Below, piece by piece: positions 1-64,000 of a DNA stretch of 64,000 nucleotides. The notes below the pieces were generated by a model. That model saw only the letters and a program-made list of their open reading frames with translations, was not told where the DNA came from and did not search any database. Position numbers and translations under genes: made by a program. The number at the start of each line of letters is the position of its first letter. The stretch's first letter is position 1. Origin of the DNA: Paraburkholderia sp. Tr-20389 (GTDB lineage: Bacteria > Pseudomonadota > Gammaproteobacteria > Burkholderiales > Burkholderiaceae); NCBI RefSeq assembly GCF_017104565.1, contig NZ_JAAGPD010000025.1, positions 1 through 64,000 of the forward strand, in the 5' to 3' direction.

Positions 1-27
1 GTGAGCGGCTCAAGCAACTTATCAACG

Positions 28-60
28 AAAAACGGCCCGGGCGCTCTTGCGCTCGGGCCG
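28..60 (-). terminator. Rho-independent terminator on the minus strand
   Basis: A GC-rich hairpin (arms GGCCCGAGCGC and GCGCCCGGGCC on the minus strand, short loop) is followed on that strand by a run of five T. It lies about 120 bases downstream of the Rieske oxygenase gene, which is read on the minus strand, and probably ends that transcript. The interval 61-179 shows nothing else recognisable. Confidence 0.7.
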
Positions 61-179
61 TCAAGTCCAGACCGTTTCGTTATACCGTTCGAGTCCTCAA
101 AAGAGACCTTAACTGAACGGCATTAGGGCCGAAGCCCGTCTTTCCTCGTTCAGTGCGACAGCCGTTCGCAGTGTGCGCG

Positions 180-1286
180 TCAGATCGTGCCGAGCTCGCG
201 GCGCAGGAACTCGTGGAAGTGCTGCATGCCGTCTTCCATCGGGCTCTGGTATGGACCGACCTGCGATTCGCCGCGATCCAGCAGCGCGCGGCGGCCTGCG
301 TCCATGCGCTCGGCGATCTCGTCGTCTTCGCGCGCCGTTTCCATGTACGCGGCACGTTCTGCTTCGACGAAGTCACGCTCGAACAGCGCGATTTCTTCAG
401 GGTAATAGAACTCGACGATGTTGGTGGTGTGCTGCGGGCCGCGCGGAATCAGCCACGATACGACGAGCACGTGCGGATACCACTCGATCATGATGCCGGG
501 GTAGTACACCATCCAAATCGCGCCGAACTCCGGCATCTTGCCTTCGCGGTAACGCAGCACTTCGTCGTGCCACTTGCGATATGTCGGACTGCCAGGACGC
601 GCGAGCTCGTTGTGCACGCCGACCGTCTGCACGCTGTACCAGTCGCCGAACTCCCACTTCAGATCGTCGCAATTGACGAAGCTGCCGAGGCCCGGATGGA
701 ACGGTACGACGTGATAGTCCTCCAGATAGACCTCGATGAAGGTCTTCCAGTTGTAGTTGCACTCGTGCACTTCGACGTGATCGAACATGTAGTCCGCGAA
801 GTCGAAATGCTGCGCCGTGCCGAGGCGCGCGAGATCTTTCGCGACGTCGCGTCCCTGCGACTCGAACAGCAGGCCGTTCCAGCTTTGCAACTGGGTCGCG
901 CCGAGGTTCAGGCAAGGGTTGTCGGCGAAATGCGGCGCGCCGAGCAGCTGGCCGTTCAGGTCGTACGTCCAGCGGTGCAAAGGACAGACGATGTTCTCCG
1001 TCTGCCCGCGGCCGTTCAGCATGATCGCCTGGCGGTGGCGGCACACGTTCGACAGCAATTCGATCTGGGACTGCTGGTTGCGAACGAGCACGCGCCCTTC
1101 GCTCTCGCTGGGTAAAGCGAAATAGTTACCCGCTTCGGGCACCATGAGTTCGTGCCCGACGTAGCGAGGACCTTTCTTGAAAAGGGTTTCGAGTTCGCGC
1201 TGGTGAAGCGCCTGGTCAAAGTAAGCCGTGACTGGCAGCTGGCTGTGGATAGCCTTCAGCTGCAATGCATTGCTCAGATTGGACAT
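180..1286 (-). CDS. Rieske 2Fe-2S aromatic ring-hydroxylating oxygenase, alpha subunit-like
   Basis: This 368-residue protein has the layout of a Rieske non-haem iron oxygenase large subunit. The N-terminal Rieske domain shows C82-x-H84 and C101-x2-H104, which bind the 2Fe-2S cluster. The C-terminal domain has the mononuclear iron motif YHVVPFH inside a NWKTFIEVYLEDYH stretch. Such proteins use electrons from a reductase to oxygenate or demethylate a substrate in the cytoplasm. No reductase or beta subunit is adjacent, so the electron partner and substrate are unknown. I chose the ATG at 1286 because GGGAGTGG precedes it; an upstream ATG at 1331 would add 15 unconserved-looking residues. It is divergent from xseB. 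Confidence 0.85.
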   Translation of the reverse strand: MSNLSNALQLKAIHSQLPVTAYFDQALHQRELETLFKKGPRYVGHELMVPEAGNYFALPSESEGRVLVRNQQSQIELLSNVCRHRQAIMLNGRGQTENIVCPLHRWTYDLNGQLLGAPHFADNPCLNLGATQLQSWNGLLFESQGRDVAKDLARLGTAQHFDFADYMFDHVEVHECNYNWKTFIEVYLEDYHVVPFHPGLGSFVNCDDLKWEFGDWYSVQTVGVHNELARPGSPTYRKWHDEVLRYREGKMPEFGAIWMVYYPGIMIEWYPHVLVVSWLIPRGPQHTTNIVEFYYPEEIALFERDFVEAERAAYMETAREDDEIAERMDAGRRALLDRGESQVGPYQSPMEDGMQHFHEFLRRELGTI

Positions 1287-1572
1287 TCCCACTCCCGATG
1301 AAGACGTGAAAGCAGTGAACAACCCAACCATCGAAGATTCGATTTAGGGAGCCCGCGATTATACCTGTTTCCCCCTCCTTGGGGCGACTAAGTGCCTGAT
1401 TTGGGTTAAAAATGTCGCGGAAGTTCGCGATTTCGACGCGCAAACGTTGGATTTTTTTCTATTGTCCGAAGTGTTGCGCAAGCGTCGCGCCAGCGGGCCC
1501 TGGTGCGCTTACAGGTCGGAAATGTTGCTTTTGCCGTAGAATGTCCGACTTGTTTTAATTTTGCGATGATTC

Positions 1573-1890
1573 ATGGCGAAGACGGCTTCCACCGATACGG
1601 CTGGTTTGTCCCCCAATAGCTTGGAAGGTTCCGACAACTCACCGCTGCCCGAGAGCTACGAGGCGGCGCTGGCGGAACTGGAAGGGCTCGTCGGGCGCAT
1701 GGAGGGCGGCAGCCTCAACCTGGAAGAGTCGCTGTCGGCTTACCGGCGCGGCGCCGTGCTCGTGGCGTTCTGCCAGCAACAGCTCGAGAAAGTGGAGCAG
1801 CAGGTGCGCGTCCTCGATGGCGAGACGCTCAAGCCGCTTCCCGTGAACACAGCAGGTACAACCGCTGCCGACAGCGGAGACGATCTATGA
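1573..1890 (+). CDS. xseB: Exodeoxyribonuclease VII small subunit
   Basis: The 105-residue protein contains the typical XseB helical region (YEAALAELEGLVGRMEGG followed by LNLEESLSAYRRG), which binds the large subunit XseA and supports single-strand exonuclease activity in the cytoplasm. It is slightly longer than the usual 80 residues because of Ser/Thr-rich N- and C-terminal tails. Its stop codon overlaps the ispA start (ATGA at 1887-1890), so the two are translationally coupled. The order xseB-ispA-dxs is common in proteobacteria. The 286-base gap upstream (1287-1572) must hold the divergent promoters for this operon and the Rieske gene; I could not assign them. Confidence 0.93.
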   Translation: MAKTASTDTAGLSPNSLEGSDNSPLPESYEAALAELEGLVGRMEGGSLNLEESLSAYRRGAVLVAFCQQQLEKVEQQVRVLDGETLKPLPVNTAGTTAADSGDDL

Positions 1891-2780
1891 CCTTCGAACA
1901 ATGGATGCGCTCGGTGCTGGACCGGGTAGAGGGCGCACTTGAACAATACCTGCCGGCCGAATCGATCGAGCCTGCGAAGCTGCATGAAGCGATGCGTTAC
2001 GCCGTGCTCGGTGGCGGCAAGCGGGTCCGCCCGTTGCTCTGTCACGCTGCAGGCGAACTGACGGGCGCGAAGGCCGAATGCCTCGATGCAGCATCGGCGG
2101 CGCTGGAGATGATCCACGTCTATTCGCTCGTGCACGACGACATGCCCTGCATGGACGACGACGATCTGCGCCGCGGCAAGCCCACGGTACACGTCAAATA
2201 TGACGAAGCGACGGCGCTGCTCGTCGGCGACGCATTGCAGTCGCAGGCTTTCGTTGCGCTGACATCGGATGTGTTCACGCCCGCGCAGCAGGCCGCGCTG
2301 GTGCGCGAACTGGCGCTCGCGAGCGGTTCGATCGGCATGGCGGGCGGCCAGGCGATCGATCTGGCGAGCGTCGGCCATACGCTGACGCGTCCGCAGCTCG
2401 AAACGATGCACCGCCTGAAGACCGGCGCGCTGCTGCGCGCGGCCGTGCGCATGGGCGCGCTGACGGGCCAATTGGACAACGGCGGACCGGATGCGAAGGC
2501 GCTGCAGGCGCTGGACGCCTATTCTGCTGCCGTGGGTCTCGCGTTTCAGGTGGTCGACGACATTCTCGACGTCACGACCGATTCCGCGACGCTCGGCAAA
2601 ACGGCTGGAAAGGACGCGAAGGACGGCAAGCCGACCTACGTGTCGATCATCGGGCTCGACGCTTCGCGCACGCTGGCTGCGCAACTGCGCAGCGACGCGC
2701 ACGATGCCCTCGCACCCTTTGGCGCCCGCGCGCAGCGGCTCGCCGAACTGGCTGACCTCGTGGTGAACCGGGTCAGCTGA
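1887..2780 (+). CDS. ispA: Farnesyl diphosphate synthase (geranyltranstransferase)
   Basis: This 297-residue short-chain trans-prenyltransferase condenses IPP with DMAPP and GPP to farnesyl diphosphate, the precursor of quinone side chains and undecaprenyl carriers. The first aspartate-rich motif is visible as LVHDDMPCMDDDDLRRGKPT and the second as VVDDILDVT, both of which bind Mg-diphosphate. A GGGKRVRP segment near residue 50 is the usual IPP-binding region. Length and motif spacing fit bacterial IspA. It lies between xseB (4-base overlap) and dxs, so isoprenoid precursor supply and elongation are encoded together. Confidence 0.95.
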   Translation: MTFEQWMRSVLDRVEGALEQYLPAESIEPAKLHEAMRYAVLGGGKRVRPLLCHAAGELTGAKAECLDAASAALEMIHVYSLVHDDMPCMDDDDLRRGKPTVHVKYDEATALLVGDALQSQAFVALTSDVFTPAQQAALVRELALASGSIGMAGGQAIDLASVGHTLTRPQLETMHRLKTGALLRAAVRMGALTGQLDNGGPDAKALQALDAYSAAVGLAFQVVDDILDVTTDSATLGKTAGKDAKDGKPTYVSIIGLDASRTLAAQLRSDAHDALAPFGARAQRLAELADLVVNRVS

Positions 2781-2876
2781 TGTAGCTGTAACGCGAAAGC
2801 CCGCCGCCCGCACAAGACTCTTCGGGTGTGCGCGAATGAAGTGCGGGCGCGTAAGTTTTCCTACAATGGAACGACG

Positions 2877-4775
2877 ATGTACGACTTGCTGAAAACCATT
2901 GACGACCCCGCGGACCTGCGCCGCCTCGATCGCCGCCAGTTGCAACCGCTTGCCGACGAGCTGCGTGCCTTCGTGCTCGACAGCGTCTCGCAGACGGGCG
3001 GCCACCTGTCGTCCAACCTCGGCACGGTCGAACTGACGATCGCGCTGCACTACGTGTTCGAAACGCCGCGCGACCGCATCGTCTGGGACGTGGGTCACCA
3101 GACCTATCCTCACAAGATTCTGACGGGCCGCCGCGACCAGATGTCGACGCTGCGCCAGCTCGGCGGCATCTCGGGCTTTCCGAAGCGCGACGAGTCGCCG
3201 TACGACACGTTCGGCACCGCGCACTCGAGCACGTCGATTTCGGCTGCGCTCGGCATGGCGATCGGCAGCAAGCTGCGCGGCGACGACCGCTTCGCGATCG
3301 CCGTGATCGGCGACGGCGCGATGACGGCGGGCATGGCTTTCGAGGCGATGAACAACGCCGGCGTCGAAGACGACGTGCCGCTGCTGGTTATCCTGAACGA
3401 CAACGACATGTCGATCTCGCCGCCCGTGGGCGCGCTGAATCGCCATCTCGCGCGTCTGATGTCGGGCCGCTTCTATGCTGCTGCACGCGCCGGCGTCGAA
3501 CGCGTGCTGCGTCATGCGCCGCCCGTACTCGACCTCGCGCGCAAGCTCGAAGAGCACGCGAAGGGCATGATCGTGCCGGCCACGCTGTTCGAAGAGTTCG
3601 GCTTCAACTACATCGGACCGATCGACGGTCACGATCTCGATTCGCTGATCCCGACGCTGCAGAACATCAAGGAACTGCGCGGTCCGCAATTCCTGCACGT
3701 CGTGACGAAGAAGGGCCAGGGCTACAAGCTGGCCGAGGCCGACCCCGTGCTGTATCACGGCCCCGGCAAGTTCAACCCGGCCGAAGGTATCAAGCCGTCG
3801 ACTACTCCCGCCAAGAAGACCTACACGCAAGTGTTCGGCGAATGGCTGTGCGACGCGGCCGAGCTCGACTCGCGTGTGGTCGGCATCACACCGGCAATGC
3901 GTGAAGGCTCGGGCATGGTCGAGTTCGAAAAGCGCTTCCCGGATCGCTATTACGACGTCGGCATCGCCGAGCAGCACGCTGTGACGTTCGCGGGCGGTCT
4001 GGCGACGGAAGGCATGAAGCCCGTCGTCGCGATCTACTCGACGTTCCTGCAACGCGGGTACGACCAGCTGATCCACGACGTCGCGCTGCAGAATCTACCC
4101 GTTGTATTCGCAATCGATCGTGCCGGCCTCGTCGGTGCGGACGGTGCGACGCACGCAGGCGCCTACGATCTCGCGTTCATGCGCTGTATTCCGAACATGA
4201 CGATCATGGCCGCGTCGGACGAAAACGAATGCCGCCAGATGCTGTACACGGCGCTGCAACAGCCGAACCCGACGGCCGTTCGCTATCCGCGTGGCGCGGG
4301 CACGGGCGTGGCGACCGTCAAGCAGATGGCCGCGCTTCCGCTCGGCAAGGGCGAAGTTCGCCGCCAGTCGACGCAGCCGGCGGGCAAGCGCATCGCGATT
4401 CTCGCGTTCGGCACGATGGTCGCGCCGTCGCTCGCAGCAGCGGAGCAGCTGGATGCAACCGTCGCCAACATGCGCTTCGTGAAGCCGATCGACGCCGATC
4501 TGGTGCGCGAACTGGCTGAAACGCACGACGCGATCGTCACTGTGGAAGAGGGCTGCGTGATGGGCGGCGCCGGTTCGGCGTGCGTGGAAGCCATGATGGA
4601 GAGTGGGGTTATCCGACCCGTACTACAATTGGGCCTTCCCGATCGCTTCATCGATCACGGAGATCCTGCCAAGCTGCTGGCGTCGTGCGGTCTCGACGCA
4701 GCGGGCATCGCGAAGTCCATTCGTGAGCGATTTGTGGAGCACGCAAGCGGCAAGTCGGTGAAACGCGTCGCCTAA
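2877..4775 (+). CDS. dxs: 1-deoxy-D-xylulose-5-phosphate synthase
   Basis: This 632-residue thiamine-diphosphate enzyme joins pyruvate and glyceraldehyde 3-phosphate, the first step of the MEP isoprenoid pathway. The TPP/Mg motif [18 protein letters not shown] lies in the N-terminal domain. The central pyrimidine-binding domain has [12 protein letters not shown], and a transketolase C-terminal domain follows. The ATG at 2877 starts the family-typical [14 protein letters not shown]; an upstream GTG at 2826 would add 17 unlikely residues. The gap from ispA is about 95 bases, so it may share the ispA transcript. Confidence 0.96.
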
Positions 4776-4922
4776 CATAACGGGCCACCGGGAACGGAAC
4801 AGCGGCTCGTTGCATCTACTCCAATATGAATCGGCGGGTCGCGTACCCGCCGGGCTCCGCCGGCGCAAGCCGGCGGTTGTCATTTTGCGCGTCGATTCGC
4901 GCTGCAAGTTGAGGACAAGAAC

Positions 4923-5729
4923 ATGAACCAGATGAACCCCGCCTTCGTGATGCCCGACGTGCAGAGCACGGTCGACACTCGCCAGATTCCGATTCAGCGG
5001 GTCGGCGTGAAGGCGGTGCGTCATCCATTGACGGTCCGCACGCCGGACGGCAATGTGCAGCCGACGGTCGGTACGTGGAATCTCGACGTCCATCTACCCG
5101 CCGAAGTGAAGGGCACGCACATGTCGCGTTTCGTTGCGCTGCTCGAAGAGAACAAGGCGGCGCTGGATTCATCGGCGTTCCGCGCGATGCTGGCGTCGAT
5201 GCTGGAGAAGCTCGAAGCGCCGGCTGGCCGTATCGAAGTGTCGTTTCCGTATTTCGTCAACAAGACGGCGCCTGTGTCCGGCGTGCAAAGCCTGCTGGAC
5301 TACGAAGTGACTTTGATGGCGGATTCGCGCGATGGCGCGACGCGTCTGTTTTTGAAGGTGCTGGTGCCGGTCACGAGTCTGTGCCCGTGTTCGAAGAAGA
5401 TTTCGCAGTATGGCGCGCACAACCAGCGCTCGCATGTGACGATCAACGCCGAGTTGATCGATGACGTGCCTGTCGAGGATCTCATCCGCATCGCGGAGGA
5501 AGAGGCTTCGTGTGAATTGTGGGGGCTGCTCAAGCGTCCGGATGAGAAGTTCGTGACCGAGCGCGCGTATGAGAATCCGAAGTTCGTCGAGGATCTGGTG
5601 CGCGATGTCGCGCAGCGGTTGAATGACGATCAGCGCATCGTTGCGTATGTGCTCGAAGCTGAGAACTTCGAGTCGATTCATAATCACAGCGCTTATGCTG
5701 TTGTTGAAAGCGACAAGCGGTTGGGGTGA
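4923..5729 (+). CDS. folE2: GTP cyclohydrolase IB (FolE2 type)
   Basis: The 268-residue protein belongs to the COG1469/FolE2 family, which converts GTP to 7,8-dihydroneopterin triphosphate for folate or queuosine synthesis, using metals other than zinc. The family motif [18 protein letters not shown] is present and carries the metal/active-site cysteine. The C-terminal half includes [22 protein letters not shown], also typical. It follows dxs by about 150 bases in the same direction. FolE2 is often used when zinc is scarce, but no Zur site was recognised here. Confidence 0.93.
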
Positions 5730-5740
5730 GGGTTTTTTGC

Positions 5741-6311
5741 TGCGCTGGCATCCGCGTTTTGTCTCTGGTTTGCTGGCGTTGCCCCTGTGCGGGGCGGCAC
5801 CTACTTTTCTTTGCAGCGGCAAAGAAAAGTAGGCAAAAGAAAGCCGCTCACACCGCTAGCTCTTGTGCTTGCCTGCGGGCCCCCCCACTGGTCCAGCACT
5901 TCAAACCGCAATGCACTTTCTTCCGCCCGTTGCCAGCGCCTTGAACCGGCGCATCACCCGCTCCAGTCACCCGCAGGCAGCCAGCGGCAGCGAATCGTCC
6001 GCGCCGCCCAGGTGGCAAACTGTGTGTAGGTAGTCGCGCCATATACGTTCGCGCTTCTACGACACCGATCGCGCTTTTCAGTCCGGAGTGGTGGACTTCC
6101 GTCGCGACAGCCTGCACACAGTTTGCCACCTGGGCGGCGGTCGACTTCCTGGTAACGCGGCCCGTGACGCGAGAGTGTGAAGCGGGTGATGCTTGAGTTA
6201 GCACGCTGGCAACGAGCGCAAATCAGCGCGTTGCCGCGTGGAGCGTAAGAACTGTTGGGGGCCCGCAGGCAATCACTAGCACTGGCGGTGTGAGCCCGCT
6301 TTCTTTGCTTA
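5741..6311. repeat. Large imperfect palindromic intergenic repeat, left arm and core
   Basis: From TGCGCTGGCATCCGCGTT (5741) the sequence runs inward and is mirrored on the other side of the insertion sequence, ending at 7579. Matching blocks include GCCCCTGTGCGGGGCGGCAC, a hairpin with 14-base arms, GCTCACACCGC, and GCCTGCGGGCCCCC. The centre holds a perfect 23-base inverted repeat (6004-6026 with 6115-6137) separated by 88 bases. No gene is visible. The two arms have diverged, so they look like two inverted copies of one repeat family of roughly 300 bases. Its function is unknown. Confidence 0.8.
5801..5832. repeat. Perfect 14-bp stem-loop inside the left arm of the repeat
   Basis: CTACTTTTCTTTGC pairs with GCAAAGAAAAGTAG around a 4-base AGCG loop. 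The same hairpin with slightly different sequence occurs at 7489-7520 in the right arm. Compensating changes keep both arms paired, which suggests that the structure matters. It lies 70 bases after folE2 but lacks a clear T-run, so its role as a terminator is uncertain. Confidence 0.75.
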
Positions 6312-7488
6312 GGAAGGTCTGAACAACCCTTTTTCTGCTTTGGATATCTAAGTGGCGCACTCAATGAAGGTCGCGTCACCATCTGCTGCGCGTTGGACCA
6401 GCGCCGGTCGCGTCTTGCGCAACGGGCGCTGCGCCCATACGCGATGCGTCTTCGCCCTTCATTTCGCTTTACCAAGCGCCCGGCGAGCCAGCCAGAGATT
6501 GACCAGGGCGAACTGCGTTTCGATCTGAGCCGTGTTCTTCGCCAACCCCCGATACCTCGCCTTCAGATATCCAAACTGACATTTGAGCACCCGGAACGGG
6601 TGCTCCACCTTCGCTCTCACGCCCGCCTTGAGCCGCTCGATCTTGTCGTAGATCCTGTCAAGCCGTTTGCTTTTATCCAGCTTTCTGCGCTTGCTGGGCC
6701 TCATCGCGACATGCCACTGAACCGCGCCCGCTTCCTCCCGTTTCTCGATGCCGACATAGCCCGCATCGGCAAACGCAACCGTCTCATCGCCGTGCAACAA
6801 CTCATGCGCCACCGTGATGTCATGGACGTTCGCCGGCGTGCACTTCACGGTGTGCACCAGCCCCGACTCCACATCGACTCCGATGTGCGCCTTCATGCCG
6901 AAGTACCAGCTGCCGCCTTTTTGCGTCTGGCGCATCTCCGGGTCTCGCGTGCCGGCCTTCTTCGTCGAACTGGGCGCCGAGATCAGCGTCGCGTCGACCG
7001 CCGAGCCCACCTTGAGCGTCAAGCCCTTGGCCTGCAGGATCCTGTTGACCGTCGCCAGTATCTGGGCCGACAGCTCATGCGCTTCAAGCAGGTGCCGGAA
7101 TCGCAGGATCGTGCTCTCGTCAGGCAGCCGCGTCATGCCCGTGCCCAGCAGCGCGAACTCCCGGTACAGCGGGATATCGTGCAGCGCCTCCTCCATCGCC
7201 GGGTCCGAGAGGCTGAACCACTGTTGCATGAAGTGAATGCGCAACATCGTGGCGACTGGAAACGGCGGGCGCCCGGTCTTGCCTTTGGGGTAGTGCGGCT
7301 CGATGAGCGCCATCAGTTCTCGCCACGGCACCACGCGGTTCATCTCATCGAGAAACTCGCGCTTGCGCGTGCGCTTCGTTGACAGATCCAGACCAAGACC
7401 GAGCTGTGTCATCGCGCCACTCCTTGAATTCGCCTGATCCCAGGATACTCCACGCGCGCGCTAACGCCAGGACTTTTGCAGAGATTCC
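6312..7488 (-). mobile_element. IS5-family insertion sequence, apparently complete (1177 bp)
   Basis: The ends are GGAAGGTCTGAACAA (left, 6312) and its imperfect inverse at 7488, which reads GGAATCTCTGCAAAA on the minus strand. About 12 of the first 18 bases match. A 4-base direct repeat CTTA flanks the element (6308-6311 and 7489-7492), as expected for a target duplication. A single full-length transposase fills most of it. Intact ends, target duplication and reading frame suggest a recent and possibly active insertion. Confidence 0.88.
6459..7412 (-). CDS. IS5-family DDE transposase
   Basis: The 317-residue protein begins MTQLGLGLDLSTKRTRKREF and has the IS5 N-terminal domain (PPFPVATMLRIHFMQQWF, LSDPAMEEALHDIPLYREF), which binds the terminal repeats. 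The DDE catalytic core follows, with D in AVDATLISAPSS and D in FADAGYVGIEKREE. The C-terminal segment VEHPFRVLKCQFGYLKARYRG carries the glutamate region (Y-x2-R-x3-E-x6-K type). A Shine-Dalgarno AAGGAG lies just upstream of the ATG. No frameshift or internal stop is present, so the enzyme should be functional. Confidence 0.93.
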   Translation of the reverse strand: MTQLGLGLDLSTKRTRKREFLDEMNRVVPWRELMALIEPHYPKGKTGRPPFPVATMLRIHFMQQWFSLSDPAMEEALHDIPLYREFALLGTGMTRLPDESTILRFRHLLEAHELSAQILATVNRILQAKGLTLKVGSAVDATLISAPSSTKKAGTRDPEMRQTQKGGSWYFGMKAHIGVDVESGLVHTVKCTPANVHDITVAHELLHGDETVAFADAGYVGIEKREEAGAVQWHVAMRPSKRRKLDKSKRLDRIYDKIERLKAGVRAKVEHPFRVLKCQFGYLKARYRGLAKNTAQIETQFALVNLWLARRALGKAK

Positions 7489-7579
7489 CTTACTTTCTTT
7501 GCGGCGGCAAAGAAAGTAAGTGCCGCCCCGCACAGGGGCAACGCCAGCAAACCAAAAACCCAACGCGGATGCCAGCGCA
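7489..7579. repeat. Distal right arm of the palindromic repeat, beyond the insertion sequence
   Basis: This is the inverse of 5741-5832. It contains the hairpin CTTACTTTCTTTGC / GCAAAGAAAGTAAG (7489-7502 and 7507-7520), then GTGCCGCCCCGCACAGGGGC, and ends in CAACGCGGATGCCAGCGCA. The first four bases of the hairpin are also the right copy of the insertion target duplication. It abuts the 3' end of tsaD. Confidence 0.8.
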
Positions 7580-7600
7580 ACCAGCAACCAGCGCAAAACC

Positions 7601-8626
7601 TCAAGCGCCCAGCGACCCCAAATCCCATCGAGGCTTCACGGTGAAAGCATAATCATCAGTAGCCTGCGCGGGCCAGCGCTGCATCCGAAGCGCGCCTGCA
7701 AGCGCAATCATTGCCCCATTGTCCGTGCACAACGACAAATCCGGATAGTGCACATCGAACCCGCGCTTCTTAGCGGCCGAAGACAACGCTTCCCGCAACT
7801 GCCGGTTCGCCCCGACGCCGCCCGCCACCACGAGCCGCTTGAGCCTGGTCTTCTTGAGCGCTGCCAAAGACTTGGCAGCCAGCACCTCGACGGCAGCATC
7901 GACGAAACCGCGCGCAAGATCGGCCTTGGCCTGTTCACATACATTGCCGCCGAGCTTTTTCACATGCGTCAGCACAGCCGTCTTGAGCCCGCTGAAACTG
8001 AAATCGAGGTCGCCGGAATGCAGCATCGGCCGCGGCAGCACGACCGCGCCCGGCGTACCGAACTCCGCGAGACGCGAGACTTCCGGCCCGCCCGGATAGC
8101 CCAGCCCGAGCAGCTTCGCAGTCTTGTCGAACGCTTCGCCGGCGGCATCGTCGAGCGTCTCGCCGAGCGTCTCGTAGACGCCGACATCCGTGACGCGCAT
8201 CAACTGCGTATGACCCCCCGATACCAGCAGCGCGACGAACGGAAACGGCGGCGGCTCATCAACGAGCAACGGCGACAGCAAATGCCCTTCCAGGTGATGA
8301 ATGCCGATGGTCGGCTTGTTCCACGCCATCGCCAGCGCATTGGCAATGCTCGCGCCCACCAGCAGCGCGCCCGCGAGACCCGGACCCTGCGTGTACGCGA
8401 TCGCGTCGATGTCGCCGCGCGCCGTGCCAGAGCGCTCCAGCACTTCTTCGAGCAGCGGCAGCGCGCGCCGGATATGGTCGCGCGACGCCAGCTCCGGCAC
8501 GACACCGCCGTACTCGCGATGCATCGCGATCTGCGAATGCAGCGCGTGCGCCAGCAGGCCGCGCTCTGTGTCGTAGAGCGCGAGGCCGGTTTCGTCGCAG
8601 GAGCTTTCTATGCCGAGAACGAGCAT
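7601..8626 (-). CDS. tsaD: tRNA N6-adenosine threonylcarbamoyltransferase
   Basis: The 341-residue ASKHA-fold protein (formerly Gcp/YgjD) transfers threonylcarbamoyl to A37 of tRNAs that read ANN codons, working with TsaB and TsaE. It starts [19 protein letters not shown]. The metal-binding [10 protein letters not shown] motif gives H111 and H115, and [13 protein letters not shown] is the nucleotide-binding segment near the C-terminus. It is essential in most bacteria. It is divergent from the flavoprotein gene at 8741 across a 114-base gap. Its 3' end touches the palindromic repeat, so that repeat could affect transcript ends. Confidence 0.96.
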
Positions 8627-8740
8627 GATTTCGACCGCCGATCGGGAGCGGAAAACGCCGCCCGAATCATCAAAAAGGAACCTGAAAGTATAGCAGCGCG
8701 GGCAAAGCGCCGCCGGACGCGCCGGTTACAATGCAGCCCC

Positions 8741-9958
8741 ATGGAATCCTTCGATATCGCCGTAATCGGCGCGGGCGCGGCGGGTATGATGTGCGCATCG
8801 GTGGCGGGACAGCTCGGCCGGCGTGTCGTGCTGATCGACCACGCGGCGCGGCTCGCCGAGAAAATCCGCATCTCGGGCGGCGGCCGCTGCAACTTCACGA
8901 ATCTGTACGCGGGGCCCGCCAATTACCTGTCGGCGAATCCGCATTTTTGCCGTTCCGCGCTGGCGCGCTACACGCCGCGCGATTTCATGGCGCTGCTCAA
9001 GCAGTATCGCGTGACGTGGCACGAGAAGCACAAGGGTCAGCTGTTCTGCGACCAGTCGAGCGATGCCGTCATCGACGTGCTCAAGAGCGAGTGCGATGCG
9101 GGCAACATCGCGTGGCGCCGGCCGCTCGCCGTCGAGCAGGTTCGGCACAGCGATCCCGATGGCTTCGTGCTCGATACCCAGTCCGGTCCGATCCGCGCCC
9201 GCGCACTCGTGATCGCGACGGGCGGCCTGTCGATTCCGAAAATCGGCGCGACCGATTTCGCGTACCGCATCGCCAAACAGTTCGGACACAAGCTCATCGA
9301 CACGCGTCCCGCGCTCGTGCCGCTGACGTTCGCGTCCGCCGACTGGCAGCCGTTTTCGGAGCTGTCGGGCGTATCGCTGGAAGTCCATCTGGCGACGGGT
9401 GCGAAGAAGACGGGCGGCGAGTTCGTCGAAGACCTGCTGCTGACGCATCGCGGGCTGTCAGGCCCCGGTGTGCTGCAGATCTCGAGTTACTGGCAACCAG
9501 GCGAGCCGGTGCACATCAATCTGCTGCCTGAGCAGGACGCCGTCGCGGCCTTGCTGGATGCAAAGGGCGCGACTAAACGGCAGATCGGCAGCCTGCTCGC
9601 CGAATGGGTGCCGACGCGCCTCGCGCACGTCTGGCTGCAGACGCACGGCGTGTCCGCCGATGCGCGTCTGGCCGATCTTCCCGACAAGGCGCTGCGCCGG
9701 GTCGGCGACGCGCTGTCGCGCTGGACCCTCACGCCGAACGGCACCGAAGGCTACAAGAAGGCAGAGGTGACGCGCGGCGGCGTGGATACGCGCGAGCTGT
9801 CGTCGGCGACGATGATGAGCGCACGCGTGCCTGGCCTGTATTTCATCGGCGAGGCGGTCGATGTGACGGGCTGGCTGGGCGGCTACAACTTCCAGTGGGC
9901 GTGGGCATCCGGCGTCGCTGCGGGGCAGGCGGCGGCTGAATTCGCGGGCCACGCGTAG
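8741..9958 (+). CDS. NAD(P)/FAD-dependent oxidoreductase, HI0933/BaiN family
   Basis: The 405-residue protein opens with a Rossmann FAD motif (IAVIGAGAAGMMCASVAGQLG) and ends with the second FAD-contact region GEAVDVTGWLGGYNFQWAWASG, which is diagnostic of the HI0933/YhiN/BaiN family. RISGGGRCNFTN near residue 50 is also a family signature. Characterised members act as flavin reductases on steroid-like substrates in some gut bacteria, but most are of unknown function. The reading frame is open much further upstream to 7520, over tsaD, and I rejected that extension. The ATG at 8741 gives the family-typical N-terminus. Confidence 0.88.
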   Translation: MESFDIAVIGAGAAGMMCASVAGQLGRRVVLIDHAARLAEKIRISGGGRCNFTNLYAGPANYLSANPHFCRSALARYTPRDFMALLKQYRVTWHEKHKGQLFCDQSSDAVIDVLKSECDAGNIAWRRPLAVEQVRHSDPDGFVLDTQSGPIRARALVIATGGLSIPKIGATDFAYRIAKQFGHKLIDTRPALVPLTFASADWQPFSELSGVSLEVHLATGAKKTGGEFVEDLLLTHRGLSGPGVLQISSYWQPGEPVHINLLPEQDAVAALLDAKGATKRQIGSLLAEWVPTRLAHVWLQTHGVSADARLADLPDKALRRVGDALSRWTLTPNGTEGYKKAEVTRGGVDTRELSSATMMSARVPGLYFIGEAVDVTGWLGGYNFQWAWASGVAAGQAAAEFAGHA

Positions 9959-10026
9959 CTGTGTGAGCAGGGCCGCACGGCCGGGAATTGGGGGCTTGAC
10001 AGTGCCATGTGATTGTGCGAAACAAC

Positions 10027-10035
10027 TGCTATACT
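10027..10035 (+). promoter_or_regulatory. Extended -10 promoter of rpsU
   Basis: TGCTATACT is an extended -10 element (TGN plus TATACT) 32 bases upstream of the rpsU ATG, which would leave a leader of about 25 bases. A TTGACA at 9996-10001 is too far away (28 bases) to act as its -35, so this promoter probably relies on the TG extension. Confidence 0.6.
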
Positions 10036-10067
10036 TTCCAATCTTCGCCAAGCTCCGTTATTGAAAG

Positions 10068-10280
10068 ATGACGACGATCCGCGTAAAAGAAAACGAGCCT
10101 TTTGAAGTCGCGATGCGCCGCTTCAAACGCACGATTGAAAAGAATGGTCTGTTGACCGAACTGCGTGCCCGCGAGTTTTACGAGAAGCCGACGTCCGAGC
10201 GAAAACGAAAGAAGGCAGCGGCGGTCAAGCGCCATTTCAAGCGCCTGCGCAGTCAGCAACTGCCCAAGAAGTTTTACTGA
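10068..10280 (+). CDS. rpsU: 30S ribosomal protein S21
   Basis: The 70-residue basic protein begins [27 protein letters not shown] and ends in an Arg/Lys-rich helix ([17 protein letters not shown]), matching S21. It joins the small subunit near the anti-Shine-Dalgarno region and is needed for mRNA initiation. It heads the macromolecular-synthesis cluster with yqeY, dnaG and rpoD. A terminator at 10487-10520 separates it from yqeY, so rpsU is probably made in excess over the downstream genes. Confidence 0.97.
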
Positions 10281-10486
10281 TTCAACGTGAAGTCGTGGCT
10301 CTCGCACAGTGTCTCCAGCGAAAGCAGCGGCTCACACAAGGTGACGGCGCGGGAGCTGGCCGGCACTTGCGGTATCGGCCCATGGCGTCCAGAACGCCAG
10401 GATGCGCCCCGAGGATGCAATGGGCGCTTCGGTCAAAGCTCCGCAAGGCCGCATCCAGATGCACGGTTCACCGCGTATTTGGCACG

Positions 10487-10520
10487 AACCCGCTTGAGGA
10501 CTCATCCCAAGCGGGTTTTT
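10487..10520 (+). terminator. Terminator between rpsU and yqeY
   Basis: AACCCGCTTG and CAAGCGGGTT form a perfect 10-base stem with an 11-base loop, and the second arm runs into a T-run. It would reduce read-through from rpsU into yqeY-dnaG-rpoD, as in the enterobacterial cluster. The rest of the 296-base gap 10281-10576 shows no gene that I can support. Confidence 0.85.
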
Positions 10521-10576
10521 GCGCTCTGCGCCGCGTCGTCACCCGTTTTTCAAACCTCCACGCATTCAGGTGAACG

Positions 10577-11023
10577 ATGAGTCTCAAGGTCCGAATCAAC
10601 GACGATATGAAAGCAGCGATGCGCGCGCGCGAAACCGAGCGGCTCGGCACGATCCGTCTGCTGCTCGCTGCCATCAAGCAGCGTGAAGTCGACGATCGCG
10701 TGGAACTGGACGACGCCGGCGTCACGGCTGTCGTCGACAAGATGATCAAGCAGCGCAAGGATTCGATCGCCCAGTTCGAAGCGGCTGGCCGCACGGATCT
10801 CGTCGACAAGGAAAAGGCCGAACTCGACGTGCTGAGCGCGTACATGCCCGAACAGCTGTCGGACGCGGAAATCGCCGCCGAAGTGCAGGCCGCTGTCGCG
10901 CAGGTCGGTGCCGCCGGTCCGCAAGACATGGGCAAGGTGATGGGCGTACTCAAGCCGAAACTCGCGGGGAAGGCCGACATGACGGCCGTGTCCGCGCAGG
11001 TCAAGGCCGCGCTGTCGAAATAA
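10577..11023 (+). CDS. yqeY: GatB/YqeY domain protein
   Basis: The 148-residue protein is a free-standing YqeY domain. This helical fold is related to the tail of GatB, the amidotransferase subunit that handles mischarged Glu- or Asp-tRNA. It starts MSLKVRINDDMKAAMRARETERLGTIRLL and has the usual VLSAYMPEQLSDAEI and GKVMGVLKPKLAGKADM segments. Its exact role is not known; tRNA binding is suggested by the homology. It sits between rpsU and dnaG, a conserved place for this gene. Confidence 0.92.
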   Translation: MSLKVRINDDMKAAMRARETERLGTIRLLLAAIKQREVDDRVELDDAGVTAVVDKMIKQRKDSIAQFEAAGRTDLVDKEKAELDVLSAYMPEQLSDAEIAAEVQAAVAQVGAAGPQDMGKVMGVLKPKLAGKADMTAVSAQVKAALSK

Positions 11024-11127
11024 GCCGGTTATCGTTTTTCTCCGCGCGCGCGTCCGGTTCCGGCGTTGCGCGCGGCCGGGTGCGTTTCGCACCCATGCGT
11101 CATCCCTTATAAGGCCGCGTCTGCACT

Positions 11128-13020
11128 GTGATTCCGCATTCCTTCCTGCAAGACCTGCTGAACCGCGTCGATATCGTCGACGTGGTCGGCAAGTACGTGC
11201 AGTTGAAAAAGGGCGGCGCGAACTTCATGGGGCTCTGCCCGTTCCACAACGAGAAGAGTCCTTCGTTCACCGTTAGTCCGACTAAGCAGTTCTATCATTG
11301 TTTCGGCTGTGGCGCGCATGGCACCGCCATCGGCTTTCTGATGGAGCACGCGGGGCTGTCGTTTCCCGAAGCCGTCAACGATCTGGCGCAATCCGTCGGT
11401 TTGACCGTGCCGCAGGAGCCTTCGCCGATGCGCGGCGGCGGTTCGGGCGGCGCGGGTTATGGCGCGGGCGGCGAAGGTTATGCACCTGCCGTGTCGAAGG
11501 CCGTCACGACGGCGCTGTCCGACGTCATGCAGACAGCCGGCGACTTCTACAAGGCGCAGTTGCGCGGCGCGCCGAACGCGATCCAATACCTGAAAAAGCG
11601 CGGACTCACGGGCGAAATCGCGAAACGCTTCGGCCTCGGTTACGCGCCCGACGGCTGGCAAAACCTCGAAGCCGCATTCCCCAACTATCGGGACGATGCA
11701 CTCGTCGAGTCGGGACTCGTGATCGTCAGCGAGAAGTCCGACGCGCAGGGTCAGAACCGCCGTTACGACCGCTTCCGCGAGCGCGTCATGTTCCCGATTC
11801 GCAACGTGAAAGGCCAGGTAATCGGCTTTGGCGGGCGCGTGCTGGACGGCGGCGAGCCCAAGTATTTGAATTCGCCCGAAACGCCTTTATTTAACAAAGG
11901 CAGCGAACTGTACGGCCTGTTCGAGGCGCGTCTCGCGATCCGCGAGCAGAAGTACGTGCTGGTCGTCGAAGGGTATATGGATGTGGTTGCACTGGCGCAG
12001 TTGGGCTTCGAGAACGCAGTTGCGACGCTCGGCACCGCGTGCACGCCGATTCATGTGCAGAAACTGATGCGGCAGACGGACACGGTGGTGTTCAGCTTCG
12101 ACGGCGACTCGGCGGGCCGGCGCGCGGCGCGGCGCGCGCTCGACGCGTGCCTGCCGCACGCCGCCGACAATCGCACCATCCGCTTCCTGTTCCTGCCGGC
12201 CGAGCACGACCCCGACAGCTACGTCCGCGAATTCGGCACGCAAGCGTTTGCGGAACAGGTGCGCCGCGCGATGCCGCTGTCACAGTTCCTGCTGAACGAA
12301 GTGCTGGCGGGCAAGGAACTCGACCAGCCGGAAGGCCGCGCACGCGCGCTGTTCGACGCGAAGCCGCTGCTGCAGATGCTGCCCGCCAACGCGTTGCGCG
12401 CACAGATCATGCACATGTTCGCTGACCGGCTCGATGTACCGTTCGAGGAAGTCGCCGCGTTATGCGAAGTCGACGCGCGGATCGCCGCTGTAGCACGCAG
12501 CGCGCCTGCTCGAAAAGACCGGCGCAGCGTGACGGGTCTCGAGCAGCGGGCGCTGCGCAATCTCGTCATGCATCCGCGCATCGTCGCGGTGCTGGACGAA
12601 GAGGAAGAGCGGGCGCTGCTGGCCGTTACGCGGCACGGCGAACTGTTCGAGGAAGTGACGACGCATGCCCGCGGACTCGGCGACACGGCCGAATTCCAGT
12701 TGCTGTCGGACCTGTTGCGAAACGGGGCTAACGCCCCCACCTTCGAGGAAATCTTCCGGGAAATTCTGGACTATGATGAAAACGTCCGGGATCTGCTGTT
12801 GAAGAATCCTGAGGACGCGACGGTTGCCGAAGAGCGACGCGAGCACGAGCGCCTTGCCGGGGAAGAATTGAAAGCGGCCATTCTGAAAATGCGCTATGAC
12901 GCATATAGCGAACGGCTGACTCAATTGTCGCGCCAGTCGAGCCTCACTCCGGAGGAGCTGAAGGAGTATCAGGAACTGGACAGGACACGTGCCGACATGA
13001 AGCGTCAGCGGGGGCAGTGA
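11128..13020 (+). CDS. dnaG: DNA primase
   Basis: This 630-residue primase makes RNA primers at the replication fork and binds the DnaB helicase. The zinc-binding domain shows C37, H40, C58 and C61 (CPFH, then CFGC). The TOPRIM catalytic core has VVEGYMDVVAL and SFDGDSAGRRAARRA, which carry the metal-binding Glu and Asp residues. A helical C-terminal helicase-interaction domain follows. A Gly-rich linker (MRGGGSGGAGYGAGGEGY) after the zinc domain is unusually long. The start is GTG at 11128, giving the family N-terminus IPHSFLQDLLNRVDIVDVV. Confidence 0.96.
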   Translation: MIPHSFLQDLLNRVDIVDVVGKYVQLKKGGANFMGLCPFHNEKSPSFTVSPTKQFYHCFGCGAHGTAIGFLMEHAGLSFPEAVNDLAQSVGLTVPQEPSPMRGGGSGGAGYGAGGEGYAPAVSKAVTTALSDVMQTAGDFYKAQLRGAPNAIQYLKKRGLTGEIAKRFGLGYAPDGWQNLEAAFPNYRDDALVESGLVIVSEKSDAQGQNRRYDRFRERVMFPIRNVKGQVIGFGGRVLDGGEPKYLNSPETPLFNKGSELYGLFEARLAIREQKYVLVVEGYMDVVALAQLGFENAVATLGTACTPIHVQKLMRQTDTVVFSFDGDSAGRRAARRALDACLPHAADNRTIRFLFLPAEHDPDSYVREFGTQAFAEQVRRAMPLSQFLLNEVLAGKELDQPEGRARALFDAKPLLQMLPANALRAQIMHMFADRLDVPFEEVAALCEVDARIAAVARSAPARKDRRSVTGLEQRALRNLVMHPRIVAVLDEEEERALLAVTRHGELFEEVTTHARGLGDTAEFQLLSDLLRNGANAPTFEEIFREILDYDENVRDLLLKNPEDATVAEERREHERLAGEELKAAILKMRYDAYSERLTQLSRQSSLTPEELKEYQELDRTRADMKRQRGQ

Positions 13021-13043
13021 ACGGGAAGGGCTGAGACCCCAAA

Positions 13044-13052
13044 TGCTATAAT
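13044..13052 (+). promoter_or_regulatory. Extended -10 promoter in front of rpoD
   Basis: TGCTATAAT is a near-ideal extended -10 element 58 bases before the rpoD ATG and just after dnaG. No good -35 is seen at the expected distance. It would allow rpoD to be transcribed independently of dnaG. Confidence 0.6.
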
Positions 13053-13109
13053 TAAAGGATTTCAGCGGTTTTGTTTTTCTCCAGGCAAAGGCGATAAAAG
13101 GCGATTGCA

Positions 13110-15503
<2,394 letters not shown>

Positions 15504-15536
15504 TCGAACTTGCGCATCGGTTCATAGCGCTACAAC

Positions 15537-15588
15537 GAGGCTTCCCGATCGTTTTGCTCAGCGAAGCGATCCCGGAAGCCTCTTTTTT
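15537..15588 (+). terminator. Terminator of the dnaG-rpoD transcript
   Basis: GAGGCTTCC and GGAAGCCTC form the base of a long hairpin, with GATCG/CGATC pairing further in, and six T residues follow. The position just after rpoD fits the end of the operon. Confidence 0.9.
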
Positions 15589-15618
15589 CGTGTAGTATGT
15601 CGGCCAATCGACGAACTA

Positions 15619-15645
15619 GGCCCGGCCTTCAGACCGGGTCTTTTT
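15619..15645 (+). terminator. Second terminator upstream of the tRNA gene
   Basis: GGCCCGG pairs with CCGGGTC around an 8-base loop, and five T residues follow. It lies between the rpoD terminator and the tRNA, and would block any remaining read-through into the tRNA gene. Confidence 0.7.
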
Positions 15646-15694
15646 GTTGGTCTTCCTCGTAGTTCCCGTGGCGCTTCCGTCGCGAAGCATCGTT

Positions 15695-15782
15695 GGGCCG
15701 GACGCCGTGCTGGTTGCAGGCAGCGGACTCATAATCCGCCTCCGAAAGGACATCGTGGGTTCGAATCCCACCCGGCCCACCA
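15695..15782 (+). tRNA. tRNA with CAT anticodon and a long (class II-like) variable arm
   Basis: The cloverleaf folds well. The acceptor stem is GGGCCGG with CCGGCCC, the D-stem is GCC/GGC, and the anticodon stem is GCGGA/TCCGC with loop CTCATAA (anticodon CAT). The T-arm is GTGGG TTCGAAT CCCAC, followed by discriminator A and an encoded CCA. The variable region is 15 bases (15740-15754) and can form TCC-GAAA-GGA. Long variable arms are normal for Leu, Ser and Tyr tRNAs but not for Met or Ile-CAT tRNAs. Positions 8-9 read AC, not the usual T at 8. The charged amino acid (Met, Ile after lysidine modification, or another) cannot be decided from sequence alone. Confidence 0.85.
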
Positions 15783-15832
15783 ATCCCCCATAAGCATTCC
15801 GCACTTTCGTTCGAGGCAACTCCGGGACGACA

Positions 15833-16747
15833 CTAGCCCGACGCGTCATTCGCCGGTCCGTTGGCTGCCTCGATTGCCGCAATCGCGCGCTGCGCAGAAG
15901 GTGACAAGCTACGCTGAGCCAGATTGACGATCGCCGACTTCGTCGACAGATTGAAGCCTTCCGGGATCGTCAGCTGGATCAGCGCGCCCGATTCCAGCGC
16001 GCCCTTCACTGCCCGTACGGGCGCCATCAGAACGAGATCGGACCCGCTCGTCAGCTGTATCAGCGCATGGAAATCGTTCGTGACGATTTGAATGTTCAAG
16101 CTCTCGCCGGGCAGACAACCGAACAGTTCCCGCAAGCGCTCCCTTGCAACGGCCGGGCCGGGTACGCTCGCGAAAGGGGCATGCCGAAGGCGCTCGATCG
16201 TCACCTCGCCGGTTAGCAGCGGGTGCTGCGGCCGTACGAAACAGCCGGCCGGTTCGCCGCGCAGACGCTGGACTTTCAGTTCCGCCGTGAGCGGGACGTA
16301 ACGCTGCTCGACTACGACGAACTCCAGCTGCTCGTCGCGCAGCGCCTTGATCAGAAACTGACCTTCGTTGACTTCCGCGCGGACGCGAAGCCGCGGCCAA
16401 TCGCGATTGAGTGCGCAAAGCACACCGGGCAGCATGATCGCCGCCGGCAGCGGACCGATTCCGAATTCGACGCTGCCCATCTCATGCTGCTGCAGAAGCA
16501 CGAGATCCCGGGCGAGGCAGCTCGTTTCAAACAGAATCCTGCGCGCGCGCTCGGCCACCATCAGACCGGCGGGTGTGAGCGTCACGCCCCGTGCGCCCCG
16601 CTCGCACAGCGGGAAACCGGCCTCGGCTTCCAGCGCCTGAATGCTTCGCGTCAATGCAGGCTGGGAGAGAAAGACGCGCCGTGCCGCCGCGGCGAGCGAT
16701 CCCGCTTCCGCCACTGCGATCAGATGTTCGAGCCGTTTCAGATTCAA
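15833..16747 (-). CDS. LysR-family transcriptional regulator, SdsB-like by position
   Basis: The 304-residue protein has an N-terminal winged helix (MNLKRLEHLIAVAEAGSLAAAARRVFLSQPALTRSIQALE) and a C-terminal type-2 periplasmic-binding-like effector domain. It is divergent from the alkylsulfatase gene, the arrangement seen in the Pseudomonas sdsB/sdsA pair, where the LysR protein activates the sulfatase. A TGCA-N11-TGCA sequence (16783-16801) in the shared promoter region fits a LysR T-N11-A operator. The assignment as sulfatase regulator is an inference from this layout; the inducer is unknown. Confidence 0.85.
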   Translation of the reverse strand: MNLKRLEHLIAVAEAGSLAAAARRVFLSQPALTRSIQALEAEAGFPLCERGARGVTLTPAGLMVAERARRILFETSCLARDLVLLQQHEMGSVEFGIGPLPAAIMLPGVLCALNRDWPRLRVRAEVNEGQFLIKALRDEQLEFVVVEQRYVPLTAELKVQRLRGEPAGCFVRPQHPLLTGEVTIERLRHAPFASVPGPAVARERLRELFGCLPGESLNIQIVTNDFHALIQLTSGSDLVLMAPVRAVKGALESGALIQLTIPEGFNLSTKSAIVNLAQRSLSPSAQRAIAAIEAANGPANDASG

Positions 16748-16782
16748 GGTATGCGTGAAATGCAGAGATGAGATAAAAAACT

Positions 16783-16801
16783 TGCAATTGAATTATATGC
16801 A
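16783..16801. promoter_or_regulatory. Candidate LysR operator (T-N11-A type)
   Basis: TGCA, 11 bases and TGCA form a dyad in an AT-rich stretch between the divergent LysR and sulfatase genes, 36 bases from the LysR start. LysR proteins usually bind such sites. The motif is short and could occur by chance. Confidence 0.45.
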
Positions 16802-16929
16802 TTCCAGGGATCAAATAGCATCAATCTGATCTGGCGCATCCGTCGAGCACTTTCCGCTGCCTCCCGCACTTGCTCGTGAATGGCGCGCCATGCAGCCGGC
16901 CAATCGCTATCACCTTTCGGGAATTCATC

Positions 16930-18864
16930 ATGTCGTCGCTTCCAGAAACCGAGGCTTCCAAGCCGTCGATCGTGCCGGGTTTCGCCACCGTCGCTACCAT
17001 TGCCGCACAACAGCAGGCACTGCGCGAGTTGCCGCTCGAAGACCACCTCGACGAAGAGGAAGCACGCCGAGGTTTCATCGGGACGATTCCCGACGCCGAA
17101 GTGCGAGACGCCTACGACCGTCTCATCTGGAGCATGGCCGACTACGAATTTCTGAGCGACCCGGATGCACCTTCGACTGCGCATCCCGCGCTGTGGCGCC
17201 AGGCTCGTCTGAATGCGTTCCACGGGCTGTTCGAGGTGACGGAGCGCATCTATCAGGTGCGCGGCTTCGACCTGTCGAACATGACGATCATCGAAGGCGA
17301 TACGGGGCTCATCATCATCGACCCGCTTTCGTCCCTGGAGACGGCGAAAGCGTCGCTTGAGCTGTACCTCGCACATCGTCCTGCGAAACCGGTCGTGGCC
17401 GTGATCTACAGTCACAGCCACCTCGACCATTTCGGCGGTGTGAAGGGCGTGGTCACGGACGCGGAAGTGCGGGACGGCAAGGTGGCGATCATCGCGCCGA
17501 ACGGCTTCATGGAGGAAGCCCTGTCCGAGAACGTCCTCGCGGGCAATGCGATGGGGCGCCGCAGCCAGTTCCAGTTCGGCCAGACGCTCGCGCGCAGCGC
17601 CTGCTGCCAGATCGATTCGGGGCTCGGCAAGAACGTACCGCGCGGCACGCTGACGCTGATCGAGCCGACCATGCTGATTCGCGACGAAAGCGAGACGCAT
17701 GTGATCGACGGAATCGAGATCGTGTTTCAGTTGACGCCCGATAGCGAGGCGCCGGCGGAGATGCACTTCTTCTTCCCGCAACTGCGTGCGCTCAATCTCG
17801 CGGAGAACGGCACGCGCACGTTGCACAATCTGTGTCCGCTGCGCGGCGCGCAGGTTCGCAACGCGCAACTGTGGTCACGCTATCTATCGCGTTCGCTCGA
17901 GCGCTATGTGCCGCACGCCGACGTCGTGTTCGCCCAGCATCATTGGCCGACCTGGGGCAGTGCGCGCATCACGAGCTTTCTCGAACAGCAGCGCGACCTC
18001 TACAAGTTCCTGCACGATCAGACCGTGCGCATGATGAATCACGGCATGACCGCGCTGGAGATCGCGGAATGCATGCGACTGCCCGAGAGCCTCGCTGCGC
18101 AATGGCACACCCACGGCTACTACGGCACCGTCTCGCACAACGTGAAGGCGATTTACCAGCACTACCTCAGCTGGTACGACGGCAACCCGAGCCATCTCCA
18201 CGCATTGCCGCCCGAGCAGGCGGGGGCTCGTTACGTCGAATACATGGGTGGTGCCGAGGCGATGCTCGAACGCGCGCGACGAGACTTCGAGCGCGGCGAA
18301 TACCGCTGGGTCGCGCAGGTGATGAACCACCTGGTGTTTGCCCAGCCTACGCTGCGCGAGGCACGCGAACTCGGCGCAGCCGCGCTCGAACAGATGGGTT
18401 TCCAGGCGGAATCAGCGACGTGGCGCAACGCGTTCCTGCTCGGCGCGCGCGAGCTTCGTGAAGGCGTCGATACGCAAACCACGATGGTCAAGCGTAGCGC
18501 CGATATGGCGTGCGCGATGAGCGACGAGATGTTCTTCGACTATCTGGCCGTGCGTATCGACGGACTGAAAGCACAAGCGCTGGAAGTGCGGATCGACTGG
18601 CAATTCAAGGATACGGGCAAACGCTACGCGTTGAATCTCCAGAACGGCGCACTCACCCACTGGCAAGGCGAGCACCGCAACGCTTCGCATGTGAGCGTCC
18701 AGATGACACGGGCGACGCTCAATCGAATCCTGACCGGCGAGACCGGCTTCGGCAATGCGATCGCGCAAAAAGAGATCTGCCTGACCGGCGAGCCGCAGCG
18801 CTTCATGGCGATGCTCGGCACGCTGGACACATTCAGCGACCGCTTCAACGTTGTGGAGCCCTGA
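16930..18864 (+). CDS. Alkyl/aryl-sulfatase, metallo-beta-lactamase fold (SdsA1-like)
   Basis: The 644-residue protein matches the SdsA/BDS1 family, which hydrolyses primary alkyl sulfates such as SDS to sulfate and a fatty alcohol. The zinc motif is SHSHLDHFGG (H162, H164, D166, H167). Further family segments are LAENGTRTLHNL and QHHWPTWGSARITSFLEQQRDLYKFLHDQ, the latter in the alkyl-sulfatase dimerisation domain. The last 120 residues form an SCP2-like domain that would receive the alkyl chain. No signal peptide is visible, whereas SdsA1 is exported, so this enzyme may work in the cytoplasm. I chose ATG 16930 over an upstream TTG. Confidence 0.88.
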   Translation: MSSLPETEASKPSIVPGFATVATIAAQQQALRELPLEDHLDEEEARRGFIGTIPDAEVRDAYDRLIWSMADYEFLSDPDAPSTAHPALWRQARLNAFHGLFEVTERIYQVRGFDLSNMTIIEGDTGLIIIDPLSSLETAKASLELYLAHRPAKPVVAVIYSHSHLDHFGGVKGVVTDAEVRDGKVAIIAPNGFMEEALSENVLAGNAMGRRSQFQFGQTLARSACCQIDSGLGKNVPRGTLTLIEPTMLIRDESETHVIDGIEIVFQLTPDSEAPAEMHFFFPQLRALNLAENGTRTLHNLCPLRGAQVRNAQLWSRYLSRSLERYVPHADVVFAQHHWPTWGSARITSFLEQQRDLYKFLHDQTVRMMNHGMTALEIAECMRLPESLAAQWHTHGYYGTVSHNVKAIYQHYLSWYDGNPSHLHALPPEQAGARYVEYMGGAEAMLERARRDFERGEYRWVAQVMNHLVFAQPTLREARELGAAALEQMGFQAESATWRNAFLLGARELREGVDTQTTMVKRSADMACAMSDEMFFDYLAVRIDGLKAQALEVRIDWQFKDTGKRYALNLQNGALTHWQGEHRNASHVSVQMTRATLNRILTGETGFGNAIAQKEICLTGEPQRFMAMLGTLDTFSDRFNVVEP

Positions 18865-19050
18865 TCATTTTTTGAGTGTCTCGCCGGCTCAAGAGCCGGC
18901 GCGAAGCAGGACCGAATCAAGCGTATCAAAACGCCGTCGTTGTTGAAAAAGGATAAGAAGAGCGACCTTCGTCTTCCCGTTTTCGCAGGGAAAGAGTGAA
19001 AGAGTCGCCGACGCCTCGTGAACGCACGAGGCGTATCCGGAGGAGTTGGC

Positions 19051-20166
19051 ATGTGTTTCATCAAGCAAGGCATGAGCGCTGTTGCGCTGTTGTTGGCAGC
19101 GCAGGGCGCGTGGGCGCAGTCGACGGTGACGTTGTACGGTGTCGCCGACGGTTTCGTGCAGTACCTGGGCAATGGCTCGACACACTCGTTTTCCGAGCGC
19201 AGCGGCGGCAATAGCGGCTCGAATATCGGCTTGAAAGGCGAGGAAGATCTGGGCGGCGGCCTCAAAGCGAAGTTCGTCCTCGAGAGCGGCTACACGCTCA
19301 ACAACGGCGGATTTTTCGTCGACAGTTCGTCGCTGTTCTATCGTCAGTCCTGGGTTGGAATGACGCACACGGACTACGGGTCGCTGACGGCCGGGCGCCA
19401 GTATCAGCCGACCTTCTGGGCGATCTACTACACCGACCCGTTCCGTGGCGACGAAGTGCTTTCGCCCCTCGCTGCCGTCGCAGTTGCAGTCGATCGCAAT
19501 ACGATCGCGACACAGGCCGCGTCGGGACGAACCAGCAACTCCATCGAGTACCAGTCGCCGGTCGTCGGCGGGCTGAAGCTCTATACGATGTATGCGTTCG
19601 CCTCGACTGCGACGCAGCCCGTCGCGCAGAACATCGGCAATCTGTTCGACATTGCGATTTCGTACACGGGATCCGCGTTATATGTCGGCCTTGGATACCA
19701 GAACCAGCACGCCGGGTCGGAGGCGCTTCCAGGTATGCCCGCTGCGCTGAACATGCTCGGTACGGAGCGCTTCACGGGCGGCATCGCCTACCGCATCGGT
19801 ATCGTGAATCTGCAGGCGAACTACTCCTATAACCGTTCGAAGGATGCGCCCAAGGGCTCGATGGCCGCGCTGCTGGGGGCATCGCACTCGTACAGCTTCG
19901 CGGAGGTGGGCGCGACGATCCAGGCGACGGCAGTCGACACAGTCGAAATCGCCGGCGTCGAGCGCAGCGCGCGCGGCGTCCATGACAGCGCCGAGGGCAT
20001 CGAGCTTGGCTACGATCACAACATCTCGAAGCGCACCACGCTATACGCGCGCGCCGGGTACATCAGGAACCACGGCAGCTCGATGATGAGCTGGCCTGGC
20101 GTGGCCGTGACGGAAGCGGGTAGTTCGCAGCGACTCGTGGCCTTCGGCATGACGCATCGCTTCTGA
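19051..20166 (+). CDS. Outer-membrane porin, OmpC-like (Burkholderiaceae type)
   Basis: The 371-residue protein has a signal peptide (MCFIKQGMSAVALLLAAQGAWA, cut before QSTVTLYG) and the standard Gram-negative porin 4-type repeats, such as GSNIGLKGEEDLGGGLKAKF and SLTAGRQYQP. It ends in a C-terminal phenylalanine (MTHRF), required for barrel assembly. It forms a trimeric diffusion pore. An upstream GTG would add unneeded residues; GGAGGAG precedes the chosen ATG. Placed after the sulfatase, it may admit alkyl sulfates, though this is only suggested by proximity. Confidence 0.92.
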   Translation: MCFIKQGMSAVALLLAAQGAWAQSTVTLYGVADGFVQYLGNGSTHSFSERSGGNSGSNIGLKGEEDLGGGLKAKFVLESGYTLNNGGFFVDSSSLFYRQSWVGMTHTDYGSLTAGRQYQPTFWAIYYTDPFRGDEVLSPLAAVAVAVDRNTIATQAASGRTSNSIEYQSPVVGGLKLYTMYAFASTATQPVAQNIGNLFDIAISYTGSALYVGLGYQNQHAGSEALPGMPAALNMLGTERFTGGIAYRIGIVNLQANYSYNRSKDAPKGSMAALLGASHSYSFAEVGATIQATAVDTVEIAGVERSARGVHDSAEGIELGYDHNISKRTTLYARAGYIRNHGSSMMSWPGVAVTEAGSSQRLVAFGMTHRF

Positions 20167-20412
20167 CGCGAGGAAGTGCCGAGTCGACCTCCATTCGTTG
20201 TCCAGTGAATACAGCATCGCGATACGTCACGCTCGTGAGCATGCGTCGCCCTACCTTCAGGATAGGGGTAGCGAATCGCGGTAGCTGATTTAATCGGCAA
20301 CGGTTTGTCCGGGGCATGTGTGCACGTGAGAAGGCCCCGCTCGCCGGATCAATCCCTGCAAGCCAACGATCCGTGACCGCCCCTAATGTGAGCATTACTG
20401 GAGAAGAACAGG

Positions 20413-22215
20413 ATGAGCTATCGCGCGCCCATCAAGGACATGTTGTTTGTCATGCAGCAACTGGCGGGTCTCGATAACGTGACCCGCTTGCCGGGCTACG
20501 CGGACGCCACGGCTGCCACCGTGCAATCCGTGCTCGAGGAGGCCGGCAAGCTGTGCGGCGAAATCTGGGCGCCTCTGAACGCGGTAGGTGACCGGCAGCC
20601 GGCGCAATGGCGCGATGGCCGGGTGAGCGCGTCGCCGGGATTCGAGCAGGCCTTCCGGCACTTCGTCGACGGCGGCTGGCAAGGTGTCGCGCATCCTTCC
20701 GAATACGGCGGACAAGGCCTTCCGAAGCTCGTCGGCGCCGCCTGCATCGAAATGCAGTGCGCGGCGAACCTGTCGCTCGCGACCTGCCCTTCGTTGACCG
20801 ATGGCGCAATCGAAGCATTGTTGATGGCGGGCAGCGACGCACAGAAGCGGCGCTATCTGCCGCATCTCGTGTCCGGCGAATGGTCAGGCACGATGAATCT
20901 CACCGAGCCGCAGGCCGGCTCCGATCTCGGTTTGCTGCGTACGCGCGCCGAACGTCAGCAGGACGGCTCCTACCGGATCTTCGGCACCAAGATCTTCATT
21001 TCGTGGGGCGAACACGAGATGAGCCGCAACATCGTGCATCTGGTGCTCGCGCGCACGCCCGACGCGCCGCCCGGCGTCAAGGGCATCTCGCTCTTTCTCG
21101 TGCCTAAGTATCTCGTCGACGAAAACGGCGAGGCGGGCGCGCGCAATGACGTCAATTGCGTGTCGATCGAACACAAGATGGGACTCACGGGAAGCCCGAC
21201 TGCCGTATTGCAATACGGCGACCAGGGTGGCGCGATCGGCGAGCTGATCGGCGAGGAAAATCGCGGACTCGAGTACATGTTCGTGATGATGGTCGCGGCG
21301 CGCTTTGCCGTGGGCACGCAGGGAATCGCTATCGCCGAGCGCGCCTATCAGAAGGCGCGCAGCTATGCGAAGGAGCGCGTGCAGAGCCGTCCCGTCGATG
21401 GTTCCGCGCAGCAATCGGTGACGATCATCAACCATCCGGATGTGCGCCGGATGCTCGGCACCATGCGCGCGCTCACGGAGGCGTCGCGCGCGCTGGCATA
21501 CGTTGCAGCTGCGCACTCCGACCACGCGCAACGCCATCCCGATGCGCAGTCGCGGGCCGTGCATCACGGCTTGTACGAGTTCATGGTGCCGATCGTGAAG
21601 GGCTGGAGCACGGAGATGTCGGTGGACGTGGCGAGCCTCGGTGTGCAGATTCACGGTGGCATGGGCTTCATCGAGGAAACAGGCGCCGCGCAGTTCTATC
21701 GCGACGCGCGCATCCTGCCGATCTACGAAGGCACCACGGCGATACAGGGCAACGACCTCATCGGCCGCAAGACCGTGCGTGACGGCGGTGTGGTCGCGAA
21801 GTCGCTCATCGGCGAAATAGGCGAGGTCGTGCAGGCCCTGGAGACGAGCCCGGCGTTCGCGGACAACGCCGCGTTCAAGGCGATGCACCGGCATCTCGCC
21901 GCGGGCAGTCAGTCGTTTGCGAATGCCGTCGCGTTCATGCTCGAGCACGCCAAAAAAGATCCGAATGCGGCGTATGCCGGAGGCGTGGCGTATCTGAAGC
22001 TCGTCGGCATCGTGCTCGGCGGCTGGCAGATGGCGCGGGCACTGCTCGCTTCGCAGCGGCTCATGCACGAGGATCCGCTATTTCACGGCGCCAAGATTGC
22101 CACCGCGCATTGCTACGCGAACTACGTGCTGCCGCAGGCGGCGGCATTCGAGGCCTCGATCGTCGGCGCGCAAGGCGGCGAAGGTGTACTCGGGCTGCAC
22201 GAGGACGCGTTCTGA
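20413..22215 (+). CDS. Acyl-CoA dehydrogenase, large form with C-terminal extension
   Basis: The 600-residue flavoenzyme is the long acyl-CoA dehydrogenase type seen in betaproteobacteria, with an N-terminal cap (MSYRAPIKDMLFVMQQLAGLDN) and an extra C-terminal domain after the catalytic core. The core shows MNLTEPQAGSDLG for FAD binding and IYEGTTAIQGNDL, which contains the catalytic glutamate. It oxidises acyl-CoA to trans-2-enoyl-CoA, passing electrons to ETF. It is separated from the porin by 246 bases and is followed by a small unknown gene and an alcohol dehydrogenase, fitting oxidation of the alcohols released by the sulfatase. Confidence 0.92.
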   Translation: MSYRAPIKDMLFVMQQLAGLDNVTRLPGYADATAATVQSVLEEAGKLCGEIWAPLNAVGDRQPAQWRDGRVSASPGFEQAFRHFVDGGWQGVAHPSEYGGQGLPKLVGAACIEMQCAANLSLATCPSLTDGAIEALLMAGSDAQKRRYLPHLVSGEWSGTMNLTEPQAGSDLGLLRTRAERQQDGSYRIFGTKIFISWGEHEMSRNIVHLVLARTPDAPPGVKGISLFLVPKYLVDENGEAGARNDVNCVSIEHKMGLTGSPTAVLQYGDQGGAIGELIGEENRGLEYMFVMMVAARFAVGTQGIAIAERAYQKARSYAKERVQSRPVDGSAQQSVTIINHPDVRRMLGTMRALTEASRALAYVAAAHSDHAQRHPDAQSRAVHHGLYEFMVPIVKGWSTEMSVDVASLGVQIHGGMGFIEETGAAQFYRDARILPIYEGTTAIQGNDLIGRKTVRDGGVVAKSLIGEIGEVVQALETSPAFADNAAFKAMHRHLAAGSQSFANAVAFMLEHAKKDPNAAYAGGVAYLKLVGIVLGGWQMARALLASQRLMHEDPLFHGAKIATAHCYANYVLPQAAAFEASIVGAQGGEGVLGLHEDAF

Positions 22216-22238
22216 TCGAAGGTGCCGGTTCCGGCTGA

Positions 22239-22490
22239 ATGGAGAAACGGATGGCTAGTGGGGAAAGGTCGCTGCGCGCGATGGTCGAGCACTGGCTCGC
22301 GCCGGACCCGGCGAAGCCGGTCAGAGTCACGCAGTTCAGAAACAGACGAGGCCGACGCGAACGCTACGTACGCATCGAGACGTTCAGGACGGAACGGCCG
22401 ATAGCCATGTTCTTCTTTCGTCACGAAGACGGCATATGGCGCGTGTTTCCGCCTGGCAGGAAACGCCCCGCCATGTGCGTCCCAGATTAA
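22239..22490 (+). CDS. Small basic protein of unknown function
   Basis: The 83-residue frame encodes a basic protein rich in Arg (MVEHWLAPDPAKPVRVTQFRN, then RRERYVRIETFRTERPIAMFFFRHEDGIWRVFPPG). The FFFRHEDGIWRVFPP end looks like a beta-sheet core and the composition is more protein-like than that of the overlapping shadow frames. It starts 24 bases after the acyl-CoA dehydrogenase and ends 50 bases before the alcohol dehydrogenase, in the same direction, so it would lie in that operon. I do not recognise a family. A second ATG at 22251 is possible. Confidence 0.6.
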   Translation: MEKRMASGERSLRAMVEHWLAPDPAKPVRVTQFRNRRGRRERYVRIETFRTERPIAMFFFRHEDGIWRVFPPGRKRPAMCVPD

Positions 22491-22539
22491 TACACGACAC
22501 GGCAAGCAGCACATCTTCACGTTCAAACCATAACTCGAC

Positions 22540-23697
22540 ATGTCCGCATTTCAGTTCACGACCGTTCCGTCCATCCTTGTCGAGCGCGGCATATCGGGCC
22601 GTCTCGGCGCGGTACTGCGAACCCGGTATCCGGATCACTCGCGTCTGTGCATCGTCACCGACCGCTTTCTGCACGAAGGCGGACTCATCGATCCGGCGCT
22701 CGCCGATCTGCGCAAGCACGGCTGGCAAGTCACCGTCATCGACGATGTCGTTGCCGATCCACCCGAGCGCGTGGTGCTCGAAGCAACCGAACGGGCGCGC
22801 GCGAGCGGTGCGGAAGTGGTGATCGGGCTTGGCGGCGGGTCGTCGATGGACGTGGCCAAACTCATCGCGGTACTTGCACCCGGCAAGCAGTCACTGGCGG
22901 ATATCTACGGCGTGCAAAAGGTCACGGGCCATCGTCTGCCGCTGGTGCAGGTGCCGACGACTGCGGGTACGGGCTCCGAAGTCACGGCGGTGTCGATCGT
23001 CACGACTGGCGAGACGACCAAGACGGGCGTCGTGGCGCCGCAATTGATCGCCGACATGGCCATCCTGGATGCCGGACTCACGGTCGGACTGCCACGTCAT
23101 GCGACGGCCGCGACGGGAATCGATGCGATGGTTCACGCGATCGAGGCCTACACGTCGATCCGCGCGAAGAACCCGCTCTCCGACATGCTCGCAGAGCGGG
23201 CGCTCAAGCTGCTGTCGCGCAATCTGCTGCGCGCGTGCGACGACGGCAGCGACCTCGAAGCGCGCGAGGCGATGCTGCTTGGCGCGATGCTGGCCGGGCA
23301 GGCATTTGCGAACGCGCCCGTTGCCGCCGTGCATGCGCTTGCGTATCCCGTCGGAGGCATTTTTCATGTTCCACATGGGCTGTCGAATGCGCTGGTGCTG
23401 CCGCATGTGCTGCGCTTCAACGCGCCGTCCGCGTCTCACTGGTATGCGCGGCTCGCGGAGATCGTCGTGCCGGAGGCGACGGGCGGCGATGAGGACAAGA
23501 CACTCGCGTTGATCGCGCACATGGAGCGATTGATCGAGGCGACTGGCATTCCGCGGACCTTGCGCGAAGTCGGCGTGCGTCAAGAAGATCTGGCGCGTAT
23601 GGCGAGCGATGCCATGCTGCAGACGCGGCTGCTCGTCAACAATCCACGGCCTGTCACGGAAAAGGACGCGCTGGCGATCTACAGCGCGGCGTTCTGA
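22540..23697 (+). CDS. Iron-containing alcohol dehydrogenase
   Basis: The 385-residue group III alcohol dehydrogenase has the NAD-binding GLGGGSSMDVAK and PTTAGTGSEVT motifs in the N-terminal domain and iron-ligand regions in the C-terminal helices (GIDAMVHAIEAYTS and HALAYPVGGIFHVPHGLSNAL). It would interconvert primary alcohols and aldehydes using NAD. It lies downstream of the sulfatase and acyl-CoA dehydrogenase, so oxidation of alkyl alcohols is a reasonable role, but specificity in this family is broad. Confidence 0.92.
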   Translation: MSAFQFTTVPSILVERGISGRLGAVLRTRYPDHSRLCIVTDRFLHEGGLIDPALADLRKHGWQVTVIDDVVADPPERVVLEATERARASGAEVVIGLGGGSSMDVAKLIAVLAPGKQSLADIYGVQKVTGHRLPLVQVPTTAGTGSEVTAVSIVTTGETTKTGVVAPQLIADMAILDAGLTVGLPRHATAATGIDAMVHAIEAYTSIRAKNPLSDMLAERALKLLSRNLLRACDDGSDLEAREAMLLGAMLAGQAFANAPVAAVHALAYPVGGIFHVPHGLSNALVLPHVLRFNAPSASHWYARLAEIVVPEATGGDEDKTLALIAHMERLIEATGIPRTLREVGVRQEDLARMASDAMLQTRLLVNNPRPVTEKDALAIYSAAF

Positions 23698-23741
23698 TCG
23701 CGCTGCAATGTCGCGCAACGCATCAATCGAGTAGAACAGTC

Positions 23742-24191
23742 ATGAACAAACCGCTTATCCGCGAGCGCGACGCCTATCCTCATCTGCTTCCGATCCAGAC
23801 GCGCTGGATGGACAACGACGCATACGGCCACGTCAACAACGTCGTCTATTACAGCTATTTCGATACGGTGGTGAACGAGTATCTGTTGCGCCATCGCGTG
23901 CTGGATATCGAACGAAGCGAATCGATCGGGCTCGTGGTGCAGACGCAATGCGATTACTTCGATTCTGTCGCTTTTCCGGACCGGCTGATGGCGGGGCTTC
24001 GCGTGGCGCGGCTTGGGACGACCAGCGTGCGCTACGAGATCGGGCTGTTCGCCGAACACGAAACGGTTCCGGCGGCACAGGGCCACTTCGTTCACGTCTA
24101 CGTCGATCGTGTCACGCGGAAACCTAAGCCGCTCGACGCGTCGCTAAAGGCCGCACTCATACCACTCCTCGTGGCCGACGACGCAGACTGA
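23742..24191 (+). CDS. Acyl-CoA thioesterase, hotdog fold (4HBT/YbgC type)
   Basis: The 149-residue single hotdog domain has the family motif TRWMDNDAYGHVNNVVYYSYFDTVVNEYL, whose Asp and the following GHVNN turn form the active site. It would hydrolyse acyl-CoAs or aryl-CoAs in the cytoplasm as a tetramer. It begins 44 bases after the iron alcohol dehydrogenase and closes this plus-strand operon, meeting the PHA synthase gene end to end. It may relieve build-up of dead-end CoA esters. Confidence 0.88.
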   Translation: MNKPLIRERDAYPHLLPIQTRWMDNDAYGHVNNVVYYSYFDTVVNEYLLRHRVLDIERSESIGLVVQTQCDYFDSVAFPDRLMAGLRVARLGTTSVRYEIGLFAEHETVPAAQGHFVHVYVDRVTRKPKPLDASLKAALIPLLVADDAD

Positions 24192-24233
24192 CGCCGCCGC
24201 CACTCACACTTCAGTCTTGCGGTTCGCCGTGCG

Positions 24234-25895
24234 TCATGCGAGGCGCACTTTCACATACCGGCCAGGTGCCGGTTCGATCGGCTGGTACACGTCGTTGCCT
24301 GGCGCTTCCGGCGCAGCGACGTTTTTGCCGGCATTGGGGCGCAGCCATGCGCTCCAGTGCGTCCACCAGCTGCCGGCATGACTGTTAGCGTTTGCGAGCC
24401 AGTCGTCGGCGTCTGCCGCCGGCTGTTCGCTGCCCGCCCAATAGCTTCGCTTGTTCGCCGCGGGCGGATTGATCACGCCCGCGATATGTCCGCTTGCGGC
24501 CAGCACGAACTGCGTGCTGCCGCCGAGCAGTTGCGTCGCCTGCCAGGCGGAGCGCCATGGCACGAGATGATCGCGCTCGCTCGCGAGCACATACGTCGGA
24601 ACTGTTGCCTTGCCCAGATCGAACGGGATGCCGCACACCTCGAGTTTGCCCGGCAAGCGCAGCTCGTTCTGGTGATAGCCGTGACGCAGCAGCCAGGCGT
24701 ACATCGGGCCCGGCAGGTTGGTCGCGTCGCTGTTCCAGTACAACAGATCGAATGCCTCGGGCGTTTCGCCCTTTAGATAGTTGCCGACGACATACGGCCA
24801 GACCAGTTCGTTCGCACGCAGTGACTGGAACACGAACGCGAGCGCCTTGCCGTTGAACAGGCCGCCGTCCGCCAGCATCTGCTCGGCGTGAGCGACGACA
24901 CGCTCATCGATGAAGGTCCCCAGTTCACCGGGCTCCGCGAAGTCGAGCAGGGTCGTGAGCAGCGTCATGCTGGCCGCGGGCTGCTTGCCACGCGCGCCCA
25001 ACACCGCCAGCGCGGAAGCCAGCATCGTGCCGCCGACACACCAGCCGAGCGCATTGACCTTGTCGGCGCCGCTGATGGCCAGCGCGACATCGATCGCCTG
25101 CATGACGCCTTGCTCCAGGTAGTCGTCCCACGTCGCGCGCTGCAACTCGTCGACGGGATTGCGCCACGACACCAGAAACACCGTGTAGCCCTGCTCAGCC
25201 GCGAATCGAACGAAGGAGTTGTGCGGCTGAAGATCGAGGATATAGAACTTGTTGACGCATGGCGGCACGATCAGCAGCGGGCGGCGTGCGACTTTCTTCG
25301 TTAGCGGCGCGTACTGGATCAGCTGCATCAGTTCGCACTCGAAGACCACCGCGCCTTCGGAGACGGCAACATTGCGTCCGACCTCGAATGCACGCTCGTC
25401 GGTGATGGCGATCTGGCCACGCGTCGTATCGGCGAGCCAGTTGTGAAGACCGGTTTGCAGGCTCGCCCCAGCCGATTCGACGGCGACGCGCATGGCCTCG
25501 GGGTTCGTCAGCATGAAGTTGGCAGGGCTCGATGCATCGATGAACTGACGCGTCAGAAAGCGCAGTTGCTGTCGCGTCTTCGGCTCGACGTCGGCCGCTT
25601 CCATCATCCCTTTGAGCAGGTCGGCGTTGAGCAGATAGGACTGCATCAGCGCGGCGTACCACGGATGCCGATGCCATTCCGGCGCATCGAAACGGCGATC
25701 CCCCTGAGCCGGCTGGACAACTTTGGGCAGTGGCTCGGATGCCGAAGCGGCGCCCATGAGCGACTGCCACAACGTCCATTGCGCGTCCCAGTACTGCCTG
25801 GCGACGAGGGCGGCGGGTGCGTCATCGTTTGCAGGCGCGTTCGTGCCGCGTTGATGTGCGCCGGCGTCCGGCTTGTTCGAATCTTTGCTGTTCAC
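24234..25895 (-). CDS. phaC: Class I-like polyhydroxyalkanoate synthase
   Basis: The 553-residue protein has the PHA synthase lipase-like box GWCVGGT with nucleophile C286, and downstream LASERDHLVPW (Asp) and ASGHIAGVINPP (His) complete the triad. The N-terminal domain includes WTLWQSLMG and DRRFDAPEWHRHPWYAALMQSY, as in PhaC class I. It polymerises (R)-3-hydroxyacyl-CoA on granules. No phaA, phaB or phasin gene is adjacent, so this is probably an extra synthase fed by the nearby beta-oxidation genes. It is the downstream gene of an operon with the DUF2889 gene (41-base gap). Confidence 0.88.
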   Translation of the reverse strand: MNSKDSNKPDAGAHQRGTNAPANDDAPAALVARQYWDAQWTLWQSLMGAASASEPLPKVVQPAQGDRRFDAPEWHRHPWYAALMQSYLLNADLLKGMMEAADVEPKTRQQLRFLTRQFIDASSPANFMLTNPEAMRVAVESAGASLQTGLHNWLADTTRGQIAITDERAFEVGRNVAVSEGAVVFECELMQLIQYAPLTKKVARRPLLIVPPCVNKFYILDLQPHNSFVRFAAEQGYTVFLVSWRNPVDELQRATWDDYLEQGVMQAIDVALAISGADKVNALGWCVGGTMLASALAVLGARGKQPAASMTLLTTLLDFAEPGELGTFIDERVVAHAEQMLADGGLFNGKALAFVFQSLRANELVWPYVVGNYLKGETPEAFDLLYWNSDATNLPGPMYAWLLRHGYHQNELRLPGKLEVCGIPFDLGKATVPTYVLASERDHLVPWRSAWQATQLLGGSTQFVLAASGHIAGVINPPAANKRSYWAGSEQPAADADDWLANANSHAGSWWTHWSAWLRPNAGKNVAAPEAPGNDVYQPIEPAPGRYVKVRLA

Positions 25896-25936
25896 GACGG
25901 CTCCATTGCAAGCAGATGAATCGATGGCGATGAGCG

Positions 25937-26521
25937 TTACTGCGAGCGAGGCGCGCCGTTTCCGGGGCGCCGATGCACGGGCCAGACCTGTTTGATTGCT
26001 TCGCCGTCGACCCGGTACGCGTGACAGGTGTCGAGAATCGCGGGCGGCTGCACCTCGGTATTGCCGTAGAGGCGCTCGCGCCAGATCGGCGACGCGCGCA
26101 GCATCGCGAAGCGCGACTGAACGGCCGTCGTCGCCATCGGGCCCAGCAGCAGCTCAGTCAGATGCGTGCAGCCAAGCCTGCCGCCGACCCTTGCCTGTAT
26201 CTGCTTGCGGAACCCCGGCCCGATCTTCAGTCCTTCCAGCGCGCGATAGGCCGATTCGGTCTCGTGGCAATTCGGCGTTGCGCCGTCGTGAATGTGCGCG
26301 GTGATGCTTCGGATCACCAGTTCGCGATCGACGGTCATCGTGATCTTCATCCGATGAATGAAGGCGCCCGCGTCGATTTGCCTGAAGAAGAGATCGGTGC
26401 CGTCGGGCGTGACATCTTGCATTTCGCCTTCGATGTCGATCCAGCCGTCGTCCCGCTCGTAAGCGAGACAGGTGATGTGGCGCGTATGCAAGGGGCGGCG
26501 CCGGATGTTGGACTCAGTCAT
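25937..26521 (-). CDS. DUF2889 domain protein
   Basis: The 194-residue protein belongs to the DUF2889 family, which has no known activity. It starts MTESNIRRRPLHTRHITCLAYERDDGWIDIEGEMQD and has HDGATPNCHETESAYRALEGLKIGPGF and GCTHLTELLLGPMATTAVQS, conserved-looking His/Cys motifs that suggest metal or substrate binding. The family is often found among acyl-CoA and aromatic catabolic genes. Here it precedes phaC and is divergent from an acyl-CoA dehydrogenase gene. Confidence 0.85.
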   Translation of the reverse strand: MTESNIRRRPLHTRHITCLAYERDDGWIDIEGEMQDVTPDGTDLFFRQIDAGAFIHRMKITMTVDRELVIRSITAHIHDGATPNCHETESAYRALEGLKIGPGFRKQIQARVGGRLGCTHLTELLLGPMATTAVQSRFAMLRASPIWRERLYGNTEVQPPAILDTCHAYRVDGEAIKQVWPVHRRPGNGAPRSQ

Positions 26522-26618
26522 GTCGGGGCGTCGAAAGAGATGGAGCCTCTGCGTTCACGAACGCTCGATGCGCTGTGCGGTGTGAGGCGACTGTCGCAGA
26601 TTAGGGCGGGGTGTGTGG

Positions 26619-26645
26619 TGCGTCCCCTCTCCGGACGGGAGGGCA
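26619..26645. promoter_or_regulatory. Repeated imperfect dyad, first copy
   Basis: TGCGTCCCCTCTCC is followed after four bases by GGGAGGGCA. About 23 of 27 positions match the copy at 44046-44072, which lies in another divergent promoter region of the same cluster. The C-rich and G-rich halves form an imperfect inverted repeat, as expected for a protein-binding site. Confidence 0.5.
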
Positions 26646-26705
26646 ACGTGTCGCACCTCATGACCGCACGCTTCACCGCGTCGGATGCCCCGCCCCTGCA
26701 AGAAA

Positions 26706-26717
26706 GGGAGGGGATGA
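26706..26717 (+). promoter_or_regulatory. MalT-box-like motif
   Basis: GGGAGGGGATGA contains GGGGATGA, matching 8 of 10 positions of the MalT box GGGGAKGAGG when the next two bases are counted. It lies 114 bases upstream of the acyl-CoA dehydrogenase ATG at 26831. Binding by the MalT-like regulator at 29753 is an inference. Confidence 0.4.
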
Positions 26718-26830
26718 CACAGCAGTCGTCTCCCTAAGATGGGCTCTCGCGAAGCAATCAGGAAACCGGGCAAGGCCCAGCACGCCACCGTCAGGCGGGC
26801 GATGCTCCACATCTGTGAGTAGGACAACGC

Positions 26831-27991
26831 ATGGATTTCGATCTGACCTCGGAACAAAACATGTTGCAGGACAGCGTCCGCCGCTTCGTCGACAAGACGT
26901 ACGGGTTCGAAGCGCGCACGACCCTGCTGAAACAAGGGAAAAACGGCAGTGAAGCCAACTGGGGGACGTTTGCCGACAACGGCTGGCTGATGGCTGCCAT
27001 ACCCGAGGAGTATGGCGGCCTCGGCGGCACGCTGCTGGATACCGCGCTGATCGCGCAGGAGCTGGGGCGCGGACTCGTCGTCGAACCTTATCTGGGCTGT
27101 GCGGTACTCGCGGCCCAGACGCTGGTGGCGGGGGGCACGCCGGAGCAGTGTAACGGCCTGCTTCCCCGGCTCGCCGTCGGCACGCAGCGCATCGCGCTCG
27201 CCTATAGCGAACCGGGCTCGCGCGGCATGCCTCAGCCCGTGTCGCTGGTCGCCGAGCGCACCAGCGACGGCTACGTCCTACGCGGGCGCAAGTCACTCGT
27301 GCTCGGCGCGAGCGGGGCACACGCATTCATCGTTTCGGCGCAGGTTCCCGGTGTCGACGGCGTCACATTGCTGCTGGTCGACGCCGATACCCTGGGCTTG
27401 AGCCGTCAGGCGTTGCCGCTGCATGACGGCACGTGGGTCGAGGAATTGACCTTCGACGGCGCGCGGGTCCGTGAGGACGCGGTGATGGGCGAGCCGGGGC
27501 ACGGGCTGCCCGCACTGCAAGCCGGCCTCGCGGCGGGCACGGTGGCGCTCTGCGCGGAACTGATCGGCGTGATGGAGAAGACTATCGAGATCACCGCCGA
27601 ATACCTGAAGACCCGCCAGCAGTTCGGTGTGCCGCTCGGCTCTTTCCAGGTATTGCAGCACCGCATGGCCGACATGGCCGCCGAAATGGAGGTCGCGCGT
27701 TCGATGCTTCACGTTGCGCTGGCGTCGCTGGCGAATGACGACGCCCCCACGCGCGAACGGCAGATCGCCGCCGCGAAGATGCTGATCGGACGGGCGGCAA
27801 AGTTCGTCTGTGGTCAGGGTATCCAGTTGCACGGCGGCATCGGCATGACGGAAGAGTACGAGGTCGGCCACTACTACAAGCGCGCCGTCGTGGCGGACCT
27901 TCTGCTGGGCAGCAGCGACCGCTGCGAAGCCGCGTGTGCAGCGGCTCTGCAAGCCTCGGCGCAGTCTGGCGTGCAGGGCAACGTCGACTGA
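26831..27991 (+). CDS. Acyl-CoA dehydrogenase, pimeloyl-CoA dehydrogenase small-subunit-like
   Basis: The 386-residue protein has the acyl-CoA dehydrogenase fold (MDFDLTSEQNMLQDSVRRFVDKTYGF start, LHGGIGMTEEYEVGHYYKR near the end). The usual catalytic segment YEGT is replaced by LLGSSDRC, so the normal base glutamate appears absent. This is typical of the non-catalytic or specialised partner in two-subunit dehydrogenases such as PimCD or the steroid ChsE pairs. A possible partner is the enzyme at 46232. It opens an operon with a MaoC hydratase and another dehydrogenase. Confidence 0.88.
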   Translation: MDFDLTSEQNMLQDSVRRFVDKTYGFEARTTLLKQGKNGSEANWGTFADNGWLMAAIPEEYGGLGGTLLDTALIAQELGRGLVVEPYLGCAVLAAQTLVAGGTPEQCNGLLPRLAVGTQRIALAYSEPGSRGMPQPVSLVAERTSDGYVLRGRKSLVLGASGAHAFIVSAQVPGVDGVTLLLVDADTLGLSRQALPLHDGTWVEELTFDGARVREDAVMGEPGHGLPALQAGLAAGTVALCAELIGVMEKTIEITAEYLKTRQQFGVPLGSFQVLQHRMADMAAEMEVARSMLHVALASLANDDAPTRERQIAAAKMLIGRAAKFVCGQGIQLHGGIGMTEEYEVGHYYKRAVVADLLLGSSDRCEAACAAALQASAQSGVQGNVD

Positions 27992-28061
27992 GGCGTGCAC
28001 CGCGTGCCTGCGATGCAGCCGCGTTGCTGCTCAACCATCAACCCGCGAAGAGCGAGACAAC

Positions 28062-28517
28062 ATGAAGACTTACGAAACCTTGAGCCAGATGCAATCGCTG
28101 GTCGGCGAGATCGTTGGGACCAGCAACTGGGTCGTTATCGAACAGCAGCGCATCAACACGTTCGCAGATGCGACAGGCGACCACCAGTGGATTCACGTCG
28201 ATCCCGAGCGTGCCGCGAAAGGCCCGTTCGGCGCGCCCATTGCGCATGGCTTCCTGACGCTGAGCCTGCTGCCCGTGTTCCTGGAGACGGCGTTCGCGAT
28301 CCGCAGCGTCAAGATGGGCGTGAACTATGGGCTCAACCGCGTGCGCTTTCTGCGGCCTGTGCCCGTCAACAGCCGCGTGCGCGCCTGTTTCAAGCTGTTG
28401 AGCTTCGAGCCGATCGAGCCGCAGGGTTCGCAGCTCACCTATGAAATGACAGTCGAAACGGAAAACGGCGGCAAGCCGGTGTGCGTGGCCGAGTCGATCG
28501 TGCGCCTGTTCGACTGA
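28062..28517 (+). CDS. MaoC-like (R)-specific enoyl-CoA hydratase
   Basis: The 151-residue hotdog protein has the hydratase-2 motif FADATGDHQWIHVDPERA, with the catalytic Asp and His, followed by GPFGAPIAHGFLTLSLLP. Enzymes of this type add water to trans-2-enoyl-CoA to give (R)-3-hydroxyacyl-CoA. That product is a direct substrate for PHA synthase and for the hydroxysteroid-type SDR at 49631, so this gene could link beta-oxidation to phaC. It sits between two acyl-CoA dehydrogenase genes. I chose ATG 28062, giving MKTYETLSQMQSLVGE; the open frame extends upstream without a sensible start. Confidence 0.9.
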   Translation: MKTYETLSQMQSLVGEIVGTSNWVVIEQQRINTFADATGDHQWIHVDPERAAKGPFGAPIAHGFLTLSLLPVFLETAFAIRSVKMGVNYGLNRVRFLRPVPVNSRVRACFKLLSFEPIEPQGSQLTYEMTVETENGGKPVCVAESIVRLFD

Positions 28518-28538
28518 TAGAGACAACCGAGGAAAACA

Positions 28539-29693
28539 ATGAGCGATACATCCGCAGTGCTCCTGAACGAACAGGAAGTCATGATCCGCGATGCGGCCCG
28601 CAGGGTGGCACAGGACATCGTCGCCGCGACAGCCGCCGAACGCGACCGCACCAGCGCGTGGCCGCGCAACGAACTGAAGGCTGCCGGAGAGATGGGCTTT
28701 CTCGGTATGCACGTCCCCGAGGAATACGGCGGCTCGGCCGCGACCTTTCCGGAGTACTGCCTCGCGATCGAGGAGTTCGCTGCCGCTGACGCCGGCTTCG
28801 CAACCATCGTGCACGTCCACAACGGACTGGCCGGCGCAGTCGCGCAAGGCGGCACCGAAGCGCAAAAGCGCAAATACCTGCCGGACATGGCTTCCGGCAA
28901 GACCATCGTGGCCGGCCTTCTGACCGAACCGCAGGCCGGCTCGGACACCGCCGCGTTCCGCACGACCGCCCGCCGCGAAGGCGATCATTACGTGCTGAAC
29001 GGCAGCAAGCAGTTCATCTCGAACGGCAACGAGGCCGGCGTGGGTCTCGCGATCGCGGCCATCACCGAGACACCGGAAGGAAAGAAGGGGCCGAGTCTCT
29101 TCATCGTCGATCCGCGTGCGCCAGGCTACAACGTGACCCGCGTCGAGGAAAAACTGGGCCAGCGATCGGCCCATGTCGCGGCGATTCAGCTCGACGACCA
29201 TCGCGTGCCGGCGGAAAACCTGGTGGGTGAGGAAGGCGGCGGATACAAGCGCGTGATGGGCATGCTCTCCGAAGGACGCATCGGCATTGCCGCCGTGGCT
29301 TGCGGCGTCGCGCGAGCCGCGCTGGAAGCCGCAGTGAAGTACGCGCAAGAGCGCGAAGCGTACGGCGCGCCGATCATCAAGCTACAAGGCGTGGCCTTCG
29401 ATCTCGCCGACATGGCCACGCAGGTCGACGTCGCCTATCACTACATGCTGCATGCGGCCCGCCTGCACGCCGCTGGTGTGCCTTGTGCGAAAGAGGCGTC
29501 GATGGCGAAGCTGTTTGCAAGCGAGATCGCGGAAAAAGTGTGCTCGGAGGCGATCCAGATTCATGGCGGCTACGGCTATCTGACCGACTTCCCCGTCGAA
29601 CGCTATTACCGCGATGCCCGCGTGACCAAGATCTACGAAGGCACGAGCCATATCCAGAAGGTCATCATCGCGCGCAATCTCGGTTCGCGCTGA
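28539..29693 (+). CDS. Short/medium-chain acyl-CoA dehydrogenase
   Basis: The 384-residue flavoenzyme has all expected landmarks: GLLTEPQAGSDTAAF for FAD contacts, FISNGNEAG, RIGIAAVACGVARAALEAAVKYAQERE, and the C-terminal IYEGTSHIQKVIIARNL with the catalytic glutamate. It converts acyl-CoA to trans-2-enoyl-CoA. It begins 21 bases after the MaoC gene with an AGGAAAAC leader and ends the operon before a strong hairpin at 29710. It meets the MalT-like regulator gene convergently. Confidence 0.93.
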   Translation: MSDTSAVLLNEQEVMIRDAARRVAQDIVAATAAERDRTSAWPRNELKAAGEMGFLGMHVPEEYGGSAATFPEYCLAIEEFAAADAGFATIVHVHNGLAGAVAQGGTEAQKRKYLPDMASGKTIVAGLLTEPQAGSDTAAFRTTARREGDHYVLNGSKQFISNGNEAGVGLAIAAITETPEGKKGPSLFIVDPRAPGYNVTRVEEKLGQRSAHVAAIQLDDHRVPAENLVGEEGGGYKRVMGMLSEGRIGIAAVACGVARAALEAAVKYAQEREAYGAPIIKLQGVAFDLADMATQVDVAYHYMLHAARLHAAGVPCAKEASMAKLFASEIAEKVCSEAIQIHGGYGYLTDFPVERYYRDARVTKIYEGTSHIQKVIIARNLGSR

Positions 29694-29709
29694 GCAGCGC
29701 CTTATCTGC

Positions 29710-29734
29710 GGGGCGCGCGTTCTTCGCGCGCCCC
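29710..29734. terminator. Hairpin between convergent genes
   Basis: GGGGCGCGCG and CGCGCGCCCC form a perfect 10-base stem with loop TTCTT, between the ends of the acyl-CoA dehydrogenase and the MalT-like regulator. There is no strong T-run, but the position suits a two-way terminator. Confidence 0.55.
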
Positions 29735-29752
29735 CGTCTTCAGCGCAGTAAC

Positions 29753-32482
29753 CTACTTCAACATGCCACGCTGCCGCGCCAGCGAAATCGCATCGTAGCG
29801 GCTCGACACACCCAGCTTGGCGAGAATGTTCTTCACATTCCACTTCACCGTGCCGAACGTGATGTTCAGCGTCAACGCGATGCGTTTGTTCGACATGGCT
29901 TCTGCGATCAGTGTCAGGATTTCCAGTTCGCGTGGAGTCAGCGAGACCCGGTGCGGATCCGCGTTGCCTCTGCTGCCCGCGCCCGGGCTCGTAGCACCGC
30001 CCGCGTGAACATGTTCCGCTGCCGCGGCCGCGCCCGGTGTCATTCGGGTGAGCAGGTCGTCGAGATAGCGTGCGACGGGCGGCGGCAGGCTGGCGTCACC
30101 CTTCATCGCGGCCAGCAGATTGCCGATCTGTGCCTTCATGTCGAGCAGCGTGCGAACCAGCCCAAGCTTCGAACCCAGCGTCAGCGCCTGCGTCAGGCAG
30201 CGCGTCGCCTCCGCGTCCTGCTGCTGGCTGTGGTGCGCCACGGCGGCAAGCAGGTTCGCGCGGACCACCACGCGCTCTTGTCCATGCCCCTCTCCGAAGC
30301 GCAGCACGTCGACCAGCGCTCGCAACGCGACGCCGGGGTTGCTGTCCGCCAATGCCAGTTGCGCGCTTGCGGCTGCGGCAATGGCCGGAATCTCGACGAA
30401 CACGCCCGTCGCGTCCGCATAGCGCTCGCGCAGTACTTCGAGGCGGGTGACCAGTTCCGACGCGCGTCGGCGCTCGCCGACGGCGAGCAGCATGTTGACC
30501 TGTTCAGCGAGCATGTGCGCAAGCGCGCGATCCAGTCCGAGCAGATGGAAATGCGATGCCTGCGCTTCGAGGAACGCGAGCGCCGTTTCCGGTGCGTCCT
30601 GCAGGAAGTCGAGTCGCGCGCGGCACAGCGACGCGCGCGTCATCACGTCCGGCCATGAGGACTGCACGATACCCGTGCGGTTGGCGAGCACCTCGCGAGC
30701 GTCGTCGGTGCGGTCCAGTTCGTACCACGCATCGGCGAGCGTTGCAGCGCACAGGTTGGCGGCGACGGAGCCACGGCCAAACGCGGCTTCGGCGCGAGCA
30801 AGGATGCTGGTGCCGAGGCGTTCGGCTTGGGTGACGTCGCCGGCGACGAGGCACGCCTGCGCGCGAAAGCTTTCGAAGACCATCGCCATGTCATTGGCCC
30901 GGTCTTCCGGCGCGACGGGATTGTCGTCTAGCAAGCGGTGCACGTCGGCATGGCGACCGACCGCGAGGTACGCGGCGGCGAGCCCCGCGAGGCAGATGTA
31001 GCGCAGCGACGGGTTCTCGATCGGCATATTGCAGGCCGGTTCGAGAAGCTCGATGACGCGCTGCATGTCGTCGCGCTGCACGGCGATCGACGAATCCGTG
31101 ATGACGAACTTCGACGAGATCGCCGGGATTTTTGCGGCATCGGTGCGGCGAATCTGTTCGAGCCAGCGTTCGGCCTTGTCGGGCCGGCCCGTGAGCGCGT
31201 AGGTCAGGCAGCCGAGAAAGAACAGGCGTGGATGAGAGAACAGCGTCTCCTGCGGCAGGTGGTCGAGCAGATGCAACATGGGACCGATATAGGTCATGTT
31301 CCATGTCGATCTGGCGGCTGCCTGCTCCATCACGCCGGCGGCAAATTCGAGATCGCCGCCGAGGTTCGCGTGCCGCACCGATTCGACCAGCAGCCCCTGC
31401 TCCGCGAACCAGCGGCTGGCGCGCCGGTGCAGCGCGTCGACGGTCGGCTGGCCCTGCTGGGCGAGCCGCTGCGCGAGGAATTCGCCGAACAGCGGATGGA
31501 AGCGATACCACGGCGAGCGATCGTCGGAGTCGACGCGGTAGATCAGCAGGTTTTCATCCTCGGCGCGCTTGATCAGTTCGGCGGCGGAGGGATCTTCGGT
31601 GACGTATCCGGCCAGCTCGGCGTTGAAGCGCCGCAAGACCGCCGTTTTTTCCATGAACGAAATCAGTTCCGGCGGCAGGTAGGCCACCACGTCCTCGGCC
31701 AGATAGGACTGCAAATCAGCCGATTTCCACAGCAGCGCGCGCAGGTTCGCGCGCTTGGCCGGCCGGATGCGCAGCATCGTCGCGACGGGTTGCAGGCTCG
31801 CTGGCCAACCGGTCGTCAGATCGTGGATCAGGCGCACTTCGTCGGCCGTGAGCTTCAGCGTACTCAGGTTCTGTTCGAAGAAGGCGCGCGTTTCCTCCAG
31901 ATCGAAGGGCAGCTCGCCGAAGTCGATTTCCGAGACCTGGCCCTGCATGCGCAACCGCCCGAGGCTGAGCGGCGGAATGGTCCGAGACGCGATGACGATA
32001 TGCAGGTTCGCAGGACAGTGGTCGAGCAGTTTCTGCATCAGCCGGTGGGCGGCGGGTGCTTCCTCGTGATGGTAGTCGTCGATCAGCAGATACAGCTCGC
32101 GATCGATCTCTTCCATTGCACTGGTGACGACGGCCGCCACCGTATCGATCGACTGCTCGCTGCCGGTGGCATGCGGCACGATGCTCTCGGACGGCATGCC
32201 GAGGCGCTGGAACGCTTCCAGCAGGTAGGTGCAGAAGCGCGAGAAGTCGCGGTCGCCATGGCTCAGCGAGAGCCAGGCGACGTCGATGCCGGACTTGATC
32301 AGCGCCTGACGCCATTGCGCGAGCAGGATGGTCTTGCCGAAACCGGCGCCGCCCGTGATCAGCGTGGCGGCGCAGTACTTCGTCTCTTCCAGACGGGCCA
32401 GCAGATGCTGACGCAGGATATGACGGGGGCCGATGCGTGGCGGCGAGAACTTCGTCGCCACCAGGAGATTGTCGGAGTTCAT
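29753..32482 (-). CDS. MalT-like ATP-dependent LuxR-family transcriptional activator (LAL type)
   Basis: The 909-residue protein has the MalT architecture. A Walker A loop (GGAGFGKT, residues 44-51) and Walker B (LYLLIDDYHHEE) lie in the NTPase domain. A winged-helix region and a long helical TPR-like sensor domain follow. A LuxR-type helix-turn-helix comes at the C-terminus (LTPRELEILTLIAEAMSNKRIALTLN, then VKWNVKNILAKLGVSSRYDAISLA). Such proteins bind ATP plus an inducer, multimerise and activate catabolic operons. I chose ATG 32482; the open frame continues 79 residues upstream without resemblance to the family. Its gene lies in the middle of the cluster it probably controls. Confidence 0.9.
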   Translation of the reverse strand: MNSDNLLVATKFSPPRIGPRHILRQHLLARLEETKYCAATLITGGAGFGKTILLAQWRQALIKSGIDVAWLSLSHGDRDFSRFCTYLLEAFQRLGMPSESIVPHATGSEQSIDTVAAVVTSAMEEIDRELYLLIDDYHHEEAPAAHRLMQKLLDHCPANLHIVIASRTIPPLSLGRLRMQGQVSEIDFGELPFDLEETRAFFEQNLSTLKLTADEVRLIHDLTTGWPASLQPVATMLRIRPAKRANLRALLWKSADLQSYLAEDVVAYLPPELISFMEKTAVLRRFNAELAGYVTEDPSAAELIKRAEDENLLIYRVDSDDRSPWYRFHPLFGEFLAQRLAQQGQPTVDALHRRASRWFAEQGLLVESVRHANLGGDLEFAAGVMEQAAARSTWNMTYIGPMLHLLDHLPQETLFSHPRLFFLGCLTYALTGRPDKAERWLEQIRRTDAAKIPAISSKFVITDSSIAVQRDDMQRVIELLEPACNMPIENPSLRYICLAGLAAAYLAVGRHADVHRLLDDNPVAPEDRANDMAMVFESFRAQACLVAGDVTQAERLGTSILARAEAAFGRGSVAANLCAATLADAWYELDRTDDAREVLANRTGIVQSSWPDVMTRASLCRARLDFLQDAPETALAFLEAQASHFHLLGLDRALAHMLAEQVNMLLAVGERRRASELVTRLEVLRERYADATGVFVEIPAIAAAASAQLALADSNPGVALRALVDVLRFGEGHGQERVVVRANLLAAVAHHSQQQDAEATRCLTQALTLGSKLGLVRTLLDMKAQIGNLLAAMKGDASLPPPVARYLDDLLTRMTPGAAAAAEHVHAGGATSPGAGSRGNADPHRVSLTPRELEILTLIAEAMSNKRIALTLNITFGTVKWNVKNILAKLGVSSRYDAISLARQRGMLK

Positions 32483-32667
32483 GGCGGAGGCTTGCCTGTT
32501 CGGACTGTCCCGTGGCCTGGCAATGCGGGCGCTATGCCGCATCGGGCGGGGACTTGACGGCACATTATCGCGTTTCGATTTGCGCTTTGGAAGCCGCGGA
32601 AAGCCCGTATGGCATGTCGGCTTCTCGTGACCCGCGCTTTTGATTGCGGACCGTTGCGCGTCCGCAA

Positions 32668-32677
32668 GGGGAGGGGC
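32668..32677 (+). promoter_or_regulatory. MalT-box-like motif between regulator and crotonase
   Basis: GGGGAGGGGC, preceded by CGTCCGCAA, matches the MalT box at 8 of 10 positions. It lies 79 bases before the crotonase ATG and 186 bases from the start of the MalT-like gene, so it could serve both, including autoregulation. Confidence 0.4.
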
Positions 32678-32755
32678 AATTATGGGATCGCCTGACGTAC
32701 CTTGGCTGCCGACAGACACGCTCCGTGCGTGTCGATTCGGGACTAAGGAGAGGAG

Positions 32756-33532
32756 ATGAGCGAATCGGTTTCATTTGAGGTGAACGGCCAGGTCGGCTGG
32801 ATCACGTTGACGCGCCCGGAAGCGAGAAATGCGTTGAGCCGCGACATGGTTCTGTCGATGACAGCGCAGCTACGCGCCTGGAAAGAAGACGATGCCGTAC
32901 GCGTCGTGGCGCTGACGGGCACGGGCCCGGCCTTTTGCGCAGGTGCCGATCTGAAGACGGCAGGCAATCCGGCACAGCCGGGGGAAATGGATTTTCTCGA
33001 CACGCTGGTCGTTTTCTTCGACCTGCTGCGTTCGTTTCCGAAGCCTGTGATTGCAGCCGTCAACGGCCTCGCCGTCGCGGGTGGTCTTGAGACGGTGCTG
33101 GCTTGCGACTTCGTGATCGCCGCGCAGAGCGCGCGTTTCGGCGACGCCCACTCGAATTTCGGCGTGTTCCCCGGCGGCGGCGGCGCGGCCGTGCTGCCGC
33201 GCAAGGTGCCGCAAAACGTCGCGAAGTATCTGCTCTTTACCGGCGATTCGTTGCCGGCCGAGGACATGAAGACCTACGGTCTGGTCAGCGAAGTGGTCGC
33301 CGACGCCGAGCTGGTTGCGCGCGTCCAGGCGATCGGCGACAAGCTGTCGAAGAAGAGCCCGCTGGTGTTGCGCCGCATGAAGCAGGTGGCCGACCAGACC
33401 GCGGACAAGCCGGTGGCCGATGCGCTGCGCCATGAGCTGCTGGAGCTGCGCAACCACCAGCGTTCGTACGACATCGCCGAAGGCCTGCGCGCATTCGCCG
33501 AGAAGCGCACGCCCGAGTTCAAGGGCTACTGA
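32756..33532 (+). CDS. Enoyl-CoA hydratase/isomerase family protein
   Basis: The 258-residue crotonase has the oxyanion-hole segments (TGTGPAFCAGADLKTAG and KPVIAAVNGLAVAGGLETVLACDFVIA). The catalytic loop reads HSNFGVFPGGGGAAVLPRKV and lacks the standard second glutamate, so the reaction may differ from simple hydration. A strong Shine-Dalgarno (AAGGAGAGG) precedes the ATG. It is divergent from the MalT-like regulator and is followed 62 bases later by a thiolase-family gene, probably in one operon. Confidence 0.88.
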   Translation: MSESVSFEVNGQVGWITLTRPEARNALSRDMVLSMTAQLRAWKEDDAVRVVALTGTGPAFCAGADLKTAGNPAQPGEMDFLDTLVVFFDLLRSFPKPVIAAVNGLAVAGGLETVLACDFVIAAQSARFGDAHSNFGVFPGGGGAAVLPRKVPQNVAKYLLFTGDSLPAEDMKTYGLVSEVVADAELVARVQAIGDKLSKKSPLVLRRMKQVADQTADKPVADALRHELLELRNHQRSYDIAEGLRAFAEKRTPEFKGY

Positions 33533-33594
33533 TCCGGGCGCGAGTGTTTGTACCTCGCGCTCACCTCCCTTTGCATTGAATCTGGAATAACGAC

Positions 33595-34839
33595 ATGGAA
33601 GACATCTACATCGTCGGCGTGGGCATGACGCCGTTCGGCCGCCACGCTGACAAATCCGTCAAGCAACTTACCGCGTGGGCAGTGGAAGACGCACTGAAGG
33701 ACTCCGGTTGCGACCGCAAATGGGTGCAGGCCGCTTTCTTCGGCAACTGCACGCAAGGCCATTTCGACGGACAGCATATGATCCGTGGCCAGGTGGCGCT
33801 GCTGCCGCTCGGCTTCGACAGCATTCCGATCTTCAACCTCGAAGGCGCCTGCGCGTCGTCGAGTCATGCGTTCAATCTTGCCGTGACGCAGCTGCGTGCC
33901 GGTGCAGCCGACGTGGTCCTCGCCGTGGGCGCCGAAAAGATGTTCTACAGCGACAAGGCGAAGATGTTCTCGGCCTTCGAATCTGCCTGGGATATCGAAA
34001 CGTTCGAGGAGAACAAGAACTACCTCTCGCAGATGGGCAAGAACGTCGAGGTGCCGCCGGGTTCGCAGTCGGAGAAGCCGTATAGCCCGTTCATGGACGT
34101 CTACGCGGCGCTGGGCCGAGGCGGCCTGATCGAGCGCTTCGGCATTACGCAGCGTCAGCTCGCGGCGGTGGCGTCCAAGAATCACGGCCATTCGGTTCAC
34201 AATGAGCGCTCGCAGTATCGCAACCCGATGACGATCGAAGAGGTGCTGGCCGCGCCGCCCATCACCTATCCGATCACGCTGCCGATGTGCTCGCCGATCT
34301 CCGACGGCGCGGCGGCCGCCATCGTCTGTACCGGCTCGGCGCTGAAGAAGTACGGCTTCGATCGCAAGCGCGCGGTGCGGGTGCTGGCGAGCGTGGTGCG
34401 CTCGGCTTCGGCGCGCGCGGCGCATGAGTTCGACAAGGGCTGTACGCATCTGGCCGGCAAGGCGGCATTCGAACAGGCAGGCATCTCGCCGAAGGACGTC
34501 GATGTGGCCGAAATCCACGACGCAACCGCAATCGGCGAATTGCTGTCGATCGAGTCGCTGGGGCTGTGCGAACCGGGCGCGAGCGGCGTGATGGCCGAGC
34601 GCGGCGAGACTTCGCTGGGCGGCAAGCTGCCCGTCAATCCGTCGGGCGGTCTCGAATCGAAGGGGCATCCGATTGGCGCGACCGGCCTCGGCCAGATCTT
34701 CGAACTGGTGGAGCAGTTGCGTAGCAATTGCGGCAAGCGCCAGGTCGAGGGCGCGAGGATTGCGCTGCAAGGTAACGGCGGCGGCTTGTGGCGCGTCGAA
34801 GAATCGACCGAGCACGTGGGCATTTTCGGGCTGGCCTGA
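33595..34839 (+). CDS. Thiolase-superfamily protein, lipid-transfer (SCP-x/Ltp) type with altered HDC motif
   Basis: The 414-residue protein has the thiolase nucleophile region GACASSSHA (C86) and the histidine motif GHPIGATG (358-364). In SCP-x thiolases the second acid/base cysteine lies in an HDC motif; here it reads HDA (308-310), so that cysteine is missing. The C-terminus GNGGGLWRVEES also differs from the usual QHNxGxGGAVV. It may be a thiolase with an unusual mechanism, a retro-aldolase-like Ltp protein, or a synthase. It follows a crotonase and ends facing an alcohol dehydrogenase gene. Confidence 0.82.
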   Translation: MEDIYIVGVGMTPFGRHADKSVKQLTAWAVEDALKDSGCDRKWVQAAFFGNCTQGHFDGQHMIRGQVALLPLGFDSIPIFNLEGACASSSHAFNLAVTQLRAGAADVVLAVGAEKMFYSDKAKMFSAFESAWDIETFEENKNYLSQMGKNVEVPPGSQSEKPYSPFMDVYAALGRGGLIERFGITQRQLAAVASKNHGHSVHNERSQYRNPMTIEEVLAAPPITYPITLPMCSPISDGAAAAIVCTGSALKKYGFDRKRAVRVLASVVRSASARAAHEFDKGCTHLAGKAAFEQAGISPKDVDVAEIHDATAIGELLSIESLGLCEPGASGVMAERGETSLGGKLPVNPSGGLESKGHPIGATGLGQIFELVEQLRSNCGKRQVEGARIALQGNGGGLWRVEESTEHVGIFGLA

Positions 34840-34873
34840 AATCGCAGCGATACGCGTAGAGCGTAGATGGTGA

Positions 34874-34908
34874 AACAAGGGGATGTGGCGATACCACATC
34901 CCCTTGTT
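34874..34908. terminator. Bidirectional terminator between convergent genes
   Basis: AACAAGGGGATGTGG and CCACATCCCCTTGTT form a perfect 15-base stem with a CGATA loop. It lies between the thiolase-family gene and the alcohol dehydrogenase, which are convergent. Short T-rich flanks on each strand fit a two-way terminator. The stem contains a MalT-box-like word by composition. Confidence 0.75.
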
Positions 34909-34933
34909 CGTTAACATCTGCCGCCGGCGAAGT

Positions 34934-35995
34934 TCAGTCGATCTCGACGTTGCGCAGCGACGCCATATCGATGACGAAGCGGTACTTCACGTCGTTCGCC
35001 TGCATCCGCTTGAACGCGCTGTTGATATCGCGCACGTCCACCATTTCGCAGGTGGGCAACACGTTGTGCTCGGCACAGAAGTCCAGCAGTTCCTGCGTGG
35101 CCGGCAGGCCGCCGATCAGCGACCCGGAGATCGAGCGGTTGTTCAGCACCAGCAGCGCGCCGTGGATCGCCTCGAGCGGCTCCAGCGCGCCAACCAGCAC
35201 CAGTACGCCGTTGCGACCCAGCAAGGTCAGATAAGGGTTGACGTTGTGCTTCGTCGGAATTGTGTCGAGGATGAAATCGAAACGGTTGGCGGACCCCTGC
35301 ATCGCCTTGGGTTCCTTCGACAGCAGTACGTCGGCGGCACCGAGCGCGCGGGCGTCATCGGCCTTGCCGGCGGACGTGGTGATGACCGTCACCTCGGCGC
35401 CGAGCGCTACCGCGAGCTTCACGGCCATGTGGCCGAGCCCGCCCAGACCCACCACCGCGACCTTCGATCCTTTACCGACGCCGTGACGCCGCAGTGGCGT
35501 CCAGACGGTGATGCCGGCGCACAGCAGCGGGCCGGCGTACTTCATGTCGAGCGCAGCGGGAACGCGCAGCACGAACTTTTCGCGTACGACGATGTGCTCC
35601 GAGTAGCCGCCCAAGGTGGTTTCACCCGTGTGGCGGTCTTTGCCGTTGTACGTCGCAGTAGGGCCTTTCGTGCAGTTCTGCTCGTTGCCGCTGTCGCACG
35701 ATGGGCAGTCCTGGCAGCTATCGACCAGGCAGCCGACGGCCACACGGTCCCCCACCTTGTAGCGTGTGACGTCCGAGCCGATGGCCGCGACATGGCCGAC
35801 GATCTCATGTCCGGGGACACAGGGATAAACCGTCGAGCCCCAGTCGTTGTTGACGGTATGCGCATCCGAATGGCAGATGCCGCAGTAGTCGATGGCGATC
35901 GCGACATCGTCGGCGCGAAGGTTGCGGCGCTCGATGCGCGTGGGTGTTAGTTCGGCGTGCGCTTCGCACGCGCAGAAGGCTTTGTAGCGTGTCAT
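34934..35995 (-). CDS. Zinc-dependent NAD(P)-linked alcohol dehydrogenase, cinnamyl-alcohol/YahK type
   Basis: The 353-residue medium-chain dehydrogenase has the catalytic zinc motif DYCGICHSDAHTVNNDWG and GHEIVGHV, the structural zinc cysteines (CQDCPSCDSGNEQNC), and the nucleotide-binding VGLGGLGHMAVKLAVALGA. Related enzymes (YahK, AdhC) reduce or oxidise a broad range of aldehydes and alcohols, usually with NADP. It is the last gene of a minus-strand operon behind luxE-like and luxC-like genes, so it should act on the aldehyde made or used by them. I chose ATG 35995; 58 upstream residues look non-coding. Confidence 0.92.
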   Translation of the reverse strand: MTRYKAFCACEAHAELTPTRIERRNLRADDVAIAIDYCGICHSDAHTVNNDWGSTVYPCVPGHEIVGHVAAIGSDVTRYKVGDRVAVGCLVDSCQDCPSCDSGNEQNCTKGPTATYNGKDRHTGETTLGGYSEHIVVREKFVLRVPAALDMKYAGPLLCAGITVWTPLRRHGVGKGSKVAVVGLGGLGHMAVKLAVALGAEVTVITTSAGKADDARALGAADVLLSKEPKAMQGSANRFDFILDTIPTKHNVNPYLTLLGRNGVLVLVGALEPLEAIHGALLVLNNRSISGSLIGGLPATQELLDFCAEHNVLPTCEMVDVRDINSAFKRMQANDVKYRFVIDMASLRNVEID

Positions 35996-36065
35996 TGCAG
36001 ATCCATCAGAGAGTGAACGAATACCCGTCGCGTACGTGTGACGGGCACTCGCGAGTGAGTGATGC

Positions 36066-37529
36066 TCAAGGTTCGATCGATGGCCGCATCCACGGCGCCG
36101 CCGATGTCTCCGGTGTGGCAATCTGGTTCGAGATCCATTTGCCCATCCGACGCAGCGGCTCAATGGCATCCTGCGGAGCCGGCCACTTCATGGACGCGGC
36201 GTAACCCAGCGAGACGATGCGTTGTGCGCCGTAAAGCGGCAGTTTGTCTTTCAGTTCGTCCTTGATCTGTTCCGGATAGATGCCGACGGTTTGCGTGTAG
36301 GCGTCGACGGCGGCCATGACTTCTTCGAGTGAATCGACGGGTACGAGATTGGCCGTGCGGTCGTCGAGCAACGTTGCGAACGAAACCGGCTCGGGAATCT
36401 GCGAACAGATGATTGCGCCTTCGCCGTCTTTGCCGCCGATCACGCGATACCACTCGTCATCGAGCCGAAGCGCATCGACCTCGGCCTTCAGCTTCGGGTC
36501 GTAGCGTTTCGGCGCTGTGGAGAGCGTGTTCGGCAGACCCAGCATCGCGTCGTAGACGAGGCGGCCGAAGGCATTCAGTTTTTCCAGGCCGGGTTCGTCA
36601 GTGCCGCTCTGCACATAGATCACGCGGGCGCATACGCAGCCTTTCTGGTTCAACGCGCCGATGTCGCTCGCCAGCCTGAGCGCCGCTTCGCGCATCGTGG
36701 CCTCGCTCGCGAACGTGTCGCGGCCGATGATGCTCGCGCTGCGCTTGGGATCGAGCGAAATCAATTCGAGGCCGGGCTGGATGTACTGCGTGACGTGCTT
36801 CATCGACGCATAGCCGCCCCACGCGACAATCTTCTCGAGGTTTTGCGGCTGATACAGGCGTTCCTCGAACGCCTTGTCACCGCCTTTCCAGTACGCCACG
36901 CTCAGATGGCGCGTCAACGGATGGTCCGGCGCCATGTCGATCATCGTGCGGGCAATCGCGAGTGCGGTGAACGGATCGTTCGAGGGCGCCTTGATGATCG
37001 CGTCGCTGCGCAGCACCATGTTGCGGATGATCGTCAGCAGCGACAGCCCCGTCGCGTTGCCGGCAACGATGTGCAGCGTGCGCGCGCCGAAGCAGCGCAC
37101 TTCGAGATCGGTGCCGTCGATCAGCTTCTGCCTGACCCAGCCTTCCAGAAACCGGATGCCGACTGTGCTGTCGACGGCTTCGGTGATCGCCGCGCGCGAC
37201 AGCATGTTGCGCAGTCCCATGTAGCTGCCCTTGACCATCGTCGGCGTAACGGGGGAGGTCCGGTAGGACAGCTCGCAGGCTTCCTGCAGGTAGGGATTGG
37301 TGGCGAAGTCGAGGCGTTCGCCGAGGGCTTCCGCGTAGTCCAGGATGTCGTCGAAGCTCAGCTCGTAGAGATCGGCCAGACGGGCCGGATTGCCGAGCGG
37401 CAGCTTGTCGAGATAGTGATGGGCGTTCGGCGTCAGGAAGGTCAGGTCGCCGCCGCGTCCGCCGACTTCGACGAGGTTGTCAGCAATCACATTGCCGCGG
37501 ATGACCATCGGTGCGATGGGAAGAGTCAT
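36066..37529 (-). CDS. LuxC-like acyl-CoA reductase (acylating aldehyde dehydrogenase family)
   Basis: The 487-residue protein matches the LuxC family, the reductase of the bioluminescence fatty-acid reductase complex, which turns acyl-CoA or enzyme-bound acyl groups into aldehydes. Visible landmarks are HIVAGNATGLSLLTIIRNMV (nucleotide binding), IIKAPSNDP, and the catalytic cysteine region NQKGCVCARVIYV with C298. No luciferase genes luxA/luxB are in the window. With the LuxE-like and alcohol dehydrogenase genes beside it, it could run as alcohol to aldehyde to acyl-CoA, or in the reducing direction. Confidence 0.87.
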   Translation of the reverse strand: MTLPIAPMVIRGNVIADNLVEVGGRGGDLTFLTPNAHHYLDKLPLGNPARLADLYELSFDDILDYAEALGERLDFATNPYLQEACELSYRTSPVTPTMVKGSYMGLRNMLSRAAITEAVDSTVGIRFLEGWVRQKLIDGTDLEVRCFGARTLHIVAGNATGLSLLTIIRNMVLRSDAIIKAPSNDPFTALAIARTMIDMAPDHPLTRHLSVAYWKGGDKAFEERLYQPQNLEKIVAWGGYASMKHVTQYIQPGLELISLDPKRSASIIGRDTFASEATMREAALRLASDIGALNQKGCVCARVIYVQSGTDEPGLEKLNAFGRLVYDAMLGLPNTLSTAPKRYDPKLKAEVDALRLDDEWYRVIGGKDGEGAIICSQIPEPVSFATLLDDRTANLVPVDSLEEVMAAVDAYTQTVGIYPEQIKDELKDKLPLYGAQRIVSLGYAASMKWPAPQDAIEPLRRMGKWISNQIATPETSAAPWMRPSIEP

Positions 37530-37571
37530 GGTGTCGAGCCTTGGTATTCGAGTTGGAACGATCGTTATGTG

Positions 37572-38993
37572 TCACTCGACCGTGTTGAGAAAATCCATCG
37601 CCTCGCGATGCGAGCTTTCCGTCGCGGCGCAGGTGATCTTGTCGTCGCCGCCGTTCATCTCGCTGTAGCGCTGAATGGTCCCCGTGACGTAGCGGCTCGG
37701 ACGGCCGCACGTGCACGGCTTGTCCCACTCGACAGTGACTTCGTCGCCGCTGATGAAGCCGCCCCAGTGGACGTCGGCGCCGAGGTCATAGAACGCGGCG
37801 CGGCCCGTGACGCGGCCCGTGCGCGGCAACGGCTTGCTGGTTTCGGGATCGAGCAGGAACGGAATCACGGTATGCGCGAAGTGAAAATTGCCGTGCTCGC
37901 AACGCGGAGCCGAGCCGCTGAGGAGTTCCGACATCGCGTAGGTCTCGTTCAGCCGCGTCGCGCCGGTGAAGCGGAGCACGTCGTCGCGCCAGCCTTCCGG
38001 CTGCACCACACCCTTGGCGCCGCCCGTGGTCGAGACAAAGGAGTCGGGATGGAACACACCTTCGAGACCGCGTTCGAGACCCGCCTTCGCCATCCCGTGC
38101 AGCAGGTTCCACGTCGCGCCGATATACACGCGTTTGCCGCGCAGCTTCGTTGCCATGGCTTCGAAAAAGGCCGAGAGGTGCGCGGGCATCTCGGCCTGCA
38201 ATGTGTCGAATGCCTTCTTTTTCTCGATCAGTTCGGGGCTGATCTCCAGGCGGTCCAGCGTGCCTTTGGCATGAGCCGCGCGCAGCCTGGCGCCCAGGTG
38301 CAGCACGTCGGTCGAGAGCGTCGCGGGATAGGCGGCGTGGAAGTTTTCCTCACTGGGCAGCAGTGCGCGAATGAAAAATTCGTTGGCGCGCACATGGCTC
38401 AGGTAGCCCTTGCGGAAGTAGGGGAAGACCGTGTGCAGGTTCGGGTCCGGCATGTCGGGTCCCGCCTGGTTCCAGATGTACAGCTTGCGGACGTCGCAGG
38501 CCTTTTCCCACTCGCGCACGCTGGTGGGCAAAAACGAGATCGTGCCGGACGTGCCGGAAGTGTGGCTCACGCGCAATTCCGGCACGGCTTCATCCATCTT
38601 CGCGAACCATTCGTCGAGGCTGCGGCAGCCGCTGACGTCGGCGGCTGCGATGCGCTCGGCCATCTCCGTCGTGACGAGCTTGCCGAGCCATCGGTTGATC
38701 TGCGAAAACTGTTTCTTTTCGAGCAGGGACGGCGGGTAAGACTTGAAGACGGTGTGCTCGAACAGCAGCGGCACCGCGTCGTCGAGTGCATCGATGCGAG
38801 TCACGCCTTCCGCGTCGGCGAGCTTCTTGAGTACGGGCACGCGGTCGCGCAACTGCGCAAAACGCTGCTGCAATGCTTCGAACTGGATTGCATCGATGTC
38901 TGCGCGCGACAGATATTGCCAGGCATGAGCATCATGATTCGCTAAAGCGGCGGGGTCGTTCAGCAGCAGTTCGGTCTTTTTTTTCAGGGACAT
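37572..38993 (-). CDS. LuxE-like acyl-protein synthetase (ANL adenylate-forming superfamily)
   Basis: The 473-residue protein has the adenylate-forming P-loop SHTSGTSGTISFLP and the downstream STTGGAKG and YAMSELLSG segments. A C-terminal CTCGRPSRYVTG is similar to PaaK and LuxE. LuxE activates fatty acids as acyl-AMP and passes them to LuxC through a cysteine. The pairing with a LuxC homologue, 42 bases apart, supports this role. It is about 100 residues longer than Vibrio LuxE. I used ATG 38993; ATG 39008 is also possible, and neither has a strong ribosome-binding site. Confidence 0.83.
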   Translation of the reverse strand: MSLKKKTELLLNDPAALANHDAHAWQYLSRADIDAIQFEALQQRFAQLRDRVPVLKKLADAEGVTRIDALDDAVPLLFEHTVFKSYPPSLLEKKQFSQINRWLGKLVTTEMAERIAAADVSGCRSLDEWFAKMDEAVPELRVSHTSGTSGTISFLPTSVREWEKACDVRKLYIWNQAGPDMPDPNLHTVFPYFRKGYLSHVRANEFFIRALLPSEENFHAAYPATLSTDVLHLGARLRAAHAKGTLDRLEISPELIEKKKAFDTLQAEMPAHLSAFFEAMATKLRGKRVYIGATWNLLHGMAKAGLERGLEGVFHPDSFVSTTGGAKGVVQPEGWRDDVLRFTGATRLNETYAMSELLSGSAPRCEHGNFHFAHTVIPFLLDPETSKPLPRTGRVTGRAAFYDLGADVHWGGFISGDEVTVEWDKPCTCGRPSRYVTGTIQRYSEMNGGDDKITCAATESSHREAMDFLNTVE

Positions 38994-39329
38994 TTCTGTG
39001 AGGAGCATGGATGAACACCGCGTTGCGATCTCGCGGCGCTGGTGGTTGTCGACTAATCAGTATAGGAGCGGGAAAAGCGTTTTTTTCTCCGGATTCCTAA
39101 GATGGCATTTGGCCGTTACGTTTCTGATTCGAAAGAGAAATATCGATGAGCGGCGCAGCTGGCTCTGTGTTTGCGCGAGCGTCGTGGCGAGCGCTGGGCG
39201 GATTTGCTCGCCGTCCGACAAGGGAGGGACAAAGCTGCCGATGTTCGTGCACGCTGTCTCCGTCGACGGTGGCCGGTGACGGATCGGCGCATCCCGTTCG
39301 ACTCCGCGTTTCGCCAGGGATAACCCGCC
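38994..39329. other. Divergent promoter region between luxE-like and tetR genes (336 bases)
   Basis: No gene is visible here. The region is less GC-rich near 39050-39130 and contains a MalT-box-like motif at 39218-39230. TetR operators are usually short palindromes in such regions, but I could not single one out with confidence. Confidence 0.6.
39218..39230 (+). promoter_or_regulatory. Weak MalT-box-like motif
   Basis: GACAAGGGAGGGAC follows CGTCC, the same arrangement as at 32660-32677 (CGTCCGCAAGGGGAGGGG). It is a weaker match (6 of 10) to the MalT box. It lies 100 bases before the tetR ATG. Confidence 0.3.
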
Positions 39330-40001
39330 ATGTCAACACGCACGCCTGCCGGCAATTCCGAGATCTTGCAGATCGAGCTTCCACCGAGGCCGCGCAAGCG
39401 TCCACGGCAAGAACGCTCGGTCATGCTGGTCGACGCGCTCAAGAAGACCGGCTGGGAGATTCTCGAAAAGGAAGGGCGCGACGCGCTTTCGCTGGAACGT
39501 CTGTCGATGCGTTCCGGCGTGGCCGTCAGTTCGATCTACGAGTATTTCCCGACGATCGAATCACTCGTCGTCGCGATCTTCGACGATTTCCGCGCACAGG
39601 CACGTTCCCGGCTTGTCGAAGAGCTTCGCGTGTTGCCTTCGAACACCACGTTGTTCGAAGGCATCACGTTGCTGCTGCGCATTGGCATTCCGATGCTGCA
39701 CAAGTGGGTGCAACTCGACCGCGACGTGTTCGTGAAGTCATCACACTACGACGAACTGGTTCGTCTCGATCTTGTGAAACCGACGCAATACTGGACCTCG
39801 ATCGCGACGGATGCGTTGATGGAGCGGTTTCCCGACGAGGTGGTCGTGCGCGATCGCGCCAAGGCGCGCTTCGTCGCCTTTCATACGATCCTCGCACTGC
39901 CGCGCGCGATGGCGCTGATGCACCCGGAGTATCTCGCCGAGGCGGATACGCAGGTGCTGTTGGCCCGCATGCTGCACGCGCTGCTCACCACCCGCGACTG
40001 A
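39330..40001 (+). CDS. TetR-family transcriptional regulator
   Basis: The 223-residue protein has a TetR N-terminal helix-turn-helix preceded by a basic tail (PPRPRKRPRQERSVMLVDALKKTGWEILEKEG, then LSMRSGVAVSSIYEYFPTIESLVVAIFDDF). The remaining helical domain would bind a ligand, perhaps an acyl-CoA or the substrate. It is divergent from the luxE-luxC-adh operon and upstream of a transporter gene, so it probably represses one or both. The ligand cannot be inferred. Confidence 0.9.
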   Translation: MSTRTPAGNSEILQIELPPRPRKRPRQERSVMLVDALKKTGWEILEKEGRDALSLERLSMRSGVAVSSIYEYFPTIESLVVAIFDDFRAQARSRLVEELRVLPSNTTLFEGITLLLRIGIPMLHKWVQLDRDVFVKSSHYDELVRLDLVKPTQYWTSIATDALMERFPDEVVVRDRAKARFVAFHTILALPRAMALMHPEYLAEADTQVLLARMLHALLTTRD

Positions 40002-40089
40002 GCGATCGCTGCGCTCCCTCCCAAAAATGGGGGAGAACAGCGCGGAAGCGATGCGTATCGTTCTGAACGACCCTCACCACGGAGATGCC

Positions 40090-41445
40090 ATGAAGAGTCC
40101 GTCGCCAATACTCGACGTGCGGCAGTTCATCGATGAACGGCCATTTTCGCGGTATCAATGGGGCATTCTGGTTGTCTGCTTCCTGCTCGTCGCCATCGAT
40201 ACTTATGACAGCGTGACGATCGGATTCGTCGTCCCCGTGCTCGCGCATGCGTGGAGCTCGAGCAAGGCGGCCTTCGGTACGGTGATGAGCGCCGGGATTC
40301 TGGGGCTGGCGACGGGAGCGTTGATCGCCGGGCCGCTGTTCGACCGTACGAGTCCTAAGACGGTGATCGTCGGCGCGATGGTCGTCTACGGGATGTGCAG
40401 TATTGGCACCATGTCGGCCGATTCGGTCGCATCGCTCGGTGCATGGCGTTTCTTCACTGGAGTGGGTGTAGGCGCGGCCGCGCCGGGTGCGGCGACGCTG
40501 ATGTACGAGTATGCGCCCGCCCGCATGAGCGCGTTTCTCGTGAACGCGATCGGTTGCGGCGCTTTGATCGGCGCGTCGATGTGCGGATTGATCGCGGCAG
40601 TGGCGGTCCCGGCGTACGGCTGGCAGAGTCTCTTCCTGATCGGCGGCGTGCTGCCGCTCGCGCTGGCGATGGTCATGGTGATCGTTACGCCGCAGCCGTT
40701 GCACTTCATGATCCAGCGCGGCTTCCCTCAACCCCGTATCGCCGCGGTGCTGAGGCGCATTGCGCCCGACGTCCAGCTCGATGTCGTCAGATTCGTATTG
40801 CAGGAAGCAATACCGCAACGTCAGGCGGGCGTACGCATGGTGTTGTCCCGTCCGTTCAGAATGGGCACCGTGATGCTGTGGAGCGCGTACTTCTTCAGCA
40901 CCTTTGCCTACTACCTTTTGCTGGGCTGGTTGCCGACGCTTATCCAGGGCACGGGCGCCACCTTGCGGGATTCATCGCTGATCACGGTCTTGCTGACGCT
41001 GGGAGGCATCATCGGCACGCTTCTGCTCGGCCGGTTCATGGATCGCTTCGAAAAAAACGCAGTGATCGCAGCAGCCTATGCGTTCGGCGGCGCGGGCGTG
41101 TGGCTGATCGGACGGCAGGCGGGCAATCTCGGATGGATTGCGTCGTGGGTCTTCATCGCGGGCATCGGTTTGAGCGGCGCTCTGCTGTCGATGAGTTTTC
41201 TCGCAGCAGCGTTCTATCCGGCCGGCGGCCGTTCGACAGGAATCGCCTGGATGCACGGTGTCGGTCGCCTGGGCGGCTTCATGGGCCCGATGGCAGGCGC
41301 CGCGATGCTTCGGGCGGACTATAGCTTTCGAACGGTCTTTACCGTGGTGATGGCGTTCGTGCTGTTGTCGGCTGCCGCGCTGATGATCAAACGCGCGGCA
41401 GCCAGGCGGGCCACGGCCGGCGAACTGCAAACGGAGTCGGCGTAG
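40090..41445 (+). CDS. MFS transporter, aromatic acid:H+ symporter (AAHS) type
   Basis: The 451-residue membrane protein has about 12 hydrophobic segments, starting with WGILVVCFLLVAIDTYDSVTIGFVVP. The first cytoplasmic loop carries the AAHS-type signature GPLFDRTSPKTVIVG, and the mirrored GRFMDRFEKNAV occurs in the second half. This subfamily imports small carboxylates such as benzoate-type acids with protons. It follows the tetR gene by 88 bases and precedes an SDR gene. CACGGAG before ATG 40090 supports this start over an upstream ATG at 40027. Confidence 0.88.
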   Translation: MKSPSPILDVRQFIDERPFSRYQWGILVVCFLLVAIDTYDSVTIGFVVPVLAHAWSSSKAAFGTVMSAGILGLATGALIAGPLFDRTSPKTVIVGAMVVYGMCSIGTMSADSVASLGAWRFFTGVGVGAAAPGAATLMYEYAPARMSAFLVNAIGCGALIGASMCGLIAAVAVPAYGWQSLFLIGGVLPLALAMVMVIVTPQPLHFMIQRGFPQPRIAAVLRRIAPDVQLDVVRFVLQEAIPQRQAGVRMVLSRPFRMGTVMLWSAYFFSTFAYYLLLGWLPTLIQGTGATLRDSSLITVLLTLGGIIGTLLLGRFMDRFEKNAVIAAAYAFGGAGVWLIGRQAGNLGWIASWVFIAGIGLSGALLSMSFLAAAFYPAGGRSTGIAWMHGVGRLGGFMGPMAGAAMLRADYSFRTVFTVVMAFVLLSAAALMIKRAAARRATAGELQTESA

Positions 41446-41514
41446 CCGCCGTCGTGCGCGTGGAGGCGGGCACGTTCCACCTTTTGAGCATCGGATGTCG
41501 TTGAGGATATCGTC

Positions 41515-42270
41515 ATGAAAGACATGCAGGGCAAGGTCGCCATCGTCACGGGCGGCGCGGCCGGAATCGGTCGCGCCACCGCGCTACTGTTCGCAAGAGC
41601 CGGCGCGCAGGTCGTCGTCGCGGACTGGAGCGAAGCGGCAGGCCGTGAGGTCGTCGAAGCAATCGAGCGCGAGGGCGGCGAAGCGCTATGGCAGCGCGTC
41701 GACGTGAGCCGCGACGAAGACTGTTCGGCCATGGTCGACGCCACGCTGCGCCATTTCGGACGACTCGACATCGCGTTCAACAACGCCGGCGTGTCGGGTC
41801 GCATCGCCCGGACCGACGATCAGGGTCTCGACAACTGGCACAAGGTCATCGGGGTCAATCTGACGGGCGTGTTTCAGTGCATGGTTCACGAGTTGCGCGC
41901 CATGAAGGCGCACGGCGGCGCGATCATCAATACGGCGTCGGTGGCGGGTGTGAAAGGGGCGCCGTACAGTGCCGCGTACTCCGCCTCCAAGCACGGCGTG
42001 ATCGGTTTGACGCGTTCCGCGGCGAGGGAGTACGGCAAGTACGGCATCCGCATCAATGCCGTATGCCCAGGCTACATCCAGACCGCGATGGCCGACGAAA
42101 TCGCCGCCAGTTCGGCGCCCGGCAGTTCGGATGCACTGCTTGCCGCGTCCGCGCTGCGCCGTGCGGCTGAACCAGGCGAGGTCGCCGAACTCGTTTTGTG
42201 GCTGAGTTCGGACAAGGCGTCGTTCGTGACGGGCGCACACTACCTCGTCGATGGGGGCTTGATCGCGTAG
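41515..42270 (+). CDS. Short-chain dehydrogenase/reductase
   Basis: The 251-residue classical SDR has the cofactor motif GGAAGIGRA, the NNAG motif (AFNNAGVSGRI), and the catalytic YSASK (Ser/Tyr/Lys) segment. The basic-residue pattern after the glycine loop (VVVADWSEAA, with Asp) suggests NAD preference. It would oxidise a hydroxyl or reduce a carbonyl group, possibly a hydroxyacyl-CoA. It probably shares a transcript with the transporter 69 bases upstream and faces the next SDR gene across a hairpin. Confidence 0.9.
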   Translation: MKDMQGKVAIVTGGAAGIGRATALLFARAGAQVVVADWSEAAGREVVEAIEREGGEALWQRVDVSRDEDCSAMVDATLRHFGRLDIAFNNAGVSGRIARTDDQGLDNWHKVIGVNLTGVFQCMVHELRAMKAHGGAIINTASVAGVKGAPYSAAYSASKHGVIGLTRSAAREYGKYGIRINAVCPGYIQTAMADEIAASSAPGSSDALLAASALRRAAEPGEVAELVLWLSSDKASFVTGAHYLVDGGLIA

Positions 42271-42274
42271 CGGG

Positions 42275-42307
42275 CGGCGCCAGACGGGATCGACCCGTCT
42301 GGCGCCG
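42275..42307. terminator. Hairpin between convergent SDR genes
   Basis: CGGCGCCAGACGGG pairs perfectly with CCCGTCTGGCGCCG around ATCGA. It lies directly between two convergent genes. No T-run follows, so its strength as a terminator is uncertain. Confidence 0.55.
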
Positions 42308-42357
42308 AGTGCAGAGTGCGGCGCCGTGAGAATGCGGACGATACGGACGCCAGTTGC

Positions 42358-43140
42358 TCAGCCTTTCGACGCATTGCCGGCGGCGCCAAAAGCGGTCCAT
42401 CCGCCGTCGACGGGCAACGTCACGCCCGTCACGTATGACGCCCAGTCCGACGCGAGAAATGCGACTGCCTGAGCGACTTCTGCGGGATAGCCGAGCCGGC
42501 CCATGGGCGTCCGGCGTTCGAGCGTCGTGGCGTCGAGCCGGCCGCTTGCTGTCATTGCATCGAGCGGCGGCGTGCGGATGATCGCGGGCGCGACGCCGTT
42601 GACGCGAATGCCCTTTTGCGCCCATTCGCACGCCATCGAGCGCGTCAACATCACGACGCCGGCCTTGGATGCCGTATAGGCATTGATGCCGGGGCCGCCG
42701 CCGAGTCCATAGATCGACGCGATATTGACGATGGCTCCGCTACCCTGCGCGAGCATCTGCCTGCCCACCGCCTTCGACATCAGCCACGTGCCAGTCAGAT
42801 TGATGTCGAGCGTACGTTGCCAGGTCGCGAGCGCTTGCTGCACCGTACGTTCGGCAGGTTCGAGCACGCCGGCGTTGTTGACGAGGATATCGATTCCACC
42901 CATGCAGGCGACGGCCTCTTCCGCGATGCGCTCGACATCGGTTTCGGACGACACATCGCCCTGCAGCATCTTCAACCCAGGAAAATCGGCGACGACGTTC
43001 AGGTCCGATGCGCACACCACCGCACCGGCCTGAACGAAGAACTGCACCACGGCAGCACCGATTCCGCTGGCGCCGCCGGTGACGAGAACCCGCTTGCCGT
43101 TGAAGTCGATGCGGCGATTGCCGTCAGGGTTGCTCACCAT
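42358..43140 (-). CDS. Short-chain dehydrogenase/reductase
   Basis: The 260-residue SDR has GGASGIGAA (cofactor), NNAGVLEPAERT and the catalytic YTASKAG. VCASDLN after the first beta-strand contains an acidic residue, suggesting NAD. It lies 22 bases after the enoyl-CoA hydratase gene at 43163 on the minus strand, so the two probably form an operon and could carry out hydration and hydroxyacyl oxidation in sequence. ATG 43140 has GGGAG upstream, so I preferred it to the longer frame starting at 43206. Confidence 0.9.
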   Translation of the reverse strand: MVSNPDGNRRIDFNGKRVLVTGGASGIGAAVVQFFVQAGAVVCASDLNVVADFPGLKMLQGDVSSETDVERIAEEAVACMGGIDILVNNAGVLEPAERTVQQALATWQRTLDINLTGTWLMSKAVGRQMLAQGSGAIVNIASIYGLGGGPGINAYTASKAGVVMLTRSMACEWAQKGIRVNGVAPAIIRTPPLDAMTASGRLDATTLERRTPMGRLGYPAEVAQAVAFLASDWASYVTGVTLPVDGGWTAFGAAGNASKG

Positions 43141-43162
43141 GTTTGTCTCCCGCAATGGCAGG

Positions 43163-43957
43163 TCACTTGCCCGTGAAGACCGGCTTACGCTTCTCGAGCA
43201 GCGCATTGACTGCTTCGCGGTGATCGTCCGTCTTGCTCGCGAGCCATTCGTACGAGATGCAGGTATCCATGATCGAATGGGCGAGCTGCTTGAGGCCGAT
43301 ATTCACGGAGATCTTGGTCCAGCGGATTGCGTTCGTGGCACCCGCGGCCAGCCGGTCCGCGAACTGATCGACGCGCGCGTCGAGTTCGGCGGCGGGCACG
43401 GCGTGGTTGATGAGGCCTAGACGGGCGGCTTCCGTGGCCGTCAGCGGATCGCCCGTCAGCAGAAATTCCTTCGCGCGCGCGTAGCCGATCAGCTGCGGCC
43501 AGATCACGGCGCCGCCGTCCCCGGCCACGAGGCCCACGTTCACATGCGGATCGACGATCTTCGCGGTATCGGCGGCGAAGATCACGTCGCAGAACAGCGC
43601 GATGCTCGCCCCGAGTCCGACGGCCGGGCCGTTCACCTTGGCGATGATCGGCTTCTCGCAATCGAGTTGCGAAAAGACGATCTGCTTGGCTTCGCGCGCC
43701 GTGACGCGGAACACGGCGGGATCGTCGAACGACGCCTTCACTGCCTCCAGATCGCCGCCTGCGGAAAACGCGCGGCCTGCGCCCGTCAGAACGAGGACTT
43801 CCGATTCCGGGTCGTTGTCCGCATCGATGAAAACCTGGGCCATTTCCGCATGCAGGCCGGCGTTGAACGCATTCAGCTGTTCGGGGCGGTTGAGGATGAT
43901 TTCCAGCACGCGGCCGCGTCGCGCGAATTTGATGTGCTGATAGTCGTTGAAATTCAT
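43163..43957 (-). CDS. Enoyl-CoA hydratase/isomerase family protein
   Basis: The 264-residue crotonase shows the first oxyanion segment (TGAGRAFSAGGDLEAVKASF) and the second (KPIIAKVNGPAVGLGASIALFCDVIFA). The catalytic loop VDPHVNVGLVAGDGGAVIWPQLIG has Asp in place of the usual Glu, which is often seen in isomerases or specialised hydratases. It ends in a short positively charged tail (EKRKPVFTGK). It is divergent from the crotonase at 44184 and precedes an SDR in its own operon. Confidence 0.9.
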   Translation of the reverse strand: MNFNDYQHIKFARRGRVLEIILNRPEQLNAFNAGLHAEMAQVFIDADNDPESEVLVLTGAGRAFSAGGDLEAVKASFDDPAVFRVTAREAKQIVFSQLDCEKPIIAKVNGPAVGLGASIALFCDVIFAADTAKIVDPHVNVGLVAGDGGAVIWPQLIGYARAKEFLLTGDPLTATEAARLGLINHAVPAAELDARVDQFADRLAAGATNAIRWTKISVNIGLKQLAHSIMDTCISYEWLASKTDDHREAVNALLEKRKPVFTGK

Positions 43958-44045
43958 GGTGTCTCCGAGTTGTGATCGAGGCGTTGTGATCGAGCCATTG
44001 GAAGGCCATACCTGTTCCCGCCGACGATAACGATCCGGTCTTCGA

Positions 44046-44072
44046 TGCGTCCCCTCTCCCTATGGAAGGGCA
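44046..44072. promoter_or_regulatory. Repeated imperfect dyad, second copy
   Basis: TGCGTCCCCTCTCC, four bases, then GGAAGGGCA. The first 14 bases are identical to 26619-26632 and the whole block matches at about 23 of 27 positions. It lies in the divergent promoter region between two crotonase operons. Confidence 0.5.
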
Positions 44073-44101
44073 TGCGCGCGCGATCCGCCGACAGCAAAAA
44101 A

Positions 44102-44109
44102 GGGAGGGG
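44102..44109 (+). promoter_or_regulatory. MalT-box-like motif
   Basis: GGGAGGGG, preceded by AAAAAA, lies 75 bases before the crotonase ATG at 44184. With its neighbouring bases it matches 7 of 10 positions of the MalT box. Confidence 0.35.
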
Positions 44110-44183
44110 CGGACGTCCCGCGCGCTTTTCTACTATCGATTAACAAGTACGAACCAGGAAGCTTAGCCGGAGAGGAAATCTGT

Positions 44184-44981
44184 ATGTCTGAAAACACGGT
44201 ACTACTGGAGAAAGTCGGCAAGACGGCTGTCGTCACGCTGAACCGGCCGCAGCGAAGGAATGCGCTCGACTCGACGATCAGGACGGGCATGACCGCCGTC
44301 ATCGATGCCATTGCGCAAGATTCGTCCGTGCGTTCGGTGGTGTTGACCGGCGCGGGAGGGAATTTCTGCGCGGGTGCGGACCTGGGCGACGGCGAGGGGC
44401 AAAGTGAGCGGGGCTTCTTCGTGCGTGACCTGCTGCTCGACCACGACCGCTGGTTCACCGCGTTGAGCGATCTCGAGAAGCCGGTCATTTCCGCCGTCGA
44501 CGGCTTTGCGACGGGAGCCGGTCTGTCGGTTGCGCTCGCTGCGGACTTCGTCATTGCCAGCGACCGGGCGCGCTTCGTATCCAGCTTCGCACGCGTCGGG
44601 TTCATTCCCGATCTGTCGCTGCTGTATGTCCTGCCGCGGCGCGTCGGCCTCGTGCGCGCCAAAGAGATCGCGTTTTCCGCGCGCGAGATTCCCGCCGACG
44701 AAGCAGTCGCGCTTGGACTTGCCGAAGTCGTCGTGCCTGCCGCAAGCCTTCGTGACGCGGCGCTCGAATTCGCGCAGCGCTTCGACGACGCGCCCACGCA
44801 CGTGCTCGGCATGGCCAAACGCATCATGAACCGTACCTTCGAAACCGACCGGCATTCGCTCGTGCAACTCGAGGCCACCTTGCAGGGTCTGTGCGCGGCC
44901 AGCCGCTACAACGCCGAGGCAATGCGGCGCTTCTTCGCCAAGGAGCCGGCGCTTTACCCGGGAGCGCAGCGTCCATTCTGA
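44184..44981 (+). CDS. Enoyl-CoA hydratase/isomerase, paralogue A
   Basis: The 265-residue crotonase opens an eight-gene plus-strand run. Motifs are GAGGNFCAGADLGDG and KPVISAVDGFATGAGLSVALAADFVIA, and the catalytic loop FARVGFIPDLSLLYVLPRRVG has Asp where hydratases usually have Glu. This is the PaaG-like pattern of isomerases. It is a close paralogue of the protein at 48623, sharing most of its length including the RFDDAPTHVLGMAK segment and the RRFFAKEP tail. The two may handle successive rounds or different double-bond positions. Confidence 0.9.
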   Translation: MSENTVLLEKVGKTAVVTLNRPQRRNALDSTIRTGMTAVIDAIAQDSSVRSVVLTGAGGNFCAGADLGDGEGQSERGFFVRDLLLDHDRWFTALSDLEKPVISAVDGFATGAGLSVALAADFVIASDRARFVSSFARVGFIPDLSLLYVLPRRVGLVRAKEIAFSAREIPADEAVALGLAEVVVPAASLRDAALEFAQRFDDAPTHVLGMAKRIMNRTFETDRHSLVQLEATLQGLCAASRYNAEAMRRFFAKEPALYPGAQRPF

Positions 44982-45038
44982 CGAGGCCGCGCGAAGACCT
45001 GTTCGTATCTACCGCATCAACCATTCAAGGAGAAACAC

Positions 45039-46220
45039 ATGACGCAGAAAGTCGTCGTTGCCGGTGTCGGCATGATTCCGTTCCGCAAGCCAGGCCAGAA
45101 CGAGCCTTATACCGTGATGGGCGCGCAGGCCGTGCGGCTCGCACTTGCGGACGCAGGCGTCGGCTATGAGTCGATCCAGCAGGCCTACGCGAGTTATGTA
45201 TTCGGCGATTCGACGGGCGGCCAGCGCGTGCTGTACGACGTGGGCATGACGGGTATTCCTGTGATCAACGTCCACAACAATTGCGCGAGCGGTTCGACTG
45301 CACTGTTTCTCGCGAATCAGGCTGTTGCCAGCGGCACAGTAGACATCGTGCTCGCTTTTGGCTTCGAACAGATGAACGCTGGCGCGCTGGGCACGATCTT
45401 CACCGACCGGCCCGCGCCTCTCGAACTCTTCGAACAGCAGTGCGCCGATGTGGTGCCCGATGGCGTGCCGCCCGCGCTGCGCCTGTTCGGCGCCGCCGGT
45501 CAGGAGCACATGAAGCGCTTCGGCACGCCGCTCTCGACGTTCGCGAAGATTCGCGCGAAAGCTAGCCGCCACGCATTCAACAACCCGATGGCGGTTTTCC
45601 GCAAGGTCGTCACCGCTGACGAGGTGCTGGCCGACCCGGTGATGTGGCCCGGCGTGATGACCCGGATGATGGCGTGTCCGCCGACTTGCGGCGCGGCGGC
45701 GGCCGTGTTGTGCAGCGAGGCCTATGCGAAGAAGCACGGGCTCGATACGAGCGTGTGGATCGCCGGCCAGGCTCTGACCACCGACGGTGCCGAGACCTTC
45801 AATTCCGGCGACATGCGCCATCTGGCCGGCTTCGGCATGTCGCGCTCGGCGGCCAACAAGGTGTACGAAATGGCGGGCATCGGCGCCGACGACGTCGACG
45901 TGATCGAACTGCACGACTGCTTCGCACAGAACGAGCTGTTGACGTATGAGGCGCTCGGGCTGTGTCCGGAAGGCGGCGCCGAGAAATTCGTCGACGACGG
46001 CAACAACACTTACGGCGGCAGGTACGTGGTCAATCCGTCGGGCGGCCTGCTGTCGAAGGGGCATCCGATCGGCGCGACGGGTCTCGCGCAGTGCACGGAA
46101 CTGGTCCAGCAACTGCGCGGCCGCGCGGAACAGCGCCAGGTCGAGGGCGCGCGCATCGCGCTGCAACACAATGTCGGCATTGGCGGCGCGGCTGTCGTCA
46201 CGATGTACCGCAAGGACTGA
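45039..46220 (+). CDS. SCP-x-type thiolase / lipid-transfer protein
   Basis: The 393-residue protein has the nucleophilic cysteine in NNCASGSTAL (C82), the HDC motif (H292, D293, C294) and GHPIGATG (H342). It ends in ALQHNVGIGGAAVVTMYRKD, the signature C-terminus of SCP-x thiolases. These cleave 3-oxoacyl-CoA of methyl-branched or steroid side-chain substrates, releasing propionyl- or acetyl-CoA. It lies 57 bases after paralogue A and 11 bases before an acyl-CoA dehydrogenase. All catalytic residues are intact, unlike the protein at 33595. Confidence 0.9.
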   Translation: MTQKVVVAGVGMIPFRKPGQNEPYTVMGAQAVRLALADAGVGYESIQQAYASYVFGDSTGGQRVLYDVGMTGIPVINVHNNCASGSTALFLANQAVASGTVDIVLAFGFEQMNAGALGTIFTDRPAPLELFEQQCADVVPDGVPPALRLFGAAGQEHMKRFGTPLSTFAKIRAKASRHAFNNPMAVFRKVVTADEVLADPVMWPGVMTRMMACPPTCGAAAAVLCSEAYAKKHGLDTSVWIAGQALTTDGAETFNSGDMRHLAGFGMSRSAANKVYEMAGIGADDVDVIELHDCFAQNELLTYEALGLCPEGGAEKFVDDGNNTYGGRYVVNPSGGLLSKGHPIGATGLAQCTELVQQLRGRAEQRQVEGARIALQHNVGIGGAAVVTMYRKD

Positions 46221-46231
46221 CGGGGGCAGGC

Positions 46232-47428
46232 ATGGACTTTCAAGCTGATCCCGGGTTGGAAGTGTTCCGCCAGGAGGTCCGTCAGTTCCTGCGGGACAAG
46301 GTTCCGGCGGAACTGAAGGGTTTGGCGCGCTGCACGCGCTCGCCGCGCGACCAGATCCTCAAGTGGCAGAAGCTTCTCAACGCGCACGGCTGGGGCGCGC
46401 CCTACTGGCCTACGGAGCACGGCGGCACCGGCTGGTCGGTCGCGCAGATGCTGGTGTTCGACGAGGAATGCACGGTGGCGGGCACCCCGACCCAGGACGG
46501 CTTCGTGCAGAAGATGCTCGGGCCGGTGTTGAACGCGTTCGCCACGCCCGAGCAGAAGGCCGAGCACCTGCCTGCCGCGCTCGAAGGCGAGCGCCTGTGG
46601 TGCCAGGGGTTCTCCGAGCCGGGGTCCGGTTCCGATCTGGCATCGTTGCGCACTCGTGCCGTGCGCGACGGCGATCACTACGTGGTGAACGGGCAGAAGA
46701 TCTGGACGAGCTATGCGCATCACGCGGACTGGATCTTTCTGCTGGTGCGCACGGACGCCAGCGGCAAGAAGCAGGCGGGCATCAGCTTCCTGCTTGTCGA
46801 CATGCGCACGCCGGGCATCACCGTACGGCCGATCCGCAGTATCGACGACGCTCACCATCTGAACGAGACGTTCTTCGACAACGTGCGCGTGCCGGTCAAG
46901 AACCTGATCGGCGAAGAGGGAGCGGGATGGAGCGTCACGAAGTTCTTGCTGAACAACGAACATGCGACGACGGCTGACCTGCCCGACATCAGGCGTTACA
47001 TGCGCGAGCTGATGCGCATCGCAACGACGTTGCCGGTGGGTGCCGGACGTCTGATCGATTGCCCCGAGTTCGCGCTGAAGCTGGCGCGCCTCGACGCCGA
47101 GCATGAAGCGATTGGCATGCTGGTGCAGCGCGTCGCCGAACTGGATATACGGCACGACCCCGCGTCGCATGTGCTGGGTTCGATACTCAAGCTCCGTGCC
47201 ACGGAGTTGCAGCAACGCATCACCGAGGCTCAGGTCGAGGCGCTGGGCGACTACGGCGCGGTGGCGTACGCGCATCCGCACGATCCGGCACCGGCGCAGC
47301 CATATCCGCTGCAGGACCTTGCGCGCGGCATCACGAACGATATGTTTCTGCGCCGCGCTTCGACGATCTATGGCGGAACCAGCGAAGTCCAGCGCGGGAT
47401 CATCGCGAAGCTGCTGTTCCGGCTCTAG
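46232..47428 (+). CDS. Acyl-CoA dehydrogenase, pimeloyl-CoA dehydrogenase large-subunit-like
   Basis: The 398-residue protein starts MDFQADPGLEVFRQEVRQFL and has the FAD segment SEPGSGSDLASL. It ends in IYGGTSEVQRGIIAKLLF; the canonical YEGT glutamate is replaced by glycine, so the base must lie elsewhere, as in isovaleryl-CoA-type and PimC/ChsE-type dehydrogenases. It may pair with the small-type subunit at 26831. The start at 46232 follows GGGGGCAGG 11 bases after the thiolase gene; an open frame upstream is only a shadow. Confidence 0.9.
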   Translation: MDFQADPGLEVFRQEVRQFLRDKVPAELKGLARCTRSPRDQILKWQKLLNAHGWGAPYWPTEHGGTGWSVAQMLVFDEECTVAGTPTQDGFVQKMLGPVLNAFATPEQKAEHLPAALEGERLWCQGFSEPGSGSDLASLRTRAVRDGDHYVVNGQKIWTSYAHHADWIFLLVRTDASGKKQAGISFLLVDMRTPGITVRPIRSIDDAHHLNETFFDNVRVPVKNLIGEEGAGWSVTKFLLNNEHATTADLPDIRRYMRELMRIATTLPVGAGRLIDCPEFALKLARLDAEHEAIGMLVQRVAELDIRHDPASHVLGSILKLRATELQQRITEAQVEALGDYGAVAYAHPHDPAPAQPYPLQDLARGITNDMFLRRASTIYGGTSEVQRGIIAKLLFRL

Positions 47429-47459
47429 TTCGGCACGCCTATCAGGAGAGAGACAAAAC

Positions 47460-48611
47460 ATGGCTTCAAACGGAAGCGGCCCGCTGCAAGGGCTGCGCAT
47501 TCTGGAAATCGCCGGCCTCGGTCCGGCGCCGATCGCAGGCATGACGCTGGCGGACCTCGGCGCCGACGTGGTGCTCGTCGACCGCATGGCGCCCGGCGCG
47601 GAAGATCTCGATATCGGCAAGCACGCCATTCAGAATCGCGGCAAGCGTTCGATCGCAGTCGATCTGAAGACGAAAGAAGGTGTCGATACCGTGCTCGAAC
47701 TCGTCGCGCATTGCGACGCGTTGATCGAAGGCATGCGCCCGGGTGTGATGGAGCGTCTCGGCCTTGGTCCCGACGTGTGTCTCGCACGCAATCCTAAGCT
47801 CGTTTATGGCCGCATGACGGGCTGGGGGCAGGACGGTCCGCTCGCGCACGCTGCCGGTCACGATCTGAACTATGTCGCGCTGTCGGGCGCGCTGTGGTGG
47901 TCCGGTCAGCCTGGCGAAGCCCCGATGCCGCCGCCGAGCCTCGTCGGTGACATTGGCGGCGGCGCGATGTATCTGCTGGTGGGCCTGCTCGCCGGCATCA
48001 TGAATGCGCGTGCGACGGGCAAAGGCCAGGTGATCGATGCCGCGATCGTCGACGGCAGCGCTCACATGATGAATCTGCTGCTGGGCCTCAAATCGGCCGG
48101 TCAGTTCGTCAACGAGCGCGGGCACAGCCTGCTCGATGGGCCGCATTGGTATCGCACCTATCGCTGCGCCGACGGCAATTTCGTGTCGATCGCGTCGGCG
48201 GAGCCGCGCTTCAACAAGTTGCTGATGGAAAAAATCGGACTCGCCGGCGACCCCGCATACGCGGGCGCCTACGACGTCAGGCAGTGGCCGCAACTGCACG
48301 AGCGTTTCGTCGAAGTGTTCGCCACGAAGACGCGCGACGAATGGTGCGCGCTGCTCGAAGGTACGGATGCGTGCTTCGCGCCCGTGCTGAATCCGGACGA
48401 GGCCGCGGCGCATCCGCACATGGTGGCGCGCGGTGTGTACAGCATGATCGACGGCGTGCTGCAGGCCAATCCCGCGCCGCGCTTCTCGGGTACGCCGCTC
48501 GGACGGCCCGGCGCGGTACCGGCGCGCGGCCAGGACACGGAGTCCGTGCTGAGCGGCTGGTGCAACGCGGGATCGAACGCGGCCGCCAGCAAGCCGGCGA
48601 CCGTCAGCTAA
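47460..48611 (+). CDS. Alpha-methylacyl-CoA racemase / CoA-transferase family III
   Basis: The 383-residue protein begins LQGLRILEIAGLGPAPIAGMTLADLGADVV and has QNRGKRSIAVDLK, GMRPGVMERLGLGPDVCLARN and MTGWGQDGPLAHAAGHDLNY, all typical of alpha-methylacyl-CoA racemase. That enzyme inverts the 2-methyl centre of branched acyl-CoA so that stereospecific dehydrogenases can act. The Gly-His-Asp segment supplies the catalytic residues. Its presence is the best sign that the pathway handles 2-methyl-branched acyl-CoAs. It is in an operon with the dehydrogenase and crotonase on either side. Confidence 0.9.
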   Translation: MASNGSGPLQGLRILEIAGLGPAPIAGMTLADLGADVVLVDRMAPGAEDLDIGKHAIQNRGKRSIAVDLKTKEGVDTVLELVAHCDALIEGMRPGVMERLGLGPDVCLARNPKLVYGRMTGWGQDGPLAHAAGHDLNYVALSGALWWSGQPGEAPMPPPSLVGDIGGGAMYLLVGLLAGIMNARATGKGQVIDAAIVDGSAHMMNLLLGLKSAGQFVNERGHSLLDGPHWYRTYRCADGNFVSIASAEPRFNKLLMEKIGLAGDPAYAGAYDVRQWPQLHERFVEVFATKTRDEWCALLEGTDACFAPVLNPDEAAAHPHMVARGVYSMIDGVLQANPAPRFSGTPLGRPGAVPARGQDTESVLSGWCNAGSNAAASKPATVS

Positions 48612-48622
48612 GGAGACAAGAC

Positions 48623-49420
48623 ATGAATGACAGCAAAGTGCTGTTCGAGAAGGATGGCAAGACAGCCGTCATCACGCTGAACCGTCCGCACAGAAGAAAT
48701 GCACTCGATGACGAATCCAAGCAACTGCTCGCCGCCGCGATCAGAACGGCGCGGGAAGACGCTTCGATCGCCTCCGTGGTGTTGACGGGCGCGGGCGGTC
48801 ACTTCTGCTCGGGCGCGGACCTCGGCGGTGACGGGAAAGAAGGCGAGATGCCGTTCCTCGTGCGCGACGCGCTGCTCGGTGCCCATCGCTGGCATGCCGA
48901 GCTGATGGATCTGGAGAAGCCGGTGATCTCGGCGATCGATGGCTTCGCGGTCGGCGCGGGGCTGTCGCTCGCGCTGGCGGCGGACTTCATCATCGCCAGC
49001 GACCGGGCGCGGCTGGTGTCCAACTTTCCGCGCATCGGTTTTGCCCCCGACCTCGGGCTGATGTATATCCTGCCGCGCCTCGTCGGGCTCGTACGCGCCA
49101 AGGAGATCGTCTTCTCCGCGCGCGACGTTCTGGCGGATGAGGCGCTGTCGATCGGTCTCGTGCAGGCCGTGGCGCCAGCCGAGCGCTTGCGGCAGACCGC
49201 GATCGACTATGCCCGCCGTTTCGACGATGCGCCGACGCACGTGCTCGGCATGGCCAAGGGCATCATGAATCGCGCGTTCGAGACCGACCGGCACGCGATG
49301 ACGCAACTGGAAACGGCAGTGCAGGGAATCTGCGCGGCCAGCAGCTACAACGCTGAGGCAGTGCGGCGCTTTTTCGCAAAAGAGCCGCCGATGTATGCGG
49401 GCGTGGAACGCCTGTTCTGA
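48623..49420 (+). CDS. Enoyl-CoA hydratase/isomerase, paralogue B
   Basis: The 265-residue crotonase is the close paralogue of the one at 44184 and has the same length. Shared features include TAVITLNRPHRRNALD, KPVISAIDGFAVGAGLSLALAADF, FPRIGFAPDLGLMYILPRLVG (Asp in the catalytic loop), and RRFFAKEP near the end. The two copies flank the thiolase-dehydrogenase-racemase genes. It starts 11 bases after the racemase, with AAGGAGACAAGAC upstream. A much longer open frame upstream overlaps the racemase and is not real. Confidence 0.9.
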   Translation: MNDSKVLFEKDGKTAVITLNRPHRRNALDDESKQLLAAAIRTAREDASIASVVLTGAGGHFCSGADLGGDGKEGEMPFLVRDALLGAHRWHAELMDLEKPVISAIDGFAVGAGLSLALAADFIIASDRARLVSNFPRIGFAPDLGLMYILPRLVGLVRAKEIVFSARDVLADEALSIGLVQAVAPAERLRQTAIDYARRFDDAPTHVLGMAKGIMNRAFETDRHAMTQLETAVQGICAASSYNAEAVRRFFAKEPPMYAGVERLF

Positions 49421-49464
49421 AGGGCATCGCACGGTCCGCATGCCGACGCTCCGGCCGTCCACAA

Positions 49465-49484
49465 GGGGAGGTGAGGAGGGGGAG
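49465..49484 (+). promoter_or_regulatory. Tandem MalT-box-like motifs
   Basis: GGGGAGGTGAGG at 49465 and GGGGAG at 49479 lie in the 210-base gap before the SDR gene at 49631, preceded by CGTCCACAA as at the other sites. The first matches the MalT box at about 8 of 10 positions. Two adjacent copies in one direction resemble the arrangement at MalT promoters. Confidence 0.4.
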
Positions 49485-49630
49485 CGGCCGGCGTAACGTG
49501 GCGTCAGCCTGACGGGCGCGCTCGAATCAGTGAGCGCACAAGAGTCCGTCTCTTCAGGGAATTCAACAACCGTCGTGCGTGGCTCACGACCACGCACGTC
49601 TTTCATCATCCAGTACTTCAGGGCAATATC

Positions 49631-50542
49631 ATGACGATTCGATTTGACGGCCGGGTGGCCATTGTGACGGGCGCTGGCAACGGCCTGGGCCGCGTACACG
49701 CGCTCGAGCTGGCGAAGCTCGGTGCGAAAGTGGTGATCAACGACTTCGGCGGTGCGCGTGACGGCAAGGGCGGTGCGTCGTCGGACGCGGCGTTGGCCGT
49801 GGTCGAAGAGATTCGCAAGGCCGGTGGCCAGGCCATTGCCAATGGCGCCAACGTCGCGGATTTCGAGCAGGTCACGGCGATGGTCGAGCAGACCAAGGCC
49901 GAGTTCGGCCGCATCGACATCCTGATCAACAACGCCGGCATCCTGCGCGACAAGACTTTCGCCAAGATGGAAATGGCGGATTTCCGCGCCGTCGTCGACG
50001 TGCATCTGATGGGCTCGGCCTATTGCACGAAAGCGGTATGGGAAACCATGCGCGAACAGAACTATGGTCGTATCCTGATGACGACGTCGGCGGCCGGGCT
50101 GTTCGGCAACTTCGGTCAGGCGAACTACGGCGCGGCCAAGATGGCCGTGGTCGGTCTGATGAACATGCTGGGCATCGAAGGCAAAAAGAACGACATCCGC
50201 ATCAACACGCTGGCGCCGATGGCGGCAACTCGCATGACGGAAGACATCCTGCCGGAAGCCATTCTCAAGGCGACGGGCCCGGAGCAGGTGACGCCGGGCG
50301 CGCTCTTCCTCGTGAGCGAAAATGCGCCGAACAAGGTGGTCCTCGGTGCAAGCGGCGGCGTATTCTCGGCCATTCGTCTCGTCGAAACGGCACCGGTGTA
50401 CATTTCGAGCAAGGATCTGTCGGCGGACGCGGTGCAGAAGCAGTTCGAACGCATCACCGACTGGAGCACGTCCGTTCATCGCGACGACGCCAACCAGCAG
50501 GTTCATGCCTTCGTGACCACCATGCAAGGCGCCCACGCATAA
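49631..50542 (+). CDS. (R)-3-hydroxyacyl-CoA dehydrogenase-like SDR, 17-beta-HSD4/MFE-2 type
   Basis: The 303-residue protein matches the dehydrogenase domain of peroxisomal multifunctional enzyme 2 and the actinobacterial Hsd4A proteins. It shows VAIVTGAGNGLGRVHALELAKLGAKVVINDFGG, NNAGILRDKTFAKM, the catalytic YGAAKM, and a C-terminal extension (ITDWSTSVHRDDA). This type oxidises (R)-3-hydroxyacyl-CoA, the product of MaoC hydratases such as the one at 28062. It is separated from the preceding operon by a 210-base gap with candidate regulatory boxes, so it may have its own promoter. Confidence 0.92.
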   Translation: MTIRFDGRVAIVTGAGNGLGRVHALELAKLGAKVVINDFGGARDGKGGASSDAALAVVEEIRKAGGQAIANGANVADFEQVTAMVEQTKAEFGRIDILINNAGILRDKTFAKMEMADFRAVVDVHLMGSAYCTKAVWETMREQNYGRILMTTSAAGLFGNFGQANYGAAKMAVVGLMNMLGIEGKKNDIRINTLAPMAATRMTEDILPEAILKATGPEQVTPGALFLVSENAPNKVVLGASGGVFSAIRLVETAPVYISSKDLSADAVQKQFERITDWSTSVHRDDANQQVHAFVTTMQGAHA

Positions 50543-50749
50543 GCGCGGCGCCCGGTCGCCGCTGAGGACGCGACGGGAGCATGGCATTGAGGCGGCATTG
50601 AAGCATCGAACACCGGGGCATGCGTCGGAGGAGTCGCCGCGACCAGCCGCCTCGTCCCCGGTGCGAGACTTAAAAGAGTCTGCCAGTCGGCGATATACCG
50701 TGATGCCCGCAAGCGGGCCGACCGGCAGGCATGACTCCAGGAGACAAAG

Positions 50750-52318
50750 ATGAAGACCAACTTCGCTCGCCTGTTTGCGAATCTCGTGAGGCGATTCGGG
50801 GACAAGGAGAGCCTGGTCAATATCGAGCGCAATCGCCGGTACACATACCGCGAATTCCATGCGTTGACCAATCGCATCGTGAACATGATGCGCGAGCGGC
50901 TGCAGCTTCGACGCGGCGATATCTATCTTTGCCTGCTCGAGAACGACAACATGTCGTTGCTCCATTTCTGGACCGCGCTCAAGGGCGAGGCCGCGGCGGC
51001 GTATACGAATTTCCGCGACTCTTTCGACGAACATTGCCGACAGGCCGAATATATCCGGCCGAAAGTCGTGTTCATCGAAACCGCACTCGTCGATCGCTAC
51101 TACGACATGCTGCATGCGCTGGGTGCGACAGTCGTTTGCATGGACGACGCGCCAGTGAAGCGCGACGGCTTGCTCAATTTCTGGGAGTTGCTCGAAGGCG
51201 TGCCGGACCATGATCCGGGCATCGAAAGCGATACGCAAAAGGACATCCTCGTCTATCGCTTCACGGGCGGCACCACCGGCGCAGGCAAGTGCGCCCAGTA
51301 TTCGATGGATAACTGGCTGGCCTGCCGCGACACGATGTTCATGGAGCCGGACCAGTTCCAGCTTCCCGACACGCGCATGCTGCACATGGCGCCGATCAGC
51401 CACGGCTCCGGCTTCGGGGTGCTGGCCACATTGTTCCGCGGCGGCTGCACCGTCACGCAGAATCTGCCCGACCTGGCGCTGATGTGCAAAAACATCGAAG
51501 CCGAGCGGATCACGATGACCTTGCTCCTGCCGACGCTGATCTATCGTCTGCTCGAAATGCCGGAAGCCTCCCATCACGATCTGTCGACGCTGCGCACGAT
51601 CGCCTACGGCGGCGCACCGATGAGCCCCGCGAAGCTGCGACTGGCGCAGGAGCGTTTCGGCAATATCTTCGTGCAGTTTTATGGCGCAACGGAAAGCCTG
51701 CAATCGGTCGGCATCCTCGGCAAGGCCGATCATCTGACGGCGACCGAAAAGCAGCTCGGCTCTGCGGGGCGCATTCAGTCCGGTGTCGAGATCATGATCG
51801 TCGATCGCGAAGGGAAAGAAGTGGTGCCTGGCGAGGTCGGCGAAATCTGGGCGCGCAGCCGCGGCGTCATTTCGGGTTACTACTTGAATCCCGAGGCGAC
51901 GGCGGCCGAGTTCGAAAACGGCTTCTGGAAATCGGGCGATCTGGGCTACATCGATGACGAGGGTTTCATCTATCTGGTCGATCGCAGAAAGGACATGATC
52001 ATCACGGGCGGCTTCAACGTCTATGCGGTCGAAGTGGAAGCGGCGCTCAACGCGCATCCGGCCGTATCGATGTCGGCGGCGGTCGGCGTTCCGAGCGAGG
52101 AGTGGGGCGAGGCCGTGCACGCCGAAGTGAAGCTCAAGGAAGGCGAGTACGTCAGCGAGGAAGCGCTGATCGAGTTCGTCAAGGGAAAGCTCGGACGCTT
52201 CAAAGGGCCGAAGACCGTGACGTTCGTCGACGCGTTGCCGATCAGCGCCGTCGGCAAGGTGTTGCGCCGTCAGGTGCGCGACAAGTACTGGCAAGACAAA
52301 GATCGCCACATTTCGTGA
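50750..52318 (+). CDS. Acyl-CoA synthetase (AMP-forming), FadD17-like
   Basis: The 522-residue adenylate-forming ligase has the P-loop YRFTGGTTGAGKCAQYS, the A5 motif QFYGATESLQSVG, and the hinge and core KDMIITGGFNVYAVEVEAAL. GKVLRRQVRDKYW near the end carries the catalytic lysine. It would activate the carboxylic acid substrate to its CoA thioester, the entry step for the cluster. Similar ligases in actinobacteria act on steroid side chains or branched acids. It starts 207 bases after the SDR; the gap shows an inverted CACCGGGG/CCCCGGTG pair of uncertain meaning. Confidence 0.9.
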   Translation: MKTNFARLFANLVRRFGDKESLVNIERNRRYTYREFHALTNRIVNMMRERLQLRRGDIYLCLLENDNMSLLHFWTALKGEAAAAYTNFRDSFDEHCRQAEYIRPKVVFIETALVDRYYDMLHALGATVVCMDDAPVKRDGLLNFWELLEGVPDHDPGIESDTQKDILVYRFTGGTTGAGKCAQYSMDNWLACRDTMFMEPDQFQLPDTRMLHMAPISHGSGFGVLATLFRGGCTVTQNLPDLALMCKNIEAERITMTLLLPTLIYRLLEMPEASHHDLSTLRTIAYGGAPMSPAKLRLAQERFGNIFVQFYGATESLQSVGILGKADHLTATEKQLGSAGRIQSGVEIMIVDREGKEVVPGEVGEIWARSRGVISGYYLNPEATAAEFENGFWKSGDLGYIDDEGFIYLVDRRKDMIITGGFNVYAVEVEAALNAHPAVSMSAAVGVPSEEWGEAVHAEVKLKEGEYVSEEALIEFVKGKLGRFKGPKTVTFVDALPISAVGKVLRRQVRDKYWQDKDRHIS

Positions 52319-52367
52319 GCGCTGCCTGGCAGCAGGGACGTCTGCGTACCCTGGATGAGGAAATGAA

Positions 52368-53633
52368 ATGACAGACCGATACGATTCCCGTGGCGCATGG
52401 CGTACCGCGGCACTGCTGCTCGTGTTCATGATGGCCAACTTCTTCGACAAGATCGTCGTCGGACTGCTGGCCGTGCCCATCATGAACGAACTCAAGCTTA
52501 CGCCCGCGCAGTTCGGCGTGATCGGCAGCAGCTTTTTCTGGCTGTTCGCCGTCGGCGGTATTGCCGGGGGCTTCATCGCGAATCGGGTCGCCACGCGATG
52601 GCTGTTATTGGTAATGGCCGTCGCTTGGTCGCTCTGTCAGATTCCGCTGATCCTGTCGTCATCCCTGGCGATGTTCGTCGTGGCGCGCGTGGCGCTGGGA
52701 CTGACGGAAGGGCCGGCGTATCCGACCGCGGTTCATGCCGTGTACAAATGGTTTCCGCCCAACAAACGCATCTTGCCCGTCGCGCTGTTCGGCACGGGCG
52801 CTGGTCTGGGCTTGCTGGTCGCGGGCATGCTCGTCCCGCTCGTGACGCAGCGCTGGGGCTGGCGCACGAACTTCGTCGTCCTGTGTGCGTTCACGCTGCT
52901 GTGGGCTGTGGCGTGGCTCGCGTTCGGCAGGGAAGGAAAGCTCGACGATACGCCGTCGCAGGCAATGGCGCGTCGTCCGATTCCATACGGCCGTCTGCTA
53001 GGCGACCCTTCCGTGTTCGCCGCGATTTCGATGCAATTCGTCTCGTACTGGGGGATTGCTATGGCCTTTACCTGGCTGCCAGCCTACTTCCAGAAAGGAC
53101 TTGGCTGCGATGCCGTGACGTCGGGCCGTCTCTATGCGGTGACGATCGCGGCGCAGATACCGCTGGCACTCGCCACTGCGTTTCTCGTGCAAAAGCTGCT
53201 TGCACGCGGGACGTCGTCACGGATCGCACGCGGCTGGTTTACCGCCGGATGTCAGGTGCTGGCGGGTGTGATGTTCATCTGCCTCATGATTCCGGATCTC
53301 TCGCTCGTTACGCGCGAAATCATGATAACCATCGGTTCGGCGCTGGGTGCGATCAGCTATGCAATCTGTCCGGCGATTCTCGGCGAGATCGCGCCGCCCT
53401 CGCAACGTAGTGCGGTGCTCGCACTGAGCACCTCGATCGCTTCGATCGCGGGCATCGTTTCGCCGTTCCTGACGGGACGGCTCATTCAGGCCAACGTCGG
53501 CGCGCATGGTTACGAACTGGGTTTCTTCATGGGAGGGGCGATGCTGATCGTCGGTAGCGTGATCGGCGCGACCTTTGTGAATCCTGAGCGTTCGATACGT
53601 CGCCAGGCGGCTGTGACTGCTGCATTGGACTGA
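52368..53633 (+). CDS. MFS transporter, anion:cation symporter-like
   Basis: The 421-residue protein has 12 predicted hydrophobic segments, beginning AALLLVFMMANFFDKIVVGLLAVPIMN. VALGLTEGPAYPTAVHAVYKWFPPNKR, with the conserved helix-4 pattern of the ACS/NarK-type organic anion transporters, lies in the first half. It probably imports the carboxylic acid activated by the ligase 50 bases upstream. It ends the plus-strand run; a 690-base gap follows. Confidence 0.88.
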   Translation: MTDRYDSRGAWRTAALLLVFMMANFFDKIVVGLLAVPIMNELKLTPAQFGVIGSSFFWLFAVGGIAGGFIANRVATRWLLLVMAVAWSLCQIPLILSSSLAMFVVARVALGLTEGPAYPTAVHAVYKWFPPNKRILPVALFGTGAGLGLLVAGMLVPLVTQRWGWRTNFVVLCAFTLLWAVAWLAFGREGKLDDTPSQAMARRPIPYGRLLGDPSVFAAISMQFVSYWGIAMAFTWLPAYFQKGLGCDAVTSGRLYAVTIAAQIPLALATAFLVQKLLARGTSSRIARGWFTAGCQVLAGVMFICLMIPDLSLVTREIMITIGSALGAISYAICPAILGEIAPPSQRSAVLALSTSIASIAGIVSPFLTGRLIQANVGAHGYELGFFMGGAMLIVGSVIGATFVNPERSIRRQAAVTAALD

Positions 53634-54323
53634 CGTCTGCTGGAAAGCGGCTTGCGGCATCGCCGCGGCCGCTGTGCTTCTGATGAGTGCTTCCTCTGTC
53701 ATCAACGTTCGTTGGCGTTGACCTTTGGACACCTTATGATTCGGCGAATCCGTTCGCAAGAGCGATCACCCGCTCGTCCAGATAAGCTCTCGATAACAGC
53801 AGGTACGCCCCCCCGTCTGGCCTGCTTCGGAACAACTCGCTTCTTCCGTTACGTTCATGGCCAATCCCCGTGTATCGCTGCGCGGGATTGACTCACGCCC
53901 TGCTTCCACATCCAGCCTGTCGCCCACGGGCGCGTACGCGCGTCGAATCGATACGTGCACTGCGGCGCTGCCTTGCATGATCGCGAGGCCGTTCTCCGCT
54001 CATGACCGCACTACAGTCCGTTCCCCCTCCCCCTCCCCTTTATGCAGGGGAGGAAACAAATCGCGGCGTGTACCTTGGACTCGGCTTCGCGATGTCTTCG
54101 GGACTGGCAGCTCGGTGGTCAATAAGCGGCTTGTTATCCGGTTGGCGCACGTGGTCGATTCAGTAGAAGCGCGGTGGCTGAATCCAGGGGAGGCGACGGT
54201 CTGCGCACCCAACCCGTCTTCGGACGCGGTGAGGTTTGTCTCAGGCCAAGATCGCACACCGGCAGCCTGCTTGACGCTCTGGCTCAACAGAGTGCGGCGA
54301 TGAAAAAAACAGGAGACAAGGAG
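53634..54323. other. Intergenic region before the envelope module (690 bases)
   Basis: No frame here resembles a protein; the longest (53857-54303) is rich in Ser, Arg and Pro and lacks a ribosome-binding site. The region contains opposed G-rich motifs (54023-54056). The remainder shows no recognised feature, although it must contain the promoter of the module. Confidence 0.65.
54023..54056. promoter_or_regulatory. Inverted pair of MalT-box-like motifs
   Basis: On the minus strand GGGGAGGGGG (54029-54038) matches the MalT box at 9 of 10 positions, and it overlaps a further G-rich copy at 54023-54032. On the plus strand GGGGAGGAAA (54047-54056) matches at 8 of 10. They lie about 270-300 bases upstream of the DUF1302 gene. 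This is the densest cluster of such sites in the window. Confidence 0.45.
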
Positions 54324-55985
54324 ATGTTCCGTAACAACCCGAAAGGCCGAGGCGCTTCCCGCCTGCCACGCCTGACGTTACTGGCGAGCCTGCTCGCTGG
54401 CGTAGTACCGCTTCATGCCTATGCGTTCAAGTTCACGACGGGGCCCGATTGGGACGTCAATTGGGATAACACCCTTAGCTATAACCTGGGCATGCGGACC
54501 CAGGGTATCAATCCGCTGATCGGGAATAGCCCGGTGCTCGACGAGGGCGACTACAAGTTCCGTCACGCGGGCGACATCGTCACCAACCGCGTCTCCATCC
54601 TTTCCGAATTCACGGCCGCGTATCAGGGCTTTGTGGGTGTGCGCGTGTCAGGCTCCGCGTGGAAGGACTTTGCATACGGCAGCGGTGACGTGACGAATCC
54701 CGCCAACCCGAAGATCTATACCCCGTCGTATCCGAACGGCGTCTACACTCCTTTCACGAACCGCTACTATATACAGGGCGCCCAGCTGCTCGACGCCTTC
54801 GGGTTCTACAACACGCAGGTCGCGGGCCACGCCGTCTATTTCAAGCTGGGTCAGTTCACCGAGTATTGGGGTAACTCGCTGCTCTCGCCGAGCCAGGGCA
54901 TTTCGTTCGCCCAAGGTGCGAGCGACGTCATCAAGGCCTTCAACTCGCCGGGTACGACCACGAAGGAATTGCTGCTGCCGCGGCCGCAGGTAAGCCTGAC
55001 GGCTCAGGTGCTGCCGGATGTGTCGGTGTCAGGCATCTACTACCTCGGCTGGACATACAACCGCTTGCCGACGGGCGGCACGTATCTCGAGTCGGCGGAC
55101 TTTATCGCGCAAGGGCCGTCCATCGGTCCGGGCGGGCTGCGTCAAGGCCCAGCCGGAACGCCGCCGAACATCGACAACAACTTCGGGGTGAAGGTCGGCT
55201 GGACGCCGCACTTCATGGAAGGCAGCATGGGATTCTATTTCCGCCGTCTCGACGAGACCCAGCCCTGGGTCCTCTCGAATCCCAAACAAGGTCAGTACTT
55301 CCTGGGATACAACCGCGGCACGGACCTCGTGGGCTACAGCCTCGATACCACGCTGGGCAACGTGAGCGTCGGCTTCGAAGCGTCGTATCGTCATAACACC
55401 GCGCTCAACACCACAGTGCTGGCGCCGTCGAAGGAAGGCGCCACCGGCAACATCATGAACATCGTGACGAACGCGATCGTGCCGCTTTCGCGTACGCCGT
55501 TCTGGGATACGGGTTCGGTCACCGCCGAAATCGGCTATACGCACCTGCTTTCCGTCACGCAGAACCCGTCGATCTTCAACGGCATCGGTTCGGGTTACGC
55601 GTGCGGAGCCAACGGCAACAAGTGGAACGGATGTTCGACGCGCGACTACGTCGGCTTCGGCTTCCTCTTCTCGCCGCAATGGCTGCAGGTGTTCCCGGGC
55701 GTGGACATCTCCATGCCGAGTTCGATCACGGGCGGCATCTATGGCGTCAACCCGATCAATCCGGGTTCCGCCGGCGGCGCGCAGGGCGTCTTCAACTTCT
55801 CGATCGGCCTTCAGGCCTTGATCCGCCAGCGGGCGACTGTGACGCTCGCCTACAACGGGTATCACGCGAAGCCCAATGGGACGGGGGTGCTTCCGGGCGG
55901 CTTGCAGTACTACAACGCCGGATCCGGCGTGTACGGCCTCAACGACCGTCCCTGGGTTTCGCTGACTGTGCAATCGTCGTTTTGA
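54324..55985 (+). CDS. DUF1302 outer-membrane beta-barrel protein
   Basis: The 553-residue protein has a signal peptide (LPRLTLLASLLAGVVPLHAYA) followed by FKFTTGPDWDVNWDNTLSYNLGMR, the typical DUF1302 start. It is rich in alternating hydrophobic/aromatic strands and ends in TVQSSF with a C-terminal Phe. The family is believed to form an outer-membrane channel for hydrophobic compounds. Next to DUF1329, YCF48 and RND genes it forms a recurring module found near steroid, alkane and terpene catabolic genes. AGGAGACA precedes ATG 54324, favoured over ATG 54300. Confidence 0.87.
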   Translation: MFRNNPKGRGASRLPRLTLLASLLAGVVPLHAYAFKFTTGPDWDVNWDNTLSYNLGMRTQGINPLIGNSPVLDEGDYKFRHAGDIVTNRVSILSEFTAAYQGFVGVRVSGSAWKDFAYGSGDVTNPANPKIYTPSYPNGVYTPFTNRYYIQGAQLLDAFGFYNTQVAGHAVYFKLGQFTEYWGNSLLSPSQGISFAQGASDVIKAFNSPGTTTKELLLPRPQVSLTAQVLPDVSVSGIYYLGWTYNRLPTGGTYLESADFIAQGPSIGPGGLRQGPAGTPPNIDNNFGVKVGWTPHFMEGSMGFYFRRLDETQPWVLSNPKQGQYFLGYNRGTDLVGYSLDTTLGNVSVGFEASYRHNTALNTTVLAPSKEGATGNIMNIVTNAIVPLSRTPFWDTGSVTAEIGYTHLLSVTQNPSIFNGIGSGYACGANGNKWNGCSTRDYVGFGFLFSPQWLQVFPGVDISMPSSITGGIYGVNPINPGSAGGAQGVFNFSIGLQALIRQRATVTLAYNGYHAKPNGTGVLPGGLQYYNAGSGVYGLNDRPWVSLTVQSSF

Positions 55986-56014
55986 CGTGCGTTAGAAGCA
56001 ATATGGAGATATAC

Positions 56015-57385
56015 ATGAAGACCTTGATTCACGTCGCCGTAGCCGGGACATTGGCGCTCTTCGGCGCTGGTGCAATGGCAGCCGTCTCGGCTGACGAAAC
56101 GAAGCAGCTCGGTACGAGCCTGACCGAATTCGGCGCGGAAAAGGCCGCCAGTGCAGACGGCGCCATCCCCGCTTACTCGGGCGGCATGTCGACCCCGCCG
56201 TCGGACTATGTCGCGAACAGCGGCAAGTGGCCGGACCCGTACAAAGCTGAGAAGCCGCTGTTCAAGGTGACGGCTGCGAACATGGGCCAATACGCGGAGC
56301 AGCTGACGCCGGGCACGCAGGCGTTGCTGAAGCGTTTCCCCGAATATCGTCTCGACGTCTATCCGACGCACCGGTCGGTGTTCTATCCGCAATGGGTGCT
56401 CGACAACACGCTGAAAAACGCGACCAGCGCGAAGCTCGTCGGCAAGATCGAGGGCGACGGCGTGGCGGGCGCGTTCGGCGGGCTGCCGTTCCCCGTGCCG
56501 AAGAACGGCTATGAAGTGGTGTGGAATGCGCTCCTGAACTATCGGCGGGCGGAATTCTCGGTCACGAACATGGCCGGCCATCTCGTCGATTCCTCGGGTG
56601 GGCGTACGGCGCTTCCCATTCTGAACGCCATCGAATATCGGCCGTACTACGACCCGAAGTACAAGGACAACCTGAAGGGCGCCTATGACCGCGCCTGGAT
56701 CCAGATCCAGACGCCGCCGACGCTCGCCGGCCAGACCGCGCTGGTGGATTACTCGATCAACTACACCGATACCGATCAGGTGAGCTGGGCGTATTTCCCG
56801 TCGCAGCGACGCACCCGCATGGCGCCGGACTACAAGTACGACACGCCGGCGGCGAGTTATGGCGGCGTGCTGTTCTGGGACGAAGGCAACATGTTCCAGG
56901 GACGCATGGATCGCTTCGACTTCAAGCTGATCGGCAAGAAGGAGATGATCGTTCCGTACGACAACTATCGTCTGTCGCAGCTTCCGGTGGACGACGTGTT
57001 CGGTCCGAAGCACATCAAACCTGACGCAGTGCGTTTCGAACGCCATCGCGTCTGGGTGGTCGAGGCCACGTTGAAGGCCGATGCGCGCCATGCGTACTCG
57101 AAGCGCACGCTGTACATCGACGAGGACAGCTGGAACATCGTCGAGGCGGACGGCTATGGGCACGACGGCAAGCTCTGGCGCGTCGGCCTCAACTATCTGT
57201 TCCCGCTTTACGACGGAGGCGGCGTGTTCTCCTTCACGTATGGCTTCTACGACCTCGAGAAGGGCAACTACTTCCTGACGTACACCACGGGTGAAAACGG
57301 CTCGCCGCTGCTGCGCGTGTCGGATCACCTGACGAAGCCCAATCTGTTCACGCCTGCGGGCATGTCCGGAACCGGCTTGCGCTAG
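56015..57385 (+). CDS. DUF1329 periplasmic protein (LolB-like fold family)
   Basis: The 456-residue protein has a signal peptide (MKTLIHVAVAGTLALFGAGAMA) and the DUF1329 pattern AVSADETKQLGTSLTEFGAEKAASADGAIPAYSGG. Downstream segments such as FPSQRRTRMAPDYKYDTPAASYGG are typical of the family. Its fold is related to lipoprotein carriers, so it probably shuttles a hydrophobic molecule across the periplasm between the inner-membrane RND protein and the DUF1302 barrel. GGAG lies 8 bases before ATG 56015, just 29 bases after the DUF1302 stop. Confidence 0.87.
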   Translation: MKTLIHVAVAGTLALFGAGAMAAVSADETKQLGTSLTEFGAEKAASADGAIPAYSGGMSTPPSDYVANSGKWPDPYKAEKPLFKVTAANMGQYAEQLTPGTQALLKRFPEYRLDVYPTHRSVFYPQWVLDNTLKNATSAKLVGKIEGDGVAGAFGGLPFPVPKNGYEVVWNALLNYRRAEFSVTNMAGHLVDSSGGRTALPILNAIEYRPYYDPKYKDNLKGAYDRAWIQIQTPPTLAGQTALVDYSINYTDTDQVSWAYFPSQRRTRMAPDYKYDTPAASYGGVLFWDEGNMFQGRMDRFDFKLIGKKEMIVPYDNYRLSQLPVDDVFGPKHIKPDAVRFERHRVWVVEATLKADARHAYSKRTLYIDEDSWNIVEADGYGHDGKLWRVGLNYLFPLYDGGGVFSFTYGFYDLEKGNYFLTYTTGENGSPLLRVSDHLTKPNLFTPAGMSGTGLR

Positions 57386-57486
57386 GCACGCAGTCCTTCA
57401 CACCACGATCGGGGCGTCTGTCGTCGCGGTACCTCGCCCGCGCGCGGCGGAGCGCCCCGTTTGCACTGCTGGATCGAGGTTTGAAC

Positions 57487-58626
57487 ATGCATCGAAACAA
57501 AAACTATCGGAGACACGTGCGCGCCGGTCTGGCATCGCTCGCGTTCATCGCGGCGGGACTGGCCGCGCACGCGCAGGCACAGGGCAGTCAGACGGAACCA
57601 AGTGCAAGCGCCGCGAGCCGCGCATCGACGGATCCTTTCGTCGATCCGCTCGACTCGCCCGCCGTCATGCAGCCGCAGGTTGCCGGCCGGCCCGTCATGG
57701 CGATAGCGCGGGCAGGCACGCGTATCGTGGCGGTCGGCATGCGCGGGCTGATCGCCATCTCCGACGACGAGGGCAGGACGTGGGGGCAGGTCGGTTCGCC
57801 CGTGCGCAGCGATCTGCTTGCGCTCAGCTTCCCGACGGCACTCGACGGTTGGGTCGTCGGTCACGACGGCGTGATCCTGCACACGGCCGATGGCGGCCGA
57901 TCATGGACGCGTCAGTTCGATGGCCGCATGGCCGCCACGACACTCGTGGCGTACTACAAGCAGAAGGTTGCCGACGGCGACGCGGCATTGCAGCCGTTTC
58001 TGGATCAGGTGACGCTCAACTACAACCATGGCCCGTCGCTGCCGCTCCTGAGCGTCTCGTTCCGCGATGCGCAGCATGGCATGGCGGTGGGTCCGTTCGG
58101 CATGGCTATCGCGACGGAAGACGGCGGCAAGTCATGGCGGCCCGTTCTCGATCGCATCGACAATCCGCAGTTCCTGCATCTGAACGCAGTCCTGGGTCAA
58201 GGCGCCGATCTTTATCTGGCGGCGGAGAAGGGCACGGTTTTCCGGCTCGACGCCGCGAGCGGAAGATTTCAGGCCGTCAACACCGGCTATGCAGGCAGCT
58301 TCTTCGGCATGGCGGGCGACGAACATGCGTTGTACGCGTTCGGCCTGCGCGGCACGATCTACGGGAGCTCCGATCGCGGCGCGACGTGGTCGCCGATATC
58401 CAGTCCCCTGCACGGATCCGTCACGAGTGCGATGCCGCTCGCATCGGGCCATGAAGTCGTCTTCGTCACGGCTGCTGGCGAAGCGGCGCTCTACGACGAA
58501 CGCACGCGCGCCTTCAGACTGGTGACGCTCAAACATTCGTCGGTACTCACCGGCGTTCTCCCTTTGAATCACGGCGAGCTTGCGATCACCTCGCTGAACG
58601 GCCCGGCCGTCGTGTCTACCCGCTAA
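57487..58626 (+). CDS. YCF48-like (BNR/photosystem-assembly type) beta-propeller protein
   Basis: The 379-residue protein has an N-terminal signal-like segment (LASLAFIAAGLAAHAQAQG) and repeated Asp-box motifs: SDDEGRTWGQVG, TADGGRSWTRQF, ATEDGGKSWRPV and SSDRGATWSPIS. These give a periplasmic beta-propeller of the YCF48/BNR group. It sits between DUF1329 and the RND gene and probably acts as a periplasmic adaptor, though its exact role is unknown. I chose ATG 57487; a TTG six bases upstream is possible. Confidence 0.87.
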   Translation: MHRNKNYRRHVRAGLASLAFIAAGLAAHAQAQGSQTEPSASAASRASTDPFVDPLDSPAVMQPQVAGRPVMAIARAGTRIVAVGMRGLIAISDDEGRTWGQVGSPVRSDLLALSFPTALDGWVVGHDGVILHTADGGRSWTRQFDGRMAATTLVAYYKQKVADGDAALQPFLDQVTLNYNHGPSLPLLSVSFRDAQHGMAVGPFGMAIATEDGGKSWRPVLDRIDNPQFLHLNAVLGQGADLYLAAEKGTVFRLDAASGRFQAVNTGYAGSFFGMAGDEHALYAFGLRGTIYGSSDRGATWSPISSPLHGSVTSAMPLASGHEVVFVTAAGEAALYDERTRAFRLVTLKHSSVLTGVLPLNHGELAITSLNGPAVVSTR

Positions 58627-58657
58627 AGACCGCTGAATACGTATAGAGAGTGTCAGT

Positions 58658-61093
58658 ATGAATGCCCATTCGCAGCGTGCCGAATCCACGCCGGTCGCGC
58701 ACAAAAGAGAAGATTTCGAATCGAACTCGGGATCGCGTCTGGAGCGGTTGATCTTCAACAATCGACTCTGGATCGTGGCCGTGTGCATCGTCGTGACGGT
58801 GCTGCTCGGTTTTCAGGCCGCGAAATCGAATATCAGCGCGAGCTACGAACGCATGATGCCGCAGTCGAGTTCGTTCATTCGCAACTATCTGGCGAACATC
58901 GATTCGTTGCGCTCGCTCGGCAATTCGGTGCGTGTCGTCGTCGAGACCCGCAACGGCACGGTCTACGATCCGGCCTATCTGAAGGTGCTCCGCGAAGTCA
59001 ACGACCGGATCTATCTGCTGCCGGGCGTCGACCGGGCCTTCGTGAAGTCGTTGTGGATGCCCGTCGTGCGTTGGACCGAGGTGACGGAGAACGGCTTCCA
59101 GGGCGGTCCCGTCATGCCGGACAACTATGACGGCTCGCAAGCCAGCATCGACAAGCTGCGTCAGAACGTAGCTCGCGCCGGCATCATGGGCTCGCTCGTG
59201 GCCGACGATCTGCACTCCAGCACGATCTTCGTGCCGCTGCTCGATCACTATGCGGATACGGGCAAACCACTGGACGCCCGCGCATTGCACGATGCGCTCG
59301 AAGGCGTCCGGCACGACTACGCGCGCGACGGCGTCGACATTCACATCATCGGCTTCGCTCAACTGGTCGGGGATCTGATCGAGGGGCTGCTGCAGGTTGC
59401 CGTCTACTTTGCCGTTGCAGCGGCGATCGCGATGGCCGTGATCTACGCCTACACGCGCTGCGTGCGCAGTACGGCGCTCGTGATCAGCTGCTCGCTCGTC
59501 GCGGTGGTCTGGCAACTCGGCATCGTGCGTTTGCTGGGCATCGACCTCGATCCCTATTCGATTCTGGTGCCGTTCCTGATCTTTGCAATCGGCGTGTCCC
59601 ACGGCGCGCAGAAGATGAACGGCATCACGCAGGACATCGGGCGGGGCATCGACCAGTACGTCGCGGCGCGCTATACGTTCCGGCGCCTGTTCCTCGCCGG
59701 GCTGACGGCGCTGCTGGCCGACGCCGTCGGCTTTGCCGTGCTGATGCTGATCGACATACCCGTCATCCGCGGACTGGCGGTGGCGGCCAGCGTCGGCGTG
59801 GCCGTGCTGATCTTCACGAATCTGGTCTTCCTGCCCGTCGCGCTGTCGTACACCGGCGTCAGCGCAGCAGCGGCAGCGCGCAGCCTGCGTGCGGAAGAGC
59901 GCCACCCGCTTGCCGCGCTGCTCGTGCCGTTCACCCGGCGTGGTCCTGCATGCGCCGCGATTCTGCTGGCGGGCGCCTTGTGCGCAGGCGGCGTGCTCGT
60001 CGCTCAACATCTGAAGATCGGCGACCTCGATCCGGGCGCACCGGAACTGCGTGCCAATTCGCGTTACAACCGCGACAACGCGTATGTCACGAGCCATTAC
60101 CGTCTGTCGACCGATCAGTTCGCGGTGATCGTCAAGACGCCGCCCGGCGGCATCGCCGACTACAAGACGCTGATGGAAATGGACAACCTTGAGCAGGTGC
60201 TGCGAGGCGTCCCTGGCGTGCAGACCACGGTTTCCGTGAGCGGCGTGAGCCGACGGATCACGGCAGCGGATTTCGAAGGCGATCCGCGCTGGATGACGAT
60301 CAGCCGCGATCCCGCCACCGCTGCCGTCGCGGTGAACGACGCGTACATTGCGAATCCCGAACTCGTCAACGGCGCGCGATCCGTGGCGCCCGTCATCGCC
60401 TTCCTGACCGATCACAAGGCGAAAACGCTCGAGCAGGTCGTCAAGGCCGTCGAGGCATTCGGTGCGCAGCACAACGCGCCGAACCGCCAGTTTTTGCCGG
60501 CCGCCGGCAGCGCGGGCATCGAGGCGGCGACGAACATCGCCGTCGAGAAGGCCAATCGCACGATGCTGCTGCTCGTCTATGCCGCCGTCGTCGCGCTGTG
60601 CTTCGTGACGTTCAGGAACTGGCGCGCGGTGGTCGTCGCGGTGGTGCCGCTCGTGATCACGTCGGTTCTTTGCGAGGCACTGATGGTGGCGCTCGGCATC
60701 GGCGTCAAGGTCGCCACGCTGCCCGTCACGGCGCTGGGCGTGGGCATCGGCGTCGACTATGCGCTCTACCTGGTCAGTGTGCAGTTGACGCTGCAACGGC
60801 AGGGCGCTTCGCTGGAATCGGCCTACCGCGAAGCCTTGGGCTTCACCGGCAAGGTGATCGCACTGATCGGCGTGACGCTGGCCGTGTCGGTCGTCACGTG
60901 GGCCTGGTCCCCTATCAAGTTTCAGGCCGACATGGGCGTGCTGCTGACCTTCATGTTCATCTGGAACATGGTCGGCGCGCTCGTGCTGAGTCCCGCGTTG
61001 TCGCACTTTCTGCTTCAGGGCGAGCGGAAGAAGTCGACCGGCGACGCCGACGCGTTGGCGAAACCGTCGCCGGGGTCGTCACGCGTCGCGTAG
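58658..61093 (+). CDS. RND-superfamily transporter, MMPL/HpnN type
   Basis: The 811-residue protein has one N-terminal membrane helix (LWIVAVCIVVTVLLGFQAA), a large periplasmic loop, a bundle of helices, then a second loop and bundle, the duplicated RND layout. The conserved GIGVDYALYLVSVQLTLQRQ segment, with its proton-relay Asp, lies in the second bundle. MMPL/HpnN-type proteins move lipids or hopanoids. With DUF1302, DUF1329 and the YCF48 protein it would form an envelope-spanning transport system. It follows the YCF48 gene by 31 bases. Confidence 0.88.
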   Translation: MNAHSQRAESTPVAHKREDFESNSGSRLERLIFNNRLWIVAVCIVVTVLLGFQAAKSNISASYERMMPQSSSFIRNYLANIDSLRSLGNSVRVVVETRNGTVYDPAYLKVLREVNDRIYLLPGVDRAFVKSLWMPVVRWTEVTENGFQGGPVMPDNYDGSQASIDKLRQNVARAGIMGSLVADDLHSSTIFVPLLDHYADTGKPLDARALHDALEGVRHDYARDGVDIHIIGFAQLVGDLIEGLLQVAVYFAVAAAIAMAVIYAYTRCVRSTALVISCSLVAVVWQLGIVRLLGIDLDPYSILVPFLIFAIGVSHGAQKMNGITQDIGRGIDQYVAARYTFRRLFLAGLTALLADAVGFAVLMLIDIPVIRGLAVAASVGVAVLIFTNLVFLPVALSYTGVSAAAAARSLRAEERHPLAALLVPFTRRGPACAAILLAGALCAGGVLVAQHLKIGDLDPGAPELRANSRYNRDNAYVTSHYRLSTDQFAVIVKTPPGGIADYKTLMEMDNLEQVLRGVPGVQTTVSVSGVSRRITAADFEGDPRWMTISRDPATAAVAVNDAYIANPELVNGARSVAPVIAFLTDHKAKTLEQVVKAVEAFGAQHNAPNRQFLPAAGSAGIEAATNIAVEKANRTMLLLVYAAVVALCFVTFRNWRAVVVAVVPLVITSVLCEALMVALGIGVKVATLPVTALGVGIGVDYALYLVSVQLTLQRQGASLESAYREALGFTGKVIALIGVTLAVSVVTWAWSPIKFQADMGVLLTFMFIWNMVGALVLSPALSHFLLQGERKKSTGDADALAKPSPGSSRVA

Positions 61094-61206
61094 GCGGGCG
61101 ATGTTCGGACAGCGATCATCGAGTTCGGGTACATTATCCGGCACCACGATTTCGATGAAACCAGAGGATGCCGCGTTCTCCACGCGGCATCGCTGCCAGC
61201 TTCCCC

Positions 61207-62976
61207 ATGTCCAAATACGTCAGTCTTGCCAAATCCTTGACTCTTGCAGCGGTGCTGTCGCTTACCGACACTAAAACGTTTGCGCGCGGCAAAGCCTATT
61301 TCCACGACGGCGCGGTATCGCGTCTGGATGCAGATGAATACACCGTTCGTGCGATCGTGCGCGGCACGGAGCCTTACTCCGTCGAAATGAGGTCGGACCA
61401 CGGTGACCTCGTGTACTACTGCAATTGCCCGGTCGGCCAGACCTCTGCCTTCTGCAAGCATGCGGTAGCCGTCGCGCTTTCGTGGCTCGAGAACTCGGGT
61501 GCGGAGGTGTTCCAGCCCGACGAGACGAAGCCGAAAAAACCGCGCAAGAAACGAAAGACTTACGGCGAGATCATCGGCGAGTATGTGGAGACGCTCGACG
61601 AACACGAGCTTCGCCGCTGGTTGCTGGATGCCGTCGACCGTGACGTGACGCTGCGCGACAAGCTGCTGTTCGCAGCACGTTCGGCATCCGCCGACGATCT
61701 TCCCGCGTTGAAGTCCACCGTCCGGCAGACCACACGCGTCACGGGGGCGCTTTTCTGGCAAGAGGCCCGCGAATACGCCGATGGCCTGTTGTCGCTGGCT
61801 GAGATGCTGCGCGTCCAGCTCGATGGCGCTTTCGCCGCGCACGTGATCGAACTCGCGGAGTTGGCAATCGAGGGCGCAGAAACGAGCCTCGAACGAATCG
61901 ACGATTCCGGCGGCTACGTGCTGCCCGCCATCCATGAGCTGGCTGCCGTCCATCTCGAAGCCTGCGAGCGGATGCGGCCCGATCCCGTCGCGCTTGCGGA
62001 GCGGCTCTACCGCTTGCAGATAGAGAGTACGTGGGGCATCTTTTCGGACGTTTTGCCGGCCTATGAGGATTCGTTGGGCGACGCCGGCTTGCGCCGGTAT
62101 CGTGAACTGGTCTGCAATGACTGGGATACCCTCCCGGCGCTAGGCCCGGGAGAGCGTCCATTCGACAGGCGGCGCACGCGTATTTGGAACGCGATGAGCG
62201 CACTCGCCGAACAGGACGGGGACGTCGACGCGCTCATTCGCATCGAGGCCAAAGATTTGACGAGCGAGTATCGGTTCGAGCAGGTCGCGCAGCTATGCAG
62301 GCAGCACGGCCGCGAGGAGGAAGCCCTGGCATGGGCGGAGAGGGGTTTAAAGGAATCGCGAGCAAAAACCCACGACGCTTCCCTGCTCGATTTGTGCGTC
62401 GACCTATGTTTGAAGCTCGGAAAGCTCGACAAGGCAGATGGCTACGCATGGCGCCGTTTTGAGCAGCGTCCGGCGGCCAATGCTCTACCGGCACTGCTGA
62501 AGGCCGCTTCGGCAACCAAACGGCGCGACCAAACGCGGGAACGAGCGCTCGCACACATGTGGGCCATCGTCGAGCGCGAGGAGTCGAAGCCAGGTCGAGG
62601 AAGCGACTCCGCATGGCATGTGCCGATGCGTACCGAAATCGTCAGGGTCCACCTCGCCGAACACGAAGACGAGACTGCCTGGCAGGTGTTCACCGGCGGC
62701 CCCACCGTGACGGCATTGTGTGCGGAAATGGCTGCCGTTCGCGGCCGTACCCATCCGCGCGATGCCCTCGCGATCTATGCGCGACTGTTGCCCGCCGCGG
62801 TGACGCTGGGTTCGTCCGGCGCGAAATATGAAGATGCAGCGAAAATCGTGCGGGCCATCGGCGAACTGCGACTGCGACTCGGCGAACGCGAGCAGTTTGC
62901 CGTCGAACTCGATAAAATTCGCGTGGAGTATCGAGCGAAGCGCAATTTCATCAAGCTGCTCGCCGACCTGCGTTGA
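61207..62976 (+). CDS. SWIM zinc-finger domain protein
   Basis: The 589-residue protein has an N-terminal SWIM zinc finger (YYCNCPVGQTSAFCKHAVAV, CxC...CxH) that binds DNA or protein. A Lys-rich linker (KPKKPRKKRKTYGE) and a long helical domain with TPR-like repeats follow. SWIM proteins often work with SNF2 helicases, but none is adjacent. It appears unrelated to the transport module and may be an independent core gene. I used ATG 61207 (MSKYVSLAKS); the frame is open to 61168. Confidence 0.85.
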   Translation: MSKYVSLAKSLTLAAVLSLTDTKTFARGKAYFHDGAVSRLDADEYTVRAIVRGTEPYSVEMRSDHGDLVYYCNCPVGQTSAFCKHAVAVALSWLENSGAEVFQPDETKPKKPRKKRKTYGEIIGEYVETLDEHELRRWLLDAVDRDVTLRDKLLFAARSASADDLPALKSTVRQTTRVTGALFWQEAREYADGLLSLAEMLRVQLDGAFAAHVIELAELAIEGAETSLERIDDSGGYVLPAIHELAAVHLEACERMRPDPVALAERLYRLQIESTWGIFSDVLPAYEDSLGDAGLRRYRELVCNDWDTLPALGPGERPFDRRRTRIWNAMSALAEQDGDVDALIRIEAKDLTSEYRFEQVAQLCRQHGREEEALAWAERGLKESRAKTHDASLLDLCVDLCLKLGKLDKADGYAWRRFEQRPAANALPALLKAASATKRRDQTRERALAHMWAIVEREESKPGRGSDSAWHVPMRTEIVRVHLAEHEDETAWQVFTGGPTVTALCAEMAAVRGRTHPRDALAIYARLLPAAVTLGSSGAKYEDAAKIVRAIGELRLRLGEREQFAVELDKIRVEYRAKRNFIKLLADLR

Positions 62977-63025
62977 CATAACAAGCATTCACCGCCTCGA
63001 TTCAGGCACGCAATCGACCATCGCC

Positions 63026-64000
63026 ATGCAAGCGCCCAGCGCAACCGTCCCGATTTCGCTCGTCAACGGCTTCCTTGCCGCCGCCGGTGCGCAACCCGAC
63101 GTCACGCAGCGCTATCTGGAGCGGGCGGGGATCACGCCCGAACTGCTTCGTGCATCCGGGGCGCGCGTGACGGAAGAACAGTTTTCCACGCTCTATCGCA
63201 CGCTGGCCATTGAACTCGATGACGAAATGCCCGGCATCTTCAGCCGGCCGCTACGCAGCGGCACGCTGAAATTTCTCTGTCTCAGCTTACTGGACGCACG
63301 CAACCTGGAGACGGCGCTGCATCGCTTCGGCCAGTTCATTCACCTCGTGCTCGACGACTTTCGTTTCGAGTCGCGTCGCGACGAGCTGATGGCGCAGGTC
63401 GAGCTGCGTCCGAATCCCGCATTCGGAGGCATCAGGCCGCTCGGTCAGGAGTTGATGCTGAAACTCGCGCACGGCGTGTCTTCATGGCTGATCGGCCAGA
63501 AAATTCCGCTGTTGCAGGTGGATTTCGCGTTCCCGCAACCGCCGCATGCATTCGATCACCGCTACTTCTTCTCAGGGCCGGTGCGTTTCGGCTGCGACGC
63601 CACGCTGATGCGGTTCAGCGCCGCGTTTCTGGACATGCCGATCCGGCAGAGCAAGCGCAACCTGCACAAGTTTCTCGCCCGTTCGCCGGGCGAGTGGATT
63701 TTCGAGTCGTTCAGCGAACAGCGGGTCAGTCATCGCGTCCGGCAATACCTCGCGGGCGAGTTGCCCGACCTGCCGACCATCGACGCGGCCGCAAAGAGCC
63801 TGCATTGCTCGGTGCGCACGCTGTGCAGGCGGCTGTCGTCGGAAGAAACGACGTTCCAGCTGCTCAAAGACGAACTGCGGCGCGACGTCGCGATCCAGCG
63901 TCTGACGGACACGCAGGACGCGATCGCCATCATCGCCGGCGATATCGGATTCGACGATCCGAGCGCGTTCCATCGGGCGTTCCGCCACTGGACGGGCAGC
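63026..64000 (+). CDS. AraC-family transcriptional regulator (truncated by the window end)
   Basis: The gene starts at ATG 63026 (MQAPSATVPISLVNGFLAAAGA) and runs open to the last base, so the C-terminus is missing. The N-terminal half matches the arabinose-binding-like domain of OruR/ArgR-type AraC proteins (PLRSGTLKFLCLSLLDARNLETALHRFGQF). The C-terminal half is the AraC double helix-turn-helix (IDAAAKSLHCSVRTLCRRLSSE and AIIAGDIGFDDPSAFHRAFRHWTG). Its target cannot be judged from this window. Confidence 0.87.
   Translation, partial: MQAPSATVPISLVNGFLAAAGAQPDVTQRYLERAGITPELLRASGARVTEEQFSTLYRTLAIELDDEMPGIFSRPLRSGTLKFLCLSLLDARNLETALHRFGQFIHLVLDDFRFESRRDELMAQVELRPNPAFGGIRPLGQELMLKLAHGVSSWLIGQKIPLLQVDFAFPQPPHAFDHRYFFSGPVRFGCDATLMRFSAAFLDMPIRQSKRNLHKFLARSPGEWIFESFSEQRVSHRVRQYLAGELPDLPTIDAAAKSLHCSVRTLCRRLSSEETTFQLLKDELRRDVAIQRLTDTQDAIAIIAGDIGFDDPSAFHRAFRHWTGS

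Follow-up and report, generated by a model that had tools for sequence, protein, structure and literature searches.

A conserved promoter-bound element recurs before most operons of a catabolic gene cluster in a 64,000-nucleotide stretch of the genome of the soil bacterium Paraburkholderia sp. Tr-20389 (the window), and in relatives it is kept together with the cluster-encoded activator of MalT architecture (29753..32482, minus strand); it is therefore probably the docking site of that regulator. We put at roughly 84% the probability that the element is the operator of this activator, centred near -44 and serving to activate the cluster operons. Computational footprinting gave an element consisting of a C-rich left half, a right half (G)GGGAGGGG, 20-21 nt and a -10-like hexamer. 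This plan includes the six places where a preliminary description of the window had reported G-rich words, all of which were found on reading the sequence: GGGAGGGGATGA at 26706, GGGGAGGGGC at 32668, GGGAGGGAC at 39222, GGGAGGGGCG at 44102, GGGGAGGTGAGG at 49465, and CCCCTCCCC..GGGGAGGAAA at 54023-54056.

The regulator is a predicted STAND/LuxR activator of 909 aa. The full MalT architecture previously attributed to it is present: an N-terminal NTPase (NOD) region, a MalT-like TPR region as sensor, and a C-terminal GerE/LuxR helix-turn-helix. Pfam searches identified GerE (1.1e-14) and TPR_MalT (3.2e-11, with a score of 43.5 that is slightly under the cut-off of 45), and residues 7-419 matched the MalT structure PDB 8bob at 2.3e-50. 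The start was moved from 32719 to 32482 because P. sartisoli and three Cupriavidus carry stops upstream and because close orthologues match residues 1-909. The protein is not a MalT equivalog, the over-called 988-aa frame scoring 339.3 bits against NCBIfam NF003420, which has a cut-off of 537. Its recognition helix is TFGTVKWNVKNILAKL, compared with AATTIKTHIRNLYQKL in E. coli MalT, and the box-bearing clade has the common recognition helix TFGTVKWNVKNIL[AD]KL. At least one relative (E ≤ 0.001) was detected in 57 of the 60 genomes searched, many of them matching in the DNA-binding domain only.

Nine boxes were located in the window, all oriented towards their genes, and eight of them have a TA/TT hexamer at a distance of 20 or 21 nt from the AGGGG-like half. 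Scores are from a matrix (the second matrix) built from 25 training sites of other genomes and none from the window. The box before ACAD1-MaoC-ACAD2 (26692..26743, plus strand, 34.4 bits, TAAGAT 21 nt from AGGGG) has conserved counterparts in P. sartisoli, G018 and three Cupriavidus. The box before ECH1-thiolase 1 (32655..32706, plus strand, 33.3 bits, TACCTT 21 nt from AGGGG) is conserved across Burkholderiales and Pseudomonas, and a Pseudomonas ECH1 site outside the training set (L010) scores 28.1 bits. The box before SDR3-FadD-MFS2 (49452..49503, plus strand, 34.3 bits, TAACGT 20 nt from AGGTG) and the box before ECH3-thiolase 2-ACAD3-CoA transferase-ECH4 (44088..44139, plus strand, 26.0 bits) have untrained counterparts in three Cupriavidus, at 29.9-40.7 and 29.4-34.7 bits, respectively. 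A weak box of 11.9 bits precedes the TetR gene (39208..39259, plus strand); it has no TA/TT hexamer at 20-21 nt and no good -10-like hexamer, and the corresponding gap in G018 holds a 10.3-bit site.

Three further copies of the element had been overlooked in the preliminary description. One faces DUF2889/phaC (26594..26645, minus strand, 18.8 bits, TAATCT 20 nt from AGGGG); its counterpart before FadD2 in G018 (11.8 bits) was a training site, and none was seen in P. sartisoli. A second faces ECH2-SDR2 (44021..44072, minus strand, 24.9 bits), with counterparts in G018 and, outside the training set, in three Cupriavidus (14.6-18.5 bits). The third precedes the MFS transporter and SDR1 (40014..40065, plus strand, 14.0 bits); the transporter most likely starts at 40090 rather than 40027. 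Of three Cupriavidus, only Cupriavidus sp. IDO has a recognised counterpart (10.5 bits), with none seen in L007 and L008. No box reading towards the regulator gene itself was found.

The box before the DUF1302-DUF1329-BNR-MMPL envelope module (54028..54079, plus strand) has the dyad CCTCCCC-N8-GGGGAGG and is conserved in P. sartisoli. Its AGGGG, aligned with the second G-run, lies 20 nt from TACCTT and so conforms in spacing; reading the site as a 6-bp spacing outlier was rejected. This site is not among the 16 best positions found with the second matrix (at least 3.1 bits). It ranks tenth with a first matrix, trained solely on ECH1 promoters of Cupriavidus and Pseudomonas (11 in all); of the ~128,000 positions that this matrix ranked, the first ten include seven window promoter sites, only three of them scoring above 0.

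The preliminary description had likened the G-rich words to the MalT box. The MalT box consensus is GGGGAKGAGG, and if the sites were true boxes of this kind, as direct-repeat decamers, the regulator would read the same DNA as MalT. The architecture of the regulator and the similarity of the half-site GGGGAGGGG to GGGGAKGAGG favor this reading, which we nevertheless regard as very unlikely. With up to two mismatches allowed, the window contains 100 copies of GGGGAKGAGG and shuffled sequences contain 98.3 ± 9.3, a chance frequency, and none of the four exact copies in the whole genome falls inside the window. MalT boxes are reported to consist of two decamers in direct repeat (PMC6099782). Within the 23-nt box, a direct repeat exceeded shuffles at p < 0.05 in none of the 52 sites, and a direct-repeat reading of the element was dropped. 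When the matrix was run over 17 kb around E. coli malP-malT, the best score was 4.5 bits, inside malQ, and the regulator and E. coli MalT share 42% identity in the helix-turn-helix but differ in the recognition helix. As judged from these sequence comparisons, the element is a predicted operator of its own kind, not a classical MalT box. What stood of the earlier proposal is its positional signal, a recurring promoter-bound element that marks the cluster and goes with a MalT-architecture regulator; the MalT-box label did not. An inverted repeat was detected at p < 0.05 in 16 of the 52 sites, with 2.6 expected, although many sites are orthologous and so not independent. It is perfect in the Cupriavidus FadD2 and sister-clade G276 sites, and the ECH1, SDR3 and ECH3 sites are not above shuffles at p < 0.05. 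Because only these 16 sites support it, the idea of a uniform perfect dyad was abandoned.

In the window, positions reaching 11.9 bits with the second matrix comprise eight sites (11.9-34.4 bits) plus one shifted duplicate, and all precede cluster genes, so that the earlier remark that unrelated genes lack the motif upstream holds at this threshold. Five of the six sites first reported are among them (34.4, 34.3, 33.3, 26.0 and 11.9 bits). By the gene calls used, six of the eight positions are intergenic, the other two falling in coding sequence because the regulator and transporter starts were over-called. Beyond the window, 390 kb of this genome were scored, and none of the 777,960 positions reached 11.9 bits (maximum 11.4); 30 Markov-3 simulated windows gave one match altogether. 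A search of the 9.0-Mb genome with a model (R1) built from 17 non-window sites, two of them from Pseudomonas, scored the best 150 of 1899 candidates, and its seven matches at E ≤ 10 all fall within the cluster; the DUF2889/phaC box had E = 0.03 in this search, and the DUF1302 site was read on the opposite strand (E = 2.3). Fewer candidates were scored in the other genome searches (at most 98 per genome in one, 14 in the family search and 15 in the class search), and because scoring was confined to the top candidates of a first look, weak sites elsewhere may be missed.

These scans also bear on whether the G-rich words arose by chance, the genome having 63% G+C, or represent a repeat dispersed among intergenic regions. 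Although the literal 10-mer does occur at chance frequency, and fails the comparison of densities that had been suggested for it, the longer promoter element passes. A dispersed repeat, suggested by the pattern CGTCCCCTCTCC..GGGAGGGG, is disfavored by the whole-genome pattern searches and by the model search, which revealed no scattered copies among the best 150 of 1899 candidates. Among six Burkholderiales, identity in the 20-nt bin covering the box is 0.74 for ECH1 and 0.88 for ACAD1, against 0.22-0.38 in bins starting at least 50 nt upstream of these boxes. The distance to the -10-like hexamer is likewise preserved: in the ECH1 promoters, CGTCC lies 39 nt from the hexamer in eight of 11 rows and 38 nt in the other three. 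We consider chance or a repeat to be an exceedingly improbable explanation.

Loci of Paraburkholderia, Cupriavidus and Pseudomonas that encode an orthologous regulator retain the element, and relatives that keep both the regulator and the targets also keep the element, in line with the conservation anticipated in the preliminary description. In the family search, which covered 398 genomes and scored the best 14 candidates, a regulator of 64% identity or more occurs in seven; R1 matches turned up in every one of these seven, five of which had supplied training sites. G336, one of the two that did not, has one R1 match (E = 0.0014) and matrix scores of 8.4-19.4 bits. Only one of the remaining 391 family genomes has a match, single and marginal (E = 0.00995). 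In the 369 class genomes, the regulator was found in its own genome only; four others have single R1 matches (E = 0.007-0.008), where ~3.7 are expected by chance. The element is present in all three untrained Cupriavidus promoters of each of SDR3, ECH3 and ECH2, whose Paraburkholderia orthologues were in the training set.

Because the cluster and the regulator travel together, co-occurrence does not tell whether the element is an operator of the regulator or some other conserved feature of these promoters. A different protein, such as a global factor or the TetR protein, could bind the element, with the MalT-like protein acting elsewhere. The cluster does contain a TetR gene with a weak box before it. 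However, four boxes persist in P. sartisoli, whose genome yielded no TetR homologue (a search without a positive control). A global factor should have sites elsewhere, and none appeared at E ≤ 10 among the best 150 of 1899 candidates; moreover, the genomes with boxes match those with the regulator. Binding by another regulator therefore seems to us a slim prospect.

If the MalT-architecture activator does use the element as its operator, a ligand, probably the pathway substrate or an acyl-CoA intermediate, would bind the STAND protein, which would then open and multimerise. Its LuxR-type helix-turn-helix domains would bind the ~21-bp site through the near-invariant (A)GGGG right half and the C-rich left half. 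The site centre lies ~32 nt upstream of the -10-like hexamer, corresponding to about -44 if the hexamer is the -10, and from there the bound activator may recruit RNA polymerase, so that eight predicted cluster operons, and perhaps also the TetR gene, would be turned on together. The LuxE-like/LuxC/ADH operon has no box; it may be under the TetR protein instead.

The centre of AlkS/LuxR-type operators lies near -42.5 and overlaps the -35 region. The predicted placement of the element, relative to a putative -10, would be AlkS-like. In Pseudomonas putida GPo1, AlkS is reported to have one ~20-bp site of inverted-repeat character upstream of the PalkB and PalkS2 promoters (PMC8784404). AlkS and the regulator of this cluster are both MalT/LuxR-type activators of a catabolic cluster, each with a single ~20-bp operator, here predicted, upstream of promoters. 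In contrast to the AlkS site, the element is rich in G and C, its right half is (A)GGGG, and its dyad is only partial in several promoters; AlkS also has a feedback site, whereas no box faces the regulator gene here, and unlike in the AlkS system, no alkane monooxygenase was found among the proteins scanned. With E. coli MalT, the regulator shares domain architecture and a G-rich asymmetric half-site (NOD 29% identical over 472 alignment columns, helix-turn-helix 42% over 57), but operator consensus and arrangement and the recognition helix differ, and the targets serve acyl-CoA degradation rather than maltodextrin. TpdR of Rhodococcus jostii TMP1 is proposed to bind the 15-nt direct repeat TnnAAnnGCGGAnTC at the PTTMP promoter (PMC6099782). 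It too belongs to the large ATP-binding regulators of LuxR type, activates a catabolic operon and has a short repeated operator close to the promoter; its direct repeat contrasts with the single G/C-rich site here, which has none.

The kind of regulator is already known, and the predicted regulon appears to be new. Judged by title and the opening of the abstract, no publication among the matches listed was recognised as dealing with this cluster or operator, nor was the pathway substrate found in the literature among those matches. To our knowledge, an operator is known for few regulators of MalT architecture. In this cluster operator, promoter geometry and regulon are predicted together, with no other match in the genome among the best 150 of 1899 candidates, and the predicted operator would open the ligand and pathway to simple reporter work. 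The Ame-like envelope module would be tied to the same predicted switch. More tentatively, at somewhat below even odds, the regulator may belong to a subfamily of STAND/LuxR catabolic activators in Burkholderiales and Pseudomonas that share one operator plan, a C-rich left half and a G-rich right half 20-21 nt from the -10, whose centre has diverged by clade alongside the recognition helix. If true, this would amount to a code by which the regulon of any subfamily member could be predicted from sequence. Sites of the window clade (TFGTVKWNVKNIL) read CCCCT/CGTCC-N-GGGGAGGGG, and those of sister clades at ~50% identity (T[LV]ETVKWNLRNIF, SVGTTKWNVRNIL) are dyads such as CCCCCTCGAAACGAGGGGG.

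Six G-rich words reported by the preliminary description near the promoters of one catabolic cluster are all present, and footprinting of orthologous upstream regions identifies a conserved block that coincides with them. The regions compared were from P. sartisoli (genome G003), which was placed in the same genus as the window's genome, from genome G018, and from three Cupriavidus and seven Pseudomonas loci, with two more Pseudomonas added later. In the window's ECH1 promoter (sites are named for the downstream gene), the block is CGTCCGCAAGGGGAGGGG, followed after 21 nt by TACCTTGG. The ECH1 distance from CGTCC to the TA hexamer is 39 nt in 8/11 and 38 nt in 3/11 Cupriavidus and Pseudomonas rows; the Pseudomonas L010 ECH1 promoter carries the variant CGTCCATTAAGGGAGGGG. 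The ACAD1 promoter of the window and P. sartisoli contains CCCCTGCAAGAAAGGGAGGGG, 21 nt, and TAAGAT. Among six Burkholderiales, identity reaches 0.74 (ECH1) and 0.88 (ACAD1) in the box's own 20-nt bin, compared with 0.36 and 0.61 in the bin directly upstream, 0.22–0.38 in bins starting at least 50 nt upstream, and 0.78 (ECH1) and 0.47–0.48 (ACAD1) in the bin of the −10-like hexamer.

The element is real, cluster-specific and operator-like, and is very probably the operator of the MalT-architecture regulator, with both binding and activation predicted. It is not a MalT box. Judged by sequence alone, that label fails: GGGGAKGAGG is no commoner than in shuffled sequence (100 matches in the window with up to two mismatches versus 98.3 expected) and has no exact copy inside the window; there are four in the whole 9.0-Mb genome. 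The cluster is a new predicted regulon under a known kind of regulator.

The left half of the box is C-rich. With a permissive pattern, eight of nine window sites have an AGGGG-like half from which a TA/TT hexamer follows at a distance of 20 or 21 nt, the exception being the weak site in front of the TetR gene. Every one of the nine boxes is placed to read towards its downstream gene, and two boxes stand back to back, one for each divergent gene, in both the 26.6-kb and the 44.0-kb gap. The predicted MFS1 operator sits in 40027–40090, a stretch wrongly counted as coding, the transporter start being probably 40090 rather than the ORF start at 40027. An inverted repeat exceeds shuffled sequence in the ACAD1 sites, the window MFS1 and DUF1302 sites, the G018 ECH2 site, both Cupriavidus FadD2 sites and 5/8 sister-clade sites, and does not in the ECH1, SDR3 and ECH3 sites. 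Overall, 16/52 sites have an inverted repeat at p<0.05, many being orthologues of one another, and 0/52 a direct repeat at that threshold. AlkS, a MalT/LuxR-type alkane regulator, acts through an inverted repeat of ~20 bp (PMC8784404). The box centre is ~32 nt upstream of the hexamer; were the hexamer the −10, this would correspond to about −44. The simplest reading would be class II-type activation, with the LuxR-type DNA-binding domain at a site adjoining the −35, driven by ligand-dependent multimerisation of the regulator as described for MalT (PMC4381067).

A first weight matrix, whose training set was confined to 11 ECH1 sites from Cupriavidus and Pseudomonas, placed 32655+, 49452+, 26645−, 26692+, 44072−, 44088+ and 54028+ in the top 10 of ~128,000 window positions, with 40014+ at rank 11; the other three top-10 places went to one shifted duplicate and, at ranks 4 and 7, to positions within called genes. 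Scores above zero were limited to 32655+, 49452+ and 26645−. With a matrix of 25 non-window sites, eight window sites scored 11.9–34.4 bits. Scores in 390 kb of the same genome beyond the window peaked at 11.4, with 0/777,960 positions reaching 11.9 and two reaching 8, and 30 simulated windows gave one match of at least 11.9 in total. R1, a search model built from 17 non-window sites, returned seven matches at E≤10 over the whole genome, all inside the cluster; the seventh (54022–54050, E=2.3) and its gene are on opposite strands. Only the best 150 of 1899 first-look candidates were scored, so weak sites elsewhere may be missed.

The box also accompanies close regulator orthologues. Although 57/60 relatives have a regulator match at E≤0.001, R1 matches at E≤0.01 occur only in the genome itself, P. 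sartisoli and G018, where regulator orthologues are 76–100% identical. A regulator match at E≤1e-200 is present in 23 of 398 family genomes and is at least 64% identical in seven of them (G000, G003, G018, G248, G271, G326 and G336). R1 at E≤0.01 finds exactly these seven plus G242, which has a single match (E=0.00995); about four chance genomes are expected by E-value. The other 16, whose relatives are 44–52% identical, have no R1 match at this threshold. In 369 class genomes the regulator was found in the genome itself only, and four single R1 matches (E=0.007–0.008) are about the chance number. At most 14–98 R1 candidates per genome were scored in these searches. G003, G018, G248 (locus L007), G271 (L009) and G326 (L008) supplied training sites, leaving G000 and G336 as the two that contributed none; G336 has one R1 match (E=0.0014) and matrix matches of 8.4–19.4 bits. 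Untrained Cupriavidus promoters scored 29.9–40.7 bits for SDR3, 29.4–34.7 for ECH3 and 14.6–18.5 for ECH2 (3/3 each), their Paraburkholderia orthologues being in the training set, and 10.5 bits in 1/3 for MFS1, whose orthologues are not. The untrained Pseudomonas L010 ECH1 site scored 28.1 bits.

The regulator ORF was over-called. In P. sartisoli and three Cupriavidus the reading frame is interrupted by stops ahead of the MNSDNLLVATKFSPP start, and the matches to five close orthologues, including those of G003 and G018, cover residues 1–909; the gene is therefore 29753–32482. The protein has the domain architecture of MalT, yet scores 339 bits against a cut-off of 537 with the MalT equivalog model. 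It shares 29% identity with E. coli MalT in the NOD region and 42% in the helix-turn-helix, and its recognition helix is unlike that of E. coli MalT. In G336, the regulator match (L136–L137) falls, in a second comparison, into two adjoining segments of lower identity, 62–63% each, perhaps owing to a frameshift or assembly error.

Sister-clade regulators, ~50% identical to that of the window, have other recognition helices. Some of their clusters carry related yet different sites, e.g., CCCCCTCGAAACGAGGGGG in G276 and CCCCCTCAAGAATAGGGGG in G185, G012 and G021, mostly before cluster genes and scoring ~8–21 bits with the window-clade matrix; G259 and G165 have no site of at least 8 bits. These sites are leads. 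One related cluster (L078–L080; G006 C12 25001–80000) has three MalT-like regulators amid pathway genes, 46–50% identical to the window's.

The TetR protein could instead read the box. This is argued against by P. sartisoli, which keeps four boxes and in whose genome no TetR homologue was found, in a search without positive control. The window, G018 and C. yeoncheonensis showed no box reading towards the LuxE-like/LuxC/ADH operon. Its promoter (39009–39329; L134 815–1190) has conserved TATACTGA and GAATCCGGAG, the former being TATACTGA in the window and TATACTGACC in two relatives, and the C. yeoncheonensis counterpart of GAATCCGGAG is the perfect palindrome CTCCGGAATCCGGAG. GAATCCGGAG is a candidate TetR operator.

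The cluster encodes acyl-CoA dehydrogenases, enoyl-CoA hydratases, thiolase-like (lipid-transfer type) proteins, SDRs, a CoA ligase, a class III CoA transferase, transporters, a LuxC-type acyl-CoA reductase and a zinc alcohol dehydrogenase. Its DUF1302-DUF1329-BNR-MMPL envelope module (54174–61093) resembles the Ame proteins described for Castellaniella monoterpene metabolism, where AmeA is a DUF1302 protein, AmeB a DUF1329 protein and AmeD an RND transporter (PMC6394551). Adjoining the LuxC-type reductase is a 478-aa protein (37572–39008, minus strand) that matches nothing in Pfam at E≤10 and has a best PDB match at chance level (E=0.14); near full-length matches in relatives are 68–86% identical to it.
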